From Verrucomicrobiota bacterium (lineage in GTDB: Bacteria; Verrucomicrobiota; Verrucomicrobiia; Opitutales; UBA953), in assembly GCA_015061905.1 (NCBI GenBank), contig SUVQ01000013.1:1-41763 (forward strand): a DNA stretch of 41,763 nt, in the 5' to 3' direction. The notes beneath the pieces are model-generated. The model had not been told where the DNA came from. It made no database searches and saw nothing but the letters and a program-made list of their open reading frames with translations. Below, piece after piece: positions 1 to 41,763 of this stretch. Both the position numbers and the translations under genes were made by a program. The number at the start of each line of letters is the position of its first letter. Positions within the stretch are counted from its first letter, which is position 1.

Positions 1-21
1 GCTTAGAGGTGATACTTTTTT

Positions 22-150
22 AATGAATAACGAATAATGAATAGTGAATAGTTCAGTGCTAAGGTTTGTTCCTTGTCGCTTCGCTCGGTATTGCCGAAGG
101 CAAAAACTTTGAACACTGCGTTATTCACTATTCACTGTTCACTGTTCATT
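22..150. repeat. Palindromic dispersed repeat, copy A
   Basis: AT-rich outer arms made of short GAATAATGAATAGTG-type units face their complements (CACTATTCATTATTC type) around a core that includes GCCGAAGGCAAAAAC. The same element recurs in inverted orientation at 5135-5248. The two copies share an identical stretch of about 36 bp ending in TTCAGTGCTAAGG, and copy A carries an extra insert of about 25 bp in the core. No protein is encoded. It looks like a non-autonomous MITE- or REP-type element. Confidence 0.75.
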
Positions 151-160
151 ACCTAAAGAA

Positions 161-220
161 TCCTTGTCATAACTGATAGGTATTTCCTTATCCGTTATCA
201 GTTATCCGTTATTACCTATC
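161..220. repeat. Small inverted repeat with an 18-bp direct repeat
   Basis: TCCTTGTCATAACTGATA at 161-178 recurs exactly at 1147-1164, where it overlaps the stop codon of the small secreted repeat protein. At the first copy, GATAGGTA (175-182) faces TACCTATC (213-220), with further ATCCGTTAT repeats between. It may be a fragment of a mobile or recombination-associated sequence. The rest of positions 1-225 holds only the palindromic repeat and no gene. Confidence 0.5.
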
Positions 221-225
221 CGTGA

Positions 226-762
226 TTACTTAGTAAAAAAGACATCGCTACGGAGGTATTGCCGAACGGCGAGGGAGCCGTTCCCGTCCTTGACTATTTC
301 TGCAATGATAACGACGTGGGGTTTTTCGCGAACGCTTTCCGTCATAAAAACACCGCGTCCGGTCGGGTAAAAATCCTCGATACAAACGCACGCTCCCTCG
401 AAAGCTTTCCCGAGCGGGAACGCGTTTTCGTAAAACATCGGCTCCACGCAGGGACTTGCGGCGGTTTCCCTGTCGATGCTTGTCGAATACGTCATGCCCG
501 GCGCGACGCGAACGCACCCCTCTTCGTCGATGGAAACCGCGAACGGCGGAATATAAGGAGCGGGCGCGGAAGTGGCGCGTTTTTTCTGCGGCGACGGGAA
601 CGCAAGCGTCGTTCCCGCAGAGCTTCGTTCAAACGTGCCGTTTGCAACGTCCGTGATGCGGTTCGCGCGACATTCCTCGGCGAGCTCGCGAAGCGCGTCC
701 GCAAGCCGGTTCAGTTTTTCGGAGCTTAAAGTTTCTCCGGGATAAAATGTAGGAATATCCAT
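226..762 (-). CDS. Hypothetical phage protein, possibly virion-associated
   Basis: A 178-residue protein starting MDIPTFYPGETLSSEKLN. The ATG at 760-762 is chosen because the open frame upstream of it has no sensible leader. The opening pattern of a short beta segment followed by 'G-x-x-L-x-x-x-x-L-N-x-L' and a helix resembles the start of several phage tail or fibre-associated proteins, but I do not recognise a family. Residues about 70-178 are glycine- and aromatic-rich and look beta-stranded, ending LRSDVFFTK. No signal peptide or membrane segment is visible. It points away from the secreted repeat gene at 809, so the 46-bp gap probably carries divergent promoters. The function is unknown. 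Confidence 0.6.
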   Translation of the reverse strand: MDIPTFYPGETLSSEKLNRLADALRELAEECRANRITDVANGTFERSSAGTTLAFPSPQKKRATSAPAPYIPPFAVSIDEEGCVRVAPGMTYSTSIDRETAASPCVEPMFYENAFPLGKAFEGACVCIEDFYPTGRGVFMTESVREKPHVVIIAEIVKDGNGSLAVRQYLRSDVFFTK

Positions 763-808
763 TTTTTTAGGTTGAAAGTGTGGTTGTTTAAATTTAAGCG
801 TTTGTTTT

Positions 809-1162
809 ATGAAAAGAGTTCTTCTCGTTGTATTTTCCGTGTTTCTTCCGGTCGTGTTCGCCTTCGGTGCGCCGAGCGACAAACAGCGCAACGCTATCGC
901 AGAAAAGCTCTACGGGAGTATTTACATTACGGAATTTTCGGGTTTGGCGGATTTTAGTGTTTATATCACGGAGTTTTCCGGTTTGGCGGATTTGAGCGTT
1001 TCCATTCAGGAATTTTCGGGGCTCGCAAACAGCCCCGGAAAATGGCATATCGAAGAAAATAGCGGATTGGCGGATTTTAGTATTTATATCACGGAATTTT
1101 CCGGTTTGGCGGATTTGATTGTTTACATTGAAAATCCGGAAGCGTTTCCTTGTCATAACTGA
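809..1162 (+). CDS. Small secreted protein built of 13-residue repeats
   Basis: A 117-residue protein. Residues 1-20 form a clear signal peptide (MKRVLLVVFSVFLPVVFAFG) with likely cleavage near AFG-AP. From about residue 37 the chain is five tandem 13-residue units with consensus YITEFSGLADFSV; the third and fourth are diverged (SIQEFSGLANSPG, HIEENSGLADFSI). The regular I-x-x-F-S-G-L-A-D spacing suggests a short beta-solenoid or beta-helix stack. The repeats are also visible in the DNA as a 39-bp period, so the gene probably grew by slippage or unequal recombination. It lies in a prophage between leftward genes and converges on the next with a 2-bp gap, as a cargo ('moron') gene would. I know no matching family. 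Confidence 0.6.
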   Translation: MKRVLLVVFSVFLPVVFAFGAPSDKQRNAIAEKLYGSIYITEFSGLADFSVYITEFSGLADLSVSIQEFSGLANSPGKWHIEENSGLADFSIYITEFSGLADLIVYIENPEAFPCHN

Positions 1163-1164
1163 TA

Positions 1165-1953
1165 TCACTTGCCTTTCTCTTCCGGATACTCGTCTGCGAC
1201 CCACATCGTTACAACGTTGTAGCGTTTGTTGCCCCATTCGTCCGGAGCTATCGAGGTTGCCTCAATTGATTTGAGTGTCCACTTGTGTCCGCCGGGATAA
1301 TCCCCGCGCGGGGAATCCTCTTCACCAATGCCTGACGTAGAGGGGAGTGTTCCCGTGATTTTCGTTTCCTCCCATTCGATTTTTTCTCCGGGCAGGGTCT
1401 TTATTCCCTTTCGTGCGAAACGCACTGCGGTGGAGTTCGGCGTGTATTTTTCGACGAGTTTTCGTAGGGTTGTTTCCTCCCAAATATCCGGGGAGTCCTT
1501 CGGTTCGGAGTCCGCGAACTCGAGCTTTTCGGCATCCGTGTTGTGATACACGACCGTCGCGTCCGTTCCTCCGCTAAGATATTCCTGCGCAAGCATGCGT
1601 TCTTCGTCCGAAATGTTTTTGAAGCGACGATGCGCCAGCAGCGAAACGCTTTTCGGCATAACTTTCATTTTATACGTTGCCGTATCGTCTTTGAATGCGC
1701 AGTAGCCAAGCGTAACCGTTACCGTTTGTCCGTTTCGGGTAAAAGTGCGCTTGTTGCAACGCATATCATCCGGCAACAGCTCGGAATACGAGCCGAGAGC
1801 CGGAGCGGTTGCAACGGCTTTCTGCATCGTTCCCGTGTAAGACGCGATTATTGTTGCCGAGCGGATTTTGTCGATTGTTATCGCGTCCAAAGCGTCGCTG
1901 TAAACCATGCTTTCTGCGCTCCATGTGCCGGGAGTTGTCGTTTCTTCTGCCAT
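1165..1953 (-). CDS. Hypothetical phage structural protein
   Basis: A 262-residue acidic protein starting MAEETTTPGTWSAESMVYSD. The ATG at 1951-1953 is preceded by a good Shine-Dalgarno sequence (CGGAG about 9 nt upstream on the minus strand). There is no signal peptide, membrane helix or known catalytic motif. It holds several aromatic-rich beta-like stretches and ends KRYNVVTMWVADEYPEEKGK, which would suit a virion or tail component. The next leftward gene upstream (1997-2275) resembles a gpW-type connector, which supports a structural role. I do not recognise the family. Confidence 0.65.
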   Translation of the reverse strand: MAEETTTPGTWSAESMVYSDALDAITIDKIRSATIIASYTGTMQKAVATAPALGSYSELLPDDMRCNKRTFTRNGQTVTVTLGYCAFKDDTATYKMKVMPKSVSLLAHRRFKNISDEERMLAQEYLSGGTDATVVYHNTDAEKLEFADSEPKDSPDIWEETTLRKLVEKYTPNSTAVRFARKGIKTLPGEKIEWEETKITGTLPSTSGIGEEDSPRGDYPGGHKWTLKSIEATSIAPDEWGNKRYNVVTMWVADEYPEEKGK

Positions 1954-1996
1954 AATAAAAATCTCCGTTTTTCACCTAATACTTAAAAATTAAGAG

Positions 1997-2275
1997 TTAG
2001 AAAAAGCTCCCAAGGCGTTCGGGGCGGCGGCGTGTCCACCCGTCAAGGCGCGGGAACGCGGTTTTAACGGCTTCGTTTCCTTCACCTATGCGGTAACGTG
2101 CTTCGCGGGCGAGAGCTGCCTGCATGCGTTCCAGTTCCGCGCGGCTAAGCAGGTTTTTGGTCACGCTTGAGCCGTTGCTTGTCCAGCTCACTACGCGTCC
2201 GTCTTTGAACATGGCTGCGTTTGCCGACTTTAATGCGGCAATCAATTCGTCGTCGTTTAAAAATTTTGCGTCCAT
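1997..2275 (-). CDS. gpW-like head-tail connector (putative)
   Basis: A 92-residue protein. The pattern of an N-terminal helix, then a short beta hairpin 'GRVVSWTSNGSSVTKNLLS', then a second helix 'RAELERMQAALARE' matches the small alpha-beta-beta-alpha gpW family of lambda, which joins the filled head to the tail. The usual gpW length is about 65-70 residues, so about 20 residues at the C-terminus (GWTRRRPERLGSFF) are extra; lambda gpW also ends in a basic tail. It is read in the same direction as the gene that follows at 1953. The assignment rests on pattern and size only; another small phage protein is possible. Confidence 0.45.
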   Translation of the reverse strand: MDAKFLNDDELIAALKSANAAMFKDGRVVSWTSNGSSVTKNLLSRAELERMQAALAREARYRIGEGNEAVKTAFPRLDGWTRRRPERLGSFF

Positions 2276-2396
2276 CTACTATACGTAAAATTTGAACCTC
2301 TCTTTCACTTACTTTTTGAGCCGGTTTTTGCCCTGCCCTTTCTTGAAGCCGAAAGCGCGGTGTTCAAAAAAAAATGAAGGTTTAAATTTTTCGTTA

Positions 2397-2470
2397 GGGT
2401 GAGAGAGGATTCCTGATTCACATAGCCGCGGCGGAACTCTCTCGCTACCGTATGAATTGCCGCCGCGGCT
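2397..2470 (+). promoter_or_regulatory. Structured leader RNA with potential H-type pseudoknot
   Basis: Just upstream of the small membrane gene, AGCCGCGGCGG (2424-2434) pairs perfectly with CCGCCGCGGCT (2460-2470), giving an 11-bp stem followed by TTCTTATTTTT. The 25-nt loop contains CTCTCTC (2437-2443), which is complementary to GAGAGAG (2401-2407) upstream of the stem, and the pairing extends by G-C and wobble pairs. The two helices interleave as an H-type pseudoknot. This could act as an attenuator, a cis-regulatory element or the end of a small RNA. Confidence 0.5.
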
Positions 2471-2484
2471 TCTTATTTTTCACC

Positions 2485-2721
2485 ATGAAACTCAAAGCAC
2501 TCATTATCGGAATCACAGCCGGGCTCTTGTCTGCCGGCATTCTCGCGGCGGGAACCGAAGCCGCACAAACCGCCATCGAAGGCGGCGAAACCGCGTTCAC
2601 GGACACGCTCCGTGCTATCGTGAACTTTTTGCCGTTCCCGTGGAACGTCGTCGGCAGTGCCGCCGTTACCGTCGGGGTTGCGCTCTTTGCGTGGCGCAGA
2701 AGCCGAAAAAACAACGGCTAA
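2485..2721 (+). CDS. Small two-helix membrane protein (holin-like or coat-like)
   Basis: A 78-residue protein starting MKLKALIIGITAGLLSAG, with the ATG at 2485 directly after the hairpin leader. Residues about 4-25 form a signal-like hydrophobic helix, residues about 26-45 are acidic and amphipathic (TEAAQTAIEGGETAF), residues about 50-70 form a second hydrophobic helix (FPWNVVGSAAVTVGVALFAW), and the end is basic (RRSRKNNG). Two membrane helices with a charged tail fit a phage holin. The order signal peptide, acidic helix, membrane helix, basic tail also mimics filamentous-phage major coat proteins, though nothing else here is filamentous. It opens the rightward structural cluster, 43 bp before the next gene. 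Confidence 0.6.
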   Translation: MKLKALIIGITAGLLSAGILAAGTEAAQTAIEGGETAFTDTLRAIVNFLPFPWNVVGSAAVTVGVALFAWRRSRKNNG

Positions 2722-2764
2722 AAAACTTTCACCCTATCCCGATTAATCACTAAGCAAAATCATC

Positions 2765-3103
2765 ATGGCAGCAACCTGCTACGGAATTATTAAATCTTTC
2801 GGAACGAAGGAAATCGGCGATGACACGCTCGTTCTTTCCGGAGAAATGAAAGAAGCCTGGGACATTAAAACATGGTCCAACGGCGGCGAAATTAAAGCCG
2901 CGGCAAAGACGAACCACCGTTTTGAGTGTTCTCTTACCCTCATCGGCGAAAAGCCGAGCGAAAACACCATTAAGACATACTTCGGCGCGGACGGGACCGT
3001 CATCATCACGGACATCGCCGAATCTCATAACAACGAAGACGCCGTTCAGTATTCGGTTTCGGCAACCATCTATCCGGATATTTCCGAAGGAGCCGGCGCG
3101 TAA
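2765..3103 (+). CDS. Hypothetical phage structural protein upstream of the capsid gene
   Basis: A 112-residue protein starting MAATCYGIIKSFGTKEIGDD. It is rich in beta-type segments (TLVLSGEMKEAWDI, FECSLTLIGEK, GTVIITDIAES, VQYSVSATIYPDI) with no signal peptide or membrane helix. It lies 36 bp upstream of the major capsid gene, a place often held by head-decoration or small tail-tube proteins. I do not recognise a specific family, so the structural role is inferred from position and the all-beta appearance. Confidence 0.6.
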   Translation: MAATCYGIIKSFGTKEIGDDTLVLSGEMKEAWDIKTWSNGGEIKAAAKTNHRFECSLTLIGEKPSENTIKTYFGADGTVIITDIAESHNNEDAVQYSVSATIYPDISEGAGA

Positions 3104-3139
3104 TTCTTCTTTTTCACAATCCAAACCACAAATCACAAT

Positions 3140-4030
3140 ATGGCTAACGATATCACAGCAGCAACACTCCTTGCCCAAAAAAGCATTGAGAGCCTTCGTC
3201 AAAAATACCCGATTTTTTCCCTCTTCTCGGTGGATTTCGGGGACGCAACCGGTGCAATCGGGCAAACGGTAAACGTTCCCGTTTTCGGGAACGCCGCCGC
3301 AGTAAAAAAACCCGTCAAAGGTTCCTCAATCGACTACTCCGGCGAAGCCGGCGGAAGTATCAGCACGATTCCCGTCGTGATGGATTCCCTCATTTTCTCG
3401 GCGCATCCGCTCTCACCTTATGACGTGGAAAACTTGTCCGATACCACTAAGGCGCAAATCATCACGGAAAACGCTCACGCCGTGCACGCAAAAGCCGATG
3501 CCGTCATTGCCGAGCTCGCGCTTAAAACGGAAAATCACACCGTCTACACCTGCGCCGGCAAGGATGCGTTCACGCTTGGGGATCTCATCGCCGCGCGCGG
3601 TGTTGCCGCCGCCAGCAAAATGGATACCGATAATCTCGTCGTTGTCCTCTCCCCCAAGGCATACAACGACCTTATCGCGGACGACAAGGTCGCAAAATCC
3701 CTCACCACGGCTGCGCAGGATGCCATCGTCGGCGGTCGCATTTCAGAAATTGTCGGGATTAAGGTAACGACTTCCGCCGCGATTAAGTCCGGATATTTCG
3801 GCTATCTCGCGCAAAAATCATCCGTGGCGGTTGCCGCCCGTCCTACCGTGGCGATTGGTGCGGCATGGTCTCAGGTGCTTTCCGTTGAAGGCGGGTTCTC
3901 CTTCACGGCAAAAGGCATTAATGATGCCGTTCACGCGCAGGAAATCTACGTTGCCGAAATCGCTTTCGGTGCGGAGGCGGTTAAGCATGCCAACGAAAAA
4001 CGCATCATCGCCCTTGCCGCAGCGGCGTAG
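3140..4030 (+). CDS. Major capsid protein (HK97-fold, P22 coat-like)
   Basis: A 296-residue protein forming the phage head shell. It has an N-terminal helix (ATLLAQKSIESLRQKYPIFS), a beta-rich segment with 'GQTVNVPVFGNAAA', a long helix 'ENAHAVHAKADAVIAELALK' typical of the spine helix of coat proteins, a segment 'LVVVLSPKAYNDLIADD' as in P-domains, and a C-terminal beta region. Size, composition and position (just before small head genes, scaffold-like coiled coil and portal) agree. There is no obvious N-terminal protease-cleaved delta domain. It is followed by a strong hairpin at 4054-4091, so the message probably ends there and the capsid gene may be expressed at a higher level than the genes that follow. 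Confidence 0.75.
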   Translation: MANDITAATLLAQKSIESLRQKYPIFSLFSVDFGDATGAIGQTVNVPVFGNAAAVKKPVKGSSIDYSGEAGGSISTIPVVMDSLIFSAHPLSPYDVENLSDTTKAQIITENAHAVHAKADAVIAELALKTENHTVYTCAGKDAFTLGDLIAARGVAAASKMDTDNLVVVLSPKAYNDLIADDKVAKSLTTAAQDAIVGGRISEIVGIKVTTSAAIKSGYFGYLAQKSSVAVAARPTVAIGAAWSQVLSVEGGFSFTAKGINDAVHAQEIYVAEIAFGAEAVKHANEKRIIALAAAA

Positions 4031-4053
4031 AAACCAACACCGTCGTTAATCGA

Positions 4054-4093
4054 AAATTAGGGAGGGGGATTTTCGTTCTCCTCCCTAATTTTT
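4054..4093 (+). terminator. Rho-independent terminator after the capsid gene
   Basis: AAATTAGGGAGG (4054-4065) pairs with CCTCCCTAATTT (4080-4091), a 12-bp stem with a 14-nt loop, running into a short T tract. It lies 24 bp after the capsid stop codon. Confidence 0.8.
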
Positions 4094-4106
4094 CCCCTTG
4101 CTCAAA

Positions 4107-4538
4107 ATGACACCTATTCCGCTACAGAAAGTTTTTCTCTCGATTCTCGGACGCACGCCGCTTGCCGCGTTCCCGCGGGTTCGCTTTTCGCTTTCTTTTG
4201 AGACAACGCCGCTCGAAGCATCCGGGCTCGTTTGCTCCGTAACCCTCAATGCCGCGCCGCCGAAGCCGGCAAGCGGTGCAGCCGAAGTTGTCGCTACGTT
4301 CTCGCTTTCTCTTGACGCGGACGAATACGACTCCGAAGCGATCGAAGCGGCGGCAAGCGCGACCGCGCGCGAGCTCGCCGAAAAACTCACCCCCGCACAA
4401 ATCAACACTCACGCGGAAGAAATCGGAGCTCCGATTCATTGCTACTTCTTCCGCTGGAACTCAACCGACGAAACCCGCAACGCCGAAGATACGGCACGCG
4501 TGTTTGAATTTCAATACACCGGACAAATTCAATTTTAA
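4107..4538 (+). CDS. Hypothetical phage protein, possible head-tail or tail-terminator component
   Basis: A 143-residue protein starting MTPIPLQKVFLSILGRTPLA; the ATG at 4107 is preferred to an upstream TTG. It has an N-terminal helix followed by alternating beta segments (VRFSLSFETT, VVATFSLSLDADEYD), a helix (AIEAAASATARELAEKL), and a final strand region 'ARVFEFQYTGQIQF'. Small mixed alpha/beta proteins between capsid and portal or tail genes are often tail-terminator or completion proteins, but I see no decisive motif. The stop codon is 2 bp from the next start, indicating translational coupling. Confidence 0.6.
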   Translation: MTPIPLQKVFLSILGRTPLAAFPRVRFSLSFETTPLEASGLVCSVTLNAAPPKPASGAAEVVATFSLSLDADEYDSEAIEAAASATARELAEKLTPAQINTHAEEIGAPIHCYFFRWNSTDETRNAEDTARVFEFQYTGQIQF

Positions 4539-4540
4539 TC

Positions 4541-5116
4541 ATGGAAAAACAAATCGAACAACTTAAGGCGGAAATCGCCGCCAAAGACGCGACAATCGCC
4601 GAAATGAAAGCCGCCGCAGACGCTCAGCACGCCGAAGCGGAAAAGCTCGGCAAACTCGCGGAAGAAGCCGCCGTCGCCGGCAAAGCCGCAACGGAAGCCC
4701 TCGAAGCGAAAAACGCCGAAATCGAGCAACTAAAAACGGACTTCGCCGCGCAACTTGCCGGCAAAGACGCTGACATCGCCGAGCGGGAACGCCAATACGC
4801 CGCAATGCGCGCGGAGTTTGACACATGGCGCGCCGAGCAGGAAGCGCGCAACGCCAACCTGCGCGCGGAACTCGAAGCGGCAAACGCGGAAGAAACGGCG
4901 AGGTTCAAAGCCCGCATCGCCGAGCTCGAAGCCGCCGCCAAAACCGCCGAGCAGATCGCTGCCGAAAAATACGCCGCCGGCTCGCCGCCGATTCCGGCAA
5001 GCCCCGCAGGCGATCCCGGCAATCTGCAGGAGCGGCTCGCGCAGGCACGAAAAAATCCGGCTGCGTTTGCCGCGCTCGCGAAAGAGCTTACGCCCGATCA
5101 AATCAAGGCTCTCTGA
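4541..5116 (+). CDS. Coiled-coil phage protein, scaffold-like
   Basis: A 191-residue protein that is almost wholly helical. Residues 1-145 form a long coiled coil very rich in Ala, Glu and Lys (KQIEQLKAEIAAKD, KNAEIEQLKTDFAAQLAGKD, RNANLRAELEAANAEE). A proline-rich hinge at about 148-160 (GSPPIPASPAGDPG) separates it from a C-terminal helical piece (RLAQARKNPAAFAALAKEL, then TPDQIKAL). Long coiled coil, hinge and compact helical tail are typical of phage scaffolding proteins, whose tail binds the coat protein. The position after the capsid gene is unusual, since scaffolds normally precede it, so another structural role is possible. Confidence 0.65.
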   Translation: MEKQIEQLKAEIAAKDATIAEMKAAADAQHAEAEKLGKLAEEAAVAGKAATEALEAKNAEIEQLKTDFAAQLAGKDADIAERERQYAAMRAEFDTWRAEQEARNANLRAELEAANAEETARFKARIAELEAAAKTAEQIAAEKYAAGSPPIPASPAGDPGNLQERLAQARKNPAAFAALAKELTPDQIKAL

Positions 5117-5134
5117 ACCCCTTCGGGCTTTGTT

Positions 5135-5248
5135 GATGAATAATGAATAATGAATAGTGAATAATGAATAACGCATACTTCAAAGTTTTTGCCTTCGGCA
5201 AAAACCTTAGCACTGAACTATTCACTATTCATTATTCCCTATTCACTA
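5135..5248. repeat. Palindromic dispersed repeat, copy B (inverted relative to copy A)
   Basis: The reverse complement of this stretch matches 22-150 closely, including the block ending TTCAGTGCTAAGG. The centre is a perfect hairpin: GTTTTTGCC (5185-5193) pairs with GGCAAAAAC (5197-5205) around a 3-nt loop. It fills the gap between the coiled-coil gene and the portal gene and could act as a terminator or RNA-stability element. Confidence 0.75.
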
Positions 5249-5272
5249 AAAAATCCACTTTTCCACTAAAAA

Positions 5273-6655
5273 ATGAACCTCTTTTCCAAGATTGCCGGAT
5301 GGTGCGGGATCGGAAACGCCTACGAAAGCGCGCTTGATTCAGACCAGCGCAAAAGCCCCCGGCTTATCGTTGCCGATTCCCGCCTCGAACTTTCGCAAGT
5401 TACGCGTCTGCAAATGCTTTCGCGCGCCCGTGCCCTTGTGCGCAATTTCGGATTCGCGCGGGAACAGGTCGCAAGCATGGAAACCTACGCCGTCGGCGAC
5501 GGCATTTTCCCGCAGCCGTCCACGGAATCTCCGGAATGGAACTCAAAAGCCGAAAAACTCTTCCTGCGCGGATTTGCCGCCGTACCCGAAATCAGCGGGC
5601 GGTTCTCTCTCGGCAAACTCACCCGCCTCGTGTGCCGCGCTCTCGATACCGACGGCGAAATCTTTTTCGTAAAAATCGCGGGAACGCCCGCCGCTCCGCC
5701 GCGCCTACAGGTTTTCGAAGCTCACCGCCTTGCCGGAAAATTCGATGCCCGGGAACGCATTTTCGACGGGATTCGCTTCGATGCCTACGGGCGTCCGACC
5801 GGTTACCTCTTCGTTGACGATGAGGGCAAAATTTCCGAGCAAGCCGCGCAAAACGTCATTCACGTCTTTATTGCAGAGCGCACCAGCGACGCGCACGGTG
5901 TGCCGCAAATCCAGCATGCCGTCAACTCCCTCATCGATACTAAGGAGCTTCTCGCCATCGAGAAAAAAGGCGTCAAAACCATCAACGAAATGACGTTCGC
6001 CATCACCAGCGAGCGCAACGCCGATCCGGAAACCTCTTCCGGAGATTTCGCTTTCGGAGCTGCAAACACATCCGGAGAAACAGACCCGGATGCATTAAAG
6101 CGCAACATCGGCGGCGGAAAGTTCGGTCGCCTCCTTCCGGGCGAAAAAATCGAATCCCTGCGCACGGATCGCCCCTCGCCGACATTTACCGGATTCCTCG
6201 ATTACATCCTGCGCGACGCCTCGCTCGGAAACGTGCCGTATGAGTTCGTGGCGGATTCAAGCAAGGTCGGCGGCGCAGGCGTGCGCCTTGTCGTAGGGCG
6301 CGCCGCGCGTGTGTTCGCTCGACGCCAGCAGGAACTCATAGAGCAATTTTTAACGCCGGTTTACAAGTTCTTCATCGGCTGGGCAATCACCACGGGAAAA
6401 CTCGAACCCGTCGAAGACTGGGATGCCGTCGAATGGGCATGCCCCAAAAGCGTAACCGTCGACGCCGGACGCGAAGCCGCACAGGACCGCGCAGACGTGC
6501 TCGGCGGCTTCCTCTCCCTCGAAGATTACTACGCCGCGCGCGGCATGAAGTATAAGGATGAAGTGCGCCGCATCGCCGCCAACATCAAACTCGCCCTGGA
6601 AACCGCAAAAGAGTTCGGCGTTCCCGCAGAAGCCGTTTTTCAAAATCTGAAATAA
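5273..6655 (+). CDS. Phage portal protein, lambda gpB type
   Basis: A 460-residue protein forming the dodecameric ring at the head vertex through which DNA is packed and ejected. Typical lambda-family features are visible: 'SRARALVRNFGFAREQ' then 'YAVGDGI' near residues 50-77, 'DTDGEIFFVK' near 127, 'DAYGRPTGYLFVDDE' near 170, the conserved 'GVPQIQHAVNSLIDTKEL' helix near 210, and the C-terminal 'EAAQDRADVLGGFLSLEDYY' and 'EVRRIAANIKLALE' helices. Length fits the family (about 450-550). The lambda-type portal normally works with a GpA-type large terminase, and one is present on the opposite strand at 11787-12959. The gene lies directly after palindromic repeat copy B. Confidence 0.9.
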   Translation: MNLFSKIAGWCGIGNAYESALDSDQRKSPRLIVADSRLELSQVTRLQMLSRARALVRNFGFAREQVASMETYAVGDGIFPQPSTESPEWNSKAEKLFLRGFAAVPEISGRFSLGKLTRLVCRALDTDGEIFFVKIAGTPAAPPRLQVFEAHRLAGKFDARERIFDGIRFDAYGRPTGYLFVDDEGKISEQAAQNVIHVFIAERTSDAHGVPQIQHAVNSLIDTKELLAIEKKGVKTINEMTFAITSERNADPETSSGDFAFGAANTSGETDPDALKRNIGGGKFGRLLPGEKIESLRTDRPSPTFTGFLDYILRDASLGNVPYEFVADSSKVGGAGVRLVVGRAARVFARRQQELIEQFLTPVYKFFIGWAITTGKLEPVEDWDAVEWACPKSVTVDAGREAAQDRADVLGGFLSLEDYYAARGMKYKDEVRRIAANIKLALETAKEFGVPAEAVFQNLK

Positions 6656-6705
6656 GATGAACACCAAGGAACAGCCCCCGCTTTCCCGGCGAGACAAAAA
6701 AAAAA

Positions 6706-6732
6706 TCCCGCGAAGTGATTCGCGGGAACGGG
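6706..6732 (-). terminator. Terminator for the leftward small membrane gene
   Basis: TCCCGCGAA (6706-6714) pairs with TTCGCGGGA (6719-6727) around GTGA. Read leftward it is followed by a run of ten T residues, ending the 6734-7069 transcript. One CGGGAACG word (6723-6730) is built into the stem edge. Confidence 0.8.
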
Positions 6733-6733
6733 A

Positions 6734-7069
6734 TTAACGCTTAGAGCACGCCTCGCGCGCCCGAATATGAGATTCACGCTCAAACTCACGAAGTTCGTGC
6801 TCTTTTCGATATTGTTCTATTTCAATTTTTTTAAGATACGTGTCCGTATCCTCTTTCTCTTCCTTTTGTTTTTTACGCACCATATCAAAACAAAATGCAA
6901 GGGCTAAACAGGCGGAAATAATCAAAATTCCTATTTTCGACTCTTGCGGAAGCCCAATGAACACGACTAAGAGGCAAATAACAACCGGACTCCACAGCAA
7001 AGTTTTTAATACCGCCTTGCCTCCTCCGAATATGGCTACGGCAACGAGAATTAAGATAAAAAACAACAT
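6734..7069 (-). CDS. Membrane protein with charged C-terminal helix (phage cargo gene?)
   Basis: A 111-residue protein. The ATG at 7067-7069 is chosen over an upstream GTG because GAAAGGA lies at good Shine-Dalgarno distance. Three hydrophobic helices are visible (about 2-17, 22-40, 47-63: LFFILILVAVAIF, LLWSPVVICLLVVFIGL, IGILIISACLALAFCF), followed by a highly charged helix of about 45 residues (KKQKEEKEDTDTYLKKIEIE). It is transcribed against the portal and tape-measure genes and has its own terminator. Base usage is richer in A/T than its neighbours, which fits an acquired cargo gene. No family is recognised; superinfection immunity or lysis functions are possible but unproven. Confidence 0.65.
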   Translation of the reverse strand: MLFFILILVAVAIFGGGKAVLKTLLWSPVVICLLVVFIGLPQESKIGILIISACLALAFCFDMVRKKQKEEKEDTDTYLKKIEIEQYRKEHELREFERESHIRAREACSKR

Positions 7070-7125
7070 CGGCTTATCCTTTCTTTCGTAAATAAACACT
7101 TGTTTTAAATCACCGTCAAGACGCT

Positions 7126-9150
7126 ATGGCAGACATATCACTTACATTCGATGCAAACACGGCACCATTCTTAAACGGCGTCAAAGAAATCCGCGCGAGC
7201 GTCAATACGTTGTCGCAAACGATTAAAGAGAAACGCGAGGAACTTATTCAATTTTCTGCCAACCTTTCGATGATTTTTCATGGGGTGAAAAGTGCCGCCG
7301 CCCTTGCCGGGCGGATGCTTTCCGCGCCTCTCCAAGAATTTTCCCGCTGGGAAGATGCGGCGACACGGCTTGCGCCGCTCGTCGGCGGGCTCGAAGCGGC
7401 AAAAGAAGTTGCCTCGCATTTGCGCGATGAAGCCGCCAACGGCACAATGAGCCTCGAACAACTTGCAAGCGTTGCCGGGCGGCTCTCCACCGTATTCAAA
7501 AATTCCGCCGATGTCAAAAAATGGACAACCGCATTCCACGACCTAAGCGCGGGAACGGGTTTGGACATCAACGAGCTTATCGGCAACTTCGTCAAATCCA
7601 AGGCGCGCGGGCGTTTCGAATCGGAACTCATGGACATGCTGGCGCAAAAGGGCGTAAACATTTTTCCGTATTTGGAGGAACAAACCGGGCTTGCCGGCAA
7701 GGCACTCCAAAAAGCAGCCGTCGAAGGGAAGCTCGCTTGGTCCGAAGTCGAAAAGGCGATTTTGCGCGTTTCTACGGGAACGGGGCGGTTTGCCGGGCAA
7801 GCGTCGGCGATGAGCAACACTTTCGGCGGCTCCGTCGGAACAATGGTCGCGAACTGGAAGATTCTCCTTGCCGAATTTGCCAAGCCGATTGCGGAAAATC
7901 TTACGCCGAAAATTCAAAGCCTCGGGAAGTTTCTTTCGGAAAGCCGCGACAGTGCCGAGCGGTTCGGGAACGCGCTCACAACTCTCGGACCGATAGCCTT
8001 AGCCCTCGCCGGGTCGTTCAAAGTTTTTAAGGGGACAATTCTGTCCGTTCTCGCCGCGATGAATCCGGTCGTTGCCGCAGTAGCGGCTTTTGCCGGCATC
8101 GCCGGAATGATCGGTTTTGAAGCGTGGATACACTCGATGAAAGAAGAAACACGCGAGGCGGAAAAACTCATCGACGCTAACAAACGCCTGCAAGCGTCTT
8201 TTGATTCCGTCAGCGGCGCGAAAAATGCGGCGCAACTCAAAGATGCAGCGCAACAGGCACGACGCCTTGTCGACGTGCTTGAAGAGGCGGGAACGTCTTT
8301 GAACACGGATTTAATCCGCGAAAACATCAAAGCTCTCGAAGCCAAGACTCGCGCCGAAATCGCCCTTGCCGCAGCCACGGAAAAACGTGCCGCCGCCGAA
8401 GCCAAATCCGCCGAAAACAACCGCAAGGCACAGGAACTTTGGACAAAAATTTCCACGGAGCGGCAACAGGCGCAAGACAAGCGGGCGTTGGAAACTGCGC
8501 CGCTACAAGCACGCCCGGATCTGCTTTTGAAGCAAAACGGGTTCGCTTCCTACGATGCGTTTGCCGAATGGCTGAACAATCACCGCGCCCGGATGGACGA
8601 AGGGCTGAAAAGTAATCAGGGCTCGGAATGGCTTGTCGGAGAAGTAAACCGGCTGGAGCAGTTAAATGAACAGTATTTCACTCTTGTCGAAGCCGCCAAT
8701 GCCGCCGCCGAAGCACAAGCCGCCGCGCAAAACGAAGCCTATGCAAAGGCGGAAGCCGCCAAGCGCGCGGCGCAAACGCGCGTAGACTTGCTCCGCGCCG
8801 AAATCAGCGGAAACGCCAAGCTCGCTGCCGAAATCAAAACGCGGGAACGCTACGAGACACTTCTCAATCAGCACCTCGCTGCCGGAATCGATTACGGCAA
8901 GGCGCGCGAACTCGCTGCGCAGGAAGCCGCCGCAGAATACACGCAAACACGGAGTAGCGGCGGGAACGCCGTAGGAACCGGGCTTGTAGGCGACGAGCTG
9001 GCGAGCGTCGGAGGCGGTCGCTCGATGCACGTCGGCGGCGATGTCGCCGCGTCCGTGGCACGCAACCAGCTCTCCGTCATGCGCACCATGGCAAACTACC
9101 TTGCCGGGATTAGAGACAACACTTCCAGAACAACTGCCGTCTTTGCCTGA
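7126..9150 (+). CDS. Phage tail tape measure protein
   Basis: A 674-residue protein that sets tail length and passes down the tail tube. It starts 'ADISLTFDANTAPFLNGVKEIRAS', typical of tape measures, and is mostly helical and alanine-rich. The N-terminal third carries the conserved tape-measure core (AAALAGRMLSAPLQEFSRWE; GTGRFAGQASAMSNTFGG; VGTMVANWKILLAEFAKPI). Hydrophobic stretches occur around residues 290-335 (LALAGSFKVFKGTILSVLAA, VVAAVAAFAGIAGMIGFE), as expected for membrane insertion. Long coiled coils follow to about residue 600, with a glycine-rich end. At this length the predicted tail is about 100 nm (family rule of about 0.15 nm per residue), suggesting a siphovirus-type or short contractile tail. 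Confidence 0.85.
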   Translation: MADISLTFDANTAPFLNGVKEIRASVNTLSQTIKEKREELIQFSANLSMIFHGVKSAAALAGRMLSAPLQEFSRWEDAATRLAPLVGGLEAAKEVASHLRDEAANGTMSLEQLASVAGRLSTVFKNSADVKKWTTAFHDLSAGTGLDINELIGNFVKSKARGRFESELMDMLAQKGVNIFPYLEEQTGLAGKALQKAAVEGKLAWSEVEKAILRVSTGTGRFAGQASAMSNTFGGSVGTMVANWKILLAEFAKPIAENLTPKIQSLGKFLSESRDSAERFGNALTTLGPIALALAGSFKVFKGTILSVLAAMNPVVAAVAAFAGIAGMIGFEAWIHSMKEETREAEKLIDANKRLQASFDSVSGAKNAAQLKDAAQQARRLVDVLEEAGTSLNTDLIRENIKALEAKTRAEIALAAATEKRAAAEAKSAENNRKAQELWTKISTERQQAQDKRALETAPLQARPDLLLKQNGFASYDAFAEWLNNHRARMDEGLKSNQGSEWLVGEVNRLEQLNEQYFTLVEAANAAAEAQAAAQNEAYAKAEAAKRAAQTRVDLLRAEISGNAKLAAEIKTRERYETLLNQHLAAGIDYGKARELAAQEAAAEYTQTRSSGGNAVGTGLVGDELASVGGGRSMHVGGDVAASVARNQLSVMRTMANYLAGIRDNTSRTTAVFA

Positions 9151-9151
9151 T

Positions 9152-9544
9152 ATGAAAAACATCATTGAATCCGATTTTCGCGAAATCCTTGAAAGCGGGC
9201 TTGCGGGAACGCTGGAGTTCGAGATAAAGCAGCGCGCAAACGAAAACTCCGAATTTTACCTTCTTTATTATGCGTCCGTTCCCGCGACCGTGGAGGAAAC
9301 GACGCAGACGGTAGATGTGCTTCCCGGCGGCACGCGCCTTCGACGCTCTTTTTCTGCCACGCTGTTGCGCAACGATTTGAAATTTAAGTATCCGAGCGGC
9401 TCCGCCGGCTTTATTCAGCCGATGGGCAGGTTTACGCCGAAAGTCGGCGATGCCGTTACTTACAACGGGGAAAAATACCGCATTCGCCTCGTTGCCTGTG
9501 ATGAGAGCTCCCCTCTTGTTCGCCTTGATTTTTCCGAAAAATAA
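9152..9544 (+). CDS. Hypothetical phage tail protein
   Basis: A 130-residue protein starting MKNIIESDFREILESGLAGT. The ATG at 9152 lies one base after the tape-measure stop codon, so the two are translationally coupled. It is mainly beta-stranded (LEFEIKQRANENSEFYLLYY, YNGEKYRIRLVACDESSPL), with no signal peptide or membrane helix. Small beta proteins next to the tape measure are often minor tail or distal-tail components. I do not recognise the family. Confidence 0.65.
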   Translation: MKNIIESDFREILESGLAGTLEFEIKQRANENSEFYLLYYASVPATVEETTQTVDVLPGGTRLRRSFSATLLRNDLKFKYPSGSAGFIQPMGRFTPKVGDAVTYNGEKYRIRLVACDESSPLVRLDFSEK

Positions 9545-9547
9545 ACC

Positions 9548-9817
9548 ATGGAACACTTAATCGAAGAAAAACTCAAAGGGCTCGGGCGAAGCCTCGACCT
9601 GTTACGCGATGAAGGTAAGCAGCGCGCCGTTAAAATCGATCATCTCGCAAAAGATTTTTCAGATCTGAAAGCGACTTTTGCACAAACGAGTGCCGAGCTC
9701 TCCCATACCAAGCAAGACGTTCGCGACCTGCGCGCGCTCGTATGGAAGATCGTCGCATTTCTCACTTCCGGATGCGCCGCCGCGCAATACTTTTTCAACA
9801 ACAATCCCTCCCTATAA
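9548..9817 (+). CDS. XhlA-like small membrane protein (holin accessory, putative)
   Basis: An 89-residue protein. Residues 1-60 form a charged coiled-coil helix (LGRSLDLLRDEGKQRAVKID, then TFAQTSAELSHTKQDVRDLR). Residues about 65-83 form one hydrophobic helix (LVWKIVAFLTSGCAAAQYFF), and the tail is short. This order, coiled coil then a C-terminal membrane anchor, is that of the XhlA/haemolysin family of phage proteins that help holins, and of several small phage membrane proteins of unknown role. It begins 3 bp after the previous gene and ends 4 bp before the next. Lysis function is inferred from architecture only. Confidence 0.55.
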   Translation: MEHLIEEKLKGLGRSLDLLRDEGKQRAVKIDHLAKDFSDLKATFAQTSAELSHTKQDVRDLRALVWKIVAFLTSGCAAAQYFFNNNPSL

Positions 9818-9821
9818 CACC

Positions 9822-10250
9822 ATGGCACTACGACAAACAATTCTCGACCGCGCAATGACCGAGCCGGCAAGCACCGAAGTCTTACCCGGCGTAAAGGTTC
9901 GCAAAATCTCCCTGCAAACGCTTTCGATGCTTGCACGCATCGGCTCTCCGCTTGCGCAAATCGACCGGCTCTCCTCCGATGATATCGGGAATCTTTCCGT
10001 TCCCGACATTGCCGAGTTCGTATTTATTCACGCGGCACCGCCGCAAGACGTGCGATACTGCGTTTATCAGGACAGGTCGGAGCTCGCCGAGCGCGCGGAC
10101 GAATTTTGCGCAAAATTCGCGCTTTCGGATTTTTCGAAAATTCTCACGGCAATCACCGCAGACGCGGCGGCAATCCAAGCAGCGCAAGTTTCCGTCGTGC
10201 CGGATTCCGCACTTGCGCAACCAAAAAACGGGCAGAGCCCGGCGGCATAG
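9822..10250 (+). CDS. Tail assembly chaperone, short form (gpG-like)
   Basis: A 142-residue protein starting MALRQTILDRAMTEPASTEV. In the final codons the message contains the slippery heptamer A AAA AAC in the correct frame (10223-10229), followed 6 nt later by a perfect 8-bp hairpin. A -1 shift there adds a 70-residue tail. This is the gpG/gpGT arrangement of lambda-like phages, in which the two products hold the tape measure during tail assembly. The helical content and length (about 140) fit gpG. Here the pair lies downstream of the tape-measure gene instead of upstream, which is unusual. Confidence 0.7.
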   Translation: MALRQTILDRAMTEPASTEVLPGVKVRKISLQTLSMLARIGSPLAQIDRLSSDDIGNLSVPDIAEFVFIHAAPPQDVRYCVYQDRSELAERADEFCAKFALSDFSKILTAITADAAAIQAAQVSVVPDSALAQPKNGQSPAA

Positions 10251-10257
10251 CCGGGCT
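10223..10257 (+). promoter_or_regulatory. Programmed -1 frameshift signal
   Basis: In the zero frame the codons read CCA AAA AAC GGG, so A AAA AAC is a canonical X XXY YYZ slippery heptamer (10223-10229). A 6-nt spacer (GGGCAG) leads to AGCCCGGC (10236-10243) pairing with GCCGGGCT (10250-10257), a perfect 8-bp stem with a 6-nt loop that contains most of the zero-frame stop codon. Spacer length and stem strength are in the range of proven signals. Confidence 0.85.
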
Positions 10258-10441
10258 GATTTTTACCGTCGCTCGCGAGCTTCATATTTCCCCGCAGGAA
10301 TGCCTCGAAATGCCCCTTGCTCAACTCTACCAGTTTTCACATTGTGCGCTTCTTTATGCCGGATGCGCAACGGACTGGAAAAACCGCACCGAGCAGGAAC
10401 AGGCAACCGTTCGCGCATGGCTGAGTAAGAGGAAAAATTAA
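10229..10441 (+). CDS. Frameshift extension of the tail assembly chaperone (gpT-like part)
   Basis: After a -1 slip on the AAC codon the ribosome reads RAEPGGIAGLIFTVARELHI and continues for 70 residues to a stop at 10439-10441 (ending AWLSKRKN), 3 bp before the small-terminase start. The complete fusion would be about 206 residues: 136 from the zero frame plus 70. The extension has no good start of its own with a ribosome site, and its helical segment (SPQECLEMPLAQLYQFSHCA) resembles the T part that binds the tape measure or tail tube. Position and frame fit exactly with the slippery site. The product has not been demonstrated. Confidence 0.7.
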   Translation, partial: RAEPGGIAGLIFTVARELHISPQECLEMPLAQLYQFSHCALLYAGCATDWKNRTEQEQATVRAWLSKRKN

Positions 10442-10444
10442 AAC

Positions 10445-10984
10445 ATGCTGACGCTTGAACACTCCGATTCCGACGCCCGCCGCTTCGTGCCGTCGCGGCG
10501 GGAACTTGCCGCCGCGCTCGGGTGCTCGGAAAAAACCGTCGCGAATATGCTTCTTGAGCCCGGCAATCCGGGAACGACGCTGAACGGCTCTTACCCGCTC
10601 GATGCGTGGCGGCATTTTTTCAAGGTTCGTAAAGAGGGGAAATCCGAACTTGCACCGGAAGGCGATCCCGGCGAGATGAAAAAAGCCGTATTGCGGGAAC
10701 GCAACGCCAAGGCGGAAAAGGCGGAACTCGAAGCCGCCCGGATGCGCGGAGAACTTATTGCCGTAGCCGATGCCGAGAAAATCGCTACGGAGTTTTCCTC
10801 GCGCCTGCGTGCCTTGCACCACCGAAGAGCAACCGTCGAAGCCGTCAACGAGCTTTCGTTTTCACTCTTTCTTGACGGGGAGCAAAGCGCAAAGCTCCTC
10901 GAATACATGGAAAAATTCCATGAAAACTTCTGCAACGCCATTGCCGATTTACGCGGGGAGCTTGCGGAAGCCGCCGCCTCATGA
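10445..10984 (+). CDS. Terminase small subunit, Nu1-like
   Basis: A 179-residue DNA-binding protein expected to recognise the packaging site and load the large terminase. Residues about 15-35 form a winged helix-turn-helix type reading head (VPSRRELAAALGCSEKTVAN), as in lambda gpNu1. A charged helical middle (MKKAVLRERNAKAEKAELEA) and helical oligomerisation part follow (AEKIATEFSSRLRALHHRRA). Length matches the family (about 165-185). It begins 3 bp after the chaperone extension. In lambda the small and large terminase genes are adjacent; here the large-subunit gene is on the other strand, separated by two small genes. Confidence 0.75.
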   Translation: MLTLEHSDSDARRFVPSRRELAAALGCSEKTVANMLLEPGNPGTTLNGSYPLDAWRHFFKVRKEGKSELAPEGDPGEMKKAVLRERNAKAEKAELEAARMRGELIAVADAEKIATEFSSRLRALHHRRATVEAVNELSFSLFLDGEQSAKLLEYMEKFHENFCNAIADLRGELAEAAAS

Positions 10985-11054
10985 ACGGCTTTTTTCACAA
11001 ATCGGCGCAACGGCGGCTTTGCCGAGGCGGACGCCGTTTGCGCACGCAATCGTT

Positions 11055-11531
11055 CTAATTTTCTATTTCTTTAGGGGATTTCTCCGTCCGGGTATTGTGC
11101 TCCAAGCGACTTCTGCCGCTTTGCACATCCGTTTTTTTATTAAAAACAAGTTGTAAAAGAGGGATGACAACCGGCACGCAAACACTTGATCCGAAAAGCA
11201 CCGCTGTCTTTGTGTGTCCAAGGTGTAAGCAGTAACCGCAAACAACAAGCATGCAGAGAATAATGATTACGCCGCACAAAAGACCGGCAAGTTTCAGGGC
11301 AGACTCCCGCCCCATTTCCCGATCGGTAATTCGCCGTTGATTTTCTGCCGTCTTCTGAAACTCTGAAAGGAAAACGTCTACGACCTTCGGGTTTATACGC
11401 TGGAATCGCTCAAGCGCGTCAAAAGGGAAGTCCGGCATTGACGACTGGGAAACAGAGGTCAACCTCCCGACAGTTCCGTCCTCTTTTCGAACTTCCTGTG
11501 TCTCATACCTGATATTTGCGGAAGCAAGCAT
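11055..11531 (-). CDS. DUF2335-family predicted membrane protein
   Basis: A 158-residue protein. The core 'LERFQRINPKVVDVFLSEFQ' followed by a Gln/Arg-rich stretch (KTAENQRRITDREMGRES) and two hydrophobic helices at about 82-102 and 109-128 (LAGLLCGVIIILCMLVVCGY, VLFGSSVCVPVVIPLLQLVF) is the pattern of DUF2335 membrane proteins, common in prophages and mobile regions and of unknown function. The tail is polar and probably cytoplasmic. The ATG (11529-11531) abuts the stop of the gene before it. No CGGGAACG word lies between 10701 and 11972, the longest such gap within the rightward and terminase part of the prophage, suggesting a recent arrival. Confidence 0.65.
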   Translation of the reverse strand: MLASANIRYETQEVRKEDGTVGRLTSVSQSSMPDFPFDALERFQRINPKVVDVFLSEFQKTAENQRRITDREMGRESALKLAGLLCGVIIILCMLVVCGYCLHLGHTKTAVLFGSSVCVPVVIPLLQLVFNKKTDVQSGRSRLEHNTRTEKSPKEIEN

Positions 11532-11750
11532 CTAAACCTCTATCTCCGTATTTTTAACGGCTTGTTGCATGTCGTTAGCAAGAATTTTCGTAACATTTCC
11601 CCCTGCCTTATGCTTTATACGCTCGAGGCGCATGCCGACAATCTCGGCAGCAGGCTTTGTATCCGAAAGTGAAAAGCAAACACCAAGAGATGCCACCCCG
11701 GACAGAAATACTCTCAATCTCGTTCTTGCATCCATGCCCGTAGTATCCAA
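11532..11750 (-). CDS. Small hypothetical phage protein
   Basis: About 72 residues from a TTG at 11748-11750, which has a GGGGGG Shine-Dalgarno-like run at good distance; an ATG at 11733-11735 would give 67 residues. The N-terminal part has one moderately hydrophobic stretch (LRVFLSGVASLGVCFSLSD), and the rest is polar and helical (AGGNVTKILANDMQQAVKNT). It is tightly coupled to the DUF2335 gene (adjacent codons), so the two probably act together. No family is recognised. Confidence 0.5.
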   Translation of the reverse strand: MDTTGMDARTRLRVFLSGVASLGVCFSLSDTKPAAEIVGMRLERIKHKAGGNVTKILANDMQQAVKNTEIEV

Positions 11751-11786
11751 AAATCCCCCCCTCTAAGTCAATCTCCTTTTCGTTTT

Positions 11787-12959
11787 TCAACCCTTCCTAT
11801 CACTCGGCTCGATTTCCTTTTTCTCGAAGAGTTTCACCATGTAAGCCGCGCAAACCTGCATGGTTTCGCAGTCGAAGTAGTGATTCGGGCGGCGCGGGTA
11901 TTGTAGCCAAATCGGTTTGCCGGCGGCGGTCAAAGAACGGTATTCACTCTGAAGTTGCTTCAGATAATTCACGGGAACGTCTTTCGGCAACCCCCACGGT
12001 TCCGCTTGCCCGGAGCGGAGCTGTGCGAGTTTGTCCTTACAGCTAAGATTCGAAAAATAGTAGCTTACGGCAGTTTTGCCGGCGTAGCGGACCAGGCGTC
12101 GCGGCGAAGCATTCAGCCGGGCACGTGTTCCCGGCGAATCCGGAAACACATGTCCGCACTCCTCGCAGGTCAAAACCGTGCTCTCCCGCACGCGGTGAAA
12201 ATTCCACTTTCCGGAATCAGCGTCTTTTGCCGCCGGATCCCAATGCAGATTTTCCCATTTAAACGCTTGCACCTTGCCGCAATGCGGGCATTCAAAGCTC
12301 CATTTTCGGCAGTCGGAAGATCTGAATTTAATGTCCGTATCATCGCCCGCCGTTCCCGCCTGCGAAAAGAACACACACTTGCCGAGCCGACCGAATGCGG
12401 AAACGCGCGCCTCGGCTTCCGCCATGCGCCCGGGAGCCCAAAGCCACGTTTCGTCTCCGAAGAGCCAGCGAATCGAGCGCGACTGCAGGTTTCGCTTATT
12501 GTTTGCACCGAGAATCCACAGCGGCATCCCGTTCCGGAAAAAGATTGCGGCGTTGCGCTTTTTGTTTTTGTCAAAAGGGAACAGGTTTTTGACCGGCTTG
12601 CAGTTTTCAAAAAGCGGCTGAAGGCGGCTCTCGCTTTCGTTTTTCGCATTAACGTCCGTCGTATCTAACCACAGCGCCGGTCCCGGCATGTTGGCGATGA
12701 TATACGCAAGCGAGAGTTCAGGAGCAAGTGTTTTTGAACTTTGAATCGATGCAACGATCGAAACCGTTCTTATACGCGGATTTACAATTGCCGCCATGAC
12801 ATCGCGCATCATCGGAGCGTTCCCACTTTTAAACGAACCCGGAATCGGCGAATACGGAATCTCGGCAACGTGTTGTTCGCACCATTCCGCCGGAGAAAGG
12901 CGTTCCGGTTGTCGAAACGCATCGCAATACGCGGCGGCAACTCGCTCGGCTTGAGTCAA
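11787..12959 (-). CDS. Terminase large subunit, GpA type, lacking the nuclease domain
   Basis: A 390-residue protein. The ATPase half is present: an ATP-binding region (VASIQSSKTLAPELSLAY, about 69-86), a Walker B-like segment (RWLFGDETW, about 164-172) and 'SQAGTAGDD' near 199. A zinc ribbon with CPHC (224-227) and CEEC (265-268) follows. The family's C-terminal end is also present (WGLPKDVPVNYLKQLQSEYR; RPNHYFDCETMQVCAAYM). Between them the endonuclease domain with its 'G-x-D-x-Q' catalytic region is missing, as if about 200-250 codons had been deleted in frame; GpA proteins are usually about 600-640 residues. Such a protein could hydrolyse ATP but not cut DNA, so this prophage is probably packaging-defective. 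Confidence 0.8.
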   Translation of the reverse strand: MTQAERVAAAYCDAFRQPERLSPAEWCEQHVAEIPYSPIPGSFKSGNAPMMRDVMAAIVNPRIRTVSIVASIQSSKTLAPELSLAYIIANMPGPALWLDTTDVNAKNESESRLQPLFENCKPVKNLFPFDKNKKRNAAIFFRNGMPLWILGANNKRNLQSRSIRWLFGDETWLWAPGRMAEAEARVSAFGRLGKCVFFSQAGTAGDDTDIKFRSSDCRKWSFECPHCGKVQAFKWENLHWDPAAKDADSGKWNFHRVRESTVLTCEECGHVFPDSPGTRARLNASPRRLVRYAGKTAVSYYFSNLSCKDKLAQLRSGQAEPWGLPKDVPVNYLKQLQSEYRSLTAAGKPIWLQYPRRPNHYFDCETMQVCAAYMVKLFEKKEIEPSDRKG

Positions 12960-13540
12960 AATCGACCTGCCTTTCTAAGTCGGCGTTTCAATATCGCTTC
13001 GGCGTTTTTGGCAAAACCCCGCTCAACGGTTTGCAAGGCGGTTTTCACAAGACGGGAAATGTTTGTCCGGTGCGATTGCGTCGAATTATCCGAAAACGAA
13101 ACACGGATTTCAGCGTTCCCGCGGCTCAAATATTCGCTCGCCGAACCGTGCTTTTTCCCGTGTCGGGAAATCCAATTTTGCGGGCGGACACCGGCAAGCG
13201 TAGCAGCGGCATTCCACCCGGAAATCAGCTCCCCTTGCATTTCGAGGGCTTTGCGGTAATACGCGCGAGCGGCTTGCTTCGTCATGACGCGTTCCCGCTT
13301 CGCCTTTTTCGACAAACGCCCGCGCGGCAAGTGCATTTCCAAAACTCGCCGCCGCAGAAACGCCGTGTGGTCCTTACGCTTCGCGCCGCCGACAAAAGGC
13401 GGCATCGTTTTCGAAATATGCCGCACAAAGCGCGCCGTCGCTTCACGCGCAATATCCGCCGCGCCTTTGCCCGTAGCAGAGGCGTATGCCGCTAACACCC
13501 GCCTTAAACCTGAATCGTCAAATGCCGCCTTCTTGTTCAT
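12956..13540 (-). CDS. Basic phage protein, possibly HK97 gp10-like
   Basis: A 194-residue, strongly basic protein starting MNKKAAFDDSGLRRVLAAYA. The ATG at 13538-13540 is preferred to an upstream TTG. It overlaps the terminase start by 4 bp (ATGA), so the two are co-translated. An N-terminal helical region is followed by 'ARFVRHISKTMPPFVG' and further basic helices (AARAYYRKALEMQGELISGW; ISRLVKTALQTVERGFAKNA). The overall form, a helix and then a beta region with a final long helix, recalls phage tail-completion proteins of the gp10 type, but the match is weak and a DNA-associated role is possible. Confidence 0.55.
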   Translation of the reverse strand: MNKKAAFDDSGLRRVLAAYASATGKGAADIAREATARFVRHISKTMPPFVGGAKRKDHTAFLRRRVLEMHLPRGRLSKKAKRERVMTKQAARAYYRKALEMQGELISGWNAAATLAGVRPQNWISRHGKKHGSASEYLSRGNAEIRVSFSDNSTQSHRTNISRLVKTALQTVERGFAKNAEAILKRRLRKAGRF

Positions 13541-13907
13541 CTCTCTTGATATCAAAAAAAAGCTCTCCGTTGCGGCGATATAGCCGGAGCTTTTGTCCGG
13601 ACAAAAGCATCTCGCGAATGTGCTCTACGAGACGACGCCGTCGTCGGCAAACCGCCGAAATGCTAATGCCCGCTTCGCGTGCAAGAAAGGTGTTCGTTTT
13701 ATTCGTTAATATCATTTCCATAACCATTAAAGCCTCTTCCGGCATCGTTAAACGCTTCCTGCTCAGTTCCCGGAATTGCTCTCGGGAAAATTTACGTTGC
13801 CCGGCTCGCCGAGCCTCTGCGGCGCGAACGCGTCGCGCGCGAATTTCATCAATATTCAACTTAAACGCAGATTCGTCCATCTTTTCCGGATTTGATTTTT
13901 TCTCCAT
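13518..13907 (-). CDS. Helix-turn-helix phage regulatory protein (putative)
   Basis: About 129 residues from the ATG at 13905-13907, which lies just after a hairpin; an upstream GTG at 13991 would read through that hairpin and is less likely. The C-terminal half contains a homeodomain- or sigma-like helix-turn-helix: 'MVMEMILTNKTNTF' then 'LAREAGISISAVCRRRRRL'. The N-terminal half is highly charged and helical (IRARRVRAAEARRAGQRKFS). It overlaps the next gene by 23 bp. It could regulate this leftward operon or act as a small-terminase-like DNA binder. Confidence 0.6.
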   Translation of the reverse strand: MEKKSNPEKMDESAFKLNIDEIRARRVRAAEARRAGQRKFSREQFRELSRKRLTMPEEALMVMEMILTNKTNTFLAREAGISISAVCRRRRRLVEHIREMLLSGQKLRLYRRNGELFFDIKRDEQEGGI

Positions 13908-13924
13908 TTCGTTTTTTTTGTGTG

Positions 13925-13964
13925 CAACCGCTCTTTTTTTCGCTGCGCTCAAAAAACGCGGTTG
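13925..13964. terminator. Bidirectional hairpin terminator
   Basis: CAACCGC (13925-13931) pairs with GCGGTTG (13958-13964), with a run of T opposite a run of A inside the stem (CTTTTTTT and AAAAAA). It separates the 14017-14448 gene from the HTH gene and could end transcription either way. Confidence 0.55.
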
Positions 13965-14016
13965 GTGCGCGTCCCGAACGCGATAAGACACCCGTTAAAA
14001 AGATTCCTTTAAGCAC

Positions 14017-14448
14017 TCAGACACCCAGCTCGTCGATAAGTTTTGCGGCGCGAGCGCAACGGCTCATGTCCTCTCGCGGGAATGTGTTAAACACCGCCGC
14101 GCGGGCGGCGAAGGCGAGCGATTCTGCGGGGATTTTGCCCAGCTCTCCGTCGCGGGAACGTAACGGCGGCTCTGTTTTCCAAAATCGACGCAGAGCGTTG
14201 AGTTCGTCAAGCGCGTGCACGGCGAGGCTTTGCCCGTTGAGCATTTTCGCGCGTAGAAAATACCACGTTCGCTGATTGGCGGCAGCCGCGAGGTGTTCAC
14301 GAATCAGCGCGGTGATTCCCGGAAGGTCTTTCGGGAAAACGGGAACGCCGGAGGCTCGTGTGAGCATTTCGGCAAGTTGTTTTTTGAGCTTATATTTCCG
14401 GCGTTCCCGTTCTGCCTCGACTGTGGAGTTATATTTTTTGTTTTTCAT
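14017..14448 (-). CDS. Hypothetical phage protein
   Basis: A 143-residue basic, helical protein starting MKNKKYNSTVEAERERRKYK. After a charged leader it holds several amphipathic helices (LPGITALIREHLAAAANQRT, LAVHALDELNALRRFWK, ESLAFAARAAVFNTF). There is no signal peptide, membrane segment or recognised motif. It lies in the leftward run of prophage genes, 21 bp after the repeat-bearing gene, and is followed by a hairpin. The function is unknown. Confidence 0.6.
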   Translation of the reverse strand: MKNKKYNSTVEAERERRKYKLKKQLAEMLTRASGVPVFPKDLPGITALIREHLAAAANQRTWYFLRAKMLNGQSLAVHALDELNALRRFWKTEPPLRSRDGELGKIPAESLAFAARAAVFNTFPREDMSRCARAAKLIDELGV

Positions 14449-14469
14449 TCTTAAATTTGTATAAAATTT

Positions 14470-15735
14470 TCACACCGTAAACGCCGGGAGCGCGGCGGCG
14501 GCTTTGTAGAGTTCGGAGAAAAGCCCGCGCGGGTGCAGGTCTTTATCGCCGGGCACGCGCCAGTCCGCCGCGAGCCCGTGCCACTTCATCAGCTTTTCCT
14601 CGTAGAGGTCGAAAAGGTCAACGCAACGCTTCCCGGCAACGAGACACGATTTAAACCACGCTACGAAATGCGCCTCGCTCCATGCCACGTTTTTCCCGTA
14701 GTGAAGCCGCCCGAACGCCGGAAGCCATTTCCAAACCAGCCACCACAGGCGACGCGGCAACGTTCCCGTAAACTTTGCCACTCGCGCATTTTCCGCGCAT
14801 TCTGCCGCCGCAACGGGCGTTCCCGCGCGCCCGGCAAGCTCGCCAAGTCTCGCGTCCCCTTTACTGCAATTTTTTTCGATTCCCCTAAAAGCACTTCCTG
14901 CGCCAGCCCCTACAAGGGGCGTCGGCGCAAGGGGTGAGAAGCCCGCCTCTGCGGGCGCGGTCTCATCGTTTAAAAGTTTTTTACTTTCGTAAAAACTAAC
15001 TCGCGCGCTCACGTCGGAGCAACCGTTCCCGCCGCCTTGTGAATAACCTTGTTGAGCACCGCTCTCTTTAATCTTTAAGCCGTAATCTATAACCATTCTC
15101 TGCCATGTTCCCGCAGGGAAAATCATCACCGCATCCTTGTCCGTGTTCTCCAGCCACTTGCGGGCAATCGCCGCCTCCGCCGCCGAAAATCCCCACGCCG
15201 CCGCGTTTTTGAGCGTATTCAAGCACCAATCAACCACGCGGAAAAAATCCCGCGAGCGCGTCGATTTTTCCGTTGCACCGCGCCCGTTCCCGCACGAAAA
15301 AGCGTAAAGGCGGGAGAGCGACATTTCTTCCCGGCCGCCGATTCCCCAGCTCGGCTTCATCATTTCATTTTTTAAACTTCTCAAAAAATATCCCGCCAGC
15401 GGGGCAAGCCGTGCTTTCATCGCACAGGTGTTCTCGTCGCACTTCCCCCAAGTCCGAAACCTCCGCCGCATACGCGCCTTCTCCTTCACGTTCCCGCGCC
15501 CCCACGCTTTAGCGTTCCCGCGTTCCTCGCGCGCCGCCTCCTCTGCGGCAATTTCCTCCGTCGTTCGCCCCATGTCGCGCCACGCATCCTGCCACGTTGG
15601 AAAACTCCACGTCGCAGGAACACTTTCTTCTCCACTCTTCCACTCTTCCACTCTTCCACTTTTCCACTTTTCCACTTTTCCACTCTTCCACTTTTCCACT
15701 TTTCCACTCTTCCACTCTTCCACTCTTCCACTCAA
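14470..15735 (-). CDS. Hypothetical phage protein whose 5' end is an 8-bp tandem repeat
   Basis: The open frame is 421 residues from a TTG at 15733-15735 that overlaps the previous gene's TGA. Residues 1-35 are a repeated octapeptide (WKSGRVEE / WKSGKVEK) encoded by twelve 8-bp units. The first internal ATG is at 15571-15573 (MGRTTEEIAAEEA), giving 367 residues without the repeat. The body has a basic region, a helical segment (RLAPLAGYFLRSLKNEMMK), 'RDFFRVVDWCLNTLKNAAAW', and a Trp-rich C-terminal part (RRLWWLVWKWLPAFGRLHYG). No known domain is recognised. Because 8 is not a multiple of 3, gain or loss of a unit shifts the frame if translation starts upstream, making phase variation possible. 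Confidence 0.6.
   Translation of the reverse strand: MSGRVEEWKSGKVEKWKSGKVEKWKSGRVEEWKSGEESVPATWSFPTWQDAWRDMGRTTEEIAAEEAAREERGNAKAWGRGNVKEKARMRRRFRTWGKCDENTCAMKARLAPLAGYFLRSLKNEMMKPSWGIGGREEMSLSRLYAFSCGNGRGATEKSTRSRDFFRVVDWCLNTLKNAAAWGFSAAEAAIARKWLENTDKDAVMIFPAGTWQRMVIDYGLKIKESGAQQGYSQGGGNGCSDVSARVSFYESKKLLNDETAPAEAGFSPLAPTPLVGAGAGSAFRGIEKNCSKGDARLGELAGRAGTPVAAAECAENARVAKFTGTLPRRLWWLVWKWLPAFGRLHYGKNVAWSEAHFVAWFKSCLVAGKRCVDLFDLYEEKLMKWHGLAADWRVPGDKDLHPRGLFSELYKAAAALPAFTV
15637..15732. repeat. 8-bp tandem repeat (YTTCCACT) x 12
   Basis: Twelve perfect-length units of CTTCCACT or TTTCCACT run without interruption, preceded by a partial unit TCCACT. The tract has no stop codon in any frame on the minus strand, and every frame encodes the same cycling octapeptide (V-E-E/K-W-K-S-G-R/K). 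Confidence 0.9.
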
Positions 15736-15932
15736 AACAGCTCCGGTTCCTGCGCCTTCGCTTCCGCATTACGTATCGCCCGAATCAATGCATCGACGCG
15801 CCGCTCCATGTCCCGCGCCGCACAAAGGTCGTTCCCGTTTCTCGTCGAAAAATATCGCTTCTGCGCGGCTCTCATCCGCTCCACCGTATCCAGCAGTGTC
15901 GAGGTGTTCACATTCTTCAAATCAATATTCAT
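15732..15932 (-). CDS. Small helical phage protein
   Basis: A 66-residue protein starting MNIDLKNVNTSTLLDTVERM. The ATG has a clear CGGAG Shine-Dalgarno sequence upstream, in a leader nearly identical to that of the 1165-1953 gene. The chain is two helices (TLLDTVERMRAAQKRYFSTR; ARDMERRVDALIRAIRNAEA). Its stop overlaps the likely TTG start of the next gene (TTGA), implying coupling. Size and helical-hairpin form fit small phage structural or regulatory proteins; the family is unknown. Confidence 0.6.
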   Translation of the reverse strand: MNIDLKNVNTSTLLDTVERMRAAQKRYFSTRNGNDLCAARDMERRVDALIRAIRNAEAKAQEPELF

Positions 15933-16024
15933 AGAAAAAATCTCCGATTTTTACCTCTTAGGTTTTGTTTTACTTAATAGTTAAAAAAAAAATTAAGAGT
16001 TGGTCGTTTTCGGTTGCTTGCTCA

Positions 16025-16354
16025 TCAAAACCCGCCTTCCTCGGCAATCGCCGCCAACGCCGCCATCAACCCGAAAAACACCCCAACCCCCGGAATCGCC
16101 AAAACCGTCGCAATTCCGGACCAAACCGATAATCTTCCCGCTTCGGTTTTCGGCGGGTTCCGGTCTCTAAGCACTCTCCACTCCCGCTCCCGCGGGAACG
16201 GGGCTTCCTCCGGCAACACGCCTGCACCCGCCATCGCCGCATAATGCATGCGACGCTCTGCGTCCAGCTCTTCAAACCGTGTCGCGACCTCCGCCGGCGC
16301 GCACGGCTCCACATCCCACGTTTCCCCGTTGTCGAGAATCTCTATTTTTTCCAC
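16025..16354 (-). CDS. Hypothetical phage protein with C-terminal membrane segment
   Basis: A 109-residue protein starting MEKIEILDNGETWDVEPCAP. The N-terminal 70 residues are acidic and helical (ATRFEELDAERRMHYAAMAG); residues about 80-103 are hydrophobic (IATVLAIPGVGVFFGLMAAL) and probably cross the membrane. It is the outermost leftward gene, near the putative attachment site, and may head the leftward operon. No family is recognised. Confidence 0.55.
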   Translation of the reverse strand: MEKIEILDNGETWDVEPCAPAEVATRFEELDAERRMHYAAMAGAGVLPEEAPFPREREWRVLRDRNPPKTEAGRLSVWSGIATVLAIPGVGVFFGLMAALAAIAEEGGF

Positions 16355-16485
16355 GTTCTATCCTTGTTTTTCGGTATCCCGTGAGAAACTCTTTCGAAAA
16401 GATTTCCCCGTATTTTTTACGGTTCAATCTCATCGACATCCTCACGAACAACGGAAACAAAGGACATCTCTCCGCCTCACACATG

Positions 16486-16511
16486 AGGTTCGAATCCTGC
16501 ATTCCCTGCCA
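16486..16511 (+). other. tRNA 3'-end fragment, probable prophage attachment site
   Basis: The sequence AGGTTCGAATCCTGC then ATTCCCTGCCA reads as the T-loop, T-stem 3' half, acceptor strand and CCA of a tRNA on the + strand. No matching acceptor 5' strand (AGGGAAT) or cloverleaf lies upstream, and the T-stem 5' side is not fully complementary. This is the pattern left by a phage that integrates into the 3' end of a tRNA gene. The intact tRNA should then lie beyond the left edge of this window. The rest of 16355-16578 shows no gene. Confidence 0.6.
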
Positions 16512-16582
16512 TTTTCGCAGTGCCCGCGGCTTTTTGCCTGCAAGCGTTGCCGGGGACAGGAACGCAGGACACGAACAAAAAA

Positions 16583-16619
16583 AATCCTCCGGGGCGGGAA
16601 CGCCGGAGGATTTTTTTTC
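16583..16619 (-). terminator. kdsA terminator with CGGGAACG as its loop
   Basis: AATCCTCCGG (16583-16592) pairs with CCGGAGGATT (16603-16612). The 10-nt loop (16593-16602) contains the whole 8-mer CGGGAACG. A/T runs on both sides make it bidirectional; leftward it ends kdsA. Confidence 0.8.
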
Positions 16620-16632
16620 TTATTATTTTTTC

Positions 16633-17430
16633 TTATTTTTTGTGAACGATTTTCCAAATATCAAGACAATCGGCGACCAAGGCACCGAGCTCGGAAAGCG
16701 GAATTTGCGTCGCCGCGTCGGAAATCGCTTTTGCCGGGTCCGGATGCGTTTCGACGAAAAGCCCGGACGCGCCCGAAGCCACCGCCGCGCGGGAAAGCGC
16801 GGGAACGAACTCGCGTTGCCCGCCGGAAGCGCCCATCATTGCGCCCGGAAGCTGCACGCTGTGCGTAGCGTCCACAATCGTCGGCGCACCCGTTTTTCCC
16901 ATAATTGAGAAAGAACGCATGTCGACGACAAGATTCTGGTAACCGAACGCCGTTCCGCGGTCCGTAAGCCAAATTTCGCGCGCGCCGGAAAGCGCGAGTT
17001 TATCATAAACGTAGCGCATTTCCTGCGGGGAAAGGAACTGACCTTTTTTAACGTTCACGCAACGCCCGGTTTTCGACGCGGCGACGAGCAAATCCGTTTG
17101 CCGGCAGAGGAAGGCGGGAATTTGCAACACATCGCAGACATGCGCGACGCGCTCGCATTGCGAGGCTTCGTGAATATCCGTCAACACGGGAAAATCGTAT
17201 TCGCGCTTCACCATAGCAAGAAGCTCAAGCCCCGCTTCCATCCCGGGACCGCGCGCGCCGGAAAGCGAGGTGCGATTCGCTTTGTCAAAAGAGCCTTTAA
17301 AAACGATGTTTACCTGCGGGAACGCCGCGCGAAGCTCTACGAGCTTTTCCGCAACTTCGCGGCAAACGGCTTCACATTCCAAGGAACAGGGACCAGCAAT
17401 TAGTAAAAAGCGACGGGGATCGTAAATCAT
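16633..17430 (-). CDS. kdsA: 3-deoxy-8-phosphooctulonate synthase
   Basis: A 265-residue cytoplasmic enzyme that condenses phosphoenolpyruvate with arabinose 5-phosphate to give Kdo-8-phosphate, the precursor of the lipopolysaccharide inner core. Family motifs are intact: 'LIAGPCSLE' near the start, '[12 protein letters not shown]' near residue 44, '[12 protein letters not shown]' near 104, '[13 protein letters not shown]' near 125, '[10 protein letters not shown]' near 185 and '[10 protein letters not shown]' near 225. Length is slightly short of the usual 275-285 because the N-terminus is compact. A Kdo transferase gene (waaA) lies two genes upstream on the same strand, so the group serves LPS assembly. 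It is the first host gene after the prophage. Confidence 0.95.
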
Positions 17431-17533
17431 AGCGCGTTCAATTTTCTCCCCGAGTCCGTTTTACGCAATGATAAAAAACAACGCGCAGGACAAAAAAGTT
17501 CGGAAAAATTTCGGCAAACTAATCGAAACGAGC

Positions 17534-19327
17534 TTACTCTCGAAGTTCCACGCGATTGTAGGGATGAATATCGAGCAGGTTCGGGAACCAGCCGCGCACG
17601 GCAGGGTGAATCAGAAATTTATTGCGATTGTGCACGGTGGGAATGACGGGAACGTGCTTCGCGAGAATTTCTTCCGCCCGGCGCAATTTTTTCGCGCGCA
17701 TTTCGGGCTCACGTTCCCGTGCGGCTTCGGCGAGCAGGCGGTCGTAATCGTCATTTTTCCAACCCGTCCAGTTCATATCGGACGTTCCCGCGAAGAGGTC
17801 GAGAAAAGTTGTCGGATCCAAAAAATCTCCGCTCCACGCCGAGCGGGCGAGGTCGTAATCGCCCTGCTCCATGCTTACGCGATAAACTTTGTATTCCTGA
17901 TTTTTTAGAGAAATTCTGATGCCGAGATTTTTTCTCCACATTTCCTGAATTGCTTGGGCGAAAAATTGCGCGCCGTCGGAAGTATTAAACAAGTAGGAAA
18001 TTTCGGGAAAATTTTCGCCGTTCGGGAATCCGGCGGCGGCAAGCAAACGGCGAGCCTCAGCGATTTCGGCTTCGCGACGGTCCGGAGAAATTTTCGCCGG
18101 AGAAGCAGCGGGAACGAGCGAATACGCCGGCGTTTCTCCGGCACGCAAAACGCGTTCCGCAAGCATTTCGCGGTCAATAGCAAGCGAAAGTGCGCGGCGC
18201 ACGCGAGCGTCGTTCAGCGGCGGGCGCGTGCAATTGACGCGAATAAACGCCGTGGAAAAATACGGATCCAGCCGCAAGGCGGGCTCGCCGCGTTCCCGCA
18301 AAACGCTGACGCGCGCAGGCGGCACGGTGTTTGTGAGGTGATATTGCCCGTCGCGAAAAGCGCGCTCTTCGGCAAACTGGTCTTCCACGGCGTCGAAGCG
18401 AATCCCGTTTAGCCACACATTTTCCGCATCGTGATAAAACGGATTTTTCTCCGCTTCGATGCGATACGCCACGCGCCAGTTTTTCAAACGAAACGGACCG
18501 CTACCGACAAAATTTTCCGGACGCGTCCACAGCGTGGATCGCTCGTCCATTTTTCCGAATTTCAAAATCGCATGCGCGGGAACGGCACTCCAACTTGAAT
18601 GGCAAGCAAGAGAAAGAAAATACGGGCACGGCGTTTCCAGCTTAACGACAAGCGTTCTCGTGTCCGGCGCAGAAAATCCCACCTGCGAAAAATCCGCGAT
18701 TTCGCCGCGCGCAAACGCGAGCGCATTTTTCACGGGAGAAAAAAACAGCGAGGCGCACGGCGAAGCAAGTTTCGGCGAGAGCAAACGTTTATAAGAAAAA
18801 AGAAAATCCTCCGCCGTAATGGCGCGCCCGTCGCTCCAGCGCGCATCTTTTCTCAGGAAAAACGTGTAGCACAAGCCGTCGGGAGAAACCGTCCACCGCT
18901 CGGCAATTGCCGGACGCGGCTCCAGCGTTTCCGGATCGTAGCGCACGAGCCCTTCGAAGAGCGCGAGCATGAGGCGCAATTCCAGCACGCCGGTTACGAG
19001 TTGCGGGTCGAGAGCAGCAGGCTCGCCGCCGTTGTTCACGAGCAGAATGCGTTCCCGCGCAGCGACATCGACCGGGCGTTCCCGTTCTCCGCAGGCAGAA
19101 AACGCGAGCGGCGCAATGCTCAAAGCCGCGAAGGTTAAAACGCGGAAAAACCACGGGAGCAACGAAACGCTTGTCGCTTCCGGCGGGAACGCGATGCGGC
19201 GAAAAATTCCGCGCCGCGCGCAAGATGTTTTGCGGCAAAAATTTGATATCGAACGCACAAACGCTTGAGCGGAAGCGACAAGAGTGTCGCTTCTCCCGAA
19301 TTTTCCCCCGTGGTTTTCAAAAATCAT
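17534..19327 (-). CDS. Peptide ABC transporter substrate-binding lipoprotein, OppA family
   Basis: Residues from about 90 to the end form an SBP_bac_5 domain that binds oligopeptides (EPAALDPQLVTGVLELRLML; RPAIAERWTVSPDGLCYTFF; RKDARWSDGRAITAEDFLF; GSGPFRLKNWRVAYRIEAEK; DARVRRALSLAIDREMLAER; WTGWKNDDYDRLLAEA). The open frame is 597 residues from an ATG that overlaps the waaA stop codon (ATGA), but the signal peptide and lipobox-like 'LAFSAC' come only at residues about 56-79. A TTG at 19160-19162 would start a normal 24-residue lipoprotein signal. A hairpin (GAAGCGACA ... TGTCGCTTC, 19272-19293) lies in the extra part. No permease or ATPase genes are next to it. Confidence 0.85.
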   Translation of the reverse strand: MIFENHGGKFGRSDTLVASAQAFVRSISNFCRKTSCARRGIFRRIAFPPEATSVSLLPWFFRVLTFAALSIAPLAFSACGERERPVDVAARERILLVNNGGEPAALDPQLVTGVLELRLMLALFEGLVRYDPETLEPRPAIAERWTVSPDGLCYTFFLRKDARWSDGRAITAEDFLFSYKRLLSPKLASPCASLFFSPVKNALAFARGEIADFSQVGFSAPDTRTLVVKLETPCPYFLSLACHSSWSAVPAHAILKFGKMDERSTLWTRPENFVGSGPFRLKNWRVAYRIEAEKNPFYHDAENVWLNGIRFDAVEDQFAEERAFRDGQYHLTNTVPPARVSVLRERGEPALRLDPYFSTAFIRVNCTRPPLNDARVRRALSLAIDREMLAERVLRAGETPAYSLVPAASPAKISPDRREAEIAEARRLLAAAGFPNGENFPEISYLFNTSDGAQFFAQAIQEMWRKNLGIRISLKNQEYKVYRVSMEQGDYDLARSAWSGDFLDPTTFLDLFAGTSDMNWTGWKNDDYDRLLAEAAREREPEMRAKKLRRAEEILAKHVPVIPTVHNRNKFLIHPAVRGWFPNLLDIHPYNRVELRE

Positions 19328-20622
19328 GAACGAGAGAAAATTTCGTCGAAAAATTTAATAATTCGAGCCGTCGCGCCCTGATTTCCGCGATGCCAGGATT
19401 TTGCCGAAGCACTCATTTTCCCGCGGGCATCAGCATCTGCGAGCAAAGACAAGAGCTTTGCCTGCGCGCCCGCCGCGTCGCGCACTTTCACGGCGGCTCC
19501 GCAGTCCTCAAGGCTACGGCAAACGTCTTTAAAATTCGTCATCGCCGGTCCGTAAACGAGCGGCACGCCAAGCGCGGCGCATTCAATCGGCGTTTGTCCG
19601 CCGTTGTTCGGCGGGAGCGATTTTCCGACAAAGGCAAGTTGCGCAAGATGCGTCAGTTTGCGCAATTCACCCGTTGTATCCGCGATGCAAATATCTGCGT
19701 CGGCGGGAACGTCTTCCGGCTTCGTGCGGGAACGCAAAAACCATTTCCACGAAGTTTTTTCGAGAAGCTCAACGATTTCCGCGCGGCGTTCGGCGTGGCG
19801 CGGGCAAATGAGCAGACGCAATTCGGGAAAACTTTTGCGCGCTTCGGCAAAAGTTTCAAGAAGCATAGCTTCTTCTCCGGGCCAAGTCGAACTGCCGAGC
19901 AAAACAGGCGCGTTCGCCGGAAATCCGAGTTCCTTTTTGAGCGATGCCGCATCTTCTTCCGTGAATTTTTCCCCGCTCGCAACGTCAAATTTCATATTGC
20001 CGGTGAAGGCGATTTTTTCGGCGGGAACGCCAAGCGCACGGAAACGGTCGTAGTCATTTTGCGTTCCCGCGCAGATGAACCGAATTTGCCCGAGAATCCA
20101 ACGCGCGAGCCTGCCGACGGCACGGTAGCGGCGGAATGATTTATCCGAAAGGCGCGCATTGACGACAAAAACGGGAACGCCGCGCGCGCGCGCCTGCGCC
20201 AAATGCTCGGGCCAAAGTTCACCCTCCATGAGCACGGCAACCGTCGGGTCAAAACGTTTCCACGCTTTCGAAGAAAACGGAAGAAAATCCATCGGGAAGC
20301 ACGCGTAAGCCGCAACCAAATCCGCATACTTTTCACGAATGATTTTGTAGGCAGTGCTCGTCGTCGTCGTGAGAATGACTTCCACGTTGTCGCGGTTTTT
20401 CAGCTCGCGCAAAAGCGGCGCAACGGCTTCGGTTTCGCCGACGGAAACAGCCTGAATCCACAGGCGATGCACGCCCTGTTTGCGCGGCGGAAGCACGGGA
20501 ACGCAACCGAAGCGGTGCGTAAAATCCTTGGCGTAGCCGCCGCGCTTAATCATGCGCCCGAAATAATACGGGCAGGAAACTAAAAACAGAGGTAAAAACA
20601 GAAGTCGATAAATCCAAATCAT
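19324..20622 (-). CDS. waaA: 3-deoxy-D-manno-octulosonic acid transferase
   Basis: A 432-residue inner-membrane-associated GT30 glycosyltransferase that adds Kdo to lipid A. Residues 1-20 form the N-terminal membrane anchor (IYRLLFLPLFLVSCPYYFGR). The conserved 'LWIQAVSVGETEAVAPLL' (about 54-71), 'VLMEGELWPEHL' (about 128), 'NARLSDKSFRRY', 'FTGNMKFD', 'GSSTWPGEEAMLLE', 'ICPRHAERR', and 'LAFVGKSLPPNNGGQTPIEC' motifs are all present. Length matches the family. The oppA-like gene overlaps its stop codon, and kdsA follows further on, giving a leftward LPS-related group. A divergent promoter region of about 100 bp separates it from prs. Confidence 0.95.
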   Translation of the reverse strand: MIWIYRLLFLPLFLVSCPYYFGRMIKRGGYAKDFTHRFGCVPVLPPRKQGVHRLWIQAVSVGETEAVAPLLRELKNRDNVEVILTTTTSTAYKIIREKYADLVAAYACFPMDFLPFSSKAWKRFDPTVAVLMEGELWPEHLAQARARGVPVFVVNARLSDKSFRRYRAVGRLARWILGQIRFICAGTQNDYDRFRALGVPAEKIAFTGNMKFDVASGEKFTEEDAASLKKELGFPANAPVLLGSSTWPGEEAMLLETFAEARKSFPELRLLICPRHAERRAEIVELLEKTSWKWFLRSRTKPEDVPADADICIADTTGELRKLTHLAQLAFVGKSLPPNNGGQTPIECAALGVPLVYGPAMTNFKDVCRSLEDCGAAVKVRDAAGAQAKLLSLLADADARGKMSASAKSWHRGNQGATARIIKFFDEIFSRS

Positions 20623-20721
20623 AACGTGCGCAGATTCTCTCTCGCTCCCGGTTTTTTCGCAAATTCTATTTTACTAAATCCGAACAAATCGCTACCCTAA
20701 GAGCCTCTCTTTTTCATTCCC

Positions 20722-21672
20722 ATGTCCGACAGCAACATGAAAATATTCACCGGCAACGCCAATCCCGTTCTCGCCAAGGAAATCTGCGACTCTCTCGGTG
20801 TGCCTCTCGGCATCGCCGACGTTACGCCTTTCCCGGACGGAGAAACGTTTGTCCAAATCAAAGAAAATATTCGCGGTTGCGACGTTTTCGCCATTCAGCC
20901 GACCTGCAATCCCGCCAACGACCATTTGATGGAATTGCTCATCATGATTGACGCCATGCGCCGCGCCTCCGCCAAGCGCATCACCGCCGTCATGCCCTTC
21001 TTCGGCTACGCCCGCCAAGACCGCAAAGACCGCCCGCGCGTGCCGATTACGGGAAAACTCGTCGCCAACCTTCTTACCGCTGCCGGAGCCAACCGCGTGC
21101 TCGCGCTCGACCTTCATGCGCAACAAATCCAAGGATTCTTCGACATTCCCGTCGACCACCTTTTCGCGTCCCCGGTTTTCTACGATTACATCAAAGATAA
21201 ACCCTTCCTGAAAGACGCCACGGTATTTTCGCCGGACATCGGCGGAATGAAGGCGGCAAGTGCCGTCGCCAACCTGCTCGATTTGCCGATCGGCTTCGTC
21301 GCCAAGCGTCGCGTTTCCGCAACGCAAGTTCAATCCACAAACCTCGTCGGAGAAGTCGAAGGACGCAATATCATTCTCGTTGACGACATGACGGAAACGG
21401 CGGGAACGCTCTGCGCCGCCGCGAAACTGCTTCGCGAAAACGGAGCAAAATCCGTTCGCGCTCTCGTCAGCCACTGCATGCTCAACGAAATCGCTTACGA
21501 ACGCCTTTCCACGGGCGTTATAGACGAAGTGATTACGACAAATTCCGTTCCCGTGGAATCGCGCGGACTTCCGATTACGGTGCTTTCGATTGCCAATCTC
21601 TTCGGTGAAGCCATCCGCCGCATTCACAACAACAATTCCGTAACCGGACTTTTCAAAATCAAAGGTTACTAA
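20722..21672 (+). CDS. prs: Ribose-phosphate pyrophosphokinase
   Basis: A 316-residue enzyme that makes phosphoribosyl pyrophosphate from ribose 5-phosphate and ATP for purine, pyrimidine, histidine and NAD synthesis. All key segments are present: 'FPDGETFVQIKENIRG' near 35, 'PFFGYARQDRKDRPR' near 92, 'ALDLHAQQIQGFFDIPVDHL' near 128, 'VFSPDIGGMKAA' near 170 and the PRPP loop 'VDDMTETAGTLCAAA' near 222. An inner ATG (MKIFTGNA, fifth codon after the first) is an alternative start. A strong hairpin follows the stop codon at 21711. Confidence 0.96.
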   Translation: MSDSNMKIFTGNANPVLAKEICDSLGVPLGIADVTPFPDGETFVQIKENIRGCDVFAIQPTCNPANDHLMELLIMIDAMRRASAKRITAVMPFFGYARQDRKDRPRVPITGKLVANLLTAAGANRVLALDLHAQQIQGFFDIPVDHLFASPVFYDYIKDKPFLKDATVFSPDIGGMKAASAVANLLDLPIGFVAKRRVSATQVQSTNLVGEVEGRNIILVDDMTETAGTLCAAAKLLRENGAKSVRALVSHCMLNEIAYERLSTGVIDEVITTNSVPVESRGLPITVLSIANLFGEAIRRIHNNNSVTGLFKIKGY

Positions 21673-21710
21673 GAAAAATTCACGGAAAAATAAAACTCCG
21701 AACTCAAAAA

Positions 21711-21749
21711 AAAAGCGTTCCCGCGATTTGTTTCACGGGAACGCTTTTT
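21711..21749. terminator. Terminator built from an inverted pair of the 8-mer
   Basis: AAAAGCGTTCCCG (21711-21723) pairs with CGGGAACGCTTTT (21736-21748), followed by more T. It ends prs and, read leftward, the protease-like gene's transcript. Both arms carry the full 8-mer. Confidence 0.85.
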
Positions 21750-21776
21750 TATGAGAGTGAAAAATACGGCGCAGAG

Positions 21777-22745
21777 TTAGCGGCGACGACGCGAAACACC
21801 CAGCGCAAACGCGCCTATTCCGGCAAGCAGGCCGAACGCCGACGGTTCCGGAACCGGATACGCGGTAAGTCCGTAAAGTGCCGTTACCGGATTTTTCCCG
21901 TAATCGGTATTTTCCAAATAAATTTGGCGCACATGAGACGAATTATCCGATGTTACATCGTATTTTCTCAAAGCGGGATTCGCAACCACGGCGGCATCAT
22001 CAGAGTCTGTAACATATATAGCAGTAACAATTCCCAGGGCATCGAAATCCGCCCCCCAAAGCGTTATCGCATGTCCACCGTAACGGCTTGTATTCGCCGC
22101 CATCCCTGCGGCACCGTTTTTTAATAAATTACGAAGAAGTTCAGAGAAAATTTCTATGCTACTCTTTGAATGATCCGTTGAGGAGGGGCCCCATGTGCTG
22201 TATCCGCCGACCTCTCCGTGGATAAATCCGTCACCCAAAATTTCCTGAAGAGACGAATATTCTTCTTTCCAATATCCTCCGGTTCCCGGAAGAGGTTGCG
22301 CATAATTTGAATAAATATGCTTCTCCCCGTTAAAATACCATTTCAGGGCGACATTCACGTCCGCGCCCCTTGAACTTTCGTTTACAATTGAATTCCAATT
22401 ATTTTCATCAAGAAAGATATCAAAAATTCCGCACGTATAGCCGAGTTCGGATGTTTTTCCGTCCGGAACGCCATTCGGCAATTCGGCACCTGAAGCGACA
22501 TAGCGGTCTTGCCACCAACGAATCAGATTCGATGCCGTCGCCGCCCAACAATAGGTAAAGTCTTTTTGAGGTCTATGTTCCGTGCTTTTCTTATTCACGT
22601 CATACCATCCGCTTTCGAGAGTTACACCCGGAGCGAAAATAGTTGTCGTTCCCGCGTAAGCGGAAAGCGGCGCGAGCAAGCTCAGAAAGCCGACGGAGAC
22701 TGCAATATTTTTTGCCGGATTAAAACGGGAGGTCATCGTTTTCAT
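21777..22745 (-). CDS. IdeS-like cysteine protease (family C66) with PEP-CTERM anchor
   Basis: A 322-residue exported protein. A signal peptide (about 1-31, ending SAYA) is followed by a domain very like the streptococcal IgG protease IdeS: 'ESGWYDVNKKS' and 'YCWAATASNLIRWWQDR' (Cys66 in the place of the catalytic Cys94), 'GGHAITLWGADFDALG' (His225 in the place of His262) and 'AIYVTDSDD' (Asp247 and Asp249). The His-to-Asp spacing of 22 residues equals that of IdeS. The end is a PEP-CTERM signal (VPEPSAFGLLAGIGAFALG then SRRRR) for exosortase sorting. Base usage is more A/T-rich than the neighbours and only one CGGGAACG word lies in the gene, suggesting transfer. The substrate is unknown. Confidence 0.8.
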   Translation of the reverse strand: MKTMTSRFNPAKNIAVSVGFLSLLAPLSAYAGTTTIFAPGVTLESGWYDVNKKSTEHRPQKDFTYCWAATASNLIRWWQDRYVASGAELPNGVPDGKTSELGYTCGIFDIFLDENNWNSIVNESSRGADVNVALKWYFNGEKHIYSNYAQPLPGTGGYWKEEYSSLQEILGDGFIHGEVGGYSTWGPSSTDHSKSSIEIFSELLRNLLKNGAAGMAANTSRYGGHAITLWGADFDALGIVTAIYVTDSDDAAVVANPALRKYDVTSDNSSHVRQIYLENTDYGKNPVTALYGLTAYPVPEPSAFGLLAGIGAFALGVSRRRR

Positions 22746-22765
22746 GCGGATAACCTACCACTTTG

Positions 22766-22792
22766 ATTATATATTTCAATCCGTAAAAACAA
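22766..22792 (-). promoter_or_regulatory. Candidate promoter of the IdeS-like gene
   Basis: Leftward, TATAAT (22766-22771) stands 20 bp before the ATG, with TTGTTT (22787-22792) 15 bp further upstream. The -10 is perfect; the -35 is weak and the spacing short. Confidence 0.4.
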
Positions 22793-22809
22793 CCGAAACG
22801 GAAGTTTTT

Positions 22810-23736
22810 TTAAGAGATTAAAAGTTTTGCCAGACGCACCGCGTTTGCGAAGCTTTTTGTGCGCGCGATGCCTTTTCCGGCGATGTCGTAAGCCGTGCCG
22901 TGATCCGGCGAAGTGCGGACGTGCGGCAAACCCAGCGAAATATTCACGGCTTCATCAAATTCCAACGTTTTCAACGGAGCCAACGCCTGATCGTGATAGA
23001 GCGCGACGACGACATCGAACTCGCCGCGCAGTTGCCTTGCAAAAATCGTATCCGCGGGAACGCAATGTGAAAGCCCCGGAAAGCGGGATCGCAATTTTTT
23101 CAAAACCGGCTCAATAACTTCAATTTCTTCACGACCCAAAATTCCCTGCTCTCCCGCATGCGGATTCAACCCGCAAACCCCAATCCGAAGCTCGGAAGAA
23201 GCGACGCGAGCGGGATTTGCGACTCTCGATATTTTTTCGGCGAGGAAGGCGGCTTGTTCAACAGCGTTCGAAAGTGTTTCTTCGGTGAGCGCGGCGGGAA
23301 CGTCCTGTAGCGGAATATGCCAAGTCGCCAGCACAACGGAAAGCCTTCCGCCGGCAAACGCCATCACGGGAACGCCGCCCCACCGCGCTGCGAAAAACTC
23401 GGTTTGCCCGGGGAAATCGTAGCCGATGCTTTTCAACCCGGCTTTGTTGATCGGAGCCGTTACGACTGCCGCAAATTCTCCGCTCCGCGTTCCCGCCGCC
23501 GCGCGCTCCATTGCAGCAAGCGCAACGCGTTGCCCTGCCTCGCTCGGAAACCCGGGCGTTATCTCAAAATTTTCATTACCGACAAAAACGCTTTCGCAAG
23601 GAAGTTGTTCCGCCCAGCGGCGCGGTCCGACAACGACGACGTTCCCGCATTCTTCCGGATTTTCCGCAAGCCATCGCGAAATAATTTCCGGACCTACTCC
23701 CGCCGGATCGCCGCAGGTGAGTGCAATTTTTTTCAT
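22810..23736 (-). CDS. pdxA: 4-hydroxythreonine-4-phosphate dehydrogenase
   Basis: A 308-residue NAD-dependent, metal-binding enzyme of pyridoxal 5'-phosphate synthesis (DXP-dependent route). Landmarks: 'ALTCGDPAGVGPEIISRWL' at the start, 'VVTAPINKAGLKSIGYDFPG' near 90 (substrate binding) with 'QTEFFAARWG', 'ICGLNPHAGEQGILGREE' type segment here as VCGLNPHAGEQGILGREE near 190, 'PADTIFARQLRGEFDVVVAL' with 'YHDQALAPLK' near 235-255, and 'VRTSPDHGTAYDIAGKG' near 275, which carry the metal-binding His residues. Length is a little below the usual 320-330. It lies 11 bp after an FmdB-like gene on the same strand and has a GAGG ribosome site. Confidence 0.95.
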   Translation of the reverse strand: MKKIALTCGDPAGVGPEIISRWLAENPEECGNVVVVGPRRWAEQLPCESVFVGNENFEITPGFPSEAGQRVALAAMERAAAGTRSGEFAAVVTAPINKAGLKSIGYDFPGQTEFFAARWGGVPVMAFAGGRLSVVLATWHIPLQDVPAALTEETLSNAVEQAAFLAEKISRVANPARVASSELRIGVCGLNPHAGEQGILGREEIEVIEPVLKKLRSRFPGLSHCVPADTIFARQLRGEFDVVVALYHDQALAPLKTLEFDEAVNISLGLPHVRTSPDHGTAYDIAGKGIARTKSFANAVRLAKLLIS

Positions 23737-23747
23737 GAAGAAAAACC

Positions 23748-24137
23748 TCAGTGCTTTTTTCTACACGCCGAACACGAACAGCCGTCGCCGTGCAAAAGTT
23801 TGTCTTCGTGCGGAAGCAACTCGTTCCCGCGCGGCTTCCGGAATGTTTCCGGAGCATTCGGATCCGTTCCTGCCGTTTTGTGGTAAACGCCCGTCGCGGC
23901 ATCGCTCACGTATTTCGTGAAACCGCGCGAGGCGAGATAATTTTCATCCGTGCTTTTGCGCTTCATTTCGCCGTCGGAATATTGCGTTGCCAAGCCGAGC
24001 GGGGAAAATACGCGGCGTAACGGCGCGCCCGTAAGCGGGTGCTTTGTCAGCGGCGCATCGCTCAAGCTTTGCTCAATTTCAAATTGTGCGCCCTCGCTTC
24101 CGTCGGGATTGATAACTACGTAAATAAAAGTCGGCAT
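23748..24137 (-). CDS. FmdB-like protein lacking the N-terminal zinc ligands
   Basis: A 129-residue protein whose first 45 residues follow the FmdB zinc-ribbon fold (MPTFIYVV ... FEIEQSLSDAPLTKHPLTGA then PLRRVFSP), but the two CxxC pairs expected there are replaced (INPDGSEG and KHPLTG). A different Cys cluster appears at the very end (GDGCSCSACRKKH), which may bind metal. The function of FmdB proteins is poorly known; some are linked to regulation of amidases or formamidase. It is the first gene of a two-gene operon with pdxA, 11 bp apart. Confidence 0.7.
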   Translation of the reverse strand: MPTFIYVVINPDGSEGAQFEIEQSLSDAPLTKHPLTGAPLRRVFSPLGLATQYSDGEMKRKSTDENYLASRGFTKYVSDAATGVYHKTAGTDPNAPETFRKPRGNELLPHEDKLLHGDGCSCSACRKKH

Positions 24138-24225
24138 GGATGGTATTTTCGGGGGATTTTAACGAATTTGAAGCCTTTAACGAACTTAAATTCCGCGCTC
24201 CTTTGCAAAAAATCGCATAAAAAAA

Positions 24226-24253
24226 CGTTCCCGCGAAATTCATCACGGGAACG
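24226..24253 (-). terminator. pnp terminator built from an inverted pair of the 8-mer
   Basis: CGTTCCCG (24226-24233) pairs with CGGGAACG (24246-24253). Leftward the stem is followed by seven T residues. It lies 37 bp after the pnp stop. Confidence 0.8.
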
Positions 24254-24289
24254 CACACTTAATATACCTGTGAATCAGTATATTACAAA

Positions 24290-26509
24290 TTACTTGCGGC
24301 GCGGTCCGCGGTCGCGATCGCCGCCACGGCGGGGACGGTCGCCTCCGCGCGGTTCAGCCGCTTTCGGTTCATACGGGCGACCTTCCTTTTCGGCAATCGC
24401 CGCACGACGGGAAAGGCGAACGCGACCCTTTTCGTCAACGCCGACGCATTTGACGATGATTTCGTCGCCGAGCTTCACCACGTCTTCCACCTTATTCACG
24501 CGGAAATCCGCGAGTTCGGAAACGTGAACGAGCCCTTCCTGCCCCGGCAGGCATTCAACAAAGCACCCAAATTCCTTAATCGAGCGGACAATGCCTTTGT
24601 AGGTTTTTCCGTTTTCGATTTGCGCCGTCGCCAAATTAACTTCGTTGATGGCGAGTTGCATGGATTCTTCGCTCGTCGCAAAGATGTCGACGCGCCCGGA
24701 ATTGTCTTCGTTGATGTCGATTTGTGCGCCGGAAAGTTCGCAAATACGGCGGATATTTTTTCCGCCCGGACCGATGAGGGCGCCGATTTTTTCCGGATTA
24801 ATCATCATCGTATGAATGCGCGGAGCCGTCGGCTTAATCGTTGCGGACGGAGCCGGTTTCGCTTCGGTAATCATGCCGAGAATCGCATCGCGGGCGACGC
24901 GGTTTTGGCGAATGGCTTCCTTCGCGATTTCAAACGGCAAGCCGTGGATTTTGAGGTCGAGCTGGAAGCCCGTGATTCCCGTTGCCGTGCCGCAGATTTT
25001 GAAGTCCATATCGCCGAAGTGGTCTTCCGCACCGATGATGTCGGTGAGAACGACGTGCTTGACGATTTTCCCGTTTTCGTCCGGGAGCGTTACCAAGCCG
25101 CAGGAAATCCCCGCGACGGGAGCGGTAATCGGCACGCCGGCATCCATGAGCGCGAGCGTTCCGCCGCAGACGGAAGCCATCGACGTCGAGCCGTTCGATT
25201 CCATGATTTCCGAGGAAATACGAATCGCGTAGGGAAATTCTTCTTCGCTCGGAAGCACGGGAACGAGGGAACGTTCCGCGAGCGCGCCGTGCCCGATTTC
25301 GCGGCGACCGGGCGAGCCGAATTTTCCGCATTCGCCGACCGAGAACGGCGGGAAATTGTAGTGAAGAATGAAGGATTTAGACTTCGTTCCGCCGGAAAGC
25401 CCGTCAAGCTCCTGCGCATCTTTCGAAGTTCCGAGCGTCGCGATGACGAGAGCCTGCGTTTCGCCGCGCTGGAAAACCGCCGAGCCGTGAACGCTCGGGA
25501 GCACGTCCGTTTTGCAGGAAATCGGACGAAGCTGGTCGAGCGCACGTCCGTCGGCGCGAACGCCTTTGTTCAAGATGCCTTCGCGATAAACTTTTTCCTG
25601 AAGTTCTTCAAACGCGATGTTGACGTGGCGCGGGTCGATATTGTCTTCCCCGAGCTCGGCGATAACGATTTCCTTTGCTTCTGCCTTAACGGCATCAACG
25701 GCGGCATTGCGTTCGAGTTTGCCCGGCAGATAAACAGCCTTGGCGAGCTTTTCGTCCGTATTGGCAACGCGCTTGCAGATTTCAAAAACCTTTTCGTCGC
25801 AAATAACAAGCGGGAACGTCTTTTTCGGTTTCGCGACTTTTGCGGCGAGTTCGCGCTGAGCGGCGATGATTTTCTGAATTGCGTTGTGAGCAAATTCGAG
25901 GGCTTCGATGAAGCGGTCGTCCGGCATTTGATCAGCGGAACCTTCAATCATCATCATGTCCTGCTCGTTGCCGACGTAGATGAGGTCGAGCGTCGTGTCG
26001 AGCATCTGTTCGTGCGTCGGGTTGACGACAAATTCGCCGTTCACTTCGCCGATGCGCACCGCACCGATCGGACCGTTCCACGGAATATCCGAGCAAAGGA
26101 GCGCGGCGGAAGCACCGTTGACCATCAGAATATCCGGATCCGTGATTTTATCAGTCGCGAGAAGCAAGCCGATAACCTGAACTTCGTTCAAAAATCCCTT
26201 CGGGAAAAGCGGACGAAGCGGGCGATCGCAAAGGCGGGAGGTGAGAATTTCCTTTTCCGTCGGGCGCCCTTCACGCTTGAAATAACCGCCCGGGAAACGG
26301 CCGGCGGCGGCGAACTTTTCACGATAATCAACCGTAAGAGGGAAAAAATCCTGGTCAGGCGAGCGCAATTCGTTTGCGGCAGTCGCGGTAACGAGGACCG
26401 TGGTTCCGCCGCAGGAAACCGTAACGGCGCCGTTGGCTTGGCGGGCGATGGAGCCCGTGCTGATGGTGATGCCGTAATCTTCGACATTCACGCTGTATTC
26501 TTGTTGCAT
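24290..26509 (-). CDS. pnp: Polyribonucleotide nucleotidyltransferase (PNPase)
   Basis: A 739-residue 3'-5' phosphorolytic exoribonuclease of mRNA decay. Domain order is complete: first RNase PH domain (about 10-230; '[20 protein letters not shown]'), helical linker, second RNase PH domain (about 310-540; '[20 protein letters not shown]', then '[12 protein letters not shown]', and '[15 protein letters not shown]'), KH domain ('[20 protein letters not shown]', about 570-640) and S1 domain ('[19 protein letters not shown]' to about 700). A Gly/Arg/Asp-rich tail ([20 protein letters not shown]) replaces the usual RNase E-contact end. It follows rpsO, the classic rpsO-pnp order, with a terminator in between. 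Only two CGGGAACG words lie in 2.2 kb, among the lowest densities here. Confidence 0.97.
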
Positions 26510-26607
26510 ATCTTTTTACTTCTTTGTTTTGCCCCGCGGGATTGCGGGAACGGGTTTTACTTGTTTTTGAAAAAAATGTAGTGGGGAACAAACGGAGAAA
26601 TTACAAC

Positions 26608-26650
26608 AAAAGCGTTCCCGCGAGCCAAAAACACCCGCGGGAACGCTTTT
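26608..26650 (-). terminator. rpsO terminator built from an inverted pair of the 8-mer
   Basis: AAAAGCGTTCCCGCG (26608-26622) pairs perfectly with CGCGGGAACGCTTTT (26636-26650), a 15-bp stem. It lies between rpsO and pnp, so read-through or processing here would set pnp expression. Confidence 0.85.
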
Positions 26651-26656
26651 CTCAGA

Positions 26657-26914
26657 CTATCGGCGCAGGCCGAGCTTTTGAATAATCGCTTCGTAGGCTT
26701 CGAGCTTATTCTTCTTGAGATAGTTCAGAAGCTTGCGGCGGCGATTCGTCAAGGCAATCAGACCGTGGCGGCTGTGGAAGTCCTTCTTGTGCGTGCGAAG
26801 GTGCTCCGTCAAGTGAGCAATGCGCGCGGAAAGAAGAGCGATTTGGACTTCGGAGGAACCCGTATCCTTATCGCTGAGTTTGTAATTGTTGATGATTTCG
26901 GATTTGTTGTACAT
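26657..26914 (-). CDS. rpsO: 30S ribosomal protein S15
   Basis: An 85-residue ribosomal protein that binds 16S rRNA helices 20-22 and starts assembly of the platform. The signature is complete: '[20 protein letters not shown]' then '[20 protein letters not shown]' and '[13 protein letters not shown]'-type segment here as [19 protein letters not shown]. Length is slightly below the usual 88-89. No copy of the 8-mer lies inside the gene. In other bacteria S15 controls its own mRNA through a structured leader, and the region upstream here (26915-27299) is long enough to hold one. Confidence 0.97.
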
Positions 26915-27353
26915 AGCTTGTTGTTTTGTTTTCAGAGCTGAACGGTTTCCCGAAAGGGATTCCGCGTTCCTGACCCGAAAGTCCGAAACGCCGTCTCACC
27001 GCACGTTCCCGCGCGGCAACTCAGGCTTTGCGAGGCTCACACCCCGCAGAACTCGACGTTGAAAGAGTAATGATGCCGATTGGGAAGCGTTCCCGCAAGC
27101 GGAAAATATGAGCGTTGTTTGTTGGGAATTAGTGATTAAAAATTAGGAGTGAGTAAAAATTAGGAGTGAGAATTTTTTCGCTCAAGGCCGCGAAGTCTCA
27201 AAGTTTTTTATGCTTTGCGTAAAAAAAAAATCACGTTCCGTTGCTCCGTAGCGTTCCCGCGCACGTAGAAAAATATGGCGTTCCCGCGTCTTTTGTTATT
27301 TGATGAAACTCTCTTTAAAATTCGATTTCACGGACTTTTACACCCGCATTCTT
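26915..27353. other. Intergenic region upstream of rpsO with a 17-bp tandem duplication
   Basis: No gene is seen. TAAAAATTAGGAGTGAG stands twice in perfect tandem (27137-27170). A small hairpin TCCC-GAAA-GGGA lies near 26950, and four copies of the 8-mer occur (27004, 27089, 27252, 27279). The part next to rpsO may carry its promoter and an S15-binding leader, but no known leader class is recognisable by eye. Confidence 0.5.
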
Positions 27354-27689
27354 ATGGCAGATTTCATTAACCAACAAATTATCAACGCGCTGAACCAAAA
27401 ATTCGGAGATGTCGGGCAAGTCGACGACCTCGCCTTCTCCAAGGAAAACGTTTCGATTACGCTAAGCCTCGCCGGCGAGCCGCAACCGCTCACGCTCGAA
27501 GTCAACGGGCTTTCCTGGAACACTTCCGACGGTAAAATGCACCTCTATTTCGACGCACTGATTTGCCGCGAAAAAATTTGGATTCAGGAAATTTTCAAAC
27601 TGATCGCCGAAAAAACCGGACGCGTAATTTCCTTCCCCGACAGCCTGAAACTGATGCCGCTGAAAATGTTGCTTCAGAAAAAACGTTAA
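27354..27689 (+). CDS. Hypothetical protein upstream of the isochorismate synthase gene
   Basis: About 111 residues from the ATG at 27354 (MADFINQQIINALNQKFGDV); an ATG at 27303 would give 128. Mixed alpha/beta, with an N-terminal helix, beta segments (NVSITLSLAGEPQPLTLEVN, KMHLYFDALICREKIWIQEI) and a basic end. No signal peptide or known motif. It ends 8 bp before the menF-like start, so the two are likely co-transcribed. A role in the same pathway is possible, but nothing in the sequence shows it. Confidence 0.6.
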   Translation: MADFINQQIINALNQKFGDVGQVDDLAFSKENVSITLSLAGEPQPLTLEVNGLSWNTSDGKMHLYFDALICREKIWIQEIFKLIAEKTGRVISFPDSLKLMPLKMLLQKKR

Positions 27690-27697
27690 AAAAACGC

Positions 27698-29077
27698 GTG
27701 ATTCTTTTCGACAAAAACAGCTTTTCGCTCCGCCTCGCCGATGCTCTTACACGGGCGCACGCAGACGGAGCGGAGTTGTTTTCCGTCGCATTCCCGCCGC
27801 TTCCCGGATACGCCTTTGAGCGCATCGCAAACGTTCCCGAACCCGCCCTTTTATTCTTTTTCGAAAACGAAAAAAAAGGCATCGCGGAAATAGGCTTGGA
27901 TTTCCGCACACCGATTGTGCCGGCGGGAACGTTCGAAAATCTCGCCGCTGCGATTCCGGAAAACCGCGCGCAGTTTTCTCTTGTTGAAAACGAAAATTCG
28001 CCTTGCGTTCCCGCGCCGAAAATTTTTGTCGCCGGGACCTTTGACGAAGCGTCCGCCCGCCCCTTTGCCGCGATTCCGACATGGCAAATCTCAAAGCGAA
28101 ACGACACCACGCAAATTTGCGCGCATTTTCGCCCGACGAAAGAAATTCAAACGCAGGCGGGCGCGCTTCTTGCAGACTATGAACGCATTTTGAGCCTCGC
28201 TTCTGCCGAGCCGAACACGTTCCCGCCGCTCCCGCCCGTCGCGTCCGAAGCGGAAGTCGGTGGCTCCGATTACCGTTCCCGCGCAACGCACGCCATCAGC
28301 GAAATTAACGCCGGGAAATTCGAAAAAATCGTTCTCGCCCGCGCAAGGGATTTTCATTTTTCTCCCGCACAAAATTTCCCGGCGGGAACGCTCCTCGCCG
28401 CCCTCCGCAATCGTTTTCTTTCGAGCGGCTGCACTATTTTCGCCGCGCCGACAAGTGCCGCGCGCACGCAGGAAAAAATCATCGGCGCTACGCCGGAAAT
28501 GCTGATTCGCCTCCAAAACGGGAAACTCGAAACCGAAGCTCTCGCCGGCACCGTCGCCAACGTTCCCGGCGAAACGCAAACCCGCGCCGAAGCTCTTTTT
28601 TCCGATGTCAAAGAGCGACGGGAACACCGCCTCGTCGTCGATTTCATCGCCGAAAAACTTCGCGGGCTCCGCCTTTCACCCCGCTTTCCTACAGTGCCCG
28701 GCATTCTCGCGCTCCCGAACGTCCTGCACCTTCACACGCCGATTGAAGCGGACGTTCCCGCCCGTTCCGTTTCGCTCGGAAAAATCGTTTCCGCCCTTCA
28801 CCCCACGCCGGCGATGTGCGGAGTTCCCGCCGCCGAAGCAAAAAAATTCATCATAGAAAACGAAGCGTTCCCGCGTGAAAACTTTTCCGCGCCCGTCGGT
28901 TTTCTTGATGCCGACGGGAACGGATTTTTCGCCGTCGCCATTCGTTGCGCCAAAATTTTCAACGACAAAATCCGCCTCTACGCAGGCTCGGGACTCGTCA
29001 GCGGAAGCGTTCCCGAAAAGGAATTTTCGGAAATTAATGCTAAAATTTCCGCCCTCGCCTCACTCCTTCGCAAGTAG
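27698..29077 (+). CDS. menF: Isochorismate synthase (MenF-like chorismate-binding enzyme)
   Basis: A 459-residue enzyme from a GTG start at 27698 (a more upstream TTG would overlap the previous gene). The C-terminal chorismate-binding domain is clear: 'GKFEKIVLARARDFHF', 'IIGATPEMLIRLQNGKLETE' then 'ALAGTVAN', 'REHRLVVDFIAEKLRGL', 'VLHLHTPIEADV', 'LHPTPAMCGVPAAEAKKFI' and 'RLYAGSGLVSGSVPEKEFSE', with Mg-binding Glu residues in the expected places. The pattern favours isochorismate synthase, the first step of menaquinone (or siderophore) synthesis, over anthranilate or aminodeoxychorismate synthase. Eleven copies of the 8-mer lie inside, the highest density in the window. Confidence 0.85.
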   Translation: MILFDKNSFSLRLADALTRAHADGAELFSVAFPPLPGYAFERIANVPEPALLFFFENEKKGIAEIGLDFRTPIVPAGTFENLAAAIPENRAQFSLVENENSPCVPAPKIFVAGTFDEASARPFAAIPTWQISKRNDTTQICAHFRPTKEIQTQAGALLADYERILSLASAEPNTFPPLPPVASEAEVGGSDYRSRATHAISEINAGKFEKIVLARARDFHFSPAQNFPAGTLLAALRNRFLSSGCTIFAAPTSAARTQEKIIGATPEMLIRLQNGKLETEALAGTVANVPGETQTRAEALFSDVKERREHRLVVDFIAEKLRGLRLSPRFPTVPGILALPNVLHLHTPIEADVPARSVSLGKIVSALHPTPAMCGVPAAEAKKFIIENEAFPRENFSAPVGFLDADGNGFFAVAIRCAKIFNDKIRLYAGSGLVSGSVPEKEFSEINAKISALASLLRK

Positions 29078-29121
29078 GCGGGAAACCGCATTTCCCCGAA
29101 ATTTCGCCGCCTTTTTTCAAA

Positions 29122-30339
29122 ATGTTTTCCCGAAGCCGCTTCCCCGAAAACCTAACACCGAACCGGTGGACGCGTATCCTGCGCGAAACGCGGGAACGCG
29201 CACGTGTATCCGGAGAAAAGATACTCGACCTCGCCGTTTCCAATCCGACGGCGGTCGGCTTCCGCTGGGAAAAATCACAACTCGCCGACGCCCTTTCCGC
29301 CGACACCGTCGAAATTTACACACCGCTCCCGCGCGGGCTCTTTTCCGCCCGAGAAGCCGTTTCAAAATTTTACAAAACCGTCCATCACGCAAGCGTTTCG
29401 CCAAACAACATTCACCTTACGGCGAGCACGAGCGAGGCTTATTCCTGGCTTTGCAAACTTCTCTGCGACAGCGGCGACAACGTGCTCACGCCGGCTCCGT
29501 CCTATCCGCTCATCTCGCATCTTTGCGGCATGGACAACGTAAACGCGCGTGAATATTTTTTGGAATTTTCCGAAAAGGAAAACCGTTGGCGCACAGATTT
29601 TTCCTCCATTGAAAACGCCGCGGACAAACGCACGCGCGCGATTTTTTGCGTCGCGCCGAATAATCCGACAGGCTCCGTTTTTTCCGACGACGAAAGAAGC
29701 CGCCTTTTGGAAATCGCGCGGGAACGCCGGATTCCGCTCGTCGTCGACGAAGTTTTTCTCGAATACGCCAACGGGAACACGCCCCAGAACGCAAATACGC
29801 TTCGGACTTTCGCCGATGTCGCAGACGCTCCGGTATTTGTTCTTGGCGGGCTTTCCAAATCCGCGGCACTTCCGCAAATCAAGCTCGGCTGGATTATAAC
29901 CTGCGGGAACGCAGAATTTACCGGAAACGCACTTGCAAGGCTGGATTTCATTGCGGACACTTACCTGTCTTCGAGCGCGCCGGCTCAGGGATCGGTCGCG
30001 CCGCTACTCGCATCGTCCGCCGCAATACGGGAACGTATCTGCGAACGGCTCGACGCCAACGAGCGGCTCTTGAAAGCATGGGCGGAAAAATCGCCTCACG
30101 AAATCCGGATTCTTCCGCGCACCGCCGGCTGGTATGCAATTCTGCGCTTGCCGCGAGGCGTTTCGGAAGAAGCACTCACAATTGATTTATTGCGACGGGA
30201 AAACGTCATCGCCCACCCCGGATATTTTTACGATGTGGAAAACGTTCCCGCCCCGCATCTGGTGCTCTCTTTGATTACACCGACAGAAACGCTCGCCGCC
30301 GCGCTCCCGCGCATTGATGCCGCACTCCTGCGAAACTGA
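29122..30339 (+). CDS. PLP-dependent aminotransferase, class I/II
   Basis: A 405-residue fold-type I aminotransferase. Landmarks: 'ILDLAVSNPTAVGFRW' near 35-50, 'YTPLPRGLFSAREAVSKFY' near 66, 'HLTASTSEAYSWLCKLL' near 97 (phosphate-binding loop), 'FCVAPNNPTGSVFSDDE' near 175, 'IPLVVDEVFLEYA' near 204 (Asp that binds the pyridine nitrogen), and 'VFVLGGLSKSAALPQIKLGW' near 235 with the PLP lysine in GLSKS. It follows the menF-like gene by 44 bp in the same direction. The exact substrate (aromatic, aspartate or alanine-type) cannot be told by eye. Confidence 0.85.
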   Translation: MFSRSRFPENLTPNRWTRILRETRERARVSGEKILDLAVSNPTAVGFRWEKSQLADALSADTVEIYTPLPRGLFSAREAVSKFYKTVHHASVSPNNIHLTASTSEAYSWLCKLLCDSGDNVLTPAPSYPLISHLCGMDNVNAREYFLEFSEKENRWRTDFSSIENAADKRTRAIFCVAPNNPTGSVFSDDERSRLLEIARERRIPLVVDEVFLEYANGNTPQNANTLRTFADVADAPVFVLGGLSKSAALPQIKLGWIITCGNAEFTGNALARLDFIADTYLSSSAPAQGSVAPLLASSAAIRERICERLDANERLLKAWAEKSPHEIRILPRTAGWYAILRLPRGVSEEALTIDLLRRENVIAHPGYFYDVENVPAPHLVLSLITPTETLAAALPRIDAALLRN

Positions 30340-30375
30340 AACCGCACGGGAACGTTCCCGTCTCGAAAAAGAGGA

Positions 30376-30487
30376 AACCACGAATAAACACAAATATTCA
30401 CGAATACTTTCTCGCGCTAAGACGCGAAGACGCAAAAAAAAAACTTTGCTGTAAAAAATCCGTGTGATTCCGTGTTCATCCGTGGTT
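30376..30487. repeat. Dispersed intergenic repeat, copy 1
   Basis: Begins ACCACGAATAAACAC and ends GTGTTCATCCGTGGT, which are imperfect inverted complements. The inner part includes GACGCGAAGACGC and ATCCGTGTGATTCC. A second copy lies at 41406-41580. Similar 'ACCACGAATAAACACGAAT' elements are common between genes in several bacterial phyla. The rest of 30340-30598 holds a palindromic double 8-mer and a terminator. Confidence 0.75.
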
Positions 30488-30531
30488 CCAAAAAAACTTC
30501 GCGGCTCAGCGGCTTCGCGCAAAAAAAAAAA

Positions 30532-30559
30532 CGTTCCCGCGACCTAAGCTACGGGAACG
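30532..30559 (-). terminator. Terminator of the PEP-CTERM gene from an inverted pair of the 8-mer
   Basis: CGTTCCCG (30532-30539) pairs with CGGGAACG (30552-30559); leftward it runs into ten or more T residues. It lies 39 bp after the stop of the secreted protein gene. Confidence 0.8.
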
Positions 30560-30598
30560 CTCACACTTAATATAATTATGAATTAATATATTACTAAA

Positions 30599-31369
30599 TT
30601 ATTTGCGACGGCGACGCGATGCCACCAACGCCAACGCACCAAGCCCCGCAAGCATTCCAAACGCCGACGGCTCGGGAACCGGAGCTGTGCTGTTGAATGC
30701 GATGCTAGTTAATCCAACAAAGCACCCGGCATTTCCGTTGTCAGAATTTTTTGCAACATCAAGCTTAAGTGTAAAATCACCAGTCAAGTTTTCAATCGCT
30801 TCTGTCGTGGTCAAAACAACTGAAGCTACGGATTGCTTACCGTTCCCAGTGAGAACAACACGATCTACAGAATAAACATAGGCTTGTCCGCCAATCGTCA
30901 CAGTTGCATCAAAATCGAAAGCTCGGTAGTTCGCTCCTTCTGAAAGAACTCCATTATTCATTTGGGAGCTTTGCCAAGCACCACTGCTATCGTAAAGCCC
31001 AACATCAAGCGTGATAGTTGATAGCGATATTACGTTGTCTCCCAAAGCGTAGGAAAACGTCTCCGTCCAAGACGTCCCCGAGCCAACGTTTGCGTCAGGA
31101 GAAAGAAATGACGCACTCTCTCCTGCTACACCAGTTGTTTTCAGGTTCGTTCCAGCCGTGATGGAAGCAGAGACAGGGGACATGACCAAGCCTTCCGTCC
31201 ACGTATTTACAAGTGAAACGTTTGTTGATTCAGACTGATTTGCAGAACCGAACGTCGTCGTTAACCATGCACTTCCGATAGACTCATCGGTCGGAGTTTG
31301 ATACGCCGCTGCATTAGCGCAGGCGGTTCCTGCGGCGAGGAGAGCCGCGAGTGTGATGTATTTTTTCAT
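30599..31369 (-). CDS. PEP-CTERM secreted protein
   Basis: A 256-residue exported protein. The ATG at 31367-31369 is chosen because it gives a clean signal peptide (MKKYITLAALLAAGTACANA). The body is Ser/Thr/Gly/Asn-rich and beta-stranded (TWTETFSYALGDNVISLSTI, YVYSVDRVVLTGNGKQSVAS), with low Lys and Arg, as in adhesin-like surface proteins. The C-terminus is a PEP-CTERM sorting signal: 'VPEPSAFGMLAGLGALALVA' then SRRRRK. No known catalytic domain. No exosortase gene lies in the window. It contains no copy of the 8-mer in 771 bp and is A/T-richer than neighbours, so it is either young or fast-evolving. Confidence 0.75.
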   Translation of the reverse strand: MKKYITLAALLAAGTACANAAAYQTPTDESIGSAWLTTTFGSANQSESTNVSLVNTWTEGLVMSPVSASITAGTNLKTTGVAGESASFLSPDANVGSGTSWTETFSYALGDNVISLSTITLDVGLYDSSGAWQSSQMNNGVLSEGANYRAFDFDATVTIGGQAYVYSVDRVVLTGNGKQSVASVVLTTTEAIENLTGDFTLKLDVAKNSDNGNAGCFVGLTSIAFNSTAPVPEPSAFGMLAGLGALALVASRRRRK

Positions 31370-31468
31370 AGATTTACAATAATGGTTGAGTGTTAAAAAA
31401 AGTATTAAAGGAATCGGGCAAACGGGCGTTCCCGCCGATTTGTCCCAATTCTTAACGCCGATTGTCGC

Positions 31469-31563
31469 AAAAAAAAAAACGTCTCCGTCAAGCACGTTTT
31501 TGAAAAAAAAAAAAAAAAAAAACACCCCCGTAAAGCACGTTTTTGAAAAAAAAAAAAAAAAAA
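31469..31563. repeat. Three long A runs separated by a repeated spacer
   Basis: Runs of 11, 20 and 18 A residues alternate with CGTCTCCGTCAAGCACGTTTTTG and its near copy CACCCCCGTAAAGCACG plus TTTTTG. The unit is about 40 bp. It lies between the PEP-CTERM gene and the hydrolase gene. Such runs slip easily during replication. Confidence 0.85.
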
Positions 31564-31625
31564 CGCGCGCGGAAGAATGTCCGGACTACGCACCGGAGCG
31601 TGCGTTCCCGCCGAGTGCTTTTTCT

Positions 31626-31650
31626 TCGCTAAATTCAAATTTGCCGCTTA
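31626..31650 (+). promoter_or_regulatory. Shared upstream element, copy 1
   Basis: TTCGCTAAATT, four bases, then TTTGCCGCTT. The same two blocks at the same spacing recur at about 32487-32511 upstream of the carboxynorspermidine synthase gene. It lies 14 bp before the hydrolase ATG. Possibly a promoter or regulator site; TAAATT could be a -10. Confidence 0.35.
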
Positions 31651-31663
31651 GGATTTGCATTCA

Positions 31664-32455
31664 ATGAAAATCACGCTGTTGGGCACGGGAACGTCGCAGG
31701 GCGTCCCGCTTCTCGGACACCCGAACGACGGGCTGGATTTGTCCGAACCGAAGAATTGGCGAAATCGCGCCTGCGCGCATCTCGTCAGCGACGGAGCGCA
31801 CATTCAGATTGATGCCGGGCCGGAATTTCGTCTTGCCTGCCTGAAATACAATGTTCCCGCCGTTGACTATTTTTTCCTGACCCACGGGCATTCCGACCAT
31901 ATTTTGGGCATGGACGATTTGCGTCGGTTTTGCGATTTACGCGGCGGGAACGCGATTCCGGTTTGGACGACGGAAGAAGGGAAAGAGCGTGTCGAAGCGA
32001 TTTTTCCCTACGGGCTTCACCCGAAATCCACGCAGGGCTACATCGCGCTTTTGCCGGAGATTGCACCGCGGGATTTCACGCTTCCGTGCGGCACGCGCGT
32101 GCAAACGATTCTTCTTCCGCACGGACCGCGCTTCGTCTCGCTCGGAATGGTTTTTACGGAAAAAAAATCCGGCGCGCGCCTTGCGTATTTCACGGATTGC
32201 AGCGACGTTCCCGCCGAAGCGATTGAGCTCGCCCGGAATGTCGATATCCTCATTATCGATGCCTTGCACCGCGCTCCGCACCCGACGCATCTGAATTTTG
32301 AAAAAGCACTCGCCGCCGCCCGCGCCGTTTGTGCCAAGCAAACGATTTTCACGCACATGACATTTCGCATCGACTACGCGCGGGACTCGGCGACGCTACC
32401 GGAGCACGTTACACTCGGCTACGACGGCATGACGCTACGCATCGGCGAAGCATAG
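31664..32455 (+). CDS. MBL-fold metallohydrolase, PhnP/phosphodiesterase-like
   Basis: A 263-residue enzyme; the ATG at 31664 is preferred to an in-frame TTG three codons upstream. The metallo-beta-lactamase signature is complete: 'ITLLGTGTSQGVPLLG' at the start, 'HIQIDAGPEFRLACLKYNV', 'YFFLTHGHSDHILGMDDLR' (metal-binding THxHxDH), 'AYFTDCSDVP' and 'LIIDALHRAPHPTHLNFEKA', ending with 'TIFTHMTF'. The GTGTSxGxP start and LR-loop are typical of the PhnP-like branch, which hydrolyses cyclic phosphodiesters such as phosphoribosyl 1,2-cyclic phosphate. The physiological substrate here is unknown. Confidence 0.85.
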   Translation: MKITLLGTGTSQGVPLLGHPNDGLDLSEPKNWRNRACAHLVSDGAHIQIDAGPEFRLACLKYNVPAVDYFFLTHGHSDHILGMDDLRRFCDLRGGNAIPVWTTEEGKERVEAIFPYGLHPKSTQGYIALLPEIAPRDFTLPCGTRVQTILLPHGPRFVSLGMVFTEKKSGARLAYFTDCSDVPAEAIELARNVDILIIDALHRAPHPTHLNFEKALAAARAVCAKQTIFTHMTFRIDYARDSATLPEHVTLGYDGMTLRIGEA

Positions 32456-32486
32456 CGCGTTCCCGCGGAGCACCTCGCGCGCGAAT

Positions 32487-32511
32487 TTCGCTAAATTTCT
32501 GTTTGCCGCTT
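32487..32511 (+). promoter_or_regulatory. Shared upstream element, copy 2
   Basis: TTCGCTAAATT, four bases, then TTTGCCGCTT, as at 31626-31650. Here it lies about 58 bp before the ATG of the carboxynorspermidine synthase gene. Confidence 0.35.
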
Positions 32512-32568
32512 TACGGGAACGCGGAATATGCTTTCGGGCAATTTTAACTGACACATTTTTTTTATTTT

Positions 32569-33768
32569 ATGGAAAAAAGAACACTTATCATCGGAGCGGG
32601 CGGAGTCGGCAACGTCGTCGCCCACAAAGTCGCTCAAAATGCGGCGGAGTTCGGCGAAATCATGCTCGCCTCGCGCAACGAAAACAAATGCAAGGCGATT
32701 GCGACGGATGTCAAAAATTCGACCGGCGTTACGATTAAAACAGCGAAAGTCGATGCGGACAACGTGCAGGAAGTTGTCGCTCTCTTGAAAGAATTTAAAC
32801 CGCAAGTGCTCATCAACGTTGCGCTCCCGTATCAGGATTTGCCGCTCATGGACGCGTGTTTGCATGCCGGCGTGCACTACGTTGACACCGCGAACTACGA
32901 ACCGCCGAATCACGCAAAGTTTGAATATTCCTGGCAATGGGCTTACCGGGAACGCTTTGAAAAAGCGGGGCTTTGTGCCCTGCTCGGCTCCGGCTTCGAC
33001 CCGGGCGTTACGAACGTTTACTGCGCCTACGCGCAAAAGCACCTTTTCGACGAAATCGAAACCGTCGACATTCTCGACGCGAACGCGGGCGACCACGGCT
33101 ACCCGTTTGCCACGAATTTTAATCCGGAAATCAACATTCGCGAAATCACCCAGCGCGGACGCTATTGGGAAGAAGGCGAATGGAAGGAAACCGGACCGCT
33201 CGAAATCCGCCGCGAATACGATTTCCCCGTCATCGGCGAAAAAAGTGCCTACCTGATGTATCACGAAGAGCTCGAATCGCTTTGCCAAAACATCAAAGGC
33301 TTGAAGCGTATCCGCTTTTTCATGACATTTTCCGACAAATACCTGACGCACCTGAACGTGCTTCAAAACGTCGGCATGACGCGTATCGACCCGATTGAAT
33401 TTCAGGGACAAAAAATCGTTCCGATTCAATTCCTCAAAGCGATTCTTCCCGATCCCGCCTCGCTCGGACCGCGCACGAAAGGCAAAACCTGCATCGGTTG
33501 CGAAATCACGGGAACGAAGGACGGCAAAAAACGCAAAGTGTTTATTTACAACGTTTGCGACCACCAGGAATGCTACCGCGAAGTCAAGTCGCAGGCGATC
33601 AGCTACACGACGGGCGTTCCCGCGATGATCGGCGCTATGATGCTCCAAAACGGCAAATGGCTCAAACCCGGCGTTTGGAACATGGAACAAAACGATCCGG
33701 ATCCGTTCATGGAAAAACTCAACACCTGCGGCTTGCCGTGGCAAGTGATTGAGCTTCCGACGGATTAG
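32569..33768 (+). CDS. Carboxynorspermidine synthase (saccharopine dehydrogenase-like)
   Basis: A 399-residue NAD(P)H-dependent enzyme that joins aspartate semialdehyde to a diamine to give carboxy(nor)spermidine, the alternative polyamine route used by Vibrio and many gut bacteria. The N-terminal Rossmann motif 'LIIGAGGVGNVVAHKVAQNA' is followed by 'EIMLASRNENKCKAIA', 'PQVLINVALPYQDLPLMDAC', 'YVDTANYEPPN', 'LLGSGFDPGVTNVYCAYAQK' and 'DILDANAGDHGYPFATNFNP'. Length (about 400) matches the family, which is shorter than lysine-pathway saccharopine dehydrogenases. The partner decarboxylase is not in the window. A strong terminator follows. Confidence 0.85.
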   Translation: MEKRTLIIGAGGVGNVVAHKVAQNAAEFGEIMLASRNENKCKAIATDVKNSTGVTIKTAKVDADNVQEVVALLKEFKPQVLINVALPYQDLPLMDACLHAGVHYVDTANYEPPNHAKFEYSWQWAYRERFEKAGLCALLGSGFDPGVTNVYCAYAQKHLFDEIETVDILDANAGDHGYPFATNFNPEINIREITQRGRYWEEGEWKETGPLEIRREYDFPVIGEKSAYLMYHEELESLCQNIKGLKRIRFFMTFSDKYLTHLNVLQNVGMTRIDPIEFQGQKIVPIQFLKAILPDPASLGPRTKGKTCIGCEITGTKDGKKRKVFIYNVCDHQECYREVKSQAISYTTGVPAMIGAMMLQNGKWLKPGVWNMEQNDPDPFMEKLNTCGLPWQVIELPTD

Positions 33769-33800
33769 GAGATTAAAGATTAAAGGTCAAAGATTAAAGA

Positions 33801-33840
33801 AAGCGTTCCCGCGATTTGATTTCACGGGAACGCTTTTTTT
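33801..33840. terminator. Terminator built from an inverted pair of the 8-mer
   Basis: AAGCGTTCCCG (33801-33811) pairs with CGGGAACGCTT (33825-33835), then T7. It ends the polyamine gene and can also serve the leftward membrane gene that stops at 33851. Confidence 0.85.
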
Positions 33841-33850
33841 GAGGGAAGTT

Positions 33851-34147
33851 TTATTTCGATACGCCGCCCTTAAAGAGCGTGCGCACAATATACGCGAGCA
33901 CGTTTCCCCACAAAACGGAATTGAGCACGAGGAAAATCCACCACATCGGCTTTTCCGAGATGCAACCCATAAAATCCGCGACCCAAATTCCGGGCTGTGT
34001 GAGCACGGCCTCAATCTTGTCGGTAATCGCGCCCGCGTTTCCGGATTTCAAAAAATCCGGTCGAAACTGCGTTCCGACAAGCACGAATAAAAAGTGAATG
34101 ACGCTCAGTCCGAGCGACGACAGTAATGTTGTTTTATCCAATTTCAT
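33851..34147 (-). CDS. Small membrane protein downstream of recF
   Basis: A 98-residue protein starting MKLDKTTLLSSLGLSVIHFL. Two hydrophobic helices are visible at about 8-24 and 66-88 (SLGLSVIHFLFVLVGTQF; WWIFLVLNSVLWGNVLAYIV), separated by a polar loop (DFLKSGNAGAITDKIEAVL). The tail is basic (TLFKGGVSK). It lies 40 bp after recF and is probably the last gene of the LysM-recF operon. I do not recognise a family. Confidence 0.65.
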   Translation of the reverse strand: MKLDKTTLLSSLGLSVIHFLFVLVGTQFRPDFLKSGNAGAITDKIEAVLTQPGIWVADFMGCISEKPMWWIFLVLNSVLWGNVLAYIVRTLFKGGVSK

Positions 34148-34187
34148 AATTCTGAAAAAAAGAAGCGTTGGGAAAAGTGAGGTTCGT

Positions 34188-35267
34188 TTATGCGCGGTAA
34201 CGTCCGCGCTCCACCGAGAAAACGCGCCATCGCTCCGGGCTCTCCGGAAGCGAAGTTCCCGTGGCGATAATCTGCAAATCTTCTCCGACGGTGCTCCAAA
34301 AGCCGGACTTGCGTTCGCCGTCGAGTTCGCCGAGCACATCGTCTGCAAGCACAATCGGCGCGATTCCGAGGCGTTCCCGAAACAGAGCGAGCTGAGTCAA
34401 ACCGAGGCTCAATGTCATGCCGCGCTGTTGTCCTTCGGAGGCGTAATCCGAAGCGGCATGACCGAAAATCCGGAAAGAAAAATCGTCTCGGTGCGGACCT
34501 TTCTGCGTTGAGCGCAACAGCGAATCCTGCGCGCGGGAACGCCGCAAAATCTCCGCCCATTCGTATTCGTCGGTTTGCTCGACGGACGGCACGTAAACCA
34601 AGCCGGCGGCTTCGTCGATGCGGGAAATTTTTGCGGAAATTTCCGAAAAACGTTCGGCGATCTGCTTCATTTCGCGGGAGCGGATTTCGACGATACGCGC
34701 CGCGTTTTCTGCGAGAATTTTTTCAAAAGCCTCCAATTGCGTTTCCGGAGCATTCGGGCTTTTCAGCAAACGGTTTCGCGCCTCCAATGCGCGATGATAA
34801 CGCTGAAGACGCAAAAAATAATCCGCGTTCACGGCGGAAAGTGTCAGATCCAACCAGCGGCGACGCCCGGACGGAGAGCCGCGCAGAAGCGCAATATCGT
34901 CTGACGAAAAAACGACTGCCGGAAACCGCCCGACAAATTCGCTCAAGCGTTTCACTTGCGTTCCCGCTCCGGTTTCCACGGTTTTCGTTCCGTTTGAAGC
35001 AACGGCAAGCATAAGCTCCGTTTCACCTTCCGACTCGTGATCGAGTGCGACAAAGACCTGCGCCTGTTTCGTTCCCGTGCGCACGAGCAAGCGCGCGTCC
35101 CGCGTTCTGAAAGAGCGCAGAGCCGTAAGCAAACTCAGCGATTCCAGAAGATTCGTTTTTCCCTGACCGTTTTTTCCTACAAGAAAAATCCGCCGGGCTT
35201 CCCCGAAATCCAAATCGGCGAATTCAATATTGCGGAAATCCGCAACTCTAAGGCGAGTCGCGCGCAT
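34188..35267 (-). CDS. recF: DNA replication and repair protein RecF
   Basis: A 359-residue SMC-like ATPase that loads RecA at single-strand gaps. The Walker A motif (LVGKNGQGKTNLLESLSLL, about 29-47), 'FRTRDARLLVRTG', 'VVFSSDDIALLRGSPSGRRR', 'LDLTLSAVNADYFLRLQRYH', the signature 'ASDYASEGQQRGMTLSLGLT' and Walker B 'PIVLADDVLGELD' (about 310) are all present. The ATG at 35265-35267 is preferred to an upstream TTG. Unlike the usual dnaA-dnaN-recF order, it follows a LysM-protein gene by 20 bp and neither dnaA nor dnaN is in the window. Confidence 0.95.
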   Translation of the reverse strand: MRATRLRVADFRNIEFADLDFGEARRIFLVGKNGQGKTNLLESLSLLTALRSFRTRDARLLVRTGTKQAQVFVALDHESEGETELMLAVASNGTKTVETGAGTQVKRLSEFVGRFPAVVFSSDDIALLRGSPSGRRRWLDLTLSAVNADYFLRLQRYHRALEARNRLLKSPNAPETQLEAFEKILAENAARIVEIRSREMKQIAERFSEISAKISRIDEAAGLVYVPSVEQTDEYEWAEILRRSRAQDSLLRSTQKGPHRDDFSFRIFGHAASDYASEGQQRGMTLSLGLTQLALFRERLGIAPIVLADDVLGELDGERKSGFWSTVGEDLQIIATGTSLPESPERWRVFSVERGRYRA

Positions 35268-35287
35268 TTTTTTCACAAACAAAAACT

Positions 35288-36106
35288 TTACGGGCGCGGC
35301 AGTTTCAGCACCATGCCGATTTTCAAATCGCTCGGGCTTTTCATGGTTACGCGATTCGCCTGATAAATATCGCGCCAGCGGTTCACCGTTCCGTAATATT
35401 TGCGGCTGATTGAAGAAAGCGTGTCGCCGGAAACAACCGTGTGCGTAGCGGGAACGGGCGGGCGTTCCGGCTCCGCCGGAGTTTCGGCCGCGACCGCATT
35501 CGGCTCGGGAGCGGGAAGCTCCACGCTCGGTTGCGAGCGCGCAGGACCGGCGATGCCGACGTTCCCGCTGCGAGCATTTGCCGCGTCAAGCTGCTCCCGC
35601 AAACGCGCAATTTCACGCTTCAGCTGCTCGTTCTGCTGCATCACGCTTTGGTATTTTTGCTGAAGTTCCAAAGAAATGCCGACCGCTTCGGCTCCCGCAG
35701 AATCGCGGGAAGGCAACATTTCCCTGAAAAAACGTTTTTTCGCAGAATCTATTAAATCCCGCGCGCGCTTCTGCAACACGGACGACGCCTCCGGGCTCAG
35801 AGCAAGATATTGATTAAAATGATAAATCGCCTGCGGAAAATTATCCCGGCGAAACGCAATCAAACCGGCTTCCATATTCGATTCCGGAGACGCATTGGGA
35901 TAACGACGCACAATTTCCTGAAAAACCGCCATCGCATCCGCATCGCGCCCGCCGGAAACCAGCTCCCGCCCGCGCAAGAACTTGGGATCCTCCGCCTCCA
36001 CATAAACCGATTCCTGAGGAAACACGCTCCCGCAACCATGCGCGCCGAAAAAAAACGCACCGACGGGAATCAATAAGACACACAAAATCAAAATAAATTT
36101 GAACAT
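35288..36106 (-). CDS. LysM-domain envelope protein with TPR and coiled coil
   Basis: A 272-residue exported protein. Residues 1-20 form a signal or anchor helix (MFKFILILCVLLIPVGAFFF), followed by 'GAHGC', a poor lipobox. A TPR-like part (about 40-120; ELVSGGRDADAMAVFQEIVR, NFPQAIYHFNQYLALSPEA) leads to a coiled coil (about 150-180; QKYQSVMQQNEQLKREIARL), a Pro/Ala/Glu-rich linker and a C-terminal LysM domain (HTVVSGDTLSSISRKYYGTV to the end), which binds peptidoglycan. The form recalls YbgF/CpoB-like cell-envelope proteins. It heads the operon with recF. Confidence 0.8.
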   Translation of the reverse strand: MFKFILILCVLLIPVGAFFFGAHGCGSVFPQESVYVEAEDPKFLRGRELVSGGRDADAMAVFQEIVRRYPNASPESNMEAGLIAFRRDNFPQAIYHFNQYLALSPEASSVLQKRARDLIDSAKKRFFREMLPSRDSAGAEAVGISLELQQKYQSVMQQNEQLKREIARLREQLDAANARSGNVGIAGPARSQPSVELPAPEPNAVAAETPAEPERPPVPATHTVVSGDTLSSISRKYYGTVNRWRDIYQANRVTMKSPSDLKIGMVLKLPRP

Positions 36107-36221
36107 AAAAACTCCTTCCTCATTGGCGTTGAAATATGCCCGCGGGAACGCACGGACTCAACAGATAATTATTCCCAAAATTCGCTTGGAAAATCGGAGC
36201 CGAGGGCTTAGCGTGAACCGC

Positions 36222-36548
36222 ATGACACGCAAAGAAAAAGCCCTTGCAAGCTTCCGCCGGCAACCGCTGTGCCTGAACTGCGCCCAAGCCGTCGCGCACG
36301 CTTTTGACCGCGAAGATCTCGTCGCCGAACTTCGAACCGCCGGAGGCGGGAACGCGCCTGACGGGCTCTGCGGAGCACTTCATGCCGCATTGCAGATTTG
36401 CGGAAAGGAATCCGCTCCGAAAATCGCGGAAGCGTTTGAAAAAAAGCTCGGCTACCGTCGTTGCCTCAATTTGAAAAAAGACGGTCGCGTTCCCTGCCCT
36501 TCCTGCGTGGCGACGGCGACGGAGCTTCTTGAAAGCCTCGACGCGTAG
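36222..36548 (+). CDS. C_GCAxxG_C_C-type redox protein
   Basis: A 108-residue protein from the ATG at 36222 (MTRKEKALASFRRQ); a GTG three codons upstream is possible. It has 'LCLNCAQAV' near residue 17, 'APDGLCGALHAALQICG' near 45-62, and 'RRCLNLKKDGRVPCPSCVAT' near the end, the cysteine pattern of the redox-active C_GCAxxG_C_C family. These small proteins are thought to handle electrons or metals; the exact role is not known. It stands alone between divergent and convergent genes, ending 41 bp from the ftsI stop. Confidence 0.75.
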   Translation: MTRKEKALASFRRQPLCLNCAQAVAHAFDREDLVAELRTAGGGNAPDGLCGALHAALQICGKESAPKIAEAFEKKLGYRRCLNLKKDGRVPCPSCVATATELLESLDA

Positions 36549-36589
36549 CCGTTTTTCGCGCGGGGCGGGAACGCCTTTTTTGAATGAAA

Positions 36590-38509
36590 TTATTGTTTTG
36601 AAGGCGGAATCTCCAACCAGCGAATTGTTTTTTCGGCGATTTCCTTAAACACCGGCGCAGCGACCGTTCCGCCGTAAGCACGAGTAGGAACCACTTTTTG
36701 CTCCATCATCTTCGTGCCGTTGGGATAATACATTATGCGTCCCCGCGCATCGCGTTTAACCACCCAGCGTTCCGCGCGGTAACGCGGTCCGTCGATAACC
36801 ACGGTGATTACGATTTTCGGATTTTCCGCCGGGAAAAATCCGGAAAAGGAAACGACGTAAAAATCGTCGTGATAGCCGCCGCTTTCCTTGATTTTCTGAG
36901 TCGTTCCCGTTTTTCCGGCAACGTTGTAGCCGGAAATATCCGCGTTTTTTCCCGTGTTTCTTTTTTCCGGAATATCGGCGACGGCTCCGCGCAACATCGC
37001 CGCCATTTTTTTGGCGGTTTTTTCCGAAATCACACGCCGGCGCAACGGCGACGGAAGCGTGAACGCAGTGTTGTTTTGCTCATCGACGATGCGTTCAATA
37101 ATTTGCGGCTCAAACAAAAGCCCGCCGGAGGCAATGACACCCATCGCACAATGCGCCTGCAACGGCGTAACCGCGATTGCGTGCCCCATCGGCATGCGCG
37201 TGATGGTGAGCCCGTCCCACGCGCGCGGGCTGTGGACGATCCCGCGCTGTTCGCCGGAACCGCCGACCAAACCCGTCCTTTCGCCGAAGCCGAATTTGCG
37301 AACATAATCCACATAGGCATCTTCGCCGAATTTTTCACAAAACTTCATCGCGATTTGAGCCGTGCCGCGATTTGACGATTGCTCGATGATTTGAACCACG
37401 CTGAGGGTTTCCATCTCGTGGTCTTCCCGCGGCAAGCGGCGCATTTTTCCGCGATACGGGACGCTGGTTTTTGCACAGTCGAAAACGGAATTTTCGGTGA
37501 TGACGCCTTTTTCAAGAGCCGCCGCGACGGAAACGATTTTAAAGACGGAACCCGGCTCGTAAATATCCGTCAGCGCGCGATTACGCTGATGCTCGGACGG
37601 CTCCGTGTTAAATTTGTTCAAATCGAAACTCGGCGCATTCGCCAAGGCGAGAATTTTTCCCGTCTTCGCCTCACTCACGATAATGGAGGCGGAAACCGGC
37701 GTAAGCTCCCGAAGAATTTTTTCGCAGGCTTCTTCGGCGAAACCCTGAATTGCGGAATCCAATGTCAGCTGCACCGTGAAACCGTCGCGGGCGGGAACGT
37801 CGCGGGAACGCATTCGCGGTTGTTCCTGCCTGCGACCGTCGCGCTTGCTTTCCCGCCAGCCGTCTTCCCCTTTGAGAAATTCGTTCATCGCAAGCTCCAC
37901 GCCCTGAACGCTTTTGTTTTCCCGATTAATGTAGCCGATAATGTGCGAGGCATGTTTTCCGAGCGGATAAGTGCGGACAAATTTGCGCTCAATTTGAATC
38001 GGAAAATAAGAGCGCGAGGTCTTTTTTCCCTTCGCGTTCACGACCGTTCGGGGCAAAAGTTTAATCACGGCTCTCGCCGTCTCTTCCGAAACATCTTCCT
38101 GCAACAAAATATAACGGTTCGGACGCGCCCCGGAAGCCGCCGGCGGATCCAATTTTTCGCGCAATTCCTCTTCCGAAATATTCAGCAACTTTGCAATCTC
38201 CGGAAAAACAGCGCGATCCTCCGCCGTAACAAGCTCCTGGTCTCCGCGCAGGCTGAACACTTCCCGATTTTGCGCCAACACGTTCCCGCGGGAATCAATT
38301 ATTTTGCCGCGGCTCGCCGAATACGTTTCGCTGACGCTCCGGTTTTCGTCCGCCGCCCGGCGGTAACGCTCACCCGTGTGAACCTGTATATACCAAAGCC
38401 GCCCGACAACCGCACAAAAACAAAGGCTGATGACAAATGTCGTCAGCCAAAATCTCCCGCCCGATGTCATGAGATTTCTCATGCGCGTCTTTTCGGAAGG
38501 CAATCTCAT
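36590..38509 (-). CDS. ftsI: Peptidoglycan D,D-transpeptidase FtsI (PBP3)
   Basis: A 639-residue class B penicillin-binding protein that cross-links septal peptidoglycan. A short cytoplasmic part and membrane helix (about 18-37; FWLTTFVISLCFCAVVGRLW) lead to the pedestal domain ('ASRGKIIDSRGNVLAQN', 'PLGKHASHIIGYIN', 'GVELAMNEFLKGEDG'). The transpeptidase domain has SxxK at Ser321-Lys324 (EPGSVFKI), SxN as 'EQSSNRG', and 'NVAGKTGTTQKI'. Length fits the family. It is the last gene of a leftward mraZ-rsmH-ftsL-ftsI group; the murE, murF and mraY genes that usually follow are absent. Confidence 0.95.
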   Translation of the reverse strand: MRLPSEKTRMRNLMTSGGRFWLTTFVISLCFCAVVGRLWYIQVHTGERYRRAADENRSVSETYSASRGKIIDSRGNVLAQNREVFSLRGDQELVTAEDRAVFPEIAKLLNISEEELREKLDPPAASGARPNRYILLQEDVSEETARAVIKLLPRTVVNAKGKKTSRSYFPIQIERKFVRTYPLGKHASHIIGYINRENKSVQGVELAMNEFLKGEDGWRESKRDGRRQEQPRMRSRDVPARDGFTVQLTLDSAIQGFAEEACEKILRELTPVSASIIVSEAKTGKILALANAPSFDLNKFNTEPSEHQRNRALTDIYEPGSVFKIVSVAAALEKGVITENSVFDCAKTSVPYRGKMRRLPREDHEMETLSVVQIIEQSSNRGTAQIAMKFCEKFGEDAYVDYVRKFGFGERTGLVGGSGEQRGIVHSPRAWDGLTITRMPMGHAIAVTPLQAHCAMGVIASGGLLFEPQIIERIVDEQNNTAFTLPSPLRRRVISEKTAKKMAAMLRGAVADIPEKRNTGKNADISGYNVAGKTGTTQKIKESGGYHDDFYVVSFSGFFPAENPKIVITVVIDGPRYRAERWVVKRDARGRIMYYPNGTKMMEQKVVPTRAYGGTVAAPVFKEIAEKTIRWLEIPPSKQ

Positions 38510-38525
38510 TTTTCCCCAAGTTCAA

Positions 38526-38915
38526 TCAGTGCCCGCTCTGCAACGCAAGTTCGTTCAGCTCAATCGCAAGAGCTTTGGGCGTTAGCGACGAAGCGCGGCG
38601 GCTTGTCCCGTAAGGCGTGCTCATCGTGCGGACACGGATAATGCTGTCGGAAGAAATTTCTTCCTTAAAATCCTCCGGCAAATGCGGATTACGCTCCAAA
38701 AGCGCCGCATTTTGCTGGCGGTCTTTCAACGCCTCCAAGGATTTGATTTCCTCCTTGAGCTTGACGCAATCCTTCTCGATACGACGAATCGCGTTGCTTT
38801 TCGCATCGCGCGTCGCATTGACGGAAACAAGCTGAAAAACGAAAACCAAAAATGAAACTGCGATGACGCAGCCCATTAAAAAACTCGGCAAATGTTTGGA
38901 AATGTAATTGGGCAT
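38526..38915 (-). CDS. ftsL: FtsL-like cell division protein
   Basis: A 129-residue bitopic membrane protein starting MPNYISKHLPSFLMGCVIAV. The ATG at 38913-38915 is used because the frame upstream runs into rsmH. One membrane helix (about 10-30; LMGCVIAVSFLVFVFQLVS) is followed by a coiled coil (about 45-75; AIRRIEKDCVKLKEEIKSLE) and a polar periplasmic end. Its place between rsmH and ftsI, size and form are those of FtsL, which joins FtsB and FtsQ in the divisome. FtsL sequences are poorly conserved, so the symbol rests on position and architecture. Confidence 0.75.
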   Translation of the reverse strand: MPNYISKHLPSFLMGCVIAVSFLVFVFQLVSVNATRDAKSNAIRRIEKDCVKLKEEIKSLEALKDRQQNAALLERNPHLPEDFKEEISSDSIIRVRTMSTPYGTSRRASSLTPKALAIELNELALQSGH

Positions 38916-38931
38916 GGCGGAACAACGAAGA

Positions 38932-39852
38932 TTAAATTTTTTTGACGGCACGCAGACGGGAACTGCGGGAACGGGGATTAACGGAAAGTTCCTCCTCCGA
39001 CGGACGCACCGCCTTGCGAGTCAACATTTCCGCAACGCGGGAACGTTCGTCCTGCGGACGGGAATCCGAGCGGTCTATCGGGCGACCGCAAATTTCGTTG
39101 AAAAAACGCTTCACGATGCGGTCTTCCAGCGAGTGAAAACTAATCACGGCAAGAACCCCGCCGCGTTTAAGCGCGGAAAACGCTTTGGGCAATGCCCGCT
39201 TCAATTCTCCGAGCTCGTCGTTTACCGCAATGCGCACACCCTGAAACGTGCGCGTTGCCGGATGGATTTTTTCGCCCGGACGCTTGCCCGCGGCGCGTTC
39301 AATGAGAGCGGCAAGTGCCGTTGTTGTGGAAAGTTGCCCCGTGCCGCGCGCGTCGATAATCGCGTCGACCACACGCCGCCAACGCAATTCTTCACCGTAG
39401 TCGCGCACAGCCTCCACCAAGCGTTCCCGCGAAGCCGTTTCGAGAAACTCGGCGGCATCGCAACCGGAACTCGTGTCCATACGCATATCCGCACGCGCTT
39501 CCTTTCTGAAAGAAAATCCGCGCGCATCATCATCAAGCTGAAACGAGGAAACGCCGATGTCCATTAAAATCCCGTCAAAAGGCGCATCCGGCACTTCATC
39601 TAAGCGGGAAAACGGCAAAGCATAAAAACGAAAATTCTCTCCGAAATCCTTTTTCATGGCTTCCGTGCGAGGAAGAGCCGCGGGATCGCGGTCTATCGCC
39701 GAAAGCGTCGCGTTCCCGCCCGCACACTCAAGAATGGCTCGCGAATGCCCGCCGCCGCCGAAAGTGCAGTCCAAGTAATTCCCGCCCGGCTTCGGCGCAA
39801 GCGCCTCCAGCGTTTCTCTGAGAAGCACGGGAATGTGTTTGGGGGTAAACAT
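38932..39852 (-). CDS. rsmH: 16S rRNA m4C1402 methyltransferase RsmH (MraW)
   Basis: A 306-residue SAM-dependent enzyme that methylates N4 of C1402 in 16S rRNA. It starts 'KHIPVLLRETLEAL', then 'YLDCTFGGGGHSRAILE' (SAM-binding motif, about 26-42), 'LSAIDRDPAAL', 'FDGILMDIGVSSFQLDDDAR' near 92, 'GFSFRKEARADMRMDT', 'ATRTFQGVRIAVNDELGELK' near 215 and 'AVISFHSLEDRIVKRFF' near 245. Length fits the family (about 300-315). It follows mraZ, as in most bacteria, but with a 104-bp gap that carries DnaA-box-like repeats instead of a short junction. Confidence 0.96.
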   Translation of the reverse strand: MFTPKHIPVLLRETLEALAPKPGGNYLDCTFGGGGHSRAILECAGGNATLSAIDRDPAALPRTEAMKKDFGENFRFYALPFSRLDEVPDAPFDGILMDIGVSSFQLDDDARGFSFRKEARADMRMDTSSGCDAAEFLETASRERLVEAVRDYGEELRWRRVVDAIIDARGTGQLSTTTALAALIERAAGKRPGEKIHPATRTFQGVRIAVNDELGELKRALPKAFSALKRGGVLAVISFHSLEDRIVKRFFNEICGRPIDRSDSRPQDERSRVAEMLTRKAVRPSEEELSVNPRSRSSRLRAVKKI

Positions 39853-39860
39853 TGGGGAAA

Positions 39861-39943
39861 TGTGAACAACCTGTGGATTTTGTAATTAATTTTTAATTAC
39901 ATTTGTGAATAACCTGTGGATTTCGTAAATAAGTTGTGGATAC
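39861..39943. promoter_or_regulatory. Cluster of DnaA-box-like sites around an AT-rich palindrome
   Basis: Two near-identical 25-bp blocks, TGTGAAYAACCTGTGGATTT plus YGTAA, begin at 39861 and 39904. They contain TGTGAATAA (39904-39912, a perfect complement of DnaA box TTATTCACA), TGTGAACAA (39861), TGTGGATTT (39872, 39915) and TGTGGATAC (39935). Between them is the perfect palindrome GTAATTAA-TTT-TTAATTAC (39882-39900). A further TTATTCACA lies at 40524-40532. Binding by DnaA is inferred. Confidence 0.5.
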
Positions 39944-39956
39944 AGTTTATAAATTG

Positions 39957-40418
39957 TTAAAGTCCGAGCTCAGCCAACGTCGCAAACATTTCTTCCGCAG
40001 AAACATTTTTCGCATCTTCTTCCGCAAGCTTTTCCGGATTCCAAATGTGAAATTTTTTAAATTCGCCTACCAAAACCGCATCGGCGGAAATTCCGGCATG
40101 CGCCAACAAACGACTGTCGAGACTGATGCGCCCCGCCTTATCGCAGGTAACCTTGCTCGCACTGCGGGCAAGCATCATCAGCGCGCGCTGCTTCGCCGGA
40201 GCACTCAAATTCGATTGCGACGCCGCTTCTATCAGCTTTTGAACCACCGACGGAGGACAAACGGTAATGCATCCGTTCGGATTCGGAATCGCCAAATACA
40301 CGGAACGCACGTCTTCACTCGCGACAAAGCGCCAGTCAGACGGGATCGTCAGACGGTTCTTCGCGTCGAGCTTGTGTCGGAATTCTCCGACAAATAACTG
40401 TGCATTTTCCGTGAACAT
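39957..40418 (-). CDS. mraZ: Transcriptional regulator MraZ
   Basis: A 153-residue protein from the ATG at 40416-40418 (MFTENAQLFVGEFRHKLDAK). It contains two AbrB/MraZ-type DNA-binding halves: 'GEFRHKLDAKNRLTIPSDWR' and 'ARSASKVTCDKAGRISLDSR'. MraZ forms rings that bind TGGG repeats in front of its own operon and repress the division and cell-wall cluster. The repeats are present upstream here at 40442-40476. It heads the leftward rsmH-ftsL-ftsI group. Length (about 150) is standard. Confidence 0.93.
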   Translation of the reverse strand: MFTENAQLFVGEFRHKLDAKNRLTIPSDWRFVASEDVRSVYLAIPNPNGCITVCPPSVVQKLIEAASQSNLSAPAKQRALMMLARSASKVTCDKAGRISLDSRLLAHAGISADAVLVGEFKKFHIWNPEKLAEEDAKNVSAEEMFATLAELGL

Positions 40419-40441
40419 CGATGAACTTTTTAGGGAGTGCG

Positions 40442-40476
40442 CCCCAATGAGAAACACTTTCTCCCATTTCGCCCCA
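40442..40476 (-). promoter_or_regulatory. MraZ operator repeats
   Basis: Read leftward, TGGGG (40472-40476), TGGGA (40462-40466), a degenerate TGTTT (40452-40456) and TGGGG (40442-40446) stand at exact 10-bp steps, 24 bp before the mraZ ATG. TGGG repeats with 5-bp spacers are the known MraZ binding site. A TTGACA at 40479-40484 just upstream could be a -35 element. Confidence 0.75.
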
Positions 40477-40630
40477 CTTGTCAATAAATCAAGACCACTT
40501 CACGCCAAAAATTTGTTGACAAATTATTCACAAACCCAAAATTCGCCGCCGCTTCGGCGTTCCCGCCCATAAAATTTCAATAAAAAATATACTCGCAATC
40601 GAAATTAATTACGGGAACGATAAACCTCCT

Positions 40631-41416
40631 ATGAAAAACACCGTTCTTGCCTTTTTTTTCAGCGTTGCCCTGCTCTTGGCAACTCCCGCAATTTTCGCCC
40701 AAAATACCACACTTTCTACCGGACAAAAGCCGCAACAAAGCATACTCCGCACACATTACAACACGACACAACGACTCGTTAGCGGACTGTCTTTAAACTT
40801 CGATTTCGATATCGATACACTCCAAAACGAACCCGAATTTAATCAACTTCTTTTAAACACAGCACTACGCTTTAACGCGGGAACGCACGTTCCCGACAAC
40901 GCCATCCGGAAATTTGTGGAGACCACCCGACAAAAACACCCGTCTCCGAACGGAATTATCAACGAATTCTTCTTTCGGGCATCCGCAAAAATTGAGTCGC
41001 CCGCTCGCCCGAATATTGCGTCCGCGTTAATTTCTCGCTACGAATACACCGCCGGCGCGCACGGTGAGAACACCTTTTCCTGCATAAATTTCGACCTTTC
41101 CGAAAAAAAACAGCTTTTCTTTAAAGATATTTTTAAAGCAAACTGTGAAAAAAAACTAACGGAGCTTTTGAAAAAGCACGATCCCCGCAAAAAAGCCGAC
41201 AACTTCGAATACGCAAAAGAAGAAAACGAAATTCCGGCTCAGCCTCATCCGACAGAAAATTTTCTTCTCCGCGCCGACGGAGTTCTGTTCGTTTACGGAC
41301 CCTACGAAATCGATTGCCATGCCACCGGAGCCATCTTTATCCGCGTTCCCGCCGACGAAATTGCACCGCTCCTAAATTTCCGACGTTCCCGTGCGCAAAG
41401 AATAGACCACGAATAA
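40631..41416 (+). CDS. Secreted DUF3298 (RsiV-like) protein
   Basis: A 261-residue exported protein. Residues 1-23 form a signal peptide (MKNTVLAFFFSVALLLATPA, ending IFAQ). The C-terminal half is a DUF3298 domain: 'SRYEYTAGAHGENTFSCINF' then 'DLSEKKQLFFKDIFKANCE', and 'FLLRADGVLFVYGPYEIDCH' with 'ATGAIFIRVPADEIAPLL'. This fold is known from the anti-sigma factor RsiV, where it binds lysozyme, and from many periplasmic lipoproteins; no membrane helix or sigma-binding part is present here, so it is more likely an envelope or lysozyme-interacting protein. It is divergent from mraZ. Confidence 0.8.
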   Translation: MKNTVLAFFFSVALLLATPAIFAQNTTLSTGQKPQQSILRTHYNTTQRLVSGLSLNFDFDIDTLQNEPEFNQLLLNTALRFNAGTHVPDNAIRKFVETTRQKHPSPNGIINEFFFRASAKIESPARPNIASALISRYEYTAGAHGENTFSCINFDLSEKKQLFFKDIFKANCEKKLTELLKKHDPRKKADNFEYAKEENEIPAQPHPTENFLLRADGVLFVYGPYEIDCHATGAIFIRVPADEIAPLLNFRRSRAQRIDHE

Positions 41417-41620
41417 ACACGAATGTTTTAACGCAAAGAAATTTGCGTCGCAGGGCGTTCCCGTGCGAAGCAAAATTTTCTTTCGCGGGTAGAGTAAAGA
41501 TTCTCGCGCAAAAACGCGAAGACACGAAAAAATACTTTACCGTAAAAAAAATCCGTGTGATTCCTTGTTCATCCGCGGTTCCAAAAAACTTTGCGGCTTG
41601 GCAACTTCGCGCGAGCTTTT
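41406..41620. repeat. Dispersed intergenic repeat, copy 2
   Basis: Matches the repeat at 30376-30487: it opens ACCACGAATAAACACGAAT, contains AAACGCGAAGACACG and ATCCGTGTGATTCC, and closes TTCATCCGCGGTT followed by an AAACTTTGCGGCTTGG tail like that at about 30495. It carries an extra middle part with one 8-mer (41456). It starts inside the last codons of the DUF3298 gene. The remaining bases to 41763 show no gene. Confidence 0.75.
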
Positions 41621-41763
41621 GGCGTGCGAGGAAATCCGCGTTGCCTCATGAAAAAGTGCACCGAATAAGTCATGCGACAAAGAGGTCCCACGATGAGCAA
41701 ATCTGCAAAAAAGCGTTTTTAAGAAAGAAGCGTTGGGAGTATCGGCTGTGCGTAAACAGGCGG

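Follow-up and report, generated by a model that had tools for sequence, protein, structure and literature searches.

A densely repeated, non-palindromic octamer in a gut genus of the Opitutales as a probable DNA uptake word

The window analyzed here is a 41,763-nt stretch of DNA that carries 137 exact copies of the 8-bp word CGGGAACG (69 forward, 68 reverse; one per 305 bp), a recount very close to the 136 copies (69/67, one per ~307 bp) of the first-pass annotation. Its assignment to Verrucomicrobiota proved correct, the named neighbors being Opitutales MAGs and Candidatus Spyradosoma. Besides CGGGAACG and its own overlaps, the commonest 8-mer in the window was poly-A, with 60 copies versus 38 expected. 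The features are listed below; genes, and hence intergenic positions, were called by a homemade codon-usage caller that yielded a coding fraction of 0.77 to 0.80.

1..41763, no strand: word array, 137 exact CGGGAACG matches across the window, divided 69/68 between forward and reverse
1..16000, no strand: prophage-like stretch, 2.5 words/kb versus 3.8/kb in the remaining window
21716..21743, no strand: inverted word pair forming a putative stem-loop between an A-run and a T-run, terminator-like in sequence
24226..24253, no strand: inverted word pair, 20-nt start spacing, intergenic (homemade caller)
26613..26645, no strand: inverted word pair, intergenic (homemade caller), A/T runs at its sides
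30347..30360, no strand: two head-to-head overlapping words, CGGGAACGTTCCCG (sequence)
30532..30559, no strand: inverted word pair, 20-nt start spacing, intergenic (homemade caller)
33804..33832, no strand: inverted word pair, intergenic (homemade caller), A/T runs at its sides

Counting over the whole genome (2,081,963 bp, 2.08 Mb) returned 6,550 copies of CGGGAACG, 3,233 on the plus and 3,317 on the minus strand, at a mean spacing of ~318 bp; the same word read backwards, used as a control, occurred 85 times (46 + 39). The size of the enrichment depends on the model: it was 21-fold in the window under an order-2 Markov model with the word itself included, 28-fold (2,559 copies versus 90.8 expected in 802,107 bp) under an order-3 Markov model trained on word-masked DNA, and 76- to 118-fold over base composition alone (GC bins). 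The ~100-fold excess over chance claimed at first is therefore true for the base-composition model only and shrinks under the Markov models. One-base variants, earlier described as rare, are so when taken singly (none exceeds 16 copies in the window) but are mildly over-represented as a class (2,450 versus 1,347 expected, summed over the eight positions), with most of this excess at positions 3, 4, 6, and 8. Beyond the 8 bases, the consensus in a 502,108-bp sample of the word's own genome is R-CGGGAACG-Y, and GCGGGAACG is the reading of 60% of the copies. The word differs from its own reverse complement and is thus non-palindromic. The excess is genome-wide, the orientation bias slight, and the excess over variants clear, the three points on which the first-pass annotation had staked its reading.

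As had been proposed for every frame and for intergenic DNA, CGGGAACG occurs in all six frames of the called genes and in non-coding DNA. Called genes overlap 1,939 of the 2,559 sampled copies, and density is 3.12 copies per kb in coding and 3.45 in non-coding DNA, the latter class taking in missed genes because the caller is homemade. Next-neighbor pairs are oriented ++ in 430 cases, -- in 423, +- in 381, and -+ in 379; on a 359-kb contig (C10), copies divide 528/596 by strand (runs z of -1.43), with no clear reversal at the GC-skew reversal. There is a mild tilt to the G-rich strand (1,357 versus 1,180 copies, 53.5%), an observation that counts against a function in DNA uptake. The same figures bear on a Chi-like recombination hotspot, which would stop a RecBCD/AddAB-type nuclease and be selected for chromosome repair. 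Chi and KOPS are likewise short over-represented oligomers, and the over-representation, conservation, and genus-wide occurrence of CGGGAACG would suit such a role. However, Chi acts in one orientation, skewed with replication, and KOPS is similarly polar, whereas CGGGAACG has nearly no polarity (3,233/3,317 by strand, the 53.5% tilt, and an orientation that does not clearly change where GC skew does) and, with a copy every 318 bp, greatly exceeds Chi in density. The near-equal orientation, already held to speak against polar motifs of the Chi or KOPS type, together with this density renders a Chi-like role very unlikely.

Among 98 inverted pairs (-+ order, start spacing of 12 to 32), 72 are intergenic and 69 adjoin an A or T run, compared with 12 and 3, respectively, of 30 pairs in the opposite order. 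Position and flanking runs suggest that inverted CGGGAACG pairs work as terminators; inverted-repeat terminators are also reported for the DNA uptake sequence (DUS) in the sections of PMC2397512 compared here. A word that had merely spread as the arm of a stem-loop terminator would account for the 69 pairs beside T or A runs. Nonetheless, 98 pairs make up at most 196 of the 2,559 sampled words, most copies lie outside such pairs, and single intragenic copies (again, 1,939 of 2,559 overlap called genes) disfavor this explanation, which we consider exceedingly improbable.

Dense use of CGGGAACG (2.7 to 3.9 copies per kb, or thousands per genome) was found in six of the eight genomes (G000 to G007) of one Opitutales genus, a Verrucomicrobiota group of the animal gut, namely, G000, G002, G003, G004, G005, and G007; the weak sisters G001 and G006 hold few copies. 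No genome beyond the genus reached 0.25 copies per kb in the family, order, and phylum draws. Dense use was seen in none of 65 family genomes from other genera, none of 42 genomes from the order's other families, and none of the 384 non-genus genomes among 387 drawn from the phylum, a draw that overlaps the family and order draw.

Between species, CGGGAACG survived 1.4 to 2.9 times as often as control 8-mers matched for composition and CpG. Words of G000 were kept in G007 at 387/480 sites (control, 1023/1827), in G004 at 117/170 (260/776), in G005 at 135/204 (306/947), in G002 at 44/74 (137/400), and in G003 at 17/67 (37/415). Identity beside the words is slightly under the average (0.8995 versus 0.917). 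No mark of tract-wise import was seen, since G000 words missing in G007 mostly differ by one base, as controls do; this too is an observation against uptake. Aligned residual words of the weak genomes coincide with G000 words in 21 of 24 cases for G001 (control, 164/667) and in 9 of 14 for G006 (control, 73/597). Seven word-encoded tripeptides stand at 2.1 to 5.2 times expectation in G000 proteins, and such tripeptides that are no longer coded by CGGGAACG reach 1.8 to 1.9 times expectation in G001 and G006, compared with 0.9 to 1.2 times in sampled DNA from three other genera. These patterns suggest that it was the DNA word rather than the peptide that had been kept. Because residual copies sit at G000 words and proteins keep footprints in other codons, G001 and G006 likely descend from a dense ancestor that lost CGGGAACG. 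At the loci compared, no segment of at least 88% identity over 300 bp indicated recent transfer from a dense species into G001, G006, or G003.

Binding sites for an abundant chromosome-organizing protein or global regulator might likewise be widespread, conserved, and nearly strand-neutral, properties that suit binding everywhere. Yet we know of no such family with thousands of strict contiguous 8-bp sites; CGGGAACG lies in genes in all frames, where it bends protein make-up (the seven tripeptides of G000), and its decay in G001 and G006 would require the loss of that protein. We give this explanation very little chance.

HIP1 (GCGATCGC) of cyanobacteria is also an eight-base word of very high density, of the same order as that of CGGGAACG. 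In a HIP1-like process, a methyltransferase and methyl-dependent mismatch repair would create and keep CGGGAACG in any resident DNA, with no role in uptake; a repair model of this kind was proposed for HIP1 by Elhai, according to extracts of PMC4390886. Low-GC windows carry fewer copies per kb, but the excess is no lower once composition is allowed for, and density is nearly normal in prophage and species-specific DNA. Two sets of species-specific segments held 12 words in 3,630 bp (3.31/kb) and 23 in 9,218 bp (2.50/kb), versus 3.71 and 3.17/kb in shared DNA of the same comparison; these segments and the prophage remnant may have been acquired recently or long ago. A test based on foreign DNA lacking the word thus failed, low-GC excess being normal for composition and species-specific segments bearing CGGGAACG. 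An undiminished excess in low-GC DNA once composition is considered, and a nearly normal density in prophage and species-specific DNA, fit a process blind to origin. The same low-GC result counts against an uptake reading. The presence of the word in species-specific DNA and the prophage remnant also speaks against it, the DUS being described as absent from recently acquired genes in the portions of PMC2397512 compared.

Methyltransferases were surveyed in two families, PF00145 (C5) and PF01555 (N6/N4). PF01555 occurs in 8/8 genus genomes versus 1/4 others, which at first seemed to support a HIP1-like process and is in itself a point against uptake. Comparison of 17 of the 18 genus matches (leaving out one short fragment next to a second G003 match) and two of the six of G010 divided the 17 genus proteins into nine groups, none of them with all six dense genomes. 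The widest group covers G000, G002, G003, and G005 plus weak G001; the sole PF01555 proteins of G004 and G007 show no relation to that group or to one another. PF00145 is missing from G002 and G005, both dense, although a missed methyltransferase gene is possible because the genomes are 92 to 98% complete. Within these two families, no group spans the dense genomes, which may mark a difference from HIP1. HIP1 is moreover a palindrome, as are the HIP words named in the available text of PMC4390886, and CGGGAACG is not. The inverted-pair stem-loops, a further difference from HIP1, are compatible with a HIP1-like process but not predicted by it, and the same goes for the loss in two lineages; HIP1 is itself low or replaced in some lineages, as the same partial source relates. 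Overall, we regard a HIP1-like origin as unlikely.

The core of an uptake machinery is encoded in these genomes. ComEC was found in 20/20, DprA in 12/12, and T2SSE (pilus) ATPases in 12/12 genomes examined, and PilC, PilB, PilT, and a second PilB are encoded side by side. This machinery does not explain CGGGAACG, since it is equally present in relatives without the word, an equality that weighs against the uptake reading. ComEA was not recognized, the above-cutoff HHH_3 matches being to one large protein (frames of 773 to 1,198 aa) that resembles Tex, and two regex scans of 802 kb returned no secretin motif. From the gene set that the first-pass annotation listed for checking, ComEC, DprA, and pilins were recovered but ComEA was not. 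The globular parts of all seven prepilins found are acidic (pI 4.3 to 5.5), also to be counted against uptake. The DUS of Neisseriaceae has the receptor ComP, and ComN/PpdA is the proposed receptor for the uptake signal sequence (USS) of Pasteurellaceae; no basic ComP-like pilin was found in the CGGGAACG genus, and no PpdA-like candidate emerged. DNA-binding minor pilins have electropositive residues in common, as stated in the part of PMC12616744 compared. A small pilin, P7 (G000:C16:65858-66271), is genus-specific and present in 8/8 genus genomes; it does not track word loss because weak G001 and G006 also have it. Its structure model is of modest confidence (mean pLDDT of 76.4) and gave no significant PDB match (best E of 0.68), and P7 is a lead only as a receptor candidate. 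In the presence-and-absence search for a receptor, weak G001 and G006 proved to have additional pilins and one more GspE, which make up a set resembling a type II secretion system; this set was not seen among the dense-genome matches listed.

We favor, with a probability of roughly two in three, the reading that this Opitutales genus practices self-specific natural transformation with CGGGAACG as its uptake word, working like the DUS and USS. DNA carrying CGGGAACG would attach to a surface receptor borne on a type IV pilus and be pulled in by the pilus, and ComEC and DprA would hand the strand on to recombination. Uptake bias and recombination may have accumulated the word and maintain it, and loss or change of uptake specificity in the dense ancestor's two weak descendants may have preceded its decay there. 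The initial proposal, an uptake sequence or a HIP1-like element, is thereby narrowed: non-palindromy, strand near-neutrality, stem-loops, conservation, core machinery, and loss with protein fossils side with the first alternative, whereas the lack of a palindrome, PF00145 missing in two dense genomes, and no PF01555 group in all six go against the second. The uptake alternative is only partly supported, because species-specific DNA also bears CGGGAACG and because uptake, receptor, and methylation are putative.

Known uptake words resemble CGGGAACG in several respects. The USS has flanking T-tracts; CGGGAACG has none of that style, the T preference in its flanks being very weak (0.02 bits). The letters GCGG common to GCGGGAACG and the USS are probably due to chance, and word and phylum are different. 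In the excerpts of PMC2397512 considered, the USS is short, non-palindromic, and genome-wide, with flanks less conserved than the word. In those and the corresponding excerpts of PMC3630211, the DUS is also short and non-palindromic, occurs thousands of times, forms terminators from inverted pairs, and is conserved above its surroundings, with slightly more divergent flanks. The DUS is another word in another phylum (Neisseriaceae), and a CTG core is common to all its dialects (PMC3630211, in part), whereas neither strand of the present word (CGGGAACG and CGTTCCCG) has CTG. Unlike the DUS, CGGGAACG is also dense in species-specific DNA. Its copy number is about twice the DUS counts given in the sections compared, 3,269 in Eikenella corrodens and >3,400 quoted from another report (PMC2397512/PMC3630211).

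In the DUS/USS literature compared, which was covered in part, uptake words are described for Neisseriaceae and Pasteurellaceae only, and ideas on their evolution therefore rest on two cases. We think it rather probable that CGGGAACG marks a third, independently evolved word-gated transformation system, in a far-off phylum and denser than the published counts compared, which one gut genus would have had from its ancestor and two of its species, in which protein fossils remain, would have lost. If true, this third case, in Verrucomicrobiota, would separate recurring features (terminator pairs, permissive sites, and loss) from accidents. The genus would offer a natural before-and-after comparison, between word-keeping species and two with few copies but amino-acid footprints. 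It would point to gene-exchange barriers inside animal-gut communities and could offer a handle to transform a lineage known here from metagenome assemblies alone.

Other candidate words did not hold. A dialect, CGGGTACG, suggested by word count in genus g2 (G008), had 31 of its 32 copies on one strand within one repeat-rich region (L056), and the words of G011 stem from a similar repeat region (L072); the samples of both genomes are weak tests for other words because of these regions. CACCACCAACCC-type repeats in G006 are clustered and provide no dispersed word. A hairpin pattern gave at least 120 matches on viral contigs; among the contigs listed, those richest in copies were mainly repeats and stretches that were short or high in GC. 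Two viral contigs of low GC (L251 and L263) carry a ACGGGAACGGGAAC repeat unrelated to CGGGAACG.

The 8-mer CGGGAACG (reverse complement, CGTTCCCG) occurs 137 times in the window (69 forward and 68 reverse copies), followed in the 8-mer ranking by its own overlaps; the first unrelated word is poly-A (60 copies versus 38 expected). The first-pass annotation had described a highly iterated, nearly strand-symmetric word, and this held genome-wide: the window's own assembly (G000; 17 contigs, 2,081,963 bp, 98% complete) carries 3,233 forward and 3,317 reverse copies, i.e., one per 318 bp, versus 46 and 39 copies of the word read backwards as a control. Counting against a Markov background, as that annotation had proposed, extended the excess beyond the window: an 802,107-bp sample of this genome contains 2,559 copies, 28-fold more than the 90.8 that an order-3 model predicts when the word is masked in its training sequence. 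The consensus gains one base per side, R-CGGGAACG-Y (5′, G 0.60 and A 0.23; 3′, C 0.52 and T 0.22), and the further flanks are nearly uninformative (0.08 bits at −2 and ≤0.02 elsewhere). One-base variants show a 1.9- to 3.1-fold excess at positions 3, 4, 6, and 8 and a small one (1.04 to 1.28) at positions 1, 2, 5, and 7. Codon third positions in the commonest reading frames correspond to word positions 2, 5, and 8; set against these, the variant pattern hints at position-specific tolerance or else mutation bias.

Successive copies are oriented ++ (430), −− (423), +− (381), or −+ (379), and the 358,876-bp contig C10 carries 528 and 596 words in the two orientations, with no clear switch at the GC-skew sign change near 260 kb. 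Because CGGGAACG is nearly orientation-neutral, a polar motif of the Chi or KOPS type is disfavored. The orientation tilts mildly toward the G-rich strand (1,357 versus 1,180) and toward that of genes (511 versus 346), the latter fitting a tolerated peptide, Ala-Gly-Thr. Word density is 3.12 per kb inside called genes and 3.45 outside, a fraction that includes missed genes. The start spacing of CGTTCCCG...CGGGAACG pairs has a sharp maximum at 20 nt (36 of 117 within 8 to 40 nt). Among the 98 such pairs spaced by 12 to 32 nt, 72 are intergenic and 69 adjoin an A or T run, versus 12 and 3, respectively, of 30 opposite-order pairs. By this arrangement the former, five of which lie in the window, are predicted to be terminator-like.

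Comparison of related genomes, also proposed at first pass, showed a restricted distribution across 115 genomes, G000 included. Six members of the genus are dense (G000, 6,550 copies; G002, 6,161; G003, 5,322; G004, 5,274; G005, 5,434; G007, 5,192), at approximately 2.7 to 3.9 per kb given rounded genome sizes, and counts were low in all others: 1,362 and 546 in the remaining genus members G001 and G006, 29 to 375 in 65 genomes from other genera of the family, and 4 to 639 in 42 genomes from other families of the order. In a phylum-wide draw of 387 genomes, none of the 384 outside the genus exceeded 1,037 copies (in 6.2 Mb); density among them peaked at 983 copies in 4.0 Mb. Named genomes matching the hairpin pattern were Opitutales MAGs from the hindgut of goat, sheep, water deer, and water buffalo, MAG RUI087, and Candidatus Spyradosoma merdigallinarum (from chicken, judging by its name); the pattern also matched scattered unrelated bacteria with the word at background density. 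Three Spyradosoma loci carry 3.9 to 5.1 words per kb. Four other genera, sampled on a small scale, yielded no comparable dispersed word; two apparent candidates proved to be repeat-gene artifacts. Very long, repeat-rich, apparently coding stretches mimic overrepresented words in two genomes outside the genus (L056, G008:C2:1-20000; L072, G011:C1:1-20000). Several G006 loci (e.g., L021, L023, and L024) contain clustered CACCACCAACCC-like repeats, and exact CACCACCAA occurs 131 times in the G006 sample while being absent from the top words of the other sampled genomes.

In alignments, words of G000 survived more often than control 8-mers matched for base composition and CpG in G007 (387/480 versus 1,023/1,827), G004 (117/170 versus 260/776), G005 (135/204 versus 306/947), G002 (44/74 versus 137/400), and G003 (17/67 versus 37/415). 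Bases within 10 nt of words were slightly more divergent (identity of 0.8995 versus 0.917 on average); conservation with more divergent flanks is likewise reported for the Neisseriaceae uptake word, DUS, in PMC2397512. G000 words missing in G007 have a counterpart one base off in 61 of 93 cases (controls, 508/804), and gain and loss between these species therefore look like point changes. Import by longer tracts, reported for some DUS, left no sign in the G000-G007 alignments.

The word is also dense (2.5 per kb) in a degraded-looking prophage at positions 1 to 16000 of the window, which includes:

3140-4030, major head protein
5273-6655, portal protein
7126-9150, tape measure protein
10445-10984, small terminase
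11787-12959, large terminase, with a partial nuclease match

Related viral loci, for the 16 of 35 with listed counts, carry 0 to 0.15 words per kb. One viral-collection contig (L220, IMGVR_UViG_3300019820_000004) has 20 words in 12.3 kb, with phage-like genes beside an apparent ribosomal protein S1 gene; this contig probably represents a prophage whose host carries the word. Elsewhere, the window encodes two proteins with PEP-CTERM ends:

21777-22745, also matching PF09028 (Mac 1)
30599-31525, second PEP-CTERM protein

Density in the prophage remnant and in species-specific segments (12 words in 3,630 bp and 23 in 9,218 bp) is, under a reading like that of the cyanobacterial word HIP1, what a process blind to DNA origin would produce. 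Elhai 2015 (PMC4390886) discusses HIP1 and its methyltransferases. For an uptake word, the same segments would have resided in these genomes for long or would belong to an accessory pool that genus members exchange. Against the HIP1-like reading, CGGGAACG is not palindromic, and C5 methyltransferases (PF00145) are absent from the dense G002 and G005. N6/N4 methyltransferases (PF01555) occur in all eight genus genomes and one of four others, but an all-against-all comparison of 17 of the 18 genus matches yielded nine groups, none spanning the dense six (the widest covers four of them plus G001). This PF01555 comparison left the odds between the readings unchanged, and HIP1-like maintenance, judged with two methyltransferase families searched, appears unlikely. 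The best-supported reading, with a probability of about 0.68 from sequence evidence, is that CGGGAACG is an uptake word, which would work like DUS or the Pasteurellaceae USS without belonging to the DUS dialects. According to Frye et al. 2013 (PMC3630211), only Neisseria species and Pasteurellaceae require uptake sequences, and Eikenella corrodens has 3,269 copies; in Treangen et al. 2008 (PMC2397512), DUS are described as conserved, as occurring in terminators, and as absent from genes acquired recently. The literature searched, with most subscription papers and all preprints lying beyond it, describes no such word for Verrucomicrobiota.

Of the competence genes suggested at first pass, those for ComEC (20/20 genomes), DprA (12/12), and prepilins were found; ComEA was not recognized, the HHH_3 matches above the cutoff being one large Tex-like protein. 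T2SSE ATPases were present in 12/12 genomes. Relevant G000 genes, with pil and dprA names assigned from T2SSF, T2SSE, MshEN, and DprA domains, are:

C10:70880-76665, adjacent pilC, pilB, pilT, and second pilB genes
C10:84677-85825, dprA
C16:65858-66271, 137-aa prepilin

The ComEC, DprA, and pil genes permit the word but do not explain it, because they are equally present in genera without the word. All seven G000 prepilins have acidic globular parts. The 137-aa protein is single copy in 8/8 genus genomes, gave no match in seven of eight genomes searched outside the genus (and a weak one in the other), and has 24 relatives among 5.8 billion proteins; its predicted structure, a long helix plus a sheet, had no significant PDB match. 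It is a lead rather than a receptor. Contigs G001:C36 and G006:C62 encode additional GspG/H/I/J-like pseudopilin sets and an additional GspE, neither being among the matches listed for the dense six.

Seven protein trees (RpoB, DprA, ComEC, PilB, PilT, PilB2, and PilC) cluster G002, G004, G005, G000, and G007, leaving G001, G006, and the word-dense G003, a long branch of varying placement, outside (support, 81/86 to 100/99). Aligned words of the sparse genomes are mostly words in G000 as well (G001, 21/24 versus control 164/667; G006, 9/14 versus 73/597), whereas few G000 words survive in them (G001, only 21/153 versus 164/780; G006, only 9/106 versus 73/591); no aligned word is common to G001 and G006 (0/10 and 0/6). 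The word-encoded tripeptides AGT, TGT, RER, VPA, and RSR are 2.4- to 5.8-fold in excess in the dense G000, G003, and G004 and mostly word-coded (1,119/1,305 in G000; 163/185 in G003). For copies not word-coded, the ratio to expectation is 1.8 in G001 and 1.9 in G006, versus 0.61 in G000 and 0.59 in G003; three other genera, each represented by a small sample, gave 0.99, 1.23, and 0.90. Most simply, this would reflect a dense genus ancestor, followed by decay of the word, largely via silent change, in G001 and G006. The Tex tree conflicts with the others, joining G001 to G000, G004, G005, and G007 to the exclusion of G002 (96/96). The Tex-like protein encoded on G001:C72 (L373), which groups with the dense species, shares 95% identity with its G000 counterpart (seven other proteins compared, 36 to 84%), with 86% DNA identity and 3 words in 2.6 kb, and its gene is possibly an old within-genus transfer.
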